Made by a program: the position numbers and the translations under genes. The notes beneath the pieces were generated by a model, which saw nothing but the letters and a program-made list of their open reading frames with translations, did no database searches and had not been told where the DNA came from. Below are positions 1-46,204 of a stretch of DNA of 46,204 bases, in pieces; within the stretch, counting starts at the first letter, position 1, and the number at the start of each line of letters is the position of its first letter. Origin of the DNA: a virus; IMG/VR virus record IMGVR_UViG_3300044631_000900, positions 1-46,204 of that record. The stretch is one strand, 5' to 3'.

Positions 1-1
1 C

Positions 2-445
2 AATGCGCCTTCAAACGGCCCTCAAAACTTCAATGCGCCTTCAAACGGCCCTCAAAACTTCAATGCACCTACAAATGGGCCACAAAACTTCAATGCTCCA
101 ACGAATGGCCCACAGAATTTTAATGCTCCAACGAATGGCCCACAAAACTTTAATGCGCCAACGAACGGGCCTCAAAACTTTAATGTCGCGAATGGTCCTC
201 AGAACTTCAATGTCGCGAATGGTCCTCAGAACTTTAATGCGCCAACGAACGGGCCTCAAAACTTTAATCCTGCAACTAACGGGCCTCAGAACTTCAATGC
301 GCCTACAAATGGTCCTCAGAACTTTAATGCGCCAACGACCGGGCCTCAAAACTTTAATGCGCCAACGACCGGGCCTCAAAACTTCAATGCGCCTTCAAAT
401 GGCCCACAAAACTTTAATCCTGCTACCAATGGTCCGCAGAATTTT
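2..445 (+). repeat. 30-bp coding tandem repeat (15 units)
   Basis: Fifteen head-to-tail units run from the left edge, thirteen of 30 bases and two (182-208 and 209-235) of 27 bases. Units differ at a few positions, many of them third codon positions. All units keep the reading frame. The array continues beyond the left edge. Confidence 0.95.
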
Positions 446-637
446 AATGCTCCAACTCCGGCGGTTCCAGGAAATGCAGCAAATGCGCTCGGTATTACTT
501 TCCCCGGATCAAATGCCGGTGGTACGCCTGCGCCGGTGATAAATAATCAGACGGCAAGCTACTATTCTTTTCCGGATGGCCAATCACATTCGGTAACTGT
601 AGCGCCCGGAGGATATATAGATATTACTATTGAATAA
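2..637 (+). CDS. Tail fibre/adhesin-like protein with decapeptide repeats, 3' part
   Basis: The gene is open at the left edge, so its start lies outside the window; 211 residues and the TAA stop are visible. The first ~148 residues are 15 tandem copies of a 10-residue unit, consensus NAPTNGPQNF. Two consecutive copies are shortened to NVANGPQNF, and two read NPATNGPQNF. The tail (about residues 149-211) is Gly/Ala/Asn-rich and ends in SVTVAPGGYIDITIE, a beta-type ending. Such low-complexity repeats followed by a short beta cap fit a phage fibre or adhesin. This frame was chosen over the other open frame because the repeat is regular and the product is not Arg/Met/Leu junk. The oxygenase gene starts 21 bases downstream in the same direction, suggesting a fibre-modification link. 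The role is inferred. Confidence 0.75.
   Translation, partial: NAPSNGPQNFNAPSNGPQNFNAPTNGPQNFNAPTNGPQNFNAPTNGPQNFNAPTNGPQNFNVANGPQNFNVANGPQNFNAPTNGPQNFNPATNGPQNFNAPTNGPQNFNAPTTGPQNFNAPTTGPQNFNAPSNGPQNFNPATNGPQNFNAPTPAVPGNAANALGITFPGSNAGGTPAPVINNQTASYYSFPDGQSHSVTVAPGGYIDITIE
538..545 (+). promoter_or_regulatory. Possible T4-type late promoter (GATAAATA)
   Basis: The octamer GATAAATA fits the NATAAATA late-promoter pattern of T4-like phages. It lies inside the 3' end of the repeat fibre gene, about 115 bases before the oxygenase start at 659. A match of this length can arise by chance in AT-rich coding DNA. Confidence 0.25.
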
Positions 638-658
638 GTGACTTGACGAGGATTTACT

Positions 659-1252
659 ATGCCATATATTATTCCTAAATATGGGAAACAATTGAATTGC
701 TTTGCAGTATGGTCGGGAGGATTTACTCCTGAAGAAGTCGATAAAATTATCGATCTCGAAAAACTCCAAGAGTTTGAAAAAGGAAAAGTTGGGCTAGAGA
801 AGAATGCCGCAGCTCCGGCTGAAACGCGAGATTCTGATATCTCGTGGATACATCATGATCAACACAGTGATTGGCTATTTCAGAGAATGTCAGGAATCGT
901 TTCTGTCGTGAACTACGACAACTTTATGTATGATATCGAAGGCGTCGAAGCTTTTCAATATACAAAGTACGGACCAAATCAACATTATACATGGCATTGG
1001 GATGTTGAATTTGGCTGGCAGAAATATATAAGAAAGATCTCAGCATCTCTGCTTCTTTCAGATCCGAGTGAATATGAAGGTGGAGAGTTAGAGATCGTAA
1101 ACAACGGAAACTTTGAAGACAAAGTTTCGTTTAAACCGAATAAAGGTGATATCGTATTCTTCGCTTCATGGATGCCACATCGAGTGAAGCCAATCACTTC
1201 TGGTTTTCGTAAGAGTCTTGTAGCATGGGTAATGGGTGAGAGAGAATGTTGA
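659..1252 (+). CDS. 2OG-Fe(II) oxygenase, prolyl 4-hydroxylase type
   Basis: 197 residues, about the usual size of a single-domain PKHD/P4H-type dioxygenase. These enzymes use Fe(II), O2 and 2-oxoglutarate to hydroxylate a substrate. The iron triad is visible as H113-x-D115 (in YTWHWD) and H174 (in WMPHRV), with R184 ten residues later as the likely 2-oxoglutarate anchor (GFRKSLVAW). The LSDPSEYEGGELEI signature at 133-146 is typical of the family. The start is supported by GAGGA nine bases upstream. It is the first gene of the modification operon and overlaps the next gene by 7 bases. It is clearly paralogous to the gene at 8767-9363. The substrate is unknown; Pro/Asn-rich fibre repeats just upstream are the obvious candidate (inference). 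Confidence 0.9.
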   Translation: MPYIIPKYGKQLNCFAVWSGGFTPEEVDKIIDLEKLQEFEKGKVGLEKNAAAPAETRDSDISWIHHDQHSDWLFQRMSGIVSVVNYDNFMYDIEGVEAFQYTKYGPNQHYTWHWDVEFGWQKYIRKISASLLLSDPSEYEGGELEIVNNGNFEDKVSFKPNKGDIVFFASWMPHRVKPITSGFRKSLVAWVMGEREC

Positions 1253-1983
1253 GTTGGAATCCTTTTAAAAAGAAACCTATTATTGAGTTTTATTGCCATC
1301 GCGATGATGTTGAGGCATTACCTCAGCCAAAGCCTGCGGCAAAATATATGCCAGAATGGTATAAAAGAATTCCTCCACTGATTACAGATGGAAGAGATGA
1401 TCGTGATTGGTCAGGATCTCATAGCTTTACTGCAAAAAAATGCATGCCGATGATCGACGCAATGTCATTAGGATATGTCATTCCTCTTATCGGCGACTTG
1501 ACAGTCAGATCAAATCACGACTGCAGTACAATTGAAGTCACGTCTTCTCCACAGATCAACGTATGTGAGTTTCATGACATTCGACAACTTGGAGAAAGAT
1601 CTGCTCCTGGATTTCCTGCACCTCCTTTGAAGTTTGTCAATCCATGGATTGTAAAGACTGCTCCGGGTTGGTCGACTCTTTTCATAGCTCCGATTAATAA
1701 CTTTGAAAGCCATTTTACATGTCTGTCAGGATTAGTTGATACAGATACATATCCAAAAGAAGTCAATTTTCCTGCAATCTGGCACACTCCAAATGCCGAC
1801 GTGCTTTTACTTGCTGGTACACCTTTAGTCATTGCCATTCCAATTAAGCGTGATGCTGTTCCATCAAAGCCCAATATTCGAAACATGAAAGAAGATGAAC
1901 ATCACTTAATTAATATCATATCAAAGATGCAAAACACTCGAAGAAGCGTATATACAAAAGAATTGAGAGTACCAAGAAAATGA
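1246..1983 (+). CDS. Unidentified conserved protein, paralogue A
   Basis: 245 residues; I do not recognise a proven function. It shares a layout with the genes at 1980-2720 and 9363-10076: an N-terminal Phe/Lys-rich start, a PEWYKRIPP stretch near residue 37, then C-x-P-x-x-D-x(4)-GYVIP-x(3)-D near 66-85. A core follows with PPLKF and FTCLSGLVDTD, and the C-terminal part has AGTPLVIAIPIKRD. The last motif resembles the closing strands of a jelly-roll (cupin-like) domain, which is only a guess. It may belong to Pfam DUF6065; this is from memory and unchecked. It sits directly behind an oxygenase, as paralogue C sits directly before another, so it probably works with these enzymes. Confidence 0.7.
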   Translation: MLSWNPFKKKPIIEFYCHRDDVEALPQPKPAAKYMPEWYKRIPPLITDGRDDRDWSGSHSFTAKKCMPMIDAMSLGYVIPLIGDLTVRSNHDCSTIEVTSSPQINVCEFHDIRQLGERSAPGFPAPPLKFVNPWIVKTAPGWSTLFIAPINNFESHFTCLSGLVDTDTYPKEVNFPAIWHTPNADVLLLAGTPLVIAIPIKRDAVPSKPNIRNMKEDEHHLINIISKMQNTRRSVYTKELRVPRK

Positions 1984-2720
1984 AAAACTTGTTTTCTTTA
2001 TTAAAACCAAAGAAAGATATTGAATTCGTAGATACTAAGAAGTTATCTTATCATAACTTTTCTGTTGAACGAGCGATTGATGTTCCAACAAATACTCGCA
2101 AGGTTCAACAAGACAAGTATGGCAAGCATCTGATGCCATACTGTCCGGGAATTTTAGACTATGCTCAATTTGGCTATATCATTCCGGCGTGGGTAGACAT
2201 TCATATTATGGCAAATAAAGCTGGTACTTCTTGGTATCTTGGAGACAGAGGACCGAGAGGAGATCGCGGATTTGACAATGGCGTAAAGATGGATGAAAAA
2301 TTTGTAGAAGGCGCATTTACTCCAATTGGAATTGATCCTACAGCAATCTTATTTCCATCTCCTTGGAAAATTTTTACTCAAAAAAACATTAGCGCATTGT
2401 TAATGCCTGCATTTTATCATTCTACTTTTCTTGAAGATCTATACATAACTCCTGGTTTGGTAGACTATAAGAGTTTCCATATTACAAACTTCATTTGCAT
2501 GCCGAAAAGAGAATGTAACGTTCACATTAAAGCGGGAGAACCTTTGTTGCACGTCATTCCTTTCCTCAATAAAGATATTACTGCTTCTGTTGGCCCAGCT
2601 TCAGATGAGATGATAGATAAAACTATGAATCTAATTCCCGGAGATGATAAGCAATACTATCGAAAGTATATGGGAATAAAAAAGAAATTTAATATGCAAA
2701 AAGAAGAGAATAAACAATGA
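1980..2720 (+). CDS. Unidentified conserved protein, paralogue B
   Basis: 246 residues, a divergent member of the same family as the preceding gene, which it overlaps by ATGA. The matching signature reads YCPGILDYAQFGYIIPAWVD, followed by a longer central part. It then has a FTQKNISALLMPAFYHSTF block and LVDYKSFHITNF, ending with the jelly-roll-like KAGEPLLHVIPF. The PEWYK motif is absent and replaced by KYGKHLMPYCP. The C-terminus is Lys/Glu-rich (KKKFNMQKEENKQ). Two divergent copies in tandem suggest a heteromer or different substrates. No catalytic residues can be identified. The function is not known. Confidence 0.7.
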   Translation: MKNLFSLLKPKKDIEFVDTKKLSYHNFSVERAIDVPTNTRKVQQDKYGKHLMPYCPGILDYAQFGYIIPAWVDIHIMANKAGTSWYLGDRGPRGDRGFDNGVKMDEKFVEGAFTPIGIDPTAILFPSPWKIFTQKNISALLMPAFYHSTFLEDLYITPGLVDYKSFHITNFICMPKRECNVHIKAGEPLLHVIPFLNKDITASVGPASDEMIDKTMNLIPGDDKQYYRKYMGIKKKFNMQKEENKQ

Positions 2721-3739
2721 ACATTTTTGTTTCAGTATGCTCGTATCAAGATCCTTTACTTCCTCATACCATCAAGAGTATGATGCAAACCAAATCCAAT
2801 CGGAATAATGTAGTCTATTCGATCTTCGAGCAAACTCGTTATGAAGATTCGTTGGCGTGCACAGAACCTGTGCTTGTAAGTCGAGATGATGTCATCTATA
2901 AAAGAATCGATCCCGAATACTCTGATGGTTGTGTTTGGGCAAGATATATTAATATGTTAAATATCACAAACGAGTATGACTTCATTTATCAAGTCGACTC
3001 ACATATGTTACATGATATGAATTGGGATCGAGCTCTGATTGAAGATTATAAGAGAGCGATGGATATGTGTGAAACCAATAAAGTCATCATTACTGGATCA
3101 TGTAAATCATTTATAATTGAAGAAAAAGACGGAGAGATTAAAACTTATCTTTGTCAAGAAGAAAATGATGCTTGTCAAGTCAAGTATTATACTATTGATC
3201 CGGATACTTTGATTCCAGATGTACATGGAGACGCGATTCCATCGACTGATATGCCAAGACCGGCGTTTCATATTATGGCAGGAAACTTCTTTACGCATGT
3301 CGATTGGATTGACAATGTCGGATTAGATCCAAAAGTCTTCTTTGTAGGAGAAGAAGTCATGATGACGATGATGTCATACGCTGCTGGATATAAAATGTTC
3401 CATCACAGTAAGATGGTTTCATATCACTTAGAAGACACGAGTAATTGGCATACGAAAACTCCGCCAGAAGATGCGAAAGCTGCGCGAAGAAGAAAAATAC
3501 TTTCAGAGATCGGTCGTTGGCAATGGAAAAAATATCTTGAGGCATGCAGAGAAGATCTTCTTTCTGAATTCCACAAAGAATTTGGTGTAGACTTTATTAA
3601 TCTTGATATTGAAGATCGTGCTCGAACTTATAGTCTTGACGTTGTTCCAGGTAAAATTGATCTTCTTGCTATTTCGAAGAAACCGAAGAAGAAAGTGAAA
3701 TTGCCGAAAACTCTTTTTATGAGTGAAGATGAAGAATGA
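2717..3739 (+). CDS. GlcNAc-type glycosyltransferase (Skp1 GnT-like family)
   Basis: 340 residues. The N-terminus IFVSVCSYQDPLLPHTIKSM is the opening Rossmann strand-loop-helix of a GT-A transferase. A CVWARY block (72-77) is followed by FIYQVDSHMLHDMNWD (89-104), which holds the D-S-H metal and nucleotide-sugar motif. Later come the acceptor-side elements AGNFF (188-192), FFVGEEV (208-214) and VSYHLED. This arrangement matches Pfam GlcNAc (PF11397), which includes the Dictyostelium enzyme that adds GlcNAc to hydroxyproline on Skp1. The Lys-rich C-terminus has no family match that I can see. It overlaps both neighbours by ATGA. In this operon, glycosylation of a hydroxylated fibre residue is a plausible role; a sugar acceptor on the host is also possible. 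Confidence 0.8.
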   Translation: MNIFVSVCSYQDPLLPHTIKSMMQTKSNRNNVVYSIFEQTRYEDSLACTEPVLVSRDDVIYKRIDPEYSDGCVWARYINMLNITNEYDFIYQVDSHMLHDMNWDRALIEDYKRAMDMCETNKVIITGSCKSFIIEEKDGEIKTYLCQEENDACQVKYYTIDPDTLIPDVHGDAIPSTDMPRPAFHIMAGNFFTHVDWIDNVGLDPKVFFVGEEVMMTMMSYAAGYKMFHHSKMVSYHLEDTSNWHTKTPPEDAKAARRRKILSEIGRWQWKKYLEACREDLLSEFHKEFGVDFINLDIEDRARTYSLDVVPGKIDLLAISKKPKKKVKLPKTLFMSEDEE

Positions 3740-4272
3740 TCGTTTGTTCTCTTCCACGATGTGGTGCTACTCGTTTTTGCTTGGATCTCCAAGAGAAAAC
3801 AAGTTTACCATTTGTGGGAGAGTTACATCCTGTTCACATTCAAAGTAATAGAAAACAACTTACTCACGAAACTAAGCATCAAACAAATTTTACGCAAGAT
3901 TCGTTTGCCGACTTGTTACAAGATCATAGTGAACACATCGTACTTGTAAATCAACACTCGTATCTTTTAGCCAATCAGGCAAGTTTCTTTATACTTCGTA
4001 AAAATATGAGAAACGCTGCTTTAAGTATGGCAAATTATTTGCTAAAAGTATATCCCGAATTAAAACCCAATGCCATTCGTTTTAATATTGGTTTGATGTA
4101 TAATGATTATCGTGCACTCGTCGCGTATTTAAATAAATACCAAAAAGAAGTTGTTTGGTACGAAGATTATTATGGTATCGAAGACACACATATGCCTTTA
4201 CTTGATTCGTATCCTGGCAAAGAGTCTATTATAAAAGAGATTGATTCGTATTATGAATCTAAAAGTTCATAA
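3736..4272 (+). CDS. Small sulfotransferase-like P-loop protein
   Basis: 178 residues, shorter than typical sulfotransferases (about 250-300). The N-terminus IVCSLPRCGATRF resembles the 5'-phosphosulfate loop that binds PAPS. ILRKNMRNAALSMANYLL (86-103) resembles the 3'-phosphate-binding segment with R88 and S97. Family members transfer sulfate from PAPS to sugars or proteins. The loop lacks the usual Lys or Ser-Gly-Thr core (CGAT instead of SGTT), so activity is uncertain. It overlaps the glycosyltransferase by ATGA and the desaturase by 20 bases. The context suggests modification of the same product as the glycosyltransferase, which is inferred. Confidence 0.6.
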   Translation: MIVCSLPRCGATRFCLDLQEKTSLPFVGELHPVHIQSNRKQLTHETKHQTNFTQDSFADLLQDHSEHIVLVNQHSYLLANQASFFILRKNMRNAALSMANYLLKVYPELKPNAIRFNIGLMYNDYRALVAYLNKYQKEVVWYEDYYGIEDTHMPLLDSYPGKESIIKEIDSYYESKSS

Positions 4273-4978
4273 AAGATATGTGCTTACATTCGCGCAATTA
4301 GCAGGCCCATTTATTACAATCTGGGCTCTGATTCAATATGCAACTTTTCCATGGATAATTGTTTCACTCACAGCGTTCTTTTTGATGAGAGTAATAGGTG
4401 GATCGATTACGTATCATCGAATCCACAATCATCGTACGCATACAATGAATCCTATCGTAGAATTCATATGCACGGCATTCGGATTCTATGGTTCATTTGC
4501 TTCGCCGCTTGAATTCTGTGTATCGCACGACAATCATCACAAGTATCATGACACTCAGAAGGATCCGCATCCTTACCATTTGCAAGGTTGGAAAATACTT
4601 TTTCCAATTCTTTGGAATAATGACACGAATCAAATAAATTTGAAAACAACAGTCAGACTGATTCGTAATAAGATTACCAATTTCTTCTATGAAAAATACT
4701 GGATTTTGTTATTCTTACCGTTTCTATTGTTATTCATATCGTTACCAGCATACTTGTTTATTTACATTGTTCCTGCTACATTGTCGATATGGTCCACAGG
4801 AATCGCATCTCTAAATCATGATAAAAACGGTCCAAAAGATATGGGATTTTGGTACGGAATTATCAGTGGTGGAGAACATATGCATAAACAACACCACGAA
4901 CAACCATTTGATACAAGCAAAGAAGGTTGGATAAATACCATCGCAGACATAATAGCTACAAAGAGAGTTAAGATATGA
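4253..4978 (+). CDS. Membrane fatty acid desaturase
   Basis: 241 residues from the ATG at 4253. This start is preferred over an upstream in-frame TTG at 4241 because AAAGAGA precedes it and the membrane domain begins soon after. Three histidine boxes of the acyl-lipid/acyl-CoA desaturase family are visible: HRIHNHRTH (55-63), HDNHHKYHD (92-100) and EHMHKQHH (208-215). Hydrophobic spans lie at about 10-48 and 150-178, with a shorter one near 70-90. The family introduces double bonds into acyl chains using a di-iron centre, acting in the host membrane. Marine T4-like phages are known to carry desaturases as auxiliary genes. It overlaps the next gene by ATGA. Its place inside a modification operon is odd and may only reflect a shared insertion site. 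Confidence 0.9.
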   Translation: MNLKVHKRYVLTFAQLAGPFITIWALIQYATFPWIIVSLTAFFLMRVIGGSITYHRIHNHRTHTMNPIVEFICTAFGFYGSFASPLEFCVSHDNHHKYHDTQKDPHPYHLQGWKILFPILWNNDTNQINLKTTVRLIRNKITNFFYEKYWILLFLPFLLLFISLPAYLFIYIVPATLSIWSTGIASLNHDKNGPKDMGFWYGIISGGEHMHKQHHEQPFDTSKEGWINTIADIIATKRVKI

Positions 4979-5529
4979 ATATTGTTTATACTGTTATAAA
5001 TGATTTGTCAGAAATAGATTTTGATGACTTGTATGAAAGATCAAAGGATGCTATTGATGCGAATTGGCCGGAAAATTCTACATTAACTGACGCCGAACGA
5101 AAAACCAACATGCGCACATTAATTGAAAGCGGAATTAATAATGAGTGGCCAGGATTAAATCCTCATGGCGCAAATGATACTTATATTATGATAAGAGCTT
5201 TTGATACTGTAGCTGGAAAAGATATGGGATTTGTAAGCGGGTTTATCCTTGAAAATGGAACATTAGATGGCAGACATTCACTCACTGCTCCGGATGAAAA
5301 CGGTTCTAGAAATTACGTTTTTAATCAAGAAAATGTAACAGCCAAAAATAATTTTAATATTGAAATTGGTATAACTAAACATTTGTATAGAAATATTCCT
5401 GCAAATTCAATCTTTCATAGAACTTTGCGTATGCGAGCAAACGCAGCAAACTATGAACTTTTAGAAGACGTAGATTCTCCAACGCACGGGCCAAATTTTA
5501 GAAATATATTAATACAATTAAATCTATGA
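4975..5529 (+). CDS. Hypothetical protein (possible acetyltransferase-like fold)
   Basis: 184 residues with no motif I can assign firmly. The N-terminus MNIVYTVINDLSEIDFDDLY is followed by an acidic helix-rich part. A central beta-type segment (FDTVAGKDMGFVSGFILEN, then a long stretch ending near NYVF) and an EIGITKHLYR segment follow. The order of elements recalls small GNAT-like proteins in phages, but no acyl-CoA pyrophosphate loop (R/QxxGxG/A) is visible, so this is weak. It is joined to both neighbours by ATGA overlaps, so it is translated with them. Confidence 0.6.
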   Translation: MNIVYTVINDLSEIDFDDLYERSKDAIDANWPENSTLTDAERKTNMRTLIESGINNEWPGLNPHGANDTYIMIRAFDTVAGKDMGFVSGFILENGTLDGRHSLTAPDENGSRNYVFNQENVTAKNNFNIEIGITKHLYRNIPANSIFHRTLRMRANAANYELLEDVDSPTHGPNFRNILIQLNL

Positions 5530-6230
5530 AGTTTTTATTGAATGTAGGAGCCGAGAAATCTGGCACTACTTGGTTATATGAGTATTTTAAAGAACACCCA
5601 GATTTCTATGATATGGGAAAAGAACTGAATATTATTCAGAGAGACGATTTAGTTCCTGTCTTAGAAGATGTAAGCGAATATAGAAAAGACATAGAGTCTT
5701 TTTTTCGGGCTGTTTCAAATATAAATCAAGTCACAGGCGACTTCACACATTATGAAGGCTCGAGTGAGAACATCTTTCGACTTATTAAAAACGGTTTACT
5801 AAAATACGATATCGAAGTAGTACCAGTTTATATTATGAGAGATCCTATTCAGAGGAGTTGGTCTTCTTGGAATATGATTGGAGGAGGTAAAATTCCAAAT
5901 CGGTCGTTAGCTTCACGATTTGTCATGAGCAATTTCATATCATGTAAATATAAAGAAACTATCGAAGCTTTGGACAGTGTGTTCGCAAATCCGCTCTACT
6001 TCTTTTATGAGGATTTTTTTACTCAAACCAATATCAATCAGATATGTGACGAGTTAGAAATTTCTCGACATCCAGCAGAATGTGATAATAAAGCAGGAGC
6101 TTCTTCCTATAAGAAAATGCCAAACAGTTTCGTCAAGGCTTTTGGTAAATCTTTAAAGAATAAAGAGGCTGCTAAATATGTTTTTGAAAGATTTGAAAAT
6201 GTACCATGGAAACTCGAGGATTATTCGTAG
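5526..6230 (+). CDS. Sulfotransferase family protein
   Basis: 234 residues. GAEKSGTTWLYEYFKEHP (8-25) is a complete PAPS 5'-phosphosulfate loop with K11 and the SGTTW core. YIMRDPIQRSWSSWN (102-116) is the 3'-phosphate-binding segment with R105, D106, P107 and the following serines. These match the Sulfotransfer families that move sulfate from PAPS onto carbohydrate or protein hydroxyls. A possible catalytic acid or histidine lies in the GDFTHYEG stretch (71-78). It overlaps the previous gene by ATGA, while the following oxygenase reading frame begins inside its 3' end. It is more canonical than the short homologue at 3736-4272. The acceptor is unknown. Confidence 0.8.
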   Translation: MKFLLNVGAEKSGTTWLYEYFKEHPDFYDMGKELNIIQRDDLVPVLEDVSEYRKDIESFFRAVSNINQVTGDFTHYEGSSENIFRLIKNGLLKYDIEVVPVYIMRDPIQRSWSSWNMIGGGKIPNRSLASRFVMSNFISCKYKETIEALDSVFANPLYFFYEDFFTQTNINQICDELEISRHPAECDNKAGASSYKKMPNSFVKAFGKSLKNKEAAKYVFERFENVPWKLEDYS

Positions 6231-6801
6231 ATCTACTCTCGATGAAGATATTCGCTTAACTTTTCTTGAAGGTTTAAATAGGCATACGAACATGCATTAC
6301 TTTGATCGTAATGCGCCTACAAATAAAACAGATGAAGCTGTGCTTGAATTTCTCGACAGAGAACAGTTTAATTGTAACAAAACTCATATTGAATATTGGT
6401 ATCAGGCGTATAAATCTTCTGGAGATTTGTGGCCTCATGTAGATTTTAATGAAAAGCTTCGGCACAGAATTGAGGCTGGAGAAAAGTTGAAACCAGAAGA
6501 ATTAATGTCTCCAATTACCATATCGTGTTACTTAGAAGCAATCGATCTTGAAGGCGGAGAATTTTGTATTTCTGAAAGAAGTTGGTTAGACTATGAAAAA
6601 GAACTGAGCCCTCCGGAAGTTTTAAAAGAAGAATTGTTAAAATATACACACGAGTCTTTTCAACCTACCGAAGGTGCGGTCTTATACTTCGAAGGCAGTC
6701 GATACTACCATTGGGTCAATGAAATCAAAAGCGGCTCTCGCAAGAGCATACTCATCAATTTCTGGGACAATTGTAGTCTTAACTCCACTTCGCCCAATTA
6801 A
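6178..6801 (+). CDS. 2OG-Fe(II) oxygenase-like protein
   Basis: 207 residues from the ATG at 6178, which has AGAGG nine bases upstream. Another in-frame ATG at 6199 would shorten it by 7 residues, so the start is not settled; either way it overlaps the sulfotransferase by 32-53 bases. The iron triad is visible as H87-x-D89 (WPHVDFN) and H178 (YYHWV), with R188 ten residues later (SGSRKSILINFW). The facial core also has a LEGGEFCISE strand like other members. It is not close to the P4H-type pair in sequence. The stop overlaps the stop of the converging minus-strand gene. The substrate is unknown. Confidence 0.75.
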   Translation: MFLKDLKMYHGNSRIIRRSTLDEDIRLTFLEGLNRHTNMHYFDRNAPTNKTDEAVLEFLDREQFNCNKTHIEYWYQAYKSSGDLWPHVDFNEKLRHRIEAGEKLKPEELMSPITISCYLEAIDLEGGEFCISERSWLDYEKELSPPEVLKEELLKYTHESFQPTEGAVLYFEGSRYYHWVNEIKSGSRKSILINFWDNCSLNSTSPN

Positions 6802-7406
6802 TTTCTAATGTCTATATTACCAGAAATAGAAATACGATGTTCGTCTGAAGTTTGAAACGGATATACCTGATGCTTAAGATAATTTGGAAACATAATAAGA
6901 GAACCTTCCCATGTCTTATCAATATCTAATTGAGTCGTACTAATTCCACCGTCTAATGAGTTATAAATGAATTCAAACTTTGATGCAACTTTATAGTTTG
7001 ATTCTCTTACATTTGGCATATTTAATTCCTCTTCTAAATCATAAGGAATTGCAATCCATATCACCCATGAAATAGCTTTGTGGTGAAAATGTATTGGATT
7101 ATATTCGTGTTTCTTCTGAAAATTTACCCAAGCATCATTATCAATGACATAATTATGATTTTCATAAAAATTAAATTTTCTTCTATATTCAAGAAACGTT
7201 TGCTCTATGCATTCTCTAAACTGCCCGTTAATAACATACTGAAATTCTGTTTCTAATTGCCCAGCTAAATTAGTATTGTATTTTTCCGGATTATTATCAA
7301 CTTGCTTTTGCAAGTCACAAGTCAACTCAGCAAAAATAGAAACTGGAATTCTTGTTTTAAGAACTCCTGGGTTATAAAGTTTTATTTCTGAAAATTCTAA
7401 GTTCAT
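6798..7406 (-). CDS. 2OG-Fe(II) oxygenase-like protein (2OG-FeII_Oxy_5 type)
   Basis: 202 residues. AWVNFQKKHEYNPIHFHHKA (92-111) carries the W-x-N and H-x-H pattern of putative phage 2OG-Fe(II) oxygenases (Pfam PF13759). H106 and H108 are candidate iron ligands in place of the usual H-x-D. WEGSLIMFPNYLKHQVYPF (166-184) supplies the distal H179, and EHRISISGN supplies R191 as the 2-oxoglutarate anchor. A GGTGA-like ribosome site lies 5 bases before the ATG. It is the last gene of the minus-strand cluster and converges on the plus-strand operon. The H-x-H arrangement is a known variation in this family as I recall it; activity cannot be judged here. Confidence 0.7.
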   Translation of the reverse strand: MNLEFSEIKLYNPGVLKTRIPVSIFAELTCDLQKQVDNNPEKYNTNLAGQLETEFQYVINGQFRECIEQTFLEYRRKFNFYENHNYVIDNDAWVNFQKKHEYNPIHFHHKAISWVIWIAIPYDLEEELNMPNVRESNYKVASKFEFIYNSLDGGISTTQLDIDKTWEGSLIMFPNYLKHQVYPFQTSDEHRISISGNIDIRN

Positions 7407-7424
7407 AATTTCACCGATAATAAT

Positions 7425-7646
7425 TTAGTTAATAGTAATTGTAGAGGTGTCTTTACATATGCTCATAGTACCTTCGCAACAGATATTCCAATCTTGACCT
7501 GTCTTTGCCCCACGGCTTGGAACATTAATGATAACATTTTTACATAGATATTCTTTACCATCTTCGAAAACGCGCCAGACATGATCTTCTGTCCCGCGAT
7601 TAGGTTGTCCTCTTGATTGATTGAATCTTATCATAAACTCAGACAT
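7425..7646 (-). CDS. Small conserved hypothetical protein
   Basis: 73 residues with a basic N-terminal part (MIRFNQSRGQPNRGTEDHVW). A short beta-type stretch (RVFEDGKEYLCKNVIINVPS) follows, then a two-cysteine segment (WNICCEGTMSICKD) that adds a third Cys. Similar short proteins occur in marine T4-like phages from memory, without known function. It lies one base after the stop-side boundary of the upstream oxygenase-like gene, so the two are translated together. The composition and position indicate a real gene and not a chance frame. Confidence 0.65.
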   Translation of the reverse strand: MSEFMIRFNQSRGQPNRGTEDHVWRVFEDGKEYLCKNVIINVPSRGAKTGQDWNICCEGTMSICKDTSTITIN

Positions 7647-7647
7647 A

Positions 7648-8286
7648 TTAGATTATTTCTGCTGTTGCATCATATACTATAGGTTCAATGTACGGACGTG
7701 TACCAATGTTCATGTGAATAAATTTGAAAGGTTTGGTTGATGTGTTACGAGTAAAGCTATGCGGTAGCCAGGAATTTGCAAACATTAGTTGACCAGGAAC
7801 TGGCGTAAAATTAATAGACGATGTTGCTGTGGTAATGTTAGAAGAATTATGTTCGTATAGTGGTAACATAAGTTTCATTGGTCGCGGATCATGAATCACC
7901 ATTCGCGGAGGATCTTTCGGGCACTCTAAAAAATAAAAAGCAACTAACTGACAGTCGCTGTGATTATGATACTCCATTGATGAATACTTATGGTGTTCTT
8001 GACTCCAACATTCGGTAAGATAAGTCGAAAGTCCATTCATGTTGTATCCTTGATCGCTCAAAAGATTCCATGCTGTGTTTAATGTGTACTGTATCAGTGG
8101 AAGAAGATCTTCTTCGTTAGACACATCTGCTTGCACGACTGGATATACATCGTTTATTTTTGTTATTTTGCGCGCGGCCCTTAACGCCGCATTTGATGCT
8201 GCTCTTGAGAAATCAAGAAGTTCTGGCTTCATAATACTATAGATAGGTGAGCTAAAATACTGCCACTGATCAAGTATGTCTGTCAT
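7648..8286 (-). CDS. 2OG-Fe(II) oxygenase-like protein (2OG-FeII_Oxy_5 type)
   Basis: 212 residues. SSMEYHNHSDCQLVAFYFLE (102-121) matches the H-x-H segment of PF13759-like phage oxygenases, with H107 and H109. VIHDPRP (130-136) is the following strand. PVPGQLMFANSWLPHSFTRN (162-181) contains the distal His, H176. The position where an Arg normally binds 2-oxoglutarate reads KPFKFIHMNIG, so Lys188 may stand in, or the protein may be inactive. AAGGAT lies 7 bases before the ATG. The gene starts 15 bases after the CxxCxxCC protein. The substrate is unknown. Confidence 0.65.
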   Translation of the reverse strand: MTDILDQWQYFSSPIYSIMKPELLDFSRAASNAALRAARKITKINDVYPVVQADVSNEEDLLPLIQYTLNTAWNLLSDQGYNMNGLSTYLTECWSQEHHKYSSMEYHNHSDCQLVAFYFLECPKDPPRMVIHDPRPMKLMLPLYEHNSSNITTATSSINFTPVPGQLMFANSWLPHSFTRNTSTKPFKFIHMNIGTRPYIEPIVYDATAEII

Positions 8287-8301
8287 AATAAAATCCTTAT
8301 G

Positions 8302-8760
8302 TTATGTATATTGGGAAAGATCAGCCTCTATCACTGTATCTAAAAACAGTCGGTTTCCAATCTTATTCCAACCACTGTTGACTTGATAAAATATATTTAA
8401 ACCGTTGTTCAAACCATACTGAATAGCCCAACTAAGTATTTCGGCTGTTAGCGGAGCGCCTGCTTCAAGCAGTTGTAAAAAGCTAAGATCAGGATTTTCG
8501 TGTTGTCTCCAAACCATAATTACGTTTGATTCGTCTGGTTTCATCCACATCGGAATAGTATCAAGACCGAGTGGAAACTTTTCATTTCCTAACCATACAC
8601 AGCTAAACGATTTGCACGGATTCTCAGGTCGTTGTTCATGTATCGAACATCCTTTTGTAGTTACAAAATGACATTTCCTTCCTGGCCAAAATTGATGGCC
8701 AAGAGCTTCTCCAGTTAACCAACCGCAGCACTTCGTGCAACTTCCACATTCTCTTGTCAT
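8302..8760 (-). CDS. CxxCxxCC (YkgJ-type) metal-binding protein
   Basis: 152 residues. The N-terminus ECGSCTKCCGW has C5, C8, C11 and C12, the CxxCxxCC signature of the zinc- or iron-chelating YkgJ family (Pfam PF03692). Further conserved-type Cys are C30, C38 (KGCSIHEQRP), C49 and C54 (NPCKSFSCVW). The second half is Cys-poor and may be a partner-binding domain. The family's molecular role is poorly known. It lies between two 2OG-Fe(II) oxygenase-type genes in one operon, 6 bases after the P4H-type gene. This makes an iron-handling or protein-modification role plausible, as inference only. Confidence 0.75.
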   Translation of the reverse strand: MTRECGSCTKCCGWLTGEALGHQFWPGRKCHFVTTKGCSIHEQRPENPCKSFSCVWLGNEKFPLGLDTIPMWMKPDESNVIMVWRQHENPDLSFLQLLEAGAPLTAEILSWAIQYGLNNGLNIFYQVNSGWNKIGNRLFLDTVIEADLSQYT

Positions 8761-8766
8761 ATTATC

Positions 8767-9363
8767 TCACTTAAATTGAGGACCAGCTAACCATACTACT
8801 AGAGTTTTACGAATGCCTTTTGTCACAGGAGTTACTCTGTGTAAAATAAAGGACGGGAATGCAACTACTAAACCTTTTTGTTTTGTGACTTGAGTCGGCA
8901 CGGGTGCATCAAATATCTCAAGATCTCCCCCCTCGTATTCAGAAGGATCAGATAATTGTATTACAAGAGATAATTTGCGAGGCGCATTCGTTGCATTTCC
9001 ACCTCTGTCAAGATGCCACGTATAATGATCGTCTTTTCCATCGTATATAGTATACTGAAAGTCCTCTACAAATCCCCATATATCTAGATTGAAGAATTCA
9101 CCGTTCAGTTGTCTTGCTATGAAAGCAATTCTATCATATATAAAATTAGTCTCGGGCGTAAGATTTATCCAACCTATTTTAGATGATCTAACTGCTTCTT
9201 CAACTTTACTATCAGGTCCAACACTAGCAGATTTGATCGTGAGACTATCACCAATACTAACTATTTTATCGATCTCTTCTTCAGTAAAACCATCACGCCA
9301 TGATGCAAAAGAAATTTCTGGTATACCTAACGATGGAGAAGGAGCTATTTGATATACTGCCAT
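8767..9363 (-). CDS. 2OG-Fe(II) oxygenase, prolyl 4-hydroxylase type
   Basis: 198 residues, the paralogue of the gene at 659-1252. The iron triad is H117-x-D119 (YTWHLD) and H175 (ILHRVTPV), with R185 as the 2-oxoglutarate anchor (KGIRKTLVVWLAGP). The LSDPSEYEGGDLEI signature is almost the same as in its paralogue, and both begin with an SWRDGFTEEEIDKI-type segment. The ATG overlaps the stop of the preceding paralogue C gene by one base (TAATG), so the two are translationally coupled. It is downstream of the Gly-X-Y adhesin gene, separated by three minus-strand genes. Adhesin X-Pro-Gly sites are the favoured inferred substrate. Confidence 0.9.
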   Translation of the reverse strand: MAVYQIAPSPSLGIPEISFASWRDGFTEEEIDKIVSIGDSLTIKSASVGPDSKVEEAVRSSKIGWINLTPETNFIYDRIAFIARQLNGEFFNLDIWGFVEDFQYTIYDGKDDHYTWHLDRGGNATNAPRKLSLVIQLSDPSEYEGGDLEIFDAPVPTQVTKQKGLVVAFPSFILHRVTPVTKGIRKTLVVWLAGPQFK

Positions 9364-10076
9364 TATTTACGCTCCCAAATATTATCTCGATAATGGGATT
9401 CATGACTTTGAAGCTTTCTACGTGTACCTTTGAGTGCTTTCAGTTCAGTTTCATTGAATGCTCTACATACATTTTTCGAAAACAAAGTATCTCTTTTAAT
9501 TGGAATAACCTGCATTAACGGTGTACCAGCAGGTAGAATACCTTTAAAATTGGGTTCGTTCCAAACAAATGGAAAGTTAATAAACTCAAAATAACCATCG
9601 CAGTCTACCATACCCGAAAAACAAGTAAATCTTGGATCAGGTCTATTTAATGGTGGAACAAACAACAGTGAGTATCCTTTCGGGCAGTTGATTGCCCACC
9701 AGTTCATGAATTTAATTGGAGGTTTTGGTAAATGTGGAGCGGGGCATTTGTCAGATGTTACTTGCCACTGTAAATGATTCTCGATCATTGCTCTCGGATA
9801 TTTGCTGTTGTATTCAATGAACGAACAATCTTCATTCGAAGTGATTTCAACATCAGCAACGAGTGGAATAATCCAACCCGTGATCATCGCATCAAGAAAA
9901 GGTGGGCATCTTTTGAGAGTAGATTGATCAAAGCCTACATCCTTCTTCATTGGCAAAGCTTTATACCATTCTGGTATCAGTTTGCGGGCAGGATAAGGTT
10001 CTGGTATATTTCCTAAATCATCATCATAGCAAAGAAATTCTAGTTTAGGCTCATTCTTTTCAAAAAACGAAAACAT
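9363..10076 (-). CDS. Unidentified conserved protein, paralogue C
   Basis: 237 residues from the ATG at 10076; an in-frame TTG one codon upstream is less likely. It is the third member of the family seen at 1246-1983 and 1980-2720, closest to paralogue A. Matching blocks are PEWYKALP, RCPPFLDAMITGWIIPLVAD and PIKFMNWW. FTCFSGMVDCDGYFEFINFP and AGTPLMQVIPIKRD follow. The ATG overlaps the TGA of the upstream small gene, and the TAA overlaps the ATG of the P4H-type oxygenase. It thus forms the same pair (oxygenase plus this family) as on the other strand, in the opposite order. The function is unknown; a partner or acceptor-binding role with the oxygenase is inferred. Confidence 0.75.
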   Translation of the reverse strand: MFSFFEKNEPKLEFLCYDDDLGNIPEPYPARKLIPEWYKALPMKKDVGFDQSTLKRCPPFLDAMITGWIIPLVADVEITSNEDCSFIEYNSKYPRAMIENHLQWQVTSDKCPAPHLPKPPIKFMNWWAINCPKGYSLLFVPPLNRPDPRFTCFSGMVDCDGYFEFINFPFVWNEPNFKGILPAGTPLMQVIPIKRDTLFSKNVCRAFNETELKALKGTRRKLQSHESHYRDNIWERK

Positions 10077-10282
10077 CAATTTTGTCCATTTCCAGGTTTT
10101 TCATAGTGTATTCCACCAGATTCAATAAATTTTTTACATTGCTCGACGTCGCTCGCACCTCTCAGAATATGATCATCATGCAAACTAAAATGTAAGCTTG
10201 AGATCCATATTCTGAGATGTGGTGGAAGTTTGTCATAGCAACGCATTACCAATGCCATTCTTTGTATGTTAACATGTTCCAA
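10076..10282 (-). CDS. Small hypothetical protein
   Basis: 68 residues from a TTG at 10282; an ATG at 10258 would give 60 residues and no strong ribosome site decides between them. The sequence is short and helix-rich (LPPHLRIWISSLHFSLHDDH, then DVEQCKKFIESGG), with no recognised motif. It ends with a one-base TGATG overlap onto paralogue C, which argues that it is expressed. A chance frame is less likely because of this coupling, though not excluded. Confidence 0.5.
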   Translation of the reverse strand: MEHVNIQRMALVMRCYDKLPPHLRIWISSLHFSLHDDHILRGASDVEQCKKFIESGGIHYEKPGNGQN

Positions 10283-10310
10283 ATGAATGACTCTATTATA
10301 TATATGTAAA

Positions 10311-10616
10311 TTACAGGGCTGCTAGTTCGACTAAGTTGCTCTCTGTGATGGCATCTAAGCCAATCAATGCTTGTTTGACTGCGGTAAAATCGTCATGTTT
10401 TTCATCGTAGATGACAAATGGAAAATCAGTAAATTCTCCAATATCCCATGTATTTAGAGCATTGAATACAGATTCGTATTGACTACTATCGTTGTATGAT
10501 AAATGAGTAAACTCAATGTTATTATCCTGTAGCCACTGATAGGCTGCAGCAGAGTCGTTGCCACCTGTCGTAGTCAAACCAGTATAAAGATAAACGTCTT
10601 TAATTCCTACTAGCAT
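10311..10616 (-). CDS. Small thioredoxin/glutaredoxin-fold-like protein without cysteines
   Basis: 101 residues. The pattern IKDVYLYTG, AAAYQWLQDNNIEFTHLSY, FTDFPFVIYDEKHDD and a C-terminal helix follows the strand-helix-strand and cis-Pro (FPFV) order of glutaredoxin-type folds. The C-x-x-C active site is missing, so redox chemistry is unlikely. From memory, similar short proteins occur in marine T4-like phages next to fibre genes. AAGGAAA lies 8 bases before the ATG. The gene follows the Gly-X-Y adhesin and may help its assembly. This fold call is tentative. Confidence 0.6.
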   Translation of the reverse strand: MLVGIKDVYLYTGLTTTGGNDSAAAYQWLQDNNIEFTHLSYNDSSQYESVFNALNTWDIGEFTDFPFVIYDEKHDDFTAVKQALIGLDAITESNLVELAAL

Positions 10617-10642
10617 GTATTGTTTCCTTTTTGTTATTTGTG

Positions 10643-13600
10643 CTAAAATGTTACACTCATCGTACCATTAGCGCTGCCTGTTCCAATATTTATAGAAACT
10701 ATTTGATATGGGTATACTTTTACTGATACTGAATTTGTCGTAGTACCAATATTACCAGCGTTTCCTGATGCTCCAGGATTTGATGTGCCGGCTGTTCCGG
10801 CGGTCGCTCCAGTTCCAGCACTACCTGCTGTGCCAGTATTTCCTGCTGCTCCTGCGCCTCCTGGATTTCCAGCCGCACCATTTGTAGCTCCAGTTCCAGC
10901 TGCTCCTGTTGTGCCAGCATTACCAGCAGCTCCGGCACCGCCTGGGTTTCCAGCCGCACCATTTGTAGCTCCAGTTCCTGCATTGCCAGTCGCTCCAGCA
11001 TTTCCTGCTGCTCCTGCACCTCCTGGATTTCCAGCTGCACCATTTGTAGCTCCAGTTCCTGCATTGCCAGTCGCTCCGGCATTTCCTGCAGCGCCGGCAT
11101 TACCAGGACTTCCTGCTGCTCCTGGATTTGCTCCAGTTCCTGCCGCTCCTGTTGTACCAGCATTTCCGTTGGCTCCTGCACCGCCTGGACTTCCTGCTGC
11201 TCCTGGATTTGCTCCAGTTCCTGCCGCTCCTGTTGTACCAGCGCTTCCTGCAGCGCCGGCATTACCAGGACTTCCTGCTGCTCCAGCGTTTGCTCCAGTT
11301 CCTGCGGCCCCAGTATTTCCAGCACTTCCATTGGCGCCTGCATTACCAGGACTTCCTGCTGCTCCAGCGTTTGCTCCAGTTCCTGCGGCTCCTGTATTTC
11401 CTGCGCTGCCTGGTGTTCCTGCATTACCTGAACCACCGGCAGCGCCCGAAAGAAGTCCTCCATTGCCGCCTGCGCCGCCGTTGCCGTTAGTAGCACCACT
11501 TATGTTGCCTGAATTACCCGCGGTACCAGCATTGCCGGCGCCGCTACCACCTTGCTTTAAAGTCCAACCCGATGCTCCGCCTCCGCCTCCGCCGCCTCCG
11601 CCGCCTCCGCCTACACCAGCGTTGCCAGGAGATCCGGAGTTACCCGCCGTACCACCAGCTCCTCCTGCACCACCGGCGCCATTTGTTCCTGGGTTACCAG
11701 CATTGCCAGTGGCTCCTGGATTCCCAGCATTTCCTCTTGCACCGCCTGCACCACCAGCACCGTTATTTCCTGGATTACCAGCATTGCCAGTGGCTCCTGG
11801 ATTACCAGCATTACCAGCAGCACCGCCTGCACCACCAGCACCGTTATTTCCTGGATTGCCGGCATTACCAGTGGCTCCTGGATTACCAGCATTACCACCA
11901 GCTCCTCCTGCACCACCAGCCCCATTGGTGCCAGGATTGCCTGTTCCTCCAATACCACCAGATGTCCCAGCTGTACCACCAGCACCACCAGTTCCTGCAG
12001 CTCCATTATTACCGGGATTGCCTGTTCCTCCAATACCTCCGGAAGTACCGGCCGATCCTCCGGCGCCGCCTGTACCAGCAGCTCCATTGTTACCGGGATT
12101 GCCTGTTCCTCCAATACCACCAGATGTCCCAGCTGTACCACCAGCACCGCCAGTTCCTGCAGCCCCATTATTTCCGGGATTGCCTGATCCACCTGGATTT
12201 CCAGAAGTTCCGGCCGAGCCAGCTGCTCCGTTTGTAGCATTTCCTCCAGCCCCACCAGTACCACCGGTTCCACCTGGAAAATTAGCTAAGGAACCAAACG
12301 TTGAAACGTTGCCTGGGTTTCCACTTGATCCCGGATTTCCGTTTGCTGCGCCAGTCCCAGCATTACCAGCAGCTCCGGCACCGCCTGGATTTCCTGCTGC
12401 TCCTGGATTAGCTCCAGTGCCAGCATTACCATTTGCTCCAGTATTTCCTGCTGCTCCGGCATTTCCAGGGCTCCCTGCTGCCCCTGGATTAGCTCCAGTG
12501 CCGGCATTACCATTTGCACCTGGATTTCCTGCTGCGCCGGCATTACCTGGATTGCCAGTAGATCCAGCGGTTGCCCCTGTTCCTGCATTACCATTTGCTC
12601 CAGTATTTCCTGCTGCGCCTGCATTACCTGGATTTCCTGCTGCTCCAGCAGTTGCCCCTGTACCTGCGGCCCCTGTTGTGCCGGCATTACCATTAGCACC
12701 GGCACCGCCAGGACTTCCTGCTGCTCCGGCGTTTGCTCCAGTTCCAGCCGCCCCTGTTGTGCCGGCATTACCATTGGCACCAGCTCCACCAGGACTTCCT
12801 GCTGCTCCAGCGTTTGCTCCAGTTCCTGCTGCTCCAGTATTTCCAGCATTTCCATTGGCCCCAGCTCCACCGGGACTTCCTGCTGCTCCAGCAGTTGCCC
12901 CTGATCCTGCGGCTCCAGTATTTCCAGCACTTCCATTGGCACCCGCACCACCTGCACTCCCTGAATTACCAGTCACTCCGCTACCGCCGCCTCCGCCGCC
13001 GCCACCGCCGCCGCCGCAAACGCACCCCCCAAGATTTGCGCTTCCACCAAAGCCACCATTTCCTCCGCCAGGAGAGCCTCCGGCGCCGCCGGGGGCAGAA
13101 CAAGGCGCAAATGGGGTGCCAAAACAACCGCAGCCACCGCCCGGACTACCACCGCTACCGGCTCCGCCACCGCAAGGTCGGGCTGAACCTTGTCCGCCGC
13201 CTCCTCCCGTACCTGCGCTACCGCCAGTGCCACCAGCACCGCCGGCACCATTATTTCCTGGATTTCCAGAGTTTCCTGTGGCACCTGGATTCCCAGCATT
13301 TCCTCTTGCACCGCCAGCACCGCCGGCACCATTGGTACCAGGATTACCAGAGTTTCCTGTGGCACCTGGATTCCCAGCATTACCAGCAGCACCGCCAGCA
13401 CCGCCGGCGCCATTTGTTCCTGGGTTACCAGCATTGCCAGTGGCACCTGGATTCCCAGCATTACCAGCAGCACCGCCTGCACCACCGGCACCATTAGTAC
13501 CGGGATTGCCGGAGTTTCCTGTCGCTCCAGCATTTCCAGCAGTACCACCAGCACCGCCAGCTCCGCCAGCACCATTCGTACCTGCATTGCCAGTGGCACC

Positions 13601-14005
13601 TGGATTCCCAGCATTCCCTGCAGCACCTCCGGCTCCTCCTGGGCCGCCAGCACCGTTTGTGCCAGCATTTCCTGATGCGCCGGGATTTCCAGATGTTCCA
13701 GCTGTACCACCAGCACCGCCAGCTCCGCCGGCCCCGTTTGTGCCAGCATTTCCTGATGCGCCAGGATTGCCAGATGTCCCAGCTGTACCACCAGCACCAC
13801 CAGTTCCTGCGGCCCCATTATTTCCAGGATTACCAGCATTGCCAGCAGTACCAGGATTGCCTGCATTACCAGCGTTTCCATTGCCGCCACGACCAGATAT
13901 ATCTATAGAATATACGCCTGCAGGAACGACGAATGTTGCGGGGGCATTGAATACTTGTGTGGCTGGAGCAGCCTTACCTGAAGCTCTAAATACATTTAAT
14001 GGCAT
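10643..14005 (-). CDS. Giant Gly-X-Y (collagen/polyglycine-like) tail-fibre adhesin
   Basis: 1120 residues. The N-terminal cap (1-38) ends in VVPAGVYSIDISGRGG, the entry motif of phage glycine-rich adhesin domains. Nearly all the rest is an unbroken Gly-X-Y register with Ala, Asn, Thr, Ser and Pro; Pro is mostly in Y, as in G-N-P and G-S-P. Three interruptions are visible. A Cys-rich Gly-rich stretch lies at about 268-345 (six Cys, run of Gly), a short STFGSLANFP linker near 570, and a Gly-run with ASGWTLKQGG at about 798-820. The C-terminus (about 1085-1120) is a beta-type cap. The two halves repeat the same layout. Phage S16 gp38 folds similar repeats into polyglycine-II sandwiches that bind receptors. 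The role at the fibre tip is inferred. The opposite strand also reads open, which the codon pattern explains. Confidence 0.85.
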   Translation of the reverse strand: MPLNVFRASGKAAPATQVFNAPATFVVPAGVYSIDISGRGGNGNAGNAGNPGTAGNAGNPGNNGAAGTGGAGGTAGTSGNPGASGNAGTNGAGGAGGAGGTAGTSGNPGASGNAGTNGAGGPGGAGGAAGNAGNPGATGNAGTNGAGGAGGAGGTAGNAGATGNSGNPGTNGAGGAGGAAGNAGNPGATGNAGNPGTNGAGGAGGAAGNAGNPGATGNSGNPGTNGAGGAGGARGNAGNPGATGNSGNPGNNGAGGAGGTGGSAGTGGGGGQGSARPCGGGAGSGGSPGGGCGCFGTPFAPCSAPGGAGGSPGGGNGGFGGSANLGGCVCGGGGGGGGGGGSGVTGNSGSAGGAGANGSAGNTGAAGSGATAGAAGSPGGAGANGNAGNTGAAGTGANAGAAGSPGGAGANGNAGTTGAAGTGANAGAAGSPGGAGANGNAGTTGAAGTGATAGAAGNPGNAGAAGNTGANGNAGTGATAGSTGNPGNAGAAGNPGANGNAGTGANPGAAGSPGNAGAAGNTGANGNAGTGANPGAAGNPGGAGAAGNAGTGAANGNPGSSGNPGNVSTFGSLANFPGGTGGTGGAGGNATNGAAGSAGTSGNPGGSGNPGNNGAAGTGGAGGTAGTSGGIGGTGNPGNNGAAGTGGAGGSAGTSGGIGGTGNPGNNGAAGTGGAGGTAGTSGGIGGTGNPGTNGAGGAGGAGGNAGNPGATGNAGNPGNNGAGGAGGAAGNAGNPGATGNAGNPGNNGAGGAGGARGNAGNPGATGNAGNPGTNGAGGAGGAGGTAGNSGSPGNAGVGGGGGGGGGGGGASGWTLKQGGSGAGNAGTAGNSGNISGATNGNGGAGGNGGLLSGAAGGSGNAGTPGSAGNTGAAGTGANAGAAGSPGNAGANGSAGNTGAAGTGANAGAAGSPGNAGAAGSAGTTGAAGTGANPGAAGSPGGAGANGNAGTTGAAGTGANPGAAGSPGNAGAAGNAGATGNAGTGATNGAAGNPGGAGAAGNAGATGNAGTGATNGAAGNPGGAGAAGNAGTTGAAGTGATNGAAGNPGGAGAAGNTGTAGSAGTGATAGTAGTSNPGASGNAGNIGTTTNSVSVKVYPYQIVSINIGTGSANGTMSVTF
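10687..10694 (-). promoter_or_regulatory. T4-type late promoter (TATAAATA)
   Basis: Exact TATAAATA on the minus strand, inside the 3' end of the adhesin gene and 71 bases before the ATG at 10616. T4 late promoters consist of this single -10-like element. It would drive the 10616-6798 modification cluster at late times. A chance occurrence in coding DNA is possible. Confidence 0.45.
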
Positions 14006-14020
14006 CGTATAACCTTCTTA

Positions 14021-15766
14021 TTAACCTGTATTTGCAAGAGATAAGGCACCGAGATATGTTGTACCTCCGTCGAGGGTAAAGAAACTGAAGACATCGATTT
14101 TATTTGCACCAGTTGACATCGTCGGTGTCGAAGCATTCGGATATTTAACAGAAGCCGGCCACGTGATTATTCTCGATCCCGTGGCGTCTTGTTTACAATG
14201 AAGTGTGAAACTGTATGCATTGCCCGATGCAGGAGGATTTGAAAATGTAATTGTAATAGACGCGTTGGCCAATGTCAAATCGAATACGTTGGATAGTGAT
14301 AAATCTACAGTGTGAGTAGTTGTTGTTATAGTATTGGCAACAACTGCTTCTTTGTATGAAGCAAGCTTAGGATTACTTAACACATTATTTGCCATTGCAA
14401 CGTTGGCATTAAGAGTAGTAATACCAGCTACTTGTAGCGTCGAGGTTACGTTGGCAAAACCAGTGATCGTAGTATTACCGGCAGCAAGGGTGGTAATTCC
14501 AGATGCAGCACCTGCGGCTACAAGAGACGAAACAGCAAGTGGTTGACTGTTTGTAGACCAGCGATCATTTGTTTCATCCCAGACGAACTGAACGTTGGCA
14601 GACGTCCCGCGCATGATCTCGAAGCCAGCATTCTCAGTAGGAGGATTAGCTCCAAGATCTGCATTCAGCGTAACAATATTATCACCAACGTCGAGTGTTG
14701 TGGTGTTCACGTAAGTTCTTGTACCGGAAACTGTCAGGTTACCCGAGAGTGTAAGATCGGCGATTGATAATGTGGAATTCACATGAATACCAGTCGTATT
14801 GACCGTAAGTGTTGGCCCAGCAGTTACTCCAATTGTACCACTAGTTGTAATCGTTCCACCAGAAAGTCCATTAGCCGTGGCGACTGAGGTTACACCTCCA
14901 CCGGTGGCACCTTGAGCACCTTGAGCGCCTTGAGCACCAGTAACACCTTGAGGTCCAGCAACACCTTGAGCACCAGTTGCGCCAGTTGCGCCTTGAACAC
15001 CTTGAGCGCCGGCAACACCTTGAGCACCAGTTGCGCCAGTTGCGCCTTGAACACCTTGAGCGCCAGCAACACCTTGAGCACCTTGATCACCCGTTGTGCC
15101 TTGAGCACCAGTTGCGCCAGTTGCGCCTTGAACACCTTGAGCGCCAGCAACACCTTGAGCGCCTTGAGCACCCGTTGTGCCTTGAGCACCTTGTGCACCG
15201 GTTGCACCTTGAGCACCTTGAGCGCCTTGAGATCCGAGAGTAAGTGAAGCACCATTTAAAGTTGTAACTTGAACAATATCACCAGCAATCGCATTCGATG
15301 TAAGCGTTAAGACCGTGGTATTTGTCGTGTTATAGTCAACGGCCGCAATCTGACGCGAACCATTAATGAAGACGCTTTCAAGCCCTAAAGTATATACGAA
15401 TGTGTTTGATGTGTCGTCTAATCCTGTAAACACCGTGGTATTCGATGTGACAGTAAACGTATAGGTATTCATGGTAGCAGCATTTGCCGTACCGCCTGAG
15501 CCCCAATAAACTCCTGTTCCATTCGATGAAAGAACTTGGCCGTTGGATCCAGAAGATCCGTTGGCTACGATCGTAGTGACAGCGAGAGAAGAGAGATTTG
15601 AACCAACTTCAAAGATGGCATTCGCAGCATCTGAAGAGAAGACTTTACGGTCAGTTAGGTTGACTGCAAATTCACCGTTATCAATAAAGCCGGAATTTGC
15701 TACGTCAGTAGTATTAGCTGTACGACCAGAAATTGTCGTGCGCTTAAATTGAAATTTATTTGCCAT
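14021..15766 (-). CDS. Tail fibre with collagen-like stalk
   Basis: 581 residues from the ATG at 15766, chosen because GAGG lies 6-7 bases upstream; a TTG two codons earlier is less likely. The N-terminal domain [19 protein letters not shown], with later [15 protein letters not shown], is shared by fibres of marine T4-like phages. [14 protein letters not shown] motif precedes the stalk. About residues 176-290 are Gly-X-Y triplets with Ala-Gln, Ala-Thr and Val-Gln (few Pro, and in X). The C-terminal part includes beta segments ([10 protein letters not shown]) and a tip domain with [14 protein letters not shown] and [12 protein letters not shown]. That tip type is widespread in phage fibres. 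It likely forms a trimeric fibre. Confidence 0.8.
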
Positions 15767-15816
15767 TCTCAACCTCTATATAGAGCAACGAAGCGGTTAT
15801 GTAACCCCTAATATTC

Positions 15817-15824
15817 TATTTATA
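15817..15824 (-). promoter_or_regulatory. T4-type late promoter (TATAAATA)
   Basis: Exact TATAAATA on the minus strand, 50 bases before the ATG at 15766, overlapping the stop of the small coiled-coil gene. It is the best candidate late promoter for the collagen-like fibre and the adhesin downstream. Confidence 0.6.
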
Positions 15825-16011
15825 CAGAAGTATCTTCAGCTTTTTTATTTTTATTTCCAAGCTTTTCAAGATCAACAATTTTTGCTTGAAGACTGGTCAT
15901 GGTTTTATCGGCCATGACCAGTCTTGTTTCTAGCATGATGTTCTTACTTGTAAGATCATGTACACTCGCGAGTAATCGATTGATGTACTCATTTACAAAT
16001 TCAGCTTCCAT
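15820..16011 (-). CDS. Small coiled-coil protein
   Basis: 63 residues, mostly one amphipathic helix. Hydrophobic positions repeat in heptads in the stretch from LLASVHDLTSKNIMLETRL to LQAKIVDLEKL, ending in a Lys-rich tail. It sits between two fibre genes, 3 bases after the stop-side gap of the 649-residue fibre. Small coiled-coil proteins in fibre operons may be trimerisation or assembly helpers (inference). Its coding sequence contains a perfect 14-bp inverted repeat. Confidence 0.65.
   Translation of the reverse strand: MEAEFVNEYINRLLASVHDLTSKNIMLETRLVMADKTMTSLQAKIVDLEKLGNKNKKAEDTSV
15889..15925 (-). repeat. Perfect 14-bp inverted repeat with 9-base loop, inside a gene
   Basis: Arms at 15889-15902 (AAGACTGGTCATGG) and 15912-15925 are exact reverse complements. 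It lies in the middle of the 63-residue coding sequence and has no U-run after it on either strand, so a normal terminator is unlikely. In mRNA it would form a strong hairpin. Confidence 0.85.
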
Positions 16012-16014
16012 AAA

Positions 16015-17964
16015 TTAGAATGTCCCGCCGTCGAGGGTTGCGTATACAACTGCTGTACCGTTAGACTGAAGCACGAATCCAGTAGAGCCAACAGCTAATT
16101 TTCTAAAACCGTTCGAAGAGTTAGCAACTAAAATGTCTTCTGCAGTAACAGTCGCGAGTCCAGTACCACCGCTTGTTCCAGGCAGTGCAGTCGAAAGACT
16201 CAATGTATTCGCTGTGATACCAACCGCGAGTGTCGAGTTCGCAGTAAGAGTAACGTTAGTCGCGTTCGAAACCAAACCACCAGAGTTTAGGAATGCTTGT
16301 AATGTAGCAGTAGTATAACCGGCTGCTGCAGTGTCTACAGTTGTTGTAGGTTCTGTTTGAGAACCAGCAAAGAGCTTATAAACGCCATCTGTAGCATCAC
16401 GGAAAAGACCGGTATATTTAGCTCCAGTGGCACCGTATTGACCATAAAGACCGATATCAAGAATGTCGGTTGTTGCGTTTCCGTTTGCAAGTTCAATCAA
16501 CGAATCTTGGACTGTCAGGTTGGTAGTATCGATTGTCGAAAGCGTACCGAGAACAGTCAGATTTCCGGAAAGAGAAAGATCTGTAATCGAGAGTGCAGTA
16601 TTAACATGGAGTCCAGCAGAGTTGACCGTGAGTGTTGAACCAGTGGTAAGGCCAACTGCATCTGCAGTGACATTAATACCGTTAGCAGCACCAACATGAA
16701 CTCCAGTCGCGTTAGCTGTAAGACCATCACCGCCAACAACGTTGATACCAGCGCCATCAACAGAAATACCGTTAGCAGCTTTGGCAAAGACGCCTGAAGT
16801 ATTCGATACAATACCGTTGTTTGCTACAACAGCAATCGTGGCTGCACCACCTTCACCAGATGAGGATCCAGAAATACCGTTACCAGCTGTGATAGTAGCA
16901 ACATAGTCGCCTGATGTACCCGAACCAAGAGCAACGTCGCCTGAAAGTTGCGATGTGGCAATTGAAAGTGCAGCAGCATTGACATAAACGCCCGAGGTAT
17001 TCGAAACAATCGTACCGTTACCAGATACGACATGCACACCTGTTGCGTTCGAAGCAATACCAGCTCCGGCAACAACAAAAACGCCTGTTGCGTTTGCAGA
17101 TAGACCGTTATTTGCAATAACGTGTACGCCTGAGGTATTTGAAGCAAGACCGCTATTTGCAACTACAGCAATCGCGTCTGCAGAGACGCTGATACCGTTA
17201 CCAGCACCAACATCAAGAGTTACCTCGCCAGATGTACCGCCACCAGTAAGACCAGAACCGGCTACGACTGATGTAATATCACCATCTTGAGGTGTTACCC
17301 AGTATACAGCTGTTCCGTTCGATGCAAGAACTTGTCCTGCAGTACCATTTGTGCCATTTGCATTAAGAGCAACGTTAGTTCCAATATTGATCTGTGTGGC
17401 ATTTGCTACGAACGCCGTACCAACACTCACAATCGCTGCGTTCACGGTGCCTGTAGAGAATACACCGGTGGCATTCGCAACAAAAGAATTAGAACCAACG
17501 ACGAAGTTACCGCCAGAGCCAGCAAGAACGCCGCCGGCAACAGACAGTTTATTATTGGTATTATCAAACGTAAAGTCTGCGTCTCCGGCTAATGCGCCAG
17601 AATTATTAAATTGAACTTGTGTATTTGAACCAGATACGCCAGAAGTAGGAGTTTCCCAATAAGCGGCTGTTCCATTTGAACTCAGTACTTGTCCGTTGGT
17701 ACCCGTCGAACCATTGGCTGTAACTGTTGTCACAACAGCGTTAGCAACAATAATCTTGTCGATACCAGAGGTACCATTCGCAACGAGTGCTTGGTTGGCG
17801 GTCAGTATACCAGGATTAAATTTACCGGCAATGGTGATCGAAGCACCATTCGAACCAATAAATAAGTGATCGCCATTTGCTGTAAACGCTAATTCACCGT
17901 TAGCTAATGTTGGCGCATCAGCTGTCGTTAACGACCTTTTAATTTGAATTAAATTGTCTGCCAT
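16015..17964 (-). CDS. Repeat-rich tail fibre protein
   Basis: 649 residues. The N-terminus LIQIKRSLTTADAPTLANGELAFT..., with a GDHLFIGSNG loop, is typical of phage fibre N-terminal domains. Two [18 protein letters not shown] motifs followed by AYW or VYW occur at about 91 and 208. The middle is about ten short repeats of the type NNGLSANATGVHV. A LSGNLTVLGT segment follows, then a domain with LYGQYGATGAKYTGLFRD. The end is ATLDGGTF. It begins after an AAAGGAAT ribosome site. Beta-rich repeats of this type give long trimeric fibres. Adhesion to host receptors is the expected role. Confidence 0.75.
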   Translation of the reverse strand: MADNLIQIKRSLTTADAPTLANGELAFTANGDHLFIGSNGASITIAGKFNPGILTANQALVANGTSGIDKIIVANAVVTTVTANGSTGTNGQVLSSNGTAAYWETPTSGVSGSNTQVQFNNSGALAGDADFTFDNTNNKLSVAGGVLAGSGGNFVVGSNSFVANATGVFSTGTVNAAIVSVGTAFVANATQINIGTNVALNANGTNGTAGQVLASNGTAVYWVTPQDGDITSVVAGSGLTGGGTSGEVTLDVGAGNGISVSADAIAVVANSGLASNTSGVHVIANNGLSANATGVFVVAGAGIASNATGVHVVSGNGTIVSNTSGVYVNAAALSIATSQLSGDVALGSGTSGDYVATITAGNGISGSSSGEGGAATIAVVANNGIVSNTSGVFAKAANGISVDGAGINVVGGDGLTANATGVHVGAANGINVTADAVGLTTGSTLTVNSAGLHVNTALSITDLSLSGNLTVLGTLSTIDTTNLTVQDSLIELANGNATTDILDIGLYGQYGATGAKYTGLFRDATDGVYKLFAGSQTEPTTTVDTAAAGYTTATLQAFLNSGGLVSNATNVTLTANSTLAVGITANTLSLSTALPGTSGGTGLATVTAEDILVANSSNGFRKLAVGSTGFVLQSNGTAVVYATLDGGTF

Positions 17965-17982
17965 TTGGCTATTCCTTTTAGG

Positions 17983-18228
17983 TTAAAATGATCCGCCGTC
18001 GAGATCTACTGCTAGATCCGCGAATGACAGTTGTCTCACCTCATATTTATCATTTTGAGAATTGTAGATTAATGTAGCGCCATTGGCGGCTTCAACGACG
18101 CTGACGTCGAGTATGTTTTCAATACTTCGTATTTCTTGAATTTGATTTTTCAGAGTAATAGGACCAGCAGATGATAATCTGCCGTTGTTATTTGTAATTG
18201 TAGCGACTAAACGAGATGCACCTGCCAT
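17983..18228 (-). CDS. Small structural protein of fibre region
   Basis: 81 residues: MAGASRLVATITNNNG, a short helix (IQEIRSIENILDVSVVE) and a beta end with LDGGSF. The last residues match the ends of the 649-residue fibre (LDGGTF) and the 583-type fibre tip (LDGGTT), which suggests a shared capping motif. The ATG overlaps the stop of the 109-residue gene (TAATG). The function is not known; it may be a fibre or baseplate accessory. Confidence 0.65.
   Translation of the reverse strand: MAGASRLVATITNNNGRLSSAGPITLKNQIQEIRSIENILDVSVVEAANGATLIYNSQNDKYEVRQLSFADLAVDLDGGSF
18044..18051 (-). promoter_or_regulatory. Possible T4-type late promoter (GATAAATA)
   Basis: GATAAATA on the minus strand inside the 81-residue gene, 80 bases before the start of the 649-residue fibre. 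It is a weak candidate for a fibre promoter. Confidence 0.25.
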
Positions 18229-18557
18229 TATCTTGTAACTCCTGGTGTAACTGTGACGATACCTTCAACAAGACGAGAAACTGTTCCGCTGCCATCAGTC
18301 AACTCACAGTCATATACGTATCTTCCGGCTGTAAGGCCATTTGTGGTATTTGCCGACATCGAAAGAGCGACGACGCCAGTCACAGCAGTAATCGAAACTG
18401 TAAATGCGGTTTGAGCGGTCGAAGTATAATGCTTACGCATCTGAGCGGCACCTGTAAATCCTGTAAGATTTACGATGTTACCATTTTCATCAGTCACATC
18501 AATAGACGTAGCAAATGAAGTGCCTTGATCGATAATGATATTTGCTTTCAGTGCCAT
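18228..18557 (-). CDS. Small beta-sandwich structural protein
   Basis: 109 residues beginning MALKANIIIDQGTSFATSID, followed by a Gly/Thr-rich alternating beta pattern. It ends DGSGTVSRLVEGIVTVTPG. This looks like a single Ig-like or BppU-type domain found among phage tail proteins. GGAAG precedes the ATG by 6 bases. It lies between the fibre genes and is likely part of their attachment or baseplate layer, as an inference. Confidence 0.65.
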   Translation of the reverse strand: MALKANIIIDQGTSFATSIDVTDENGNIVNLTGFTGAAQMRKHYTSTAQTAFTVSITAVTGVVALSMSANTTNGLTAGRYVYDCELTDGSGTVSRLVEGIVTVTPGVTR

Positions 18558-18575
18558 TTAATTCTTCCGCTATGT

Positions 18576-19019
18576 TTATTCAAAACTATAAGATGTTACA
18601 GTTATCACCCAATATTTAGTTTCTGCACCATTTGATGCTGATACGTTAAACGTTTGTTCATTGAAACCACCTGTATAAGCTGCTACAAGTTCAATTGATG
18701 AAGCACTTCCTCCACTTGCAACACTGGCGTATCCACTAAATCCATCTCCTCCAGTATAAGTCCAAACTACGCTTGAAGAAGCTGTGATAGTATAACCTGC
18801 TTGGGAACCATACGCTTCGGCAGTGTCAAAAGTCGGAGATGATATTGTGCCGCCCACGGGACTAAAAGTAACTAAGGCTACATCTGCATACGGACGTATT
18901 CCTACATATTGCCACGTAGATCCATTCCACATTTTAACGGCGGCAAAATCTTGGCTCCCGACCCACGACGAGCCGTTCCAATATTTAACAGGTTTAGCAG
19001 ATAGGAACGTTAGCGGCAC
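18576..19019 (-). CDS. Fibre-region protein with WNG repeats and Ig-like end
   Basis: 147 residues starting at a GTG at 19019, chosen because AGGAG lies 8 bases before it. Two short copies of a KYWNGSSWV / KMWNGSTWQ motif lie in residues 12-38; this recalls the small beta-repeat of many phage fibre proteins. The rest is a Ser/Thr/Gly-rich beta domain ending in KYWVITVTSYSFE, Ig-like in pattern. No further family can be named. It precedes two small structural genes and follows the assembly chaperone. Confidence 0.65.
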   Translation of the reverse strand: MPLTFLSAKPVKYWNGSSWVGSQDFAAVKMWNGSTWQYVGIRPYADVALVTFSPVGGTISSPTFDTAEAYGSQAGYTITASSSVVWTYTGGDGFSGYASVASGGSASSIELVAAYTGGFNEQTFNVSASNGAETKYWVITVTSYSFE

Positions 19020-19022
19020 TTA

Positions 19023-19394
19023 TTATTCTCCTGGCTTAGATGGCCAAACAACGTCTGCTGCATTTGTATAAGTCTGAGGAAGATCTCTTAAAGTTTGACG
19101 ATATGTAGCCCAAGCAGTTTTATCTCCAGGCCAATCTGCCATTTGAGTATAGTCAGATAAAGCTAGAAGATTATTTCTTTTCGATCTAATTTGTTCCCAA
19201 GTAATTACCACGACTCGATCTTGCAAAACAAGATTTCCTTGTGATAAAACCAATTCTTTATTTTGCATATTCATACCATGGAGAAACTGCTGGTGTTGCT
19301 CTGCGGTAATTTCAACAATATCTTGCGGCAATGACGGATACCCAAAATCAGTATCGTAAAAACCTTTTGTTGTTGGGCTGTAGTAAATTGTCAT
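19023..19394 (-). CDS. Tail-fibre assembly chaperone (Tfa-like)
   Basis: 123 residues. The C-terminal half carries TWEQIRSKRNNLLALSDYTQ (about 70-89), PGDKTAWATYRQTLRDLPQ (about 94-112) and a VVWPSKP end. This is the hallmark of phage tail-fibre assembly chaperones (Tfa / Phage_tail_APC type). The N-terminal part (YYSPTTKGFYDTDFGYPSLP) is the usual variable Tfa-type domain. It immediately follows the collagen-like fibre gene at 19399-21123, the normal place for the chaperone of that fibre. It probably helps trimerise or cap its C-terminal receptor domain. Confidence 0.8.
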   Translation of the reverse strand: MTIYYSPTTKGFYDTDFGYPSLPQDIVEITAEQHQQFLHGMNMQNKELVLSQGNLVLQDRVVVITWEQIRSKRNNLLALSDYTQMADWPGDKTAWATYRQTLRDLPQTYTNAADVVWPSKPGE

Positions 19395-19398
19395 TTTA

Positions 19399-21123
19399 TT
19401 AATATCCCATTGCTAACCAGTAACCGGTATGAGAACTTTCATCTCCGTTAAACCAACTGAAACCAGTTGTTGATACACTAAAAATGGTTGCACCTTTAGA
19501 AGCCTGTCCAAATACGCCTGTATCTCCTACGCCATTCATCACAGCTCGGGCAACCGCGGTGAACGATGTTGGAAATGATCCAGATCCTGTAGTATTTGGA
19601 GTAACAGTTACTGTTCCCCACTGAATAATTGCTCCGTTTGGCAACTTAGTCCATCCATTTGACGAGAGACTTTGTGTATATCCTGTAGTTCCTGCAGTGT
19701 CAATCCAGATATCACCAGCCGCTGAAGCAGTAGGTTGAGTCGCTGTTACAAAAACTTGGCCGCCACTTGTAAATCCTGCGGTGACGTGTCTTAGAATAGG
19801 CGCGACAGCACCAGATGCACTTCCTTGGGCACCTTGTGGTCCGGTTGCACCTTGAGCACCTGTTATACTTGAACCTGCCGCGCCTTGAGCACCAGTTGCA
19901 CCTTGTGCTCCGTTTATTCCAGGAGATCCTTGAGGACCAGTTGCACCTTGAGCGCCTTGTAATCCTTGAGCACCTTGAGGACCAGCAACTGAAGATGCTG
20001 CACCTTGTGCACCTGTAAGGCCTTGCGGTCCCTGTGGTCCTTGGATACCTTGCAAACCTTGGGCGCCTTGAGGACCGGCAACGGTTGAAGCAGCACCTTG
20101 AGCACCAGTTGTTCCTTGCGGTCCCTGAGGTCCGATAATTCCTTGTGCACCTTGTGGTCCCGTCGGTCCTTGAACCGAAGGTCCTTGTGGTCCTTGAGAA
20201 CCAGTTGTTCCCTGTGGACCCTGGGAACCAGTTATTCCTTGCGCGCCTTGTGGACCAGGAACTGTCGAAGCTGCGCCTTGAGCACCAGTTGGTCCTTGAG
20301 AACCGGTAGATCCTTGAGCGCCTTGAGCACCAGTTGCACCTTGCGCACCTTGAGGTCCAGCAAGTTGCGTCCACACCAAGTTAGCTGTCGCTCCACTTGA
20401 TGCAAGGACGAAACCTGTTGTTCCAGCAGATTGTGTAGGTAGAAGGTTATTGATCGATCCGCCTGTACCGCCCCGAGATGTAGGAAGTGTACCGACAGTA
20501 ATAGCAGATGCATCAACAAATACGCCTGCCGCGTTTACTGTTAAACCAGCATTCGCTACAAAACTAATCGTAGGATTTCCAGAAACGCCGTTGCCGTTTG
20601 TTACGCTAATGCCGTTCGTAGAAGCAATCGATACCGTAGTACCTGTTCCTGTACCAGTTCTGACTACGATACCATTCGCCGAGATATTGTATACGGTGTT
20701 AGCATTGCTTGCTGTACCAGTATAGAGCGACGAGTTAACGCCTGCTCCACTCGGGAAATTCACCGTATTTGTAACGGTGATATTGTTTGCAAAGACATCA
20801 AAGCGAGCAGTCGTAGTACCAAGTGCACCACCGTTTGCATCTGGTCGTAGTGTTCCATAAGATGTCGTATTAAATACGAAAGCATTGAAACGGTTTGAAG
20901 TATTACCGAGTGGCTGCTGATCTGCAATCAGAAGAACCCCGCCTTGACCGATGGTAACGTTGGCGTATACAAGAGAACCATTTACTACAAGGTTACCAGA
21001 TACAACAAACAAGTCGTTTTTAAAGTGCGCGTTGGCTTCTACGTCGACACGATCATAGAAGATCGCGTTGCCAGAAGCAACTAGACCGTTATCAACCTTA
21101 AATCTATTATTTGCGCCTGACAT
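19399..21123 (-). CDS. Receptor-binding tail fibre with long collagen-like stalk
   Basis: 574 residues. The N-terminal part (1-254) has marine-phage fibre motifs ([40 protein letters not shown]). Residues about 255-432 are a collagen-like stalk of G-P-Q, G-A-Q, G-A-T and G-S-Q triplets, with breaks near AASTVPG and AASSVAG. Prolines fall mainly in X. The C-terminal domain (about 433-574) has [11 protein letters not shown], a Phe/Pro region ([14 protein letters not shown]) and the closing YWLAMGY, like the gp53-type tail-fibre tip. AAGGTAAT precedes the ATG by 4-5 bases. The following chaperone gene supports the receptor-binding role. Confidence 0.85.
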
Positions 21124-21131
21124 ATATTACC

Positions 21132-23186
21132 TTACTTAATGAATTGAGCAACAACTTTTGCAGCCGTGCTAGATCTTGTTTGATTGACATATACTCTTAC
21201 GTTTGCAGTAGCCACGTTCGCAGAGAAAGTACCAAGTAAGCTGACTCCGGAATTAGCTGCAACAGGTGAAGAAACCGTACCATATGTTGTAAGCTGCGCA
21301 GTCGAATTATCATGAGCAAGTAGTACTTCAGAGATCTGTGTATTACCAGCATTTTTCAATTGAATGAGAAGTTTAGCAGTGCTATAGTCTGCCTTTGGAT
21401 ATTCGAAGACAAGAAGATCTGAACCAGTCGTAGCTCCAAGATTTCCGTTTGCAAAGATATCAACTACGTGCTCAGTCTTGAAAGTCACGATGTTTGCATG
21501 TGTAGCAGGACCAGTCACTGCGAGCGTATTCGCTAGAGCAGTTGCTCCTGTTACTCCAAGAGTACTCGAAAGCGTTGTAGCTCCAGTTACAGTGAGCGTA
21601 TTCGAAAGATTCGTATTTCCTGTAACCGTCAGCGTATTTGCAAGAGCAACGTTCGAACTGACTGTCGCAGCACCTACAACAACAAGATGGCTTGTCGGCG
21701 TAATGGTAAGATTCGCAGATGCAGTGATCGATCCATTACCAATCGCCGTATTAAACGTTGCATTCCCAACAAGAACCGTAGTAGCATTTGCAACGACATT
21801 CGCTCCGACTGCAACAACTGTTTGGTTAGCAGTAACAATACCTGCAAAGAATCCTGTCGGTGTAACGTTAGATGTCGACGTTGAGTTGACAATGCTAACA
21901 ATTCGAGTATTCGCTAAAACGGTATTACTACCTTCTGCGGTGAAGAATCGAAGCGATGTTAACTCAGAAGCGTTAAGCGTATTACCTACAAATACTCCGC
22001 TACTATTTGCTACAACGTTACCAATCGCACCTGTTCCAGTGATTTGCACTGTACCACCATTGGTAGCATTTGCCGTGACGTTTGCGCCGAGCGAGATCTG
22101 AATAGTATTGGCAGTAAAGATGCCAGTTTTAAATGCGTTCGGTTCGATGTTTGCAGTGGCACTCGAGTTAGCGATGCTAATGATTCGAGTATTTGCAAGA
22201 GTGGTGTTTGAACCTTCAGATGCAAGGAAACGAACTGATGTGACTTGTGAAGAGTTTAAAGTATTACCTACATGCAGGCCACTACTATTTGCAACCGTAT
22301 TGCCGACCGTACCAGTTCCTGTTACTTGGATCGTGCCGCCGTTGGTAGCATTCGCAGTGACATTGGCACCAAGTGAAACTTGAATGGTGTTAGCTGTAAA
22401 GATGCCTGTCTTGAAACTGATAGGATCAATATTTGCAGATGATGTTGTATTGGCAATGCTAATGATCTGATTGTTTGCGAGTACGGTATTGCTACCTTCT
22501 GCGGCAAAGAATCGAACACTCGTCATCTGACTGTTCGTAACAGTATTGCCTACATATAGGCCGCTGCTATTTGATACACTGTTACCTACTGCTCCGGATC
22601 CTGTGACTTGGATCGTACCACCATTCGTGGCATTAGCAGTGACATTGGCACCTAATGTAATCTGAATCGTGTTCGCTACAAACAATCCAGTGCTAAAGCT
22701 AATTGGATTCATCGTAGCAGTGTTAGTGCTATTCGCGGCAACAACTGCGAATGCAGTTGCTGTTGTATTCGTGGTCGAGTTCGACTGAATCGTCAGCTTC
22801 GTTGTGTTAGCGACAAGGTTTGCACCAGTCAAACCAGCATGTAGACCGTACTGCCACATGAATGTGTTCGAAGAACCATTGGCAACTTCCAGACGAATTT
22901 CGGTCGATGTCACGTTGCTCAGAACAGTGTTCGTACTGATCATGAGATTCGCAAACGAACCGTTGACGTTTCCGCCTTTCATCCAGTTTGTTACGACGAG
23001 ATTATTAGCCCCGAATGTTCCGTATAGCTGAGCTGTTCTTGGAAACGCAGTGTTACCCGTGTTTGCATACGTGCTATTTGCAGTGATGATTTCTGTCGAA
23101 AGCGCGTGAAGAAGTTCATTGGTCTCGAGGAGCCAAACCTCGAACGAGTCGGTAATTACATCAACATTAGCTACTGGTCTTGACAT
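21132..23186 (-). CDS. Long tail-fibre protein with 95-residue repeats
   Basis: 684 residues. The N-terminus MSRPVANVDVITDSFEVWLL then NELLHALSTEIITANST is the attachment-type start seen in marine T4-like fibre proteins. A middle AQLYGTFGANNLVVTNWMKG block follows. Residues about 157-440 hold three ~95-residue repeats (ISFSTGLFVANTIQ, ISFKTGIFTANTIQ and AFKTGIFTANTIQ). A fourth, shorter one follows. A C-terminal series of SNTLTVTGATTLSS-type units then ends with VYVNQTRSSTAAKVVAQFIK. The ATG overlaps the stop of the small upstream gene (TAATG). Its place just after the peripheral baseplate proteins makes it a proximal fibre candidate. Confidence 0.75.
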   Translation of the reverse strand: MSRPVANVDVITDSFEVWLLETNELLHALSTEIITANSTYANTGNTAFPRTAQLYGTFGANNLVVTNWMKGGNVNGSFANLMISTNTVLSNVTSTEIRLEVANGSSNTFMWQYGLHAGLTGANLVANTTKLTIQSNSTTNTTATAFAVVAANSTNTATMNPISFSTGLFVANTIQITLGANVTANATNGGTIQVTGSGAVGNSVSNSSGLYVGNTVTNSQMTSVRFFAAEGSNTVLANNQIISIANTTSSANIDPISFKTGIFTANTIQVSLGANVTANATNGGTIQVTGTGTVGNTVANSSGLHVGNTLNSSQVTSVRFLASEGSNTTLANTRIISIANSSATANIEPNAFKTGIFTANTIQISLGANVTANATNGGTVQITGTGAIGNVVANSSGVFVGNTLNASELTSLRFFTAEGSNTVLANTRIVSIVNSTSTSNVTPTGFFAGIVTANQTVVAVGANVVANATTVLVGNATFNTAIGNGSITASANLTITPTSHLVVVGAATVSSNVALANTLTVTGNTNLSNTLTVTGATTLSSTLGVTGATALANTLAVTGPATHANIVTFKTEHVVDIFANGNLGATTGSDLLVFEYPKADYSTAKLLIQLKNAGNTQISEVLLAHDNSTAQLTTYGTVSSPVAANSGVSLLGTFSANVATANVRVYVNQTRSSTAAKVVAQFIK
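21870..22715 (-). repeat. Tandem repeat of about 285 bp (three copies) in fibre gene
   Basis: Three head-to-tail copies encode about 95 residues each. The GLF/GIF-TANTIQ-(I/V)-(T/S)-LGANVTANATNGG segment is well kept. Boundaries are approximate (about 22715, 22430, 22147 and 21870). Differences are spread over the units, so the copies are not recent. A fourth, degenerate unit continues past 21870. Confidence 0.75.
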
Positions 23187-23395
23187 TAATTTCTTCCATT
23201 CACTACTTGTAAGAGTAGAGTTTTAATTTCTTTGAGATCGTCTTCGACTGCACTGATTCTATTCGATAGCTCTTTGCTATTCTTCGCTTTCGATCTCTCT
23301 GCTACAAACTTTGCATAAGATGCATCGTCTGTATTTATGAAAGCTCCAGTAGAAGTATCTTTCATGAATCCATCAGTTTCAGTCTTGACTAACAT
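23186..23395 (-). CDS. Small coiled-coil protein of baseplate/fibre junction
   Basis: 69 residues: an N-terminal MLVKTETDGFMKDTSTGAFI, a basic linker (YAKFVAERSKAKN) and a C-terminal heptad helix (SNRISAVEDDLKEIKTLLLQ). From memory, short proteins of this layout recur next to the baseplate genes of marine T4-like phages. It overlaps both neighbours by TAATG, so three genes are translationally coupled. It may link the large fibre protein to the baseplate periphery; this is inferred. Confidence 0.7.
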   Translation of the reverse strand: MLVKTETDGFMKDTSTGAFINTDDASYAKFVAERSKAKNSKELSNRISAVEDDLKEIKTLLLQVVNGRN

Positions 23396-25509
23396 TATGC
23401 GGAAACTCCGATAACCTGAATAGCCTCTACCTTTGGAACAATGTGAGATTGCGTTGCAAGAAGAACGATCTTAATTTGCATCGATGTATAGCGATCGAAC
23501 TCTACATATTCTGAGTTGACATATCTTACAGTGTTATCATTTTCAACATTGTTCCATGCAATATTTCTGTACTTCAGTTTATCGATAACAATATCTGATC
23601 TTGTAACTCCGGCCGACACGAGACTTGAAGTTGTAATGTTTCGATATGTGCTGATCGCAGTAGTATTTGCTGCCGAGACCACGAACACTTCATGATTACC
23701 AAAGTCTTGATCTTTGATTCGAATCAAGTCGCCAGCAGTCACTGTCGCCGAATGATCGCTTGTTGTAGTAATTGTATTCGAACCAGATGTAATTGATCCA
23801 GTTCCTGGAAGAGCGACTTGAAGTTCAGGAGCAGTATCAAATCCATATGTAAACTCGTAGAAGTCATTTGGATCTGTCGAGCTAAAGCGATCGATATTAT
23901 CTTTTAATACAAGCGGAGTCCACGCTTTACTTTGGAATGATTCTCTGTCTGCCGCGTTATGAACTTTTGCATAGACTTTGATTTCTGTTCCAGCTGGACG
24001 ATATCCTGTCAGATATACTACGATATCTTCTGCATATTTGTCTTGGGCAAATCTAATAACTTTTGAAAGATACTTCGATTTAGCAAGGCCGTTTGCGCCA
24101 GTTTCTGTATCATAACTAGCAATGCTGCTAAGTCCTACTGTTCTTGTTTCTGTGTAAACGTTGTTGATGTCGTTCTGATAGAAGTAGAAGTCAAGTTCGC
24201 GAGTCGTTGCATAAGGAACGCTGAAGCGGTCGATTTCGGCACTGCTCACAGCAATATTTAGATTCGCGACAACTGATTTTCTTCTGTCTCCAAAAAGATT
24301 CGAGCTCTTTGAGGTATCAACTTCGACTGAGCGAGATAAGATATATCCTGTCGCCGACGTATCATTCATTTGAAGAAGATTAATGTTTGTTGATGTAGAA
24401 GACAACTGATTCGCAGAGTTGGCAATCTTATAGTTAAGAGTAAATGTAGATCCAGAAGGATTGCCGATTAAGAATGAAGGCTTAAAGTTATCAACAGGAT
24501 AGCTATCGATAGAAGCGATATTTGCAGTTGCTCCTGATCTTTCTCCTATAATTCTGCCGCCACTCACCGCAAATTTGTTTGTAGCATTTGCTGAAGAGTC
24601 TGCCAAAATCAACTTATACTTTGGATAATCTATGTTATAAGCTAAACCTACAGGAGGAACTTTATAATCGATTCCAGAAGCAGAGAAAGCTGGCAGGCTT
24701 GCAATTGTCATATGCGTGGCATTCGTGATAGCATTGACAGACAGAATCTGTTTTGCGCCGCCGCTTTGAACTAAAATTTTAGCTCCGCCAAAAAGATTAG
24801 TAAATGTGGTTGCAATACCAACTACGTTCAAACTGTTCGTAGAAACTGTGACAGTGCCACTGGCATTCGCGATGTCTTGATAGATGTATTCTCCACCGAT
24901 AAATGCACCTGTATTGGTATTGTCAATCGTAAAGAATTCATAATCTTTATTTACAAGACTGATTGTAATGTTATTGGCAGTGTATCTGGCCACCTTTACC
25001 TTAAACTTCAGATCTCTGTCGCTCAGTGAACGATGAGTAGAAGTGTTCGTAGGAACATATAGCTTTCCGCCATGTGTTCCTCTTGAACCTACAGACAATG
25101 TATTAGTAATCTGACCGTCGGTTACGAGTCTATCACCGAGTACGTTTTGCCATACATCAAATCCTGGATCATTAAATTTAAGAACTAATCCGTAATGCTT
25201 TCCAGTGGCCAAACGAACAGGATCTTTAAATCCGATTACTGTTGCCGCTGAAGCATCTTGAGAAGTATTAATCAAATCATACTGAATAAGAGTCATGGAG
25301 TTGCGAAGCTGACGAGTCTCAAAAGGAGAATCGTTTTCTACTTCGCAAATCCAAGCATTTACTGTAGGAGCCACTGCACCTGAAACGGTGGCTCCACGCA
25401 CAGGCTTAGCTTTAAAGAATACGTCGATGGATGTGAGCATGACTTCAGGAGCGTTAGCCACTGTTTGCGGATTCACGTAAAAGGTTTGAATATAGTTAAA
25501 GCCAGACAT
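23395..25509 (-). CDS. Large peripheral baseplate/fibre-attachment structural protein
   Basis: 704 residues with an N-terminal MSGFNYIQTFYVNPQTVANA. A beta-rich body follows, including VNAWICEVENDSP, ATGKHYGLVLKFNDPGFDVW and DRDLKFKVKVARYTANN. The C-terminal half holds RTVGLSSIASYDTETGANG and ETYKVYAKVHNAAD-like segments. The segment FYEFTYGFDTAPELQVALPG and the closing EYVEFDRYTSMQIKIVLLAT match structural proteins that follow the DUF4815 gene in marine T4-like phages. AGAGGAAA lies 6 bases before the ATG. It is likely part of the outer baseplate that carries the fibres. Confidence 0.7.
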   Translation of the reverse strand: MSGFNYIQTFYVNPQTVANAPEVMLTSIDVFFKAKPVRGATVSGAVAPTVNAWICEVENDSPFETRQLRNSMTLIQYDLINTSQDASAATVIGFKDPVRLATGKHYGLVLKFNDPGFDVWQNVLGDRLVTDGQITNTLSVGSRGTHGGKLYVPTNTSTHRSLSDRDLKFKVKVARYTANNITISLVNKDYEFFTIDNTNTGAFIGGEYIYQDIANASGTVTVSTNSLNVVGIATTFTNLFGGAKILVQSGGAKQILSVNAITNATHMTIASLPAFSASGIDYKVPPVGLAYNIDYPKYKLILADSSANATNKFAVSGGRIIGERSGATANIASIDSYPVDNFKPSFLIGNPSGSTFTLNYKIANSANQLSSTSTNINLLQMNDTSATGYILSRSVEVDTSKSSNLFGDRRKSVVANLNIAVSSAEIDRFSVPYATTRELDFYFYQNDINNVYTETRTVGLSSIASYDTETGANGLAKSKYLSKVIRFAQDKYAEDIVVYLTGYRPAGTEIKVYAKVHNAADRESFQSKAWTPLVLKDNIDRFSSTDPNDFYEFTYGFDTAPELQVALPGTGSITSGSNTITTTSDHSATVTAGDLIRIKDQDFGNHEVFVVSAANTTAISTYRNITTSSLVSAGVTRSDIVIDKLKYRNIAWNNVENDNTVRYVNSEYVEFDRYTSMQIKIVLLATQSHIVPKVEAIQVIGVSA

Positions 25510-25531
25510 GCATTTCCTCTTTTATTTTTAT

Positions 25532-25539
25532 TATTTATC
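25532..25539 (-). promoter_or_regulatory. T4-type late promoter (GATAAATA)
   Basis: GATAAATA on the minus strand in the 46-base gap between two structural genes, 23 bases before the ATG at 25509. It fits the NATAAATA late pattern, and the non-coding location supports it. Confidence 0.45.
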
Positions 25540-25555
25540 TACCACTCTGTTGATC

Positions 25556-28500
25556 TTATGGTATATTGAAATTTATCTGTGATTCAAAGTTTCGAAGATC
25601 GAGTCTAAGCACGTTGTAAGTACCACTTGGATCAATGAATGTATCAACTGCTGATTCAGTTGCATTACCTCCTCCGCCACCACTCTGAGTGTTAGTTCTG
25701 GCGTCAGCTTGTGCAACAGAAGTAGAAGTGGTTGAAGCAGTAACATTCAGATTATTAGTATTTGTAGCAGAAAGATTAGAGTAGTAGGCAAGAGTAATTG
25801 CACCTGCTGCTCTCGAAGTTCCATCAGTGTTTTCAATTACAAATCGTTTTTGTCCAGCAATATTAGAGATGATACGATTTTGTGCCGTAACATCAGTTGC
25901 CGCTTCATCGAGACCAGCATCATAATAAAAATCGAATGTCATGACACCGTTTTCGTCGCTTCGAAGGCCAGTAGTATTCGTTGTAGATGTTCTTACTTGT
26001 GAACACTTCGAAGTTCTGTTTTCTCCATCAAACGTAAACGTATGATTTGTATTCGGCTTCAAGCCAGATACAGAAATTACAAACTTCTGAGAATCGGCAA
26101 TGTATTGTTGATTAATATCGCCGCCAAAAACGTAATAATTAAGCAACGAATTGGTAATTGTAAATGAACTCGGGTTTATGTTATGTACAGCGCCCGTATA
26201 TTCAAACGTATTTGGATTCGCTACCGTAATTGTCGAAGTTGTTACAGAATCTGTAGGATATTGCAGAAGGTAACCATAAGTTCCCGTTCTACCTTCTCCA
26301 CCAAATAGACCACCGCGTTTCTTGCCCTTGTATATTCTCACTTTTGCATATTGGCCTGCCGCAGGATCATGCGTCCACGTGATCTTAAATTGATCTTCAA
26401 GGAAAGTACCAGAATCGATACCAGTTGGATATGACTTACGCTCTATGCTTCCGACATGCTCGACTCCACGACCATCATTTAATTGTCTTATTTGATAGAG
26501 TCTGGCAATATCTGCGCTGGTAATAGAAGTCGCAGAAGCAGAAGTTTGAGTGGCCGTCCATGGACCATTTTCTGAAGCTCCTTGATAGACGGTTGCCGAA
26601 ATGGCATTGTCGCGAGAAACTACATAAAGTTCTGCTGGTCCAGAAAGACTGCTGAATCGATAAACGAATTCTTCGAACACTGTACCAGAATCCGAAACGC
26701 TGGTGCTTCTTTCTCTTGCTACTGTTGATTCTATTCTTTGAGTAACAGTAGTAACAACCACATTTCCAGTTGTATTTGCAACAGTATTTGCAGCAGTATT
26801 TGCAGCAGTATTTGCAACTGGAAGAGGTCCAGCAGTCGCGACGCTTTGTTCTCCAATAACAAACTCGTTATATGGAAGTGTCAGAATGCCATCTTCTTGT
26901 CCTGTGCCATCTGGCTTAAACTGAAGATTTAACTCTCTCAGATATGGACCAAGCTGGTCGTTTTTAATAGTAGCATAAAATTCTGGGCTTCCGATGTCTG
27001 CATAAACATAGTCGGTGAAAGGATCTACGAAGAATCCAAACTTAAATCTATCAAGTGCCGCGTCGAGGCTACTCGGAATAAATCTTGCCTTTGCGAGCGC
27101 TTCGGCAAGAGTAAACGATACGTAATATTCCAGATCTTTAATTCTTCTATCAAGGCTACCGATATCAGACATCGTATAACGGCGTTGCTGAATGCGAGTT
27201 CTTTGAGAAGCACTAATTGAAGGCTTAATAGTATAGACATTCTTTCTTTTTCCAGAAATAGCGCTCGTCACCTTTGTATCTGTGATAGCAATCATCTCAG
27301 TCGAAAGCACTTCTGGAAGAGAAGGATACGGAGGAATGTTGTATATTTGCAAAGTAAGAGAGCTATCTTGTGCCGGTGGCAGGACAGGAGAAATGCTTGG
27401 TTCGCCACCTTTTATTTCAAATCCACCGATAGAATTGATAATAACTCGATCAACTCTTCCAAGATAAGAACTTACATTTGCAGACAATGTAGAGTTAGGC
27501 ACAGGGAAAAATGCGCTAGCCGAAGAGAAGTAGTTTGTATTCGAAGGCAGTGTAGGATTGATAATCGACGCAGCGTTTGCACCAGCAGCAACTGAAGAAA
27601 TATCAGTCACATAGTTGATTGTATTTGCAGCCGATGGACGAAGATCTACGCAATCTCTTACGTCATAATAAATTCCAGTTTTTCCTTCGAACTCTGGAAG
27701 TTCCATCGTATTAATGCTTACGTCGCTCACTAGCGAAGCAAGATTTGCACTGTCATTGATCGTATAAGAAGAGATTGTCTTGACACCTGACGCAGATTGG
27801 AAAGCATCAAACTTTACAAGAAGAATATCATTCGCAGCAAGCGCATCGTATCTTGGCTTTCTGACAAGCTTCGAAATATCAAGGAAATCTTCATTTTGAC
27901 CTGAGTCAATATAAAACTGGTTCGTGACGTCCGTAACACCGAATGTATTCTCGGTGAAGTACATCGTATTGCCAGTAAACTTATGAGCAGAAGTACTGTT
28001 TGAAGTCAGTGTAAGATTTGCTCCGCCGCGAGTAGCAGAGAGTGCGAATCCAGATGTATTTGCATATACGGCAAAGTATGTGGTAGCATTTGCAAGGCCA
28101 CCGAGTACTCCGACACCTGCAGCATTCGAATATAGAAGAGAATCGCCGTTCGCGAATGGGTTATTCGTGATAGTAATAAACGCGTTAGCGGTTCCAGATC
28201 CTGTAATATCTGTGGCTACGTTAAACGTAATATCTTGAGCAGTCGCGTCTTTCTTGTATACTCCACGAAGGCGATATACGTCAGATACACCGAGCGGCCA
28301 TGGTCCTTGAATACCTGCGCTGTTGTTATTTGCAATACGAATTCTTGCATAGTTACCACGATTTGACGTCTTGGCAGCAGAGCTTACATTGTTTCTTTGT
28401 GCATTATACACCACCGAAACAGGCATCGACGCGGCGGCATTTGAAGTAGCATTCGCAACATTATTACCGAAGTAGATCGTCATGACTTGACTGTTCGAAC

Positions 28501-30964
28501 TATCAACGTTCGCCCACTTCGTGGCTTTATTTGTCAGTGAGATCGGAATATTCTGTGGATAATAAAGAGTAATGCTACCACCAGAGTATGTTTTGCCTGG
28601 AGCAGTGGCGAGAGTCATTAATGTACTATTTGCAATCGATGCGATTTGGGCCACAGCAGTATTTCCAGCCGTAGAATTGGCAAGAAGAACATAATCTCCA
28701 GGAGAAAATTGTGTAGTAAATAATGAACCAGTTCCTACAACATTAGCAGTCGTATTATTAGCAGTACTAATAGTGCCTGTTGCGGTTATCTGAGACTTAA
28801 AGTTACCATTAGGAATTACAATCAAATCGCGTTTCTCAGAAGTATTCAGCTCTTCTGTATACGGGAAATATTCATTTGATGAAAGATTTAAAACAACATA
28901 ACCGTCAGAATTAGAAGTTTCAGTTGTGTTAATGGTTCTGTATTGATATGTGATGTTAGAAACATTCGACGTAGCATTCTTTAACTTGAAAAGAAGCGAT
29001 GAGTCTGAAGTATCTCGAAGTACTGCTCCAAGAGTAGCATCAATTACTACGTCAGCAATTGCTTTATTGCCACTGCTATAGTAGATGCTTCTTACGTCCT
29101 TAGTATTTGAACCGCCGTTCATCTTAATGTCAAAGAGATACATTCTGTATACGGCATTCGAATTACCTACATCTCCACTCTGATAAGCAAAAGTGCGGAG
29201 TCTTGCTGTACCAATCTTCGTTCCGACTGGGGAAATTGTAGTCGAGCCAGTGCTAATATAATTGGCGGCATTCGCATAAAGATCTACTTGACCACCGATG
29301 TCAAAGTTGAACGAACCGGCAAGTTCGTCGACTTCGAAATAGTTACCATAACCGAGACGAGTTTGCGAAGCAGGATCATTCAGCTTCGTCGTACCCTTAT
29401 TCATGTTTTGCTTATAGTTGTCGATAGTTTCGATACGAATACCGTTGATATAAGCTTTACCCGGATCAATGTTCATCTTGACAAGGCTAGCAGTATCTGA
29501 GAATGTGCCAGAATCTTTCGTCAGTGTAAGGAACTGATCGATGACATAGTTGCCAGATTCTTCGTAAGTTCTTGCTGCGAGTTGACGTCCGATGACATTA
29601 TAGACGGTGTCTTGATTTACACGATAAGGACGACCATCTGTGAACTCGATGATAGGAAGAAATTCTGAGTTTGCATCAGCTTCGGCTTTTGTCAGTACGC
29701 TGATGACTGGTGTCAGCTTTAGACGATCTGCACCAGGAGCGGCAAAGTTGAAAGTACCAGTGGCGTTGTCAAGAAGTGACTGATCTTGGTTCGAATTGAC
29801 GATGCTTTCGTTTGTATAGAAACCGACAGACTTATCAAAGCCAGTATTCGAATACTTGTTCACAACTTCAAACTGAGAAGCAACTCTCGAGAAGAATCCT
29901 TTCTGATAGATTGTGCCTTCGCCGATCGTAACGCCATAACCAGTTCCGATAGGAACAGCTGTCGCGTTTGCTACTTGGATCGTAGCAAGGAATGTTTCTG
30001 CTGCAAGTTCGAGCTCGCCTAATTCGGTGGCAGTAAATGTAGAAGTGGTCGAGTTATTTGCGATGGTAACATGCGGTTCGACATAATAGCCTGAACCTTG
30101 TCCAATGATCTGAACAGCTGTGACTTTACCTAGACTGTCTGTTGTAAGTGAACCAACGGCACCTGAACCAACAATTGCAACTACGTTAGCAGATACACCA
30201 GATCCGAAGTTACGAATCTGCTCGCCAGCTGCAAATCGGAACTTAATCGTATTTGCAGAAATAAGATCAGAATATTCTGGTCTCACCTTCAAGATAAGAG
30301 CAGAGCTATTAGCAGTTGTATTCGCTTCGATAATCACGGCATTTGCAACACCGTTCTGAATTACAGATCCGGCCACAAAGCTTGCAGCTGCTGCTGCACC
30401 GCCAGTACTATTTTGTACAGCAAGTGCCGACATCACTACAACCGTGTCGCTATTACTAAACTTCGAAGCGCCATCGTTTACTTTGATATTGAAGATAGGA
30501 TAAGACTTATTGAAAACTGTAAGAGTTTCATCTGCAGCAAATGAATCTGTTGAGAAATTATTTCCCGAACTGATGTAGTTCACAAACAGAGTGTTCAAAT
30601 CTGGTGAACGAGATTGCAGACCAGCAGCCGTCTTTACGATGTATGCTTCGACGTTTGCAGCATTCTTAACATATAAGTTGTTATAAAGAGTGATATCGAC
30701 TTGTAGACCATCGGTCGTCAGATCGTTGATCTTGATATAAGGAACTTTATCATGCTTAGTAATCGTACAACCATCGATGATTGTGCCACGCTTGAATACG
30801 TTGTCACCAAACTTCTCAATTTGATTTTGCAAGATTGACTGGAGCTGGTTAAGCTCACGGGCTTGGACTGCGACACCAGGCTGGAACAAGACTTTATAAA
30901 AGTCTTTCTTGACGTCGAAGTCATCAAAATAAGGAGATACGTTTAGGTTGGTTTCCAGAGCCAT
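25556..30964 (-). CDS. Giant structural protein with DUF4815-type N-terminus
   Basis: 1802 residues. The N-terminal segment VSPYFDDFDVKKDFYKVLF, followed by GVAVQARELNQLQSILQNQI, is the DUF4815 signature. From memory, it occurs in a giant peripheral baseplate protein of marine T4-like phages that stands where T4 gp10 lies. The long beta-rich body has short repeats (for example NPFANGDSLLYSN with LANATTYFAVYANTSGFALS around 940-990). A helix-type part (DIGSLDRRIKDLEYYVSFTL) lies at about 1260-1280. The C-terminus includes HNINPSSFTITNSLLNYYVF, then Asn-rich beta segments. The gene lies directly after gp8. It probably forms the outer rim of the baseplate. Confidence 0.8.
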   Translation of the reverse strand: MALETNLNVSPYFDDFDVKKDFYKVLFQPGVAVQARELNQLQSILQNQIEKFGDNVFKRGTIIDGCTITKHDKVPYIKINDLTTDGLQVDITLYNNLYVKNAANVEAYIVKTAAGLQSRSPDLNTLFVNYISSGNNFSTDSFAADETLTVFNKSYPIFNIKVNDGASKFSNSDTVVVMSALAVQNSTGGAAAAASFVAGSVIQNGVANAVIIEANTTANSSALILKVRPEYSDLISANTIKFRFAAGEQIRNFGSGVSANVVAIVGSGAVGSLTTDSLGKVTAVQIIGQGSGYYVEPHVTIANNSTTSTFTATELGELELAAETFLATIQVANATAVPIGTGYGVTIGEGTIYQKGFFSRVASQFEVVNKYSNTGFDKSVGFYTNESIVNSNQDQSLLDNATGTFNFAAPGADRLKLTPVISVLTKAEADANSEFLPIIEFTDGRPYRVNQDTVYNVIGRQLAARTYEESGNYVIDQFLTLTKDSGTFSDTASLVKMNIDPGKAYINGIRIETIDNYKQNMNKGTTKLNDPASQTRLGYGNYFEVDELAGSFNFDIGGQVDLYANAANYISTGSTTISPVGTKIGTARLRTFAYQSGDVGNSNAVYRMYLFDIKMNGGSNTKDVRSIYYSSGNKAIADVVIDATLGAVLRDTSDSSLLFKLKNATSNVSNITYQYRTINTTETSNSDGYVVLNLSSNEYFPYTEELNTSEKRDLIVIPNGNFKSQITATGTISTANNTTANVVGTGSLFTTQFSPGDYVLLANSTAGNTAVAQIASIANSTLMTLATAPGKTYSGGSITLYYPQNIPISLTNKATKWANVDSSNSQVMTIYFGNNVANATSNAAASMPVSVVYNAQRNNVSSAAKTSNRGNYARIRIANNNSAGIQGPWPLGVSDVYRLRGVYKKDATAQDITFNVATDITGSGTANAFITITNNPFANGDSLLYSNAAGVGVLGGLANATTYFAVYANTSGFALSATRGGANLTLTSNSTSAHKFTGNTMYFTENTFGVTDVTNQFYIDSGQNEDFLDISKLVRKPRYDALAANDILLVKFDAFQSASGVKTISSYTINDSANLASLVSDVSINTMELPEFEGKTGIYYDVRDCVDLRPSAANTINYVTDISSVAAGANAASIINPTLPSNTNYFSSASAFFPVPNSTLSANVSSYLGRVDRVIINSIGGFEIKGGEPSISPVLPPAQDSSLTLQIYNIPPYPSLPEVLSTEMIAITDTKVTSAISGKRKNVYTIKPSISASQRTRIQQRRYTMSDIGSLDRRIKDLEYYVSFTLAEALAKARFIPSSLDAALDRFKFGFFVDPFTDYVYADIGSPEFYATIKNDQLGPYLRELNLQFKPDGTGQEDGILTLPYNEFVIGEQSVATAGPLPVANTAANTAANTVANTTGNVVVTTVTQRIESTVARERSTSVSDSGTVFEEFVYRFSSLSGPAELYVVSRDNAISATVYQGASENGPWTATQTSASATSITSADIARLYQIRQLNDGRGVEHVGSIERKSYPTGIDSGTFLEDQFKITWTHDPAAGQYAKVRIYKGKKRGGLFGGEGRTGTYGYLLQYPTDSVTTSTITVANPNTFEYTGAVHNINPSSFTITNSLLNYYVFGGDINQQYIADSQKFVISVSGLKPNTNHTFTFDGENRTSKCSQVRTSTTNTTGLRSDENGVMTFDFYYDAGLDEAATDVTAQNRIISNIAGQKRFVIENTDGTSRAAGAITLAYYSNLSATNTNNLNVTASTTSTSVAQADARTNTQSGGGGGNATESAVDTFIDPSGTYNVLRLDLRNFESQINFNIP

Positions 30965-30968
30965 TTAA

Positions 30969-33398
30969 TTAAAACTCCAATACTATCTTTATAATTTCTG
31001 ATTTGTTATCGTTACGAGCGATAGGATCAAGATTCTCTAAGTAAAGAACCTCGCCGCTACCGACTACAAAGTCTCCATTGTATTTATTCAATAATGGGGA
31101 AAGCTCTGCAGAAGATACTACGCCTGCGATATCTCTGACTCCGCGAGGATCAAGATTGAAGATACCTGACTTATTGCTAATCCATAGTATGTCAGAACCA
31201 TCGATCTCATCGAGATGGTGGACTCTACCGCGCGGTTGCGCATATGAAATAAGACTTTCTTGCTTAATCTCTTCATCTTCGAGGAACGGCACGCCGCCAG
31301 TGCTAAATGTGCCAATCAATCGAGTTAGCTGGCGAGAGTAGTTGAATGAACTTGCTACTCTGTCGTTGATTTCAATCGTTCCAGTAATAGATGCTGTCGT
31401 ACCCGACACAGGAACTACGGTGTCTCCTGACATACCACCAACGCCGATGATACGACTGCCAGAAGTAAATACGCCTGCGACGTTTGACAATTCAATCTGA
31501 CTTGGTCCAGAGAATGCAACTGTGCCGCTCGCTTCTACAACGATAGCTGACACTTCGCAATCTTCTGCCGTAAACGAGCTATTTGTATTTGCAGTCGTAA
31601 TACGATAGTCTTGTGGAACATTGGCGACTGTCGAGATGTAGTTATTCGAACCGTCTGTGACAAGAACATAATCACCAACTTCAAAGGCATCTTTGTAAGT
31701 AGGAGCATCTGGATTTCTAAGAACTACAGTAATAACTCCGTTCGATCCTGATACACTTGCATCTCCATTAATCGTAATGAGAGGAGCTGAAGTATATCCA
31801 GTCCCGGCGTTAGTAATTGTAACAGATGTAATAACTCCTGAACCATTGTTTGCAAAGGTTGCAGCTGCACCAGTTCCATCGGTTCCTGAATTGTTGAAGA
31901 CGAGTTGATTGTTCGCAGTGCTATCGTATCCTGTTCCACCGCTTACGATAGTAGCAGTAGTCGAAAGAAGACCAAAGTCTGTCTTTTCAATCGTCGTGCT
32001 TGCGGAAGTAATAGAAACGTTGCCGTGCAGCTTTAACTTTCTATATTGATAGACTTTCTCACCAACAGAAAAACCTGGACCAATTACATTGTTGATATTC
32101 ATATCAACTTTTGTAAAGGCCGGATTCTTAATTACGCCGACTTGTCTAAAATCGTTTTCTGTAGAAATGATGCCGCTCTCGCTATTATTAAACTTAGCGC
32201 TGATGCATATTCTTTTTGCAAAGAGTTCATTGTAAGGATCTGAGCCATGACCATTCTTTGGAGAAATGATTGGACGCAATGATGCTGGTGCGAAGTATGT
32301 AGAACTTGACACAACCGGAGGAAGCTGAATAAATGTTTCGTCGAAAATAGATGGAGGAATAGTAATAGGCTGTTCAGAAACATATGATTCAGCCTTTCGA
32401 TAGTTTTCTCCTACCGCTAGCAATTCGACTCTATTTACGGAATTTGTAGATGCCGCATCGATATATACAATTCCTTCTGCAGGAGTCGACTCTTCGCCGT
32501 CTCCCCAAACGAATGCATATGGATATACTTCATAAGTGTCTCCAGCAGAAGGAGTATTAATAAATGAGGAATCAAGAATAAATTTCTTCTGCGCAGAAGT
32601 GCCTTCATAGTTAACGATTCTTCGATACTCGCCGATAGCAAGACCCGAAGTCATCTTCATGACACAACCTTGATAGTAGTCATCGATTGATACTGCTGTC
32701 GCTGGTGCACCATAAAATGTAGGAATACCTTGAACAGTAATATCTGAAGTTAAGAGTGTGGCACTGGCAATATAGTTGTCATAGCCTGCGCCGGGATCTT
32801 CTACCTTAATGACTTCAATCGTTCCTCGAGTTGCTCCATCGATCACCGCGGTGTTGGCAATGATAGGAATGTATTGCGAAGTAGCAAACTTTTCGTACTG
32901 AGATTTTGTGATAGTGTACATGTATTTCCATACATAACCATCGCCTGTTTCGACAGGATTGAGATCAGCGGCACTACCTACACGAGAAGGTGCAACAGTC
33001 GAGTTGACATTGATAGTATCAGTGCTTTTGTTGAACAAGCACTTCCAAACGTTGTATTCTGTATCGTCATCGACAGTGATAAAGAAGTTCTTAGTTTCAA
33101 GATCTCCGTCAAGATGATCATACATCGCATAGTGTGTGTTTGATTGCCACAAGTTCTTTTTCGCCATATGAACTGCATCATCAGAAGAAATTCTCTTCGC
33201 GAAGATCATGTTGTCATAGACATTCGTATCTGTATCACGAATGCTATTATTCGGAACAGGAATAATCGTGTCGCTGTTAGCATAAGGAATATGACGAGCA
33301 GCATACACAAAGTAATCATTGTTAGCAAAGCTATTCATGAAGTTTGCAGCTGCCGCTACATTAAAACTACTCGTAATGAGTTTTTGAGTTACTGCCAT
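30969..33398 (-). CDS. 8: Baseplate wedge protein gp8
   Basis: 809 residues; T4 gp8 has 334. The N-terminal part with FVYAARHIPYANSDTIIPVP and NVYDNMIFAKRISSDDAVHM, then WKCLFNKSTDT and GDGYVWKYMYTITKSQYEKF, is the gp8-like core of marine T4-like phages. An insertion with beta repeats (TIVSGGTGYDSTANN, TNAGTGYTSAPLITINGDAS) near 500-560 explains the length. The C-terminal part has RLIGTFSTGGVPFLEDEEI and ILWISNKSGIFNLDP. It lies next to gp7, as expected for wedge assembly, where gp8 joins the gp10-gp7 complex. Family assignment is by motif and order. Confidence 0.8.
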   Translation of the reverse strand: MAVTQKLITSSFNVAAAANFMNSFANNDYFVYAARHIPYANSDTIIPVPNNSIRDTDTNVYDNMIFAKRISSDDAVHMAKKNLWQSNTHYAMYDHLDGDLETKNFFITVDDDTEYNVWKCLFNKSTDTINVNSTVAPSRVGSAADLNPVETGDGYVWKYMYTITKSQYEKFATSQYIPIIANTAVIDGATRGTIEVIKVEDPGAGYDNYIASATLLTSDITVQGIPTFYGAPATAVSIDDYYQGCVMKMTSGLAIGEYRRIVNYEGTSAQKKFILDSSFINTPSAGDTYEVYPYAFVWGDGEESTPAEGIVYIDAASTNSVNRVELLAVGENYRKAESYVSEQPITIPPSIFDETFIQLPPVVSSSTYFAPASLRPIISPKNGHGSDPYNELFAKRICISAKFNNSESGIISTENDFRQVGVIKNPAFTKVDMNINNVIGPGFSVGEKVYQYRKLKLHGNVSITSASTTIEKTDFGLLSTTATIVSGGTGYDSTANNQLVFNNSGTDGTGAAATFANNGSGVITSVTITNAGTGYTSAPLITINGDASVSGSNGVITVVLRNPDAPTYKDAFEVGDYVLVTDGSNNYISTVANVPQDYRITTANTNSSFTAEDCEVSAIVVEASGTVAFSGPSQIELSNVAGVFTSGSRIIGVGGMSGDTVVPVSGTTASITGTIEINDRVASSFNYSRQLTRLIGTFSTGGVPFLEDEEIKQESLISYAQPRGRVHHLDEIDGSDILWISNKSGIFNLDPRGVRDIAGVVSSAELSPLLNKYNGDFVVGSGEVLYLENLDPIARNDNKSEIIKIVLEF

Positions 33399-36300
33399 TT
33401 ATTCCTCTATCGTCTTTGTCAAGAAGTGACCAGCGTTGATATCTCCGCTAGTGCTACCATTCGCTGTTATATTTATAGGACTTCCATTCGCGGTTAACGA
33501 TAGTTTCACCGTATTTGGAGTAGTATTTACGACATAATAGTTTTGATTATTAGCTAGTTTTTCAATTCTAAGAATGTGTGTTTCTACGGTTGCATTCGAG
33601 TAAACACTTACCGCTTTACCGATAGAGTTTGCAAGCTTTATTGCCGTAGAGTTTGCGCTTCGAATGAAAAACTCGTTACCTTCTGTAAGACCGATAGCAG
33701 CAGATCCACCATTTTTTGTGTACTTTACAACATCACCTCTTCTGAAGAGATTATTTGTTACACTAATCGTATTCGAACTAATTGTATTTGTAACAAACGT
33801 CAATGATACGTTTGCTTCTACAGCTGTGTTCGAAGTGGTGTAAAGAACCAAGTCTCCATTCGCAAACGGATTAATCAGTTTTGTTACAGTGTGCAGTTCG
33901 AGCGTATTACTGATTGCAACAGTATTCAAATTCAGAGCATCTCCGCCTCTTGTTTCAGAGATCTTGATACCTGTCGTATTCGCGAACACTACGTAATAGT
34001 ACTCGTTATTCGATAGACTCGAAGAAGTTCCTACACCAAGTGTTTGTGCTTCTAACGTAGTATATTGTAAATAATCATGTACATTTAGTGGGAATGTGGT
34101 ATAATAAGGATTAGTCCCTAACGATATTAGATCAGTATCATTGTTGACATCCATTACCTTAAACTTGAAACTGACATCTTCAATATCTGTTTCAATTGTA
34201 TCATTTACAGTCGAAACGTCGTCGTTCGAGTTAAATTGAATTTCTTGCCCAGTAGAAATGCTTGTCAAAGCTAGCGCCGCGTTCGCTTCTTCTACGATCA
34301 ATGCAGATCCGAAGAACTTTGTTCCTGCCATATGCATGACTTTCTTGAACATGTCAGAATATCTGTCTACTGAGATCTTCGAAAGAATCTCATATGAATA
34401 CTCTTGGTAATAGTCTCCGTCGTGCACGTAGATATCGTCAGACAAGAATCCTTTCGAGCTTCTGTAATATCCGATTCCAAGGCCATGACCGTCGAGAACA
34501 ATCTTTGCTGTACCAGATCTCAGATTATCTTCTGATACAAAGTCAACGATTTCGGCATTCGAATATGCAAAACCTGAATCGATGACTTGAAGAGCAGTGA
34601 CTTCACCGTCCGATGTCACAACGTTTGCCGTAATATCTGCATTCAAACCGATAGGATATAATTCTGTGATATCTTCAGTCACGCCTATTACGTCAGCTTC
34701 GGCACCGGAGACTTCGCCGATCATTGGCTCATTCGGCAACCAAGTGTTTTCGAATGTGATTCTCTTGGCAAGCATCTGAGAACTGTTACTTGATTTTACA
34801 ATGGCTTTGGCAGTCGATACAATCTCGAAAAGACTTACGCTCGAAACAAGACCATTCGCTGTCGGTACAGTGTATGAAAAGATGATTGAGTTATTGACAA
34901 GCGGAGCATTGTTTCCAGTGACTCTGATATAATTTCCAGTTGTGTTGGAGAAAACTGAAGAGACTGTAGAGTTGACAATGCCACCGGTGCTATTCGTCTG
35001 GAATAGCTTATCTTTTGGTAGGTAGCCTGGAAGAGTTGCGATCGTATGTGATTCACCGCCTGTCGAGTTGGCAGTAATGTTGATTGCAGATCCGCTTAAA
35101 GTAGAAGCTAATTTAAATCCTACGGTGTTCGCAGCAACAACATAGTAAACAGCATTTGCTGTCAAACCGCTGATGGCAGTATTGCCATTCGGAATTCTGT
35201 ATTGAACGATTTGACCATTGGCGAACTCGTTCGTATAGCTACGTAGCTGATGACCAATCAAGTCAGGATTGTAATTTCTAAGGAAGTGCCCATTACTTCC
35301 AGGATTTGCTGCAGTTAAATCGACGTTGGCTCCACCGGCTGTCAATGAAAGTGCTAAGCCAGTGCTATTTGCATAGCGAACATAATACAGAGCATTCGCT
35401 TCGAGACCAGAAACCGCGGCAACATCATCTGTCACAACATATCTGACTTGACTACCGTTGGCAAATAAAGTATTCGCAGTCGCAATCTGAATAAAATCAT
35501 TACTGTTCTGCACGTTAGTGTTTGAGTTAAACTCTGCTACGTTCGAGCTCTGCGTAATATTCACTTTCGCGAGTGTATTTGCTGCTTCGGTTGTGAGAGT
35601 AACACCAGTAGTATTAGAAGTAAGAACGTAGTAGAAGCCGTTGTTCGATAGGCCTGTCACAGCCGTATTCGCATTATCAGTAAAGTAACGAACAAGATCA
35701 TTCGCTGCAAACTCGTTGCCAGTGATTGTAATAAAATCTGTATTCGAGTTGACTTCGTCCGTAGGATTAAACGACGACGTGATGTTACGATAGAAGATAA
35801 ATTCTGATGCGCTGTTGGCTTCGTACTGAGATTGTACAGTAAACGTCTTGGCATCATACGTATTGCTATATGCACCAGAAGAAACTTGCAGATCAAAGAA
35901 TTTCAGATTTGCCTGAGATTGGTTTACTATTTCTCCGACAACAAAGTTTCTCGTTGCATTTTCAAATGTAATCACAAAGTCTTTACGATCGAATCCTGCA
36001 ATATATGGTTGGTGAGCAAGCACAAATGGATCAACGTTATAGTCTTCACCTGGATTGATCTGATTAAGTGATCCAATGATACCGATTTCAAATCTACCAA
36101 ATGTCAAACATGCATATAGATTATCGAGTAAGTTGCCTTGTGGATTCTTTGGAAATCCAAAAGCATCTGAAGAGATAAACTCTGAAGCGAACACCTGATT
36201 CGCTTGTGCAATCGTCGATAATTCTGCCACTGCTGTAATTGCAGTATTCACAAGATTGTTGCCATATACAAGAATATTGCTATTTGCAGGAGTAGAAGTG

Positions 36301-39056
36301 GTGTTTGTGAAACCAAAGTCGCGAATAGGATCCTTGATAAGAAGATTCGTTCCTGTCACATCATATAATGTTGCATGCGCAGTCTTATATAAGAAGTGAC
36401 CAGACTCGTTGGCTCTAGTCGCCGCGAATGCCGGAATATTGAATGATGTATTCGCAAAGCTTTCGCCAGGGAAACTCGTGCTATTAATATGAATGTACTT
36501 GTTCGCAGGACTCGAAAGAATGAGTCCAGTGGTATTTGAGAATGCAACGTAATAAGGTTTACCGCTTTCGAGTCCACTGATTACTGTATTTCCTGCGGCA
36601 ACTTCATATGTAACACTCTCACCTGCAATATAGTAAGTATTAGCATCTGTAATAGTAATAAACCCTGTCGTTGCATTTGCAGCAGTCGAAGGATTAAATG
36701 AAACCTTGCGGATCTGTTGATATACTCTTTGACCTTCATCGAATCCAGTATTCGCTGTTACAGAGAGTTGAAGGCGGCTATAGTCGAGTGTATCTTGACT
36801 GTTGGCGGCAATGAGATCTGTACCAATGAAGATGACTTCTGTTTCACCAATCGTACCTACACCAAATCCAGCGCCTGTTCCAAAACTAATCGATGATATA
36901 TTTGCGGTGGTATTTGAAAGCGGAGCAACGATCTTCGAAGGGAATGAACGAACATAGTCGCCACCGGTAATGTCGAGCGAATAAGATGTAATCTTAAAGT
37001 TATCTGCGTTTGCAGCGGTGTATACCGTATCTGTTTCGTTCCAGTATCCTTTACGAGAAAGAAATGTTAACGTTCCGCTGTTTGATCCAGAAGCATAGTT
37101 AGCAGTGATTACAGTACCTTCAGCAACAATCGCATTCGCGCTGTTGTAGATGTAGATGTTATTCGCAAAGGTAACGTTATTCGAAGAGCATTCATCAAAC
37201 GCAATGACATGGACTTGCTTCTTAATGTCATATAAACCAGCGTTTAGATTCACATAACTGACGTTCGCAAAGATTTGATTGTTGGTTTGATTGATAAGCT
37301 TATACGTTAAACCGTAGTTATGAGCATTTCCAGTCGCGTTTGCCGATGCGTTTGCAGAAAGTATAAGAGAAGTTGAATTGGTTACACTGACTACGTTACC
37401 AATCGACGTGTTGCCTGTGACATAAAGTGTAGAGTTGATGTAGTTGTTATTAAAAGCAGTGGATGTTCCAGTGACTACATTGCTGGTAGTAGATGTAGTG
37501 ATTGTGCCTGTTCCAACTTTGTAATCCCAATCCGCCATCCGCTTACTGTTTTTGAAAGCACCACGAGCATTGGCAAGAGTAAGTTGAACTTCACCTTCGA
37601 GCTGGATCACATTTGCCACTGTACCAGAAGCAGTAATATATCCTGCATTCTGTTGCTGTACGACATCACCTACCATAAATGTAGAAGAAGGCGCAGTAAT
37701 AATAACAGCATAATCTGTCGGTATGTTCATGAACTTACCAGACATTGACTTGTCTGTCAGTGTACTTGCTGTAAAGCTTGTTCCTGTGTTATTCGTTCCG
37801 GTATAATAGGTAGCAGATGGAACGAATACGCCTGAAGTATGTGATATCGAGATAAAACCGTTTGTATTCGAAGAACGTGCAACTTCGAGTACTCTTCCTT
37901 GTGCAGCAAGCATGCCATTTGCCGCGTAACGATATACAGTATTTCCTACAGAAACGTTTGATGTGGCCGCACTGTATCCGATATTGACTACAGGTTGAAC
38001 ACCACGTTCGAACAGTCGATAGTAATTTTCAGCAGTAAAATCTGCAGTGACTTCATTCAGGTTTAATACTTTCTCAGAGACAATCGATTCTGTGTTGAGA
38101 GTATATCCATATCCGCCGTCTATAAAAATGAAATCTACGAGACCAGCAGCCGAATTCGTAGATTCTACTCTTGCTAAACCGCCGAGCCCACGATCGCTGT
38201 TCGTAAATCTTACGATGTCTCCGACAGTAAAGTCTCGGCCGCGTGTCTGAACTGTAACTCTTTTTACAGATCCTACGAGTTTCGATCTTTTGGTAATATC
38301 GAATACGGGTTCATTATTAATATTGAGACCAACCACTTCGCCGTTACGAAATTCGCCTTGTCTTCCAGAAATATAAAGTAGATTAACGAAACCTTTACCA
38401 ACTCTTCTACGAATGTACTTCTCAACGAAAGCTTTGGCGCCTGAAAGCTGGCCCACAACTTGCTTTCCGACATAGTCGATATTATAGATTGAGTATCCGA
38501 TTTCAAGATATTCTGGTTTCTCGTACACACCATCTGAAAGACGAAAGATCTTTTCTGCAGGATATTGTACTTCAGCAGCCGTACCATATACAAGCTTAAA
38601 GAAGAGATCAACTGCGCGCTCTGTACCCTTAGCACGATATAAATCAAGGGAGTTTTTAACAAGAAGCTTCTTATTCGTAGCAGTATCAAACTGAATGTTC
38701 TTCAGATACTTCTCTTTAAAGTGAACAATAAAGTCATCTGTTGTACTATCAATGTCGCGATAGTCTGGCAACCGGCGGGCGTGATAAAGTGGATTGGCAT
38801 CAATTGGTTGATATCGAGTGATACTCGACATATATGTTGAGTTGGCAAGTTGATTAGCAGTGACTTCTATAATATCGTTATTCGAAGCGATATACTGAGT
38901 AACAGTATTGCCAGAATAGTTAACATATGTTCCAGAGTTTTCAAGCCACTCATAGTAGGCTTTCACGAACGCAATGAAGTTCTCTCCCTCTTCTTGGTAA
39001 AAAGAAGGAAATTGACTCTGAATTAACGGAGATATTCTTTTTTCTATATTCTTCAT
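33399..39056 (-). CDS. 7: Baseplate wedge protein gp7, enlarged
   Basis: 1885 residues; T4 gp7 has 1032. The N-terminus KRISPLIQSQFPSFYQEEGE, with FVKAYYEWLE and SLDLYRAKGTERAVDLFFKL, is the conserved gp7 start of marine T4-like phages. KIFRLSDGVYEKPEYLEIGY and the RGRDFTVGDIVRF segment follow. The enlarged centre and C-terminus hold six or so ~60-residue beta repeats of the type GLTANAVYYVVAANTVGFKL. The conserved C-terminal-type FKKVMHMAGTKFFGSALI segment is at about 1570-1590. Gp7 is the wedge scaffold bridging gp6 to gp8 and gp10. It sits between gp6 and gp8 in the T4 order. Confidence 0.85.
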   Translation of the reverse strand: MKNIEKRISPLIQSQFPSFYQEEGENFIAFVKAYYEWLENSGTYVNYSGNTVTQYIASNNDIIEVTANQLANSTYMSSITRYQPIDANPLYHARRLPDYRDIDSTTDDFIVHFKEKYLKNIQFDTATNKKLLVKNSLDLYRAKGTERAVDLFFKLVYGTAAEVQYPAEKIFRLSDGVYEKPEYLEIGYSIYNIDYVGKQVVGQLSGAKAFVEKYIRRRVGKGFVNLLYISGRQGEFRNGEVVGLNINNEPVFDITKRSKLVGSVKRVTVQTRGRDFTVGDIVRFTNSDRGLGGLARVESTNSAAGLVDFIFIDGGYGYTLNTESIVSEKVLNLNEVTADFTAENYYRLFERGVQPVVNIGYSAATSNVSVGNTVYRYAANGMLAAQGRVLEVARSSNTNGFISISHTSGVFVPSATYYTGTNNTGTSFTASTLTDKSMSGKFMNIPTDYAVIITAPSSTFMVGDVVQQQNAGYITASGTVANVIQLEGEVQLTLANARGAFKNSKRMADWDYKVGTGTITTSTTSNVVTGTSTAFNNNYINSTLYVTGNTSIGNVVSVTNSTSLILSANASANATGNAHNYGLTYKLINQTNNQIFANVSYVNLNAGLYDIKKQVHVIAFDECSSNNVTFANNIYIYNSANAIVAEGTVITANYASGSNSGTLTFLSRKGYWNETDTVYTAANADNFKITSYSLDITGGDYVRSFPSKIVAPLSNTTANISSISFGTGAGFGVGTIGETEVIFIGTDLIAANSQDTLDYSRLQLSVTANTGFDEGQRVYQQIRKVSFNPSTAANATTGFITITDANTYYIAGESVTYEVAAGNTVISGLESGKPYYVAFSNTTGLILSSPANKYIHINSTSFPGESFANTSFNIPAFAATRANESGHFLYKTAHATLYDVTGTNLLIKDPIRDFGFTNTTSTPANSNILVYGNNLVNTAITAVAELSTIAQANQVFASEFISSDAFGFPKNPQGNLLDNLYACLTFGRFEIGIIGSLNQINPGEDYNVDPFVLAHQPYIAGFDRKDFVITFENATRNFVVGEIVNQSQANLKFFDLQVSSGAYSNTYDAKTFTVQSQYEANSASEFIFYRNITSSFNPTDEVNSNTDFITITGNEFAANDLVRYFTDNANTAVTGLSNNGFYYVLTSNTTGVTLTTEAANTLAKVNITQSSNVAEFNSNTNVQNSNDFIQIATANTLFANGSQVRYVVTDDVAAVSGLEANALYYVRYANSTGLALSLTAGGANVDLTAANPGSNGHFLRNYNPDLIGHQLRSYTNEFANGQIVQYRIPNGNTAISGLTANAVYYVVAANTVGFKLASTLSGSAINITANSTGGESHTIATLPGYLPKDKLFQTNSTGGIVNSTVSSVFSNTTGNYIRVTGNNAPLVNNSIIFSYTVPTANGLVSSVSLFEIVSTAKAIVKSSNSSQMLAKRITFENTWLPNEPMIGEVSGAEADVIGVTEDITELYPIGLNADITANVVTSDGEVTALQVIDSGFAYSNAEIVDFVSEDNLRSGTAKIVLDGHGLGIGYYRSSKGFLSDDIYVHDGDYYQEYSYEILSKISVDRYSDMFKKVMHMAGTKFFGSALIVEEANAALALTSISTGQEIQFNSNDDVSTVNDTIETDIEDVSFKFKVMDVNNDTDLISLGTNPYYTTFPLNVHDYLQYTTLEAQTLGVGTSSSLSNNEYYYVVFANTTGIKISETRGGDALNLNTVAISNTLELHTVTKLINPFANGDLVLYTTSNTAVEANVSLTFVTNTISSNTISVTNNLFRRGDVVKYTKNGGSAAIGLTEGNEFFIRSANSTAIKLANSIGKAVSVYSNATVETHILRIEKLANNQNYYVVNTTPNTVKLSLTANGSPINITANGSTSGDINAGHFLTKTIEE
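33470..33477 (-). promoter_or_regulatory. T4-type late promoter (TATAAATA)
   Basis: Exact TATAAATA on the minus strand, inside the 3' end of gene 7, about 72 bases before the gp8 start. It could give gp8 and the peripheral genes their own late transcript; chance occurrence is possible. Confidence 0.45.
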
Positions 39057-40936
39057 TATTCTCTGATCTGTTCAATTGTGACGTCGACGTCATTTTCAAG
39101 AATATTAAGTATCACGTTCTGAGAAGAAGTGATGTCAAGAGTACGCGGCTTGGCATAGATTTTTAAAGAAGTGCCAGTGTAATTAGTAATATTAAAGTTG
39201 TTGATTCTGACGATACCAGTATCATAGTCAACTGTACCAATATCAAGAATGGTTCTATGTTGTGTTCCAGAAGTATTGATGATACGCATGATACCATCAC
39301 CGTTATCTTCAAGACGACAGTTTGGCAAACCATTATAAGTGAATGTCGAAGAACTTACGACATGAATATCACCGATTAAGTGTTCTGCACCTTTGCCTGG
39401 AACATCGTTCTTTAATGGATTTTTAAAGTCAATCGTTACATTCTGACCAGAAGAAATTACACCTGAAGTCGCCAATGATACAAGCGAACCAGATGTTGAC
39501 GTAGGAGTAGAAGTCACTGTCGTGCTCAGCACCGGAGTGAGATACTTGACGAGTTCAATTTGAGTTTCGTTACTAATGATACTATTTTCTGCGGCATCGA
39601 CATCACGAATAAATCTTGAGTAGCGCAGTGTACGACCAAAGTTATTTAGATTCGTAGAAGCGTGTGTCAGAATAGAATCTATAACGTTCGTACGAATATC
39701 TTCTGGATTTAAACCGGTAAGATTGATATTGTACTTGATATTTGTATTGACATATAAATATGTGTAATCAGGAGAAACAAAGAGTGGCTCAATCGCCACA
39801 GAAGAACGTGATCTTAAGAATTTCTTATATTCTGCTTCTTTAATCTTTGGAAGACCGTCGACTTCATCAAGATCGATCGACAAGAAAATTCTGCCATACT
39901 GGGGAGGATTTGCATCTTCTCCGCCATATGCAACCACTGCATTGATTTCAGGAAAGTTTGCTTTGAGTAGATTCTCATAGTCTTCAGAAGTCACAGCACG
40001 TTCTTGTGTAGTAAATGCACGAGGAGCATTGTACTTAATCGAGCTCAGATCTTCTGCAACAGCTCCGTCGGCCGAAGCAGTAATCGTTTCAATTACAATG
40101 TTTGCTTCATTATCGATGCGTGCAGTATTAATAAACTTAAATGCGCCATTCGGAAGTTCTCCGTTGCATGATCGATATTCAATGATACACGCAGAGTTGT
40201 TCTTTGGTTTTCTTCCAACAACTCCGTCACCAAAGACGACTTCGTATGTGTCACCAATTCCCGGTTGTAAGAAAAAGACCTTTGCGTTTTCATCATGACC
40301 AAAAAGAGACGTCGCTCTCTTGTAAGTTTGAATAGTCGTGCCGTTATCTTCAAAGACCGTAACTAATACGCTTTCAAGATCAACTCTTTTATTACTAATC
40401 TTATACACAAGAGGATTAGCATAATTTATTGTATAGGTATCGCTGAGGTAGCTACCTTCGTATACTCGAATCGGCTCGCTCTCATATATAAGATTTGATC
40501 CTGAAGGAGTTCTCTTTGTAATAACATAATTTTCAGTAGTGCTAAAGTTATAAGTGAAATCATCAACACGCGAAGTAAATGATGTTCCCTTTGGAATAAC
40601 GATCGATCTCTTTGCCGTATCTGTCGAAGTAATTACCAGTTGAATGACAGCCGAAGATGATCGAAACGATCTCGGAAGATAGTTTAATTCTTTGGCATGA
40701 GAAATAACGCTGTCACGTAACTTCGCCGAATCAAGAAACATCTCGTTGCTGACCATGTTGAGATAGAACGCGTTCTGATAAGTGTTATATGAAAGCACGT
40801 CGAGAAGAACCGAAAGGTTGCTTCCGTCGAAGTCGTAATCTTTAAATCGATCTTGTGATTTCAGAAATGTCTTCAACGAGTCTTTATAGGAATCGAAGTC
40901 TAACTGTGTAAGGACTATACTGGAATTTGCTGCCAT
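39056..40936 (-). CDS. 6: Baseplate wedge protein gp6
   Basis: 626 residues; T4 gp6 has 660. The N-terminal part LTQLDFDSYKDSLKTFLKSQ, then DYDFDGSNLSVLLDVLSYNT and NMVSNEMFLDSAKLRDSVIS, is characteristic of gp6. The core contains VVFGDGVVGRKPKNN and the baseplate-J-like RAFTTQERAVTSEDYENLL. The C-terminus carries TLDITSSQNVILNILENDVD. Gp6 forms the continuous ring around the hub in T4 and binds gp25 and gp53 to make the core bundle. It overlaps gp25 and gp7 by TAATG on each side. Confidence 0.9.
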   Translation of the reverse strand: MAANSSIVLTQLDFDSYKDSLKTFLKSQDRFKDYDFDGSNLSVLLDVLSYNTYQNAFYLNMVSNEMFLDSAKLRDSVISHAKELNYLPRSFRSSSAVIQLVITSTDTAKRSIVIPKGTSFTSRVDDFTYNFSTTENYVITKRTPSGSNLIYESEPIRVYEGSYLSDTYTINYANPLVYKISNKRVDLESVLVTVFEDNGTTIQTYKRATSLFGHDENAKVFFLQPGIGDTYEVVFGDGVVGRKPKNNSACIIEYRSCNGELPNGAFKFINTARIDNEANIVIETITASADGAVAEDLSSIKYNAPRAFTTQERAVTSEDYENLLKANFPEINAVVAYGGEDANPPQYGRIFLSIDLDEVDGLPKIKEAEYKKFLRSRSSVAIEPLFVSPDYTYLYVNTNIKYNINLTGLNPEDIRTNVIDSILTHASTNLNNFGRTLRYSRFIRDVDAAENSIISNETQIELVKYLTPVLSTTVTSTPTSTSGSLVSLATSGVISSGQNVTIDFKNPLKNDVPGKGAEHLIGDIHVVSSSTFTYNGLPNCRLEDNGDGIMRIINTSGTQHRTILDIGTVDYDTGIVRINNFNITNYTGTSLKIYAKPRTLDITSSQNVILNILENDVDVTIEQIRE

Positions 40937-41364
40937 TATCTTACTCTATAAAGGGTGAGTTGAAGTGTCTGCGGATTAGCATTATTTATTATCTCATAAT
41001 AGACTGATACTTCATAAGAATGCGCAAACTCATTTGATACTACTAAGACATCAATGATTCGAGCTCGCTGTTCGTATTTGGTAATCGAATCGAACACGGC
41101 ATCTTTGATAAGATCTGAAGTCATCACAGAAATATCTTCGAATAAGAATCGACGAAGACCACCACCAAATTCTGGATTAAACAATCGTTCTTTGGTATTT
41201 GTCTGTAAGATATTTCTCATCGATCTTCTGACAGCCTGTTCGTCAGTGTGAAGAGCGAGTCTCTTGTTCTGAGGATGTATGTTAAAGTTATTATAAAAGT
41301 CGGTGAACACAGGATCACGCTGTGTTGTTTTCCTCGTTGTCAGTGCATCTATTCTGTCTGCCAT
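40936..41364 (-). CDS. 25: Baseplate wedge protein gp25
   Basis: 142 residues, near the T4 length of 132. The N-terminal QRDPVFTDFYNNFNIHPQNK, with RLALHTDEQAVRRSMRNILQ, precedes the conserved KERLFNPEFGGGLRRFLFE. This is the GPW_gp25 (PF04965) signature also found in type VI TssE. A beta ending (HSYEVSVYYEIINN) follows. Gp25 is the sheath-initiating wedge component that binds gp6 and gp53. A late promoter candidate lies 21 bases upstream. Confidence 0.93.
   Translation of the reverse strand: MADRIDALTTRKTTQRDPVFTDFYNNFNIHPQNKRLALHTDEQAVRRSMRNILQTNTKERLFNPEFGGGLRRFLFEDISVMTSDLIKDAVFDSITKYEQRARIIDVLVVSNEFAHSYEVSVYYEIINNANPQTLQLTLYRVR
40983..40990 (-). promoter_or_regulatory. Possible T4-type late promoter (AATAAATA)
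   Basis: AATAAATA on the minus strand in the 3' end of gene 25, 47 bases before the gp6 start. It fits the NATAAATA pattern, but it encodes Ile-Asn-Asn, so chance is likely. Confidence 0.2.
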
Positions 41365-41384
41365 ATTACCCTACTACTTTATCT

Positions 41385-41392
41385 TATTTATA
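41385..41392 (-). promoter_or_regulatory. T4-type late promoter (TATAAATA)
   Basis: Exact TATAAATA on the minus strand in the 32-base gap before gene 25, 21 bases from its ATG. Location in one of the few non-coding gaps and an exact match make it the most convincing promoter here. Confidence 0.65.
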
Positions 41393-41396
41393 ATGA

Positions 41397-41972
41397 TTAT
41401 ATGATGGTTTCTAGTATCTCATAGTTTTCGATGTCGACATTTGCAACATCGTCAGAGAGAAGCCCAACCTGGCCAGTAAAGGCAAAGTTTTGATAATCTT
41501 CGTTGCTACCAATCGCATCTAATCCTGGACCAGCCGAACGAGTAAAATCATATCGTATCATTACAAATGTAGATTTATTCGTTTCAATATAAGAAAGAAG
41601 CTTGTTGTTGCCATCATACACAAAATCAGTCAAAATCATATCACAATCTTCGTACGAAACAACTGTTCCGACCTCAAACGTATCGTTGACTTCGTGTCTG
41701 AAAGGATACCAATCATCAACAACAACATCATGATCTGTTGCAAACACATAAACTGCACATAACAATAAATCATCAACACAATTTTGTTCGCATCGTACGA
41801 AAGTCGGCATATACCAATCGTCAATTTCAACCGTGGTGACTCCAGGTTCTGGCACAGTAAATCGTATTGCGATTGGTGGGCTTAGATCCCCATAAGAAAC
41901 TGTTGGAACTGTCGGTTCGCTAACATCTGAAAAGAAATATCCATTTTCTGATACTGAATATTGATCTAACAT
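41397..41972 (-). CDS. Acidic hypothetical structural protein
   Basis: 191 residues, strongly acidic and beta-type. YGDLSPPIAIRFTVPEPGVT lies at about 27-46. A VRCEQNCVDDLLLCAVYVFA segment with three Cys follows. The centre has two DDWY motifs (EIDDWYMP and VVDDWYPF). I do not recognise a family. It sits between the hydrophobic 443-residue protein and gp25 in the baseplate operon, so a virion or baseplate role is likely by position. A late-type promoter separates it from gene 25. Confidence 0.6.
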   Translation of the reverse strand: MLDQYSVSENGYFFSDVSEPTVPTVSYGDLSPPIAIRFTVPEPGVTTVEIDDWYMPTFVRCEQNCVDDLLLCAVYVFATDHDVVVDDWYPFRHEVNDTFEVGTVVSYEDCDMILTDFVYDGNNKLLSYIETNKSTFVMIRYDFTRSAGPGLDAIGSNEDYQNFAFTGQVGLLSDDVANVDIENYEILETII

Positions 41973-41988
41973 GTTAGACTAATCCACT

Positions 41989-43320
41989 TCACACGGTTGC
42001 AGAAGCGGGCTGAGCCCATTTTGGCAGATTGTCTGGATTCGGTTCTAACCCGTACTTCGTTCTACGTATCTCGATGCAATTCGGAATGAATTTTAAGATC
42101 GCATCTGGAATACCAAATATCGGTTTTAAAATGATATTTAAAACCTGACAAATCGATACTTTGCCGCGACAGATGTCAATAATCAGTTTGATTGTGTCGA
42201 GGATTTTGCCTACGATTGGAAACTGCTGTAGAATCCAACCTGGAGCTTTGAGTATGATATCATGTATCTTGGCAATCAAATCTGTCTGAAAGAACTTCTT
42301 AATCTTTTCCATGGCGTCTTCGAACGCATCTTCAATTCGATGCCACAATTCTTCTTTTGAATGAATCGTTTCTTTCTTCTTACGTTCTTCGTTATCGAAA
42401 CCAATTAAATTGCCTAAGGTTCCGAAGAGCGGGATCGGCAAGTTCAAGACAAAGTCTATGAGTTCTTGGAGTAACTTCTCTCCAAAGTCTTCGATAGCTT
42501 TACCTGATAAGACGTCTTCTTTTGCCTTCTTAATACGTTTCTTAAAATCTTCATACTTCAGTTTTAATTGCGCTTTAATAGGCTTCGTAGGATCGATGAA
42601 TACTCCAATCTTTTCAATGATTGGACCAATAATAGGAATCTTAGTCAGTAAGCCGATCAATGCATTGATGCAGGCGGCAATAAAATCGCTCAGCAGTTCT
42701 TTCATCCATGCCAAAGCTTTCTGCCAAAATTCTTCGGCTTCATGCTCAGGACTCTTAATACCCAGAGTTCCGTCGTATTTGCCATCACCAAAAAACTTTC
42801 GAACCGATTCGATGTCTTCGGCAATTGCAGCTTTGATCTTGACTTTACCTTCCTTCGTAAACAAATCGTTGATTACTGGCTGATAACGAACAGGATTACC
42901 AGCTTCGTCGACGAGTGTTACAGCCGTAATGAATGGAATCGGGGTAGTAAGTGGATTTGGAATTCCAAGAATATCAACAATCTTGAGTAGTGCGTCGACG
43001 ATCCTCTTCTGAAACCATACGTCGATCTCTTTTAAAAACTCGCGGACCTTATACTTCATCTCTTGTTCTTTTGACTTGATCTTCTTAAAGACGTCAGTCA
43101 TCAGAATACCAGTAATATCATCGACTAGCTTTTCCATGTCTCGAATAGCTTCGATGAGTTCTTTGCCGCACTCGTCTTGAATAAACTTTGCTTGTAACTT
43201 CAGTTGGCTAATGATCTTTGCAATGCCTACGAAATAGTCTTCCATTTGACGGAAAGATATTTGCCCGTTAGGACCACATTCTAAATTAGGAACTTCAGGA
43301 ACATAGACTATCGGTCTCAT
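41989..43320 (-). CDS. Lys-rich helical virion protein with hydrophobic segments
   Basis: 443 residues. The N-terminal half is helical and charged (QMEDYFVGIAKIISQLKLQA to KSKEQEMKYKVREFLKEIDV). The middle and end have four hydrophobic or amphipathic segments: near 215-237 (LIGLLTKIPIIGPIIEKIG), 290-310 (FVLNLPIPLFGTLGNLIGF), 362-385 (WILQQFPIVGKILDTIKLII) and 395-420 (ILKPIFGIPDAILKFIPN). Repeated IPxxG-type turns punctuate them. I do not know a family. It overlaps gp5 by ATGA, so it is coupled to the spike. A hub, tape or membrane-active role is possible, but this is inference. Confidence 0.65.
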   Translation of the reverse strand: MRPIVYVPEVPNLECGPNGQISFRQMEDYFVGIAKIISQLKLQAKFIQDECGKELIEAIRDMEKLVDDITGILMTDVFKKIKSKEQEMKYKVREFLKEIDVWFQKRIVDALLKIVDILGIPNPLTTPIPFITAVTLVDEAGNPVRYQPVINDLFTKEGKVKIKAAIAEDIESVRKFFGDGKYDGTLGIKSPEHEAEEFWQKALAWMKELLSDFIAACINALIGLLTKIPIIGPIIEKIGVFIDPTKPIKAQLKLKYEDFKKRIKKAKEDVLSGKAIEDFGEKLLQELIDFVLNLPIPLFGTLGNLIGFDNEERKKKETIHSKEELWHRIEDAFEDAMEKIKKFFQTDLIAKIHDIILKAPGWILQQFPIVGKILDTIKLIIDICRGKVSICQVLNIILKPIFGIPDAILKFIPNCIEIRRTKYGLEPNPDNLPKWAQPASATV

Positions 43321-44126
43321 GCATTGATTCCAACAATTGCGGCTTGAATATCCACCGCGCCTGATTTTGATACCACCTGTACACTGCCATTATTAGCATA
43401 GATCCCTACATTGCCTTCGTTTGCAAAGATGTCGAGATCTGATTGAGCAGTGATAACAATCTTACCTTGGTTACATGTGATCTCAATATTCTTATCACCC
43501 TTCTCATCGCCGACATTAAAAATTGTCATGTTGCCTGAGGCTAATTGAATATGATCTTTTACTGACTTTGTCACGATGGTTCCATCTGGCAAGATCTCGA
43601 GATAAGATCCTGACTTATGATAAACTTGTACGCGCTCTGATCCAGGAGTATCATCTAGCTCTACTAAGTGACCGCTGCGAGTAGTCATGGTATTATTATA
43701 AGGATATCTCGCCTTGTACTTCGATTCTGGTTCAACGTAGAAACCATCATCAGTCTTAATTCGATTTTGAGTTTTTTCTTCTGGTTCACCTTGACCACGA
43801 GCATATGAAGATACGCTGTGATTGCCTTCTGGCGCATAGTTTAACACACCAAGAATATATGCCGACTGTTGATTTGGAAGCTTCATGCACATGACTCGAG
43901 ATCCCTTTAAGAGACCAGTCGGACTTAATCCAATTCCAGAGACTCCGGCGCTCGTAGTTGGCATCATAACATATGACGGTAATAAATCTTCAGAATTCAC
44001 TTGATTAGAGTGACCTAAAAGTTCTCTTACTAAAACTCTGCCAGTTTGTGGTTTATCAGCTTCTAAACCGAGATCTGTCGTCGGATCTTCTGCTACTATA
44101 CCTTCAAAAAATCTTGGAACTTGCAT
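43317..44126 (-). CDS. 5: Baseplate spike protein gp5-like (OB and beta-helix, no lysozyme)
   Basis: 269 residues; T4 gp5 has 575 and a lysozyme domain. The N-terminal part (FFEGIVAEDP, QTGRVLVRELLGHSN, DLLPSYVMMPTTSAGVSGIG, AYILGVLNY) is the gp5/VgrG-type OB fold of the central spike. The C-terminal half has TRSGHLVELDDTPGSERVQV then LEILPDGTIVTKSVKDHI, followed by repeating short beta strands up to VDIQAAIVGINA. This is the triple beta-helix needle. No catalytic lysozyme segment is present. It lies after the gp27-like hub gene. It pierces the host envelope at the tail tip. Confidence 0.88.
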   Translation of the reverse strand: MQVPRFFEGIVAEDPTTDLGLEADKPQTGRVLVRELLGHSNQVNSEDLLPSYVMMPTTSAGVSGIGLSPTGLLKGSRVMCMKLPNQQSAYILGVLNYAPEGNHSVSSYARGQGEPEEKTQNRIKTDDGFYVEPESKYKARYPYNNTMTTRSGHLVELDDTPGSERVQVYHKSGSYLEILPDGTIVTKSVKDHIQLASGNMTIFNVGDEKGDKNIEITCNQGKIVITAQSDLDIFANEGNVGIYANNGSVQVVSKSGAVDIQAAIVGINA

Positions 44127-44136
44127 TTATCATCCT

Positions 44137-45435
44137 CTAAACTGTGTGTGTTTTTGGCAATCCACCGATGCCATCTTTTACGAGCTCTAACCCCTGTGCA
44201 TATTCTGCTTTTTCATTGAAAGTCAGCATATGACGGCATTTAGTTACAACATAATTACCTGTCGTGACAGCGCTATCTTCATTCACAGGATTTTCTTCTC
44301 CTCTTGTAAGGCCAGCCGCTTCGGGTAATTGACAGTGAATCACATCTCCAACAGTAATGGCTGAATCTCCATAAATAGTGATTTGCATAACCACTGTTAA
44401 AAAGTGACTCATGTAATAAGGCATATGATTAAACTTTTCGGCTCTCTCTGCATTTCCAACAGTCGGATCAAAAGGAATCGCTCGAGGAGCTCCTTCATTT
44501 CCATCTTCAGTTTTCTCAACCTGAGCTTTAAGATTTGTAGATGCAGATCCTTCGTTTAGTGTTTCAAATTGTAAATTTTTTGGATCAGCTTGAAAAGAAA
44601 TGATGTCTCCAGTGACACTATTTTGTAGTTGACACGTCGATCTTCCACCTCCAATTAATCTTAAAATTCCTTCGTTGCCGCTTTGAATAATTTTAGTAGT
44701 TAAGATGTTTCTCCACTTTGCTCCGGTTACATTTAAGTTGGTTAAAGTAGATTGTGTAAAACACTTGTCGCCGATATTTTTTATGCCTTCTTTGATTAAC
44801 GCTTCCATGCTTTTAAAAACAAATCCGTACTTGTTTTCAAAGAAGTAAAAACAATGGCCGTTAAATTCTTGAGACATTGCATGTTCTAATCTAATTTGAT
44901 CAATACACTCGAATGGAGTCTTTTCAGTAAAGTTAAATGCATGCAACCCACGAGTTTTTTCTGCAAAGAAAGGTTTATTTGATTTCGTTAAGTTAAGATA
45001 TGCTTTTACCATATTCTCGCACTCGATGTTTTTCCTAACAAGCGGTGTGTTTTTTATGGTCGAAGCTTTCCATGCTTCATATGTAACACACTCCACTTTA
45101 TAAATTAGTGCTTTATCATCGGGAGAATTAAAAGTAACTGGTTTATTAATAACATAAAGTTCGTATCGAATAGACGATTTTGAATTATCTTCGTCTGTTG
45201 TAAAATCAATGATAATTTTCTTATCTGTAAAAACAAATTTATCTCCTGCGCCCTTCGCCTCATAGAATTCGAATTGTGCACGAACAGCAGGTTCGAGTAT
45301 AGATTCATATATGTTTGCTTGTACACAGACAGGAGTCAAATCAACAGCCTTGCCGCAATCGACAGTTTTTGCTGTATTATCAATCATTAAGAACTCGTTA
45401 AGTTTAAACTGCCCGTCTCTAATTTGAGAAATCAT
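44137..45435 (-). CDS. 27: Baseplate hub protein (gp27-like)
   Basis: 432 residues; T4 gp27 has 391. FLMIDNTAKTVDCGKAVDLT is the start, and a beta-rich body includes VQANIYESILEPAVRAQFEF and KIIIDFTTDEDNSKSS. FNFTEKTPFECIDQIRLEHA and FYFFENKYGFVFKSMEALI recall hub proteins of the gp27/gpD/VgrG class, where a tail-tube-like fold is repeated. The C-terminal YVVTKCRHMLTFNEKAEYAQ fits the closing domain. It stands directly before the gp5 spike, as in other hub-spike pairs. The homology is judged by pattern and order, so it is less certain than the wedge proteins. Confidence 0.7.
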   Translation of the reverse strand: MISQIRDGQFKLNEFLMIDNTAKTVDCGKAVDLTPVCVQANIYESILEPAVRAQFEFYEAKGAGDKFVFTDKKIIIDFTTDEDNSKSSIRYELYVINKPVTFNSPDDKALIYKVECVTYEAWKASTIKNTPLVRKNIECENMVKAYLNLTKSNKPFFAEKTRGLHAFNFTEKTPFECIDQIRLEHAMSQEFNGHCFYFFENKYGFVFKSMEALIKEGIKNIGDKCFTQSTLTNLNVTGAKWRNILTTKIIQSGNEGILRLIGGGRSTCQLQNSVTGDIISFQADPKNLQFETLNEGSASTNLKAQVEKTEDGNEGAPRAIPFDPTVGNAERAEKFNHMPYYMSHFLTVVMQITIYGDSAITVGDVIHCQLPEAAGLTRGEENPVNEDSAVTTGNYVVTKCRHMLTFNEKAEYAQGLELVKDGIGGLPKTHTV

Positions 45436-45436
45436 A

Positions 45437-46204
45437 TTACGAACTCAATTGTTGTATAAATTGTTTTTCTGTTTCAGCGAGATAAGAAGACTTGAGAACA
45501 AATATATTTCGCTTCAATTCGTTTCTTTCTTTCTCATCATCATATGCATTTACGGCATACCAATACTCTGTTTCTGCAGTAGAAATGTTTTGCTTTATCG
45601 GAGTAATTGTTTTTATTCCTTCTGCTTGATTGACTGCAAAAGTTCCGTTGACGTGCTTTACGGTTAAGCTATTATTTTCAAGATCAACATAGTCAACGGT
45701 CGCATAAGCACCAGTGCTCGTCTGAGACACTCGATCTCCGACTTGGAATTGTGTTGGAGAAGCAGTAAGAGTCAACGATAATATTTTGTTTGTGGATACT
45801 ATCCAATCTTCTTTGATTCTTTCGTAGCCGATCACTGCACCAGTATTCGTAAGTTTTGGCTTCCAATACTTTTGAGTATTTGTAGTTTCATCGGCAAGGA
45901 GAGAATCGTATTGTTGAAGAGTAATAATTCTTTCATCTTCATGCCAGTTTAATCGATAGAAGAGAGTAATCGCTCGAGCATTCGAATTTGATCCATACTT
46001 TGTTTCAATATAATTCTTAAAATCTTCTGCTGATTTATAGTAATCGTAATAAGGATCAACGATGTTGTTCGTAAGATAGATCATCCAGTCAAATTTCGAA
46101 GATCCGTAATAGTTATAAGACAAAATGTCTGGCCTCTCGAAGCCTTCTTCAAGAGTAAACTGAAAGGTAGAATAGATTTCTTTTTTTGTTTTATCAGTAA
46201 AGTC
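45437..46204 (-). CDS. 53: Baseplate wedge protein gp53, 5' end missing
   Basis: The frame stays open to the right edge, so the start lies outside; 255 residues are visible. It begins with DFTDKTKKEIYSTFQFTL and contains YNYYGSSKFDWMIYLTNNI and DPYYDYYKSAEDFKNYIE, the gp53-type core. The T4 protein has 196 residues. EDWIVSTNKILSL and a beta insertion (FQVGDRVSQTSTGAYATVD) follow, and the C-terminal YAVNAYDDEKERNELKRNIF helix ends it. A TTG at 46123 inside the core is not used as the start because conserved-type sequence continues upstream. Gp53 joins gp6 and gp25 in the wedge core. Confidence 0.82.
   Translation of the reverse strand, partial: DFTDKTKKEIYSTFQFTLEEGFERPDILSYNYYGSSKFDWMIYLTNNIVDPYYDYYKSAEDFKNYIETKYGSNSNARAITLFYRLNWHEDERIITLQQYDSLLADETTNTQKYWKPKLTNTGAVIGYERIKEDWIVSTNKILSLTLTASPTQFQVGDRVSQTSTGAYATVDYVDLENNSLTVKHVNGTFAVNQAEGIKTITPIKQNISTAETEYWYAVNAYDDEKERNELKRNIFVLKSSYLAETEKQFIQQLSS

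Follow-up and report, generated by a model that had tools for sequence, protein, structure and literature searches.

Why would a virus encode two enzymes resembling prolyl 4-hydroxylases (P4Hs) in gene runs bordered on either side by genes for repetitive, fibre-like proteins? The window, i.e., the whole stretch of DNA analyzed, is a 46,204-base virus record whose T4-like character was read from its baseplate genes; the baseplate wedge protein has its best tblastn match, among the matches listed, in Caulobacter phage Cr30 (37% identity). Two convergent gene runs, one on the plus strand (659-6801) and one on the minus strand (10616-6798), meet at their ends, and a preliminary description of this DNA proposed that their products act in sequence to hydroxylate, glycosylate and sulfate the phage's own fibres. 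Our analysis points instead to two related fibre-maturation modules, in each of which one fibre goes with one P4H and with a recurrent partner, phrog_7084, a reading to which we assign a probability of about 0.68.

Gene content of the locus

The genes are lettered A to T in the order in which they lie.

A, 2..637, plus strand: C-terminal part of a Pro/Asn-rich repeat fibre-like protein, unit NAPTNGPQNF; presumed substrate of B
B, 659..1252, plus: P4H-type 2-oxoglutarate (2OG)-Fe(II) oxygenase of module 1 (PF13640, 1.7e-17; phrog_61)
C, 1246..1983, plus: phrog_7084 (6.3e-53); DUF6065 = PF19541 (1.8e-12)
D, 1980..2720, plus: divergent phrog_7084 (1.1e-19)
E, 2717..3739, plus: GT60/PF11397 glycosyltransferase (2.5e-24)
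F, 3736..4272, plus: accessory; sulfotransferase-like by eye only
G, 4253..4978, plus: accessory, membrane desaturase-like (NF049918, 3.5e-5, below cut-off; acyl-CoA desaturase, 1.2e-3)
H, 4975..5529, plus: accessory; no family from Pfam, PHROGs and NCBIfam profile searches
I, 5526..6230, plus: accessory sulfotransferase (PF00685, 2.3e-6)
J, 6178..6801, plus: accessory 2OG oxygenase (PF13640, 5.4e-6, barely over cut-off)
K, 6798..7406, minus strand: 2OG-oxygenase-like (PF13759, 2.3e-12)
L, 7425..7646, minus: small gene, frequent companion of M
M, 7648..8286, minus: 2OG-oxygenase-like (PF13759, 3.2e-8)
N, 8302..8760, minus: CxxCxxCC protein (phrog_9155, 5.5e-30)
O, 8767..9363, minus: P4H-type 2OG-Fe(II) oxygenase of module 2 (PF13640, 6.1e-15; phrog_61)
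P, 9363..10079, minus: phrog_7084 (1e-59), dUTPase-like predicted fold
Q, 10076..10282, minus: small conserved gene preceding P
R, 10311..10616, minus: small conserved gene adjoining S
S, 10643..14005, minus: Gly-X-Y fibre-like (PF01391, 4.5e-21); presumed substrate of O
T, 14021..15772, minus: collagen-like tail fibre of the Gly-Ala-Gln kind; internal contrast, presumed non-substrate

The layout, with fibre-like genes A and S flanking two convergent operons, agrees in genes and coordinates with the preliminary description, as do the two P4H-type oxygenases with intact iron and 2OG residues (B and O, from PF13640 and the alignment below), the three further 2OG-oxygenase-like genes (J from PF13640, K and M from PF13759), the GlcNAc-type glycosyltransferase (E, from PF11397) and the CxxCxxCC protein (N). 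By eye, K and M have HxH in place of HxD. The two genes described as sulfotransferase-like fared differently: I matches PF00685 at 27.7 bits (cut-off 22), and the identity of F is unproven, since profile searches against Pfam (E ≤ 0.1), PHROGs (E ≤ 0.01) and NCBIfam (E ≤ 0.05) returned no match for it. The desaturase-like G and the three genes of phrog_7084 (C, D and P) had been overlooked.

Predicted prolyl hydroxylases

B and O are P4H-type by sequence, O also by its structural model, and both would hydroxylate peptidyl proline. The HxD...H iron residues and the 2OG-binding Arg are present in all 139 rows (137 distinct sequences) of an alignment of homologues with E < 1e-20 and lengths of 170-319 aa, B and O among them. 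Based on a fold search with an AlphaFold model of O (pLDDT 84.8), the enzyme resembles prolyl hydroxylases: the Pseudomonas putida P4H (Z 19.9), PHD2 (Z up to 19.2), an algal P4H with a Ser-Pro peptide (Z 17.9) and vCPH, the viral collagen P4H of chlorella virus PBCV-1 (Z 17.4). The nearest solved chains by sequence profile are PKHD-type hydroxylases, including PiuC, followed by vCPH. No named phage with a close relative of O was found: of the 356 phage records with a tblastn match, none reaches 60% identity (best among the matches listed, 39.4%).

The P. putida structure, the closest solved fold, is a complex with EF-Tu, and OGFOD1 is also among the fold matches. Both would suit a reading in which the targets of the P4Hs are host proteins, such as EF-Tu or a ribosomal protein, and the enzymes adjoin fibres only through lying in a hypervariable region that gathers accessory genes. 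Distant phage P4Hs are found away from fibres, as is the P4H-like copy of S-ShM2 between uvsY and uvsW, and host-recognition clusters of pelagimyophages and cyanophages do gather accessory genes, the pelagimyophage fibre region being described as such a cluster with glycosyltransferases (PMC7029224). The gene neighborhoods and proline positions below bear on this reading.

Module 1: a conserved cassette with a glycosyltransferase

Fibre A is truncated, its 5' end lying outside the contig; contig L009, whose GT60 is identical to E, has a 563-aa ORF with a Met start. E matches PF11397 at 86.8 bits (curated cut-off 21), the family of the Skp1 hydroxyproline GlcNAc-transferase. GT60 relatives from IMG/VR fall into 14 clusters at 80% identity, one of which (L045) is cut upstream of its phrog_7084 pair. 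In all 13 clusters with upstream sequence, at identities of 39-100%, the gene order is A-type protein, P4H, phrog_7084, phrog_7084, GT60. Among named phages, the search for GT60 gave one distant match, XacN1 (24.6% identity).

The A-type proteins share their ends and differ in between. By eye, the N-termini of all 12 uncut proteins are alike (roughly FNxPxN...PYGR...GxGGxGN), as are the C-termini (roughly YPD...VTVPxGG, looser in L589 and L600); the central repeats vary, e.g., VPGNATG, NYNVAYPIANQP or YNTVPGNPNPP. Exact 5-mer repetition is slight (0.07) in two of the 13, L422 and L584, so that the word 'repeat' applies loosely there. Their proline content is 9.9-17.9%, and the relatives' proteins are often Tyr-rich as well. 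For 151 further ORFs from the same loci the median proline content is 4.1%, although up to 9% of these ORFs reach the lowest A-type value. A itself has a weak match to Extensin_1 (E 0.009, far below cut-off). In the pooled list most A prolines are not followed by Gly, and B would thus need a broader specificity than O.

As for the proposed glycosylation of the fibres, it gains support for A only, through the place of GT60 in the invariant cassette; S is without such support. For A, glycosylation of hydroxyproline is plausible, and from gene order and family assignment we would put it at about even odds. The conserved fibre partner and the GT60 link also bear on a proposal made for 2OG oxygenases in a 2010 paper on cyanophage genomes, namely that they act through 2OG levels or DNA repair (PMC3037559). 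A shift of the host 2OG pool, or a service to DNA repair, would leave both features unexplained here, and we consider it the least probable of the readings discussed.

Module 2: a collagen-like protein and its probable hydroxylase

S is collagen-like, with a longest uninterrupted run of 78 Gly-X-Y triplets, and is so Gly-rich that a polyglycine II bundle is an alternative to a triple helix. Genes R, Q and P lie between S and O in several relatives as well, and in L422 both modules stand in a single row, S-P-O-A-B-C-D-E. The terminal motifs of S and A are alike, and the two modules therefore appear to be related by duplication.

To describe the surroundings of the hydroxylases more widely, we used 84 P4H cluster representatives (80% identity), in which the window's lineages are included as L096 and L036. 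The nearest upstream Gly-rich ORF, one to five genes away, is X-Pro-Gly-rich in 33 of the 84, Gly-Pro-X in 7, otherwise Gly-rich in 11 and A-type in 2; in 20 the six genes upstream include no Gly-rich ORF, and 11 more are cut. (The X-Pro-Gly and A-type totals become 34 and 3 when the window's O and B are counted too.) Most of those without a Gly-rich ORF (15 of 20) belong to one tree group of 40 rows (support 88), whereas a supported set of 19 rows around O comprises 11 with an X-Pro-Gly neighbor, 4 with another Gly-rich neighbor and 4 that are cut. On the P4H tree the X-Pro-Gly-neighbor label changes 13 times, compared with a shuffled mean of 27, a difference to be read with the caveat that near-copies help any label to cluster; the label followed a looser rule (at least 10 PG and twice as many as GP, less for short ORFs). 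The association has exceptions. A Dehalococcoidia MAG (L447) has Q-P-O and no Gly-rich ORF in the 16.7 kb seen. Among nine named-phage records considered as test systems, a Gly-rich ORF occurs in the stretch only in S-CAM8 (12 PG, 6 GP, classed as X-Pro-Gly under the looser rule) and HTVC033P (two ORFs, 10 PG/7 GP and 9 PG/8 GP).

Proline position and P4H co-occurrence

The prolines of S lie almost exclusively in X-Pro-Gly: there are 52 PG against 1 GP, X is mostly Asn or Ser, and proline content is low. Other collagen-like fibres in these phages have proline mostly after Gly, or none. T of the window, with 0 PG and 2 GP, is an example, and T-type collagen fibres are thus unlikely substrates. 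The two kinds are also found side by side in L107, where the numbers of Pro at X and at Y are 126 and 0 in a T-type ORF and 1 and 49 in the contig's S.

So that loci would not be selected for their P4H, we sampled them by DNA pattern: IMG/VR was scanned for patterns coding Pro-Gly or Gly-Pro at triplet spacing, and the whole records were then searched for P4H. Both scans are samples (at least 120 and at least 116 loci) and were pooled, with ORFs classed by content rather than by scan. An ORF was taken if it had 40 triplets or more and either PG or GP in threefold excess; ORFs with fewer than 40 triplets, fewer than 8 PG plus GP or more than 30% Pro were dropped, along with 36 'mixed' ORFs.

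Records with X-Pro-Gly fibres have a P4H in 11 of 15 cases, those with Gly-Pro-X fibres in 11 of 76 (8/38 plus 3/38; Fisher p 1e-5); for close relatives of O (E ≤ 1e-70) the figures are 9 of 15 and 0 of 76, respectively (p 6e-9). Both p values overstate independence because some of the nine seem to be mutual near relatives. Within 3 kb, a P4H is found for 8 of 16 X-Pro-Gly ORFs, 6 of 85 Gly-Pro-X ORFs and 5 of the 36 mixed ORFs. One record, L255, which was also found by a separate P4H search, holds both fibre kinds and was counted as X-Pro-Gly only; counted in both, the Gly-Pro-X figures become 12/77 and, at E ≤ 1e-70, 1/77. Another, L143, had a weak P4H HMM match (6.6e-11) in one search and none in another, and was counted as a miss. 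Four of the 15 X-Pro-Gly records gave no P4H match, e.g., L148 (a 64.7-kb record with a 2299-aa ORF); all records are fragments, and a missing match does not show absence. Conversely, Gly-Pro-X fibres adjoin a P4H in L266 and L256.

On the co-occurrence of oxygenases and Gly-X-Y fibres, which the preliminary description had named as a check, the result is that P4H tracks X-Pro-Gly over Gly-Pro-X. The Gly-Pro-X control weakens the notion that a P4H near any fibre is the whole story. As for modification of host proteins, three observations speak against it: (i) the cassette is invariant across the GT60 clusters; (ii) two related fibre-P4H pairs occur within one genome; (iii) the association of P4H is far stronger with X-Pro-Gly than with Gly-Pro-X fibres. 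We regard that reading as unlikely. Conserved gene order and the proline position in S both favor hydroxylation of the neighboring fibres, and prolyl hydroxylation of fibres is, on the sequences and models at hand, the best reading and a probable one.

The recurrent partner phrog_7084

The predicted model of P resembles dUTPases (pLDDT 78.3 for the best model and 54-64 for the remaining four): both fold lists are taken up by dUTPases and dCTP deaminases (Z 10.1), and Foldseek gave no match at E ≤ 0.001 (best 3.5e-3). By eye, P has GxVD and GTPLxQxIP segments, which we take to resemble dUTPase motifs 3 and 4, and no C-terminal Gly-rich arm was seen. Sequence searches of solved structures with E, I and phrog_7084 gave no useful match, and the term DUF6065 was absent from the open-access literature searched.

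A P4H lies within 3 kb of phrog_7084 in 42 of 49 clusters, a share that is biased because many of the 42 came via P4H or GT60 searches. The other seven come from two haloviruses, a haloarchaeal chromosome, two cyanophages and a Phycisphaerales MAG (two clusters) and gave no P4H match over that distance; phrog_7084 is therefore not an obligate P4H partner. A gene for ribonucleotide reductase or thymidylate synthase is close to it in the two haloviruses. This placement and the dUTPase-like predicted fold would fit DNA hypermodification, with bases hydroxylated by the 2OG oxygenases and glycosylated by GT60, and with the dUTPase-like proteins acting on nucleotides. The P4H model, on the other hand, matches protein prolyl hydroxylases, the modules lie at fibre genes and the proline-position statistic would be left unexplained, which makes DNA hypermodification very improbable. 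As a guess, phrog_7084 might be an adaptor for the fibre; a function as a nucleotide enzyme is just as conceivable.

Accessory genes and sulfation

The five genes F to J have homologues behind GT60 only in closer relatives of the cassette, and the set varies even there: L025 has G only, and L046 has F, G and H. For 11 more distant cassettes, a phmmer search (E ≤ 1e-5) of their loci, which extend some 4-8 kb past GT60, detected no homologue of the five. For these reasons we reject sulfation as part of a single hydroxylation-glycosylation-sulfation pathway; sulfation of the fibres, as put forward in the preliminary description, is unsupported. Of the proposed sequential action on the fibres, the hydroxylation part is supported by the comparisons and the glycosylation part for A only, divided between two related modules rather than one pathway.

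G has weak matches to DesA and acyl-CoA desaturase. The presence of desaturase-like and sulfotransferase genes would suit an island that remodels the host envelope, with the glycosyltransferase, sulfotransferase and desaturase acting on LPS or lipids and excluding other phages, a role of the kind proposed for pelagimyophage glycosyltransferases (PMC7029224). GT60, however, is tied to A and P4H, and F-J homologues are missing from the loci of its 11 more distant cassettes. For the island as a whole, envelope remodelling is improbable, a little more so than modification of host proteins; for accessory genes F-J alone it may well hold.

A proposed model of fibre maturation

In the two-module reading, A and S are presumably virion fibres. 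In module 2, O, with its dUTPase-fold partner P, would hydroxylate the prolines of X-Pro-Gly (mostly Asn-Pro-Gly) in S during infection, which may stabilize the helix of S in the way known from animal collagen. The enzyme of module 1, B, would, together with C and D, hydroxylate prolines of the repeat protein A, after which E, the GT60 enzyme, would place a sugar, probably HexNAc, on the resulting hydroxyprolines. Fibre stability or receptor binding might change as a consequence, and phrog_7084 may have a part in both modules.

The conserved fibre-P4H-GT60 order points to an enzyme, a substrate and residues. If the model is true, there would be phage structural proteins with hydroxyproline, and perhaps a hydroxyproline-linked sugar, which would matter for the stability of fibres, for receptor binding and for producing recombinant collagen.

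Comparison with known systems

A 2012 paper on collagen-like tail fibres of E. coli O157 prophages, which are Gly-X-Y phage fibres as S would be, says that bacteria and viruses are without such hydroxylases; in those fibres proline is frequent at X but seldom found at Y, the reverse of S (PMC3368898). In a 2022 Baltic Sea study, P4HA was found in 62% of water stations and was among the most abundant viral auxiliary metabolic genes; the study refers to collagen in tail fibres of viruses and describes the viral use of P4H as cryptic (PMC9301287). Across the open-access literature, searched by title and abstract start and with subscription papers mostly outside it, we found no description of a fibre hydroxylation pathway in tailed phages among the papers listed.

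The closest parallels to module 2 are animal collagen P4H and vCPH, the collagen prolyl 4-hydroxylase of PBCV-1. Both share with O the 2OG-Fe(II) P4H fold and residues and a Gly-X-Y protein with X-Pro-Gly. Here, the enzyme is small and single-domain, belongs to a tailed phage and often lies beside phrog_7084, and S differs from animal collagen in its mostly Asn or Ser at X and its low proline content. Mimivirus L230, a lysyl hydroxylase-glucosyltransferase, acts on viral collagen, and is likewise a case of virus-encoded hydroxylation and glycosylation of a collagen-like virus protein, but it is one bifunctional protein of a giant eukaryotic virus and its target is lysine rather than proline.

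Module 1 recalls the Skp1 pathway of Dictyostelium and Toxoplasma, in which a P4H is followed by the GT60 enzyme Gnt1. The unit of P4H and PF11397 glycosyltransferase is the same (seen here as gene adjacency in 13/13 clusters), whereas one site on Skp1 contrasts with dozens of prolines in the presumed repetitive substrate A. In plant extensins and other hydroxyproline-rich glycoproteins, too, a repetitive Pro-rich protein goes with P4H and glycosyltransferase, as A does, although the glycosyltransferase family is another, the origin here is phage and homology is not claimed. Tentatively, these modules may belong to a general phage system in which every repeat fibre is served by a dedicated prolyl hydroxylase, to which dUTPase-fold proteins present the chain, with one branch adding a hydroxyproline-linked sugar, a counterpart of collagen and of plant hydroxyproline-rich glycoproteins. 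The gene arrangement suggests that uncultured T4-like phages modify their own fibres, as animals do their collagen or plants their cell-wall proteins.

Small and accessory genes of the proposed modules

Several genes lie in the same region of the window as the prolyl-4-hydroxylase-type (P4H) oxygenases and fibre-like genes:

4253-4978, plus strand: G, desaturase-like membrane protein
7425-7646, minus strand: L, small protein
7648-8286, minus strand: M, 2OG-oxygenase-like protein
10076-10282, minus strand: Q, small protein
10311-10616, minus strand: R, small protein

R and Q are found repeatedly next to fibres of the S type (Gly-X-Y); R has a Pfam match at chance level only (TOPRIM_C, 0.048), and Q weakly matches DUF6525. 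M and L co-occur next to P4H in several relatives (L098, L386, L401, L402, L405, L395 and L102), with the CxxCxxCC gene N interposed in L386 and L102. The phage-borne G carries His boxes and is matched only weakly by known families.

Occurrence of module genes apart from one another

A Q-P-O row (small gene, phrog_7084, P4H) lies on a Dehalococcoidia MAG chromosome (L447, 7789-9315), and no Gly-rich ORF was seen around it in 16.7 kb of that chromosome. The 64.7-kb record of L148 yielded no P4H; it contains an open ORF of 2299 aa (1-6900) in which Pro-Gly occurs 375 times and Gly-X-Y triplets number 614.

Members of phrog_7084, a family with a dUTPase-like predicted fold, occur at ~40% identity in two haloarchaeal tailed viruses and one haloarchaeal chromosome (L002, L003 and L448). 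At none of these loci does a P4H match lie closer than 3 kb, and in both viruses the phrog_7084 gene has a gene for ribonucleotide reductase or thymidylate synthase close by. In cyanophages syn9 and P-TIM40 (L004, L005), two tryptophan halogenase genes immediately precede the phrog_7084 gene; syn9 also has several genes annotated as 2OG oxygenases downstream of it.
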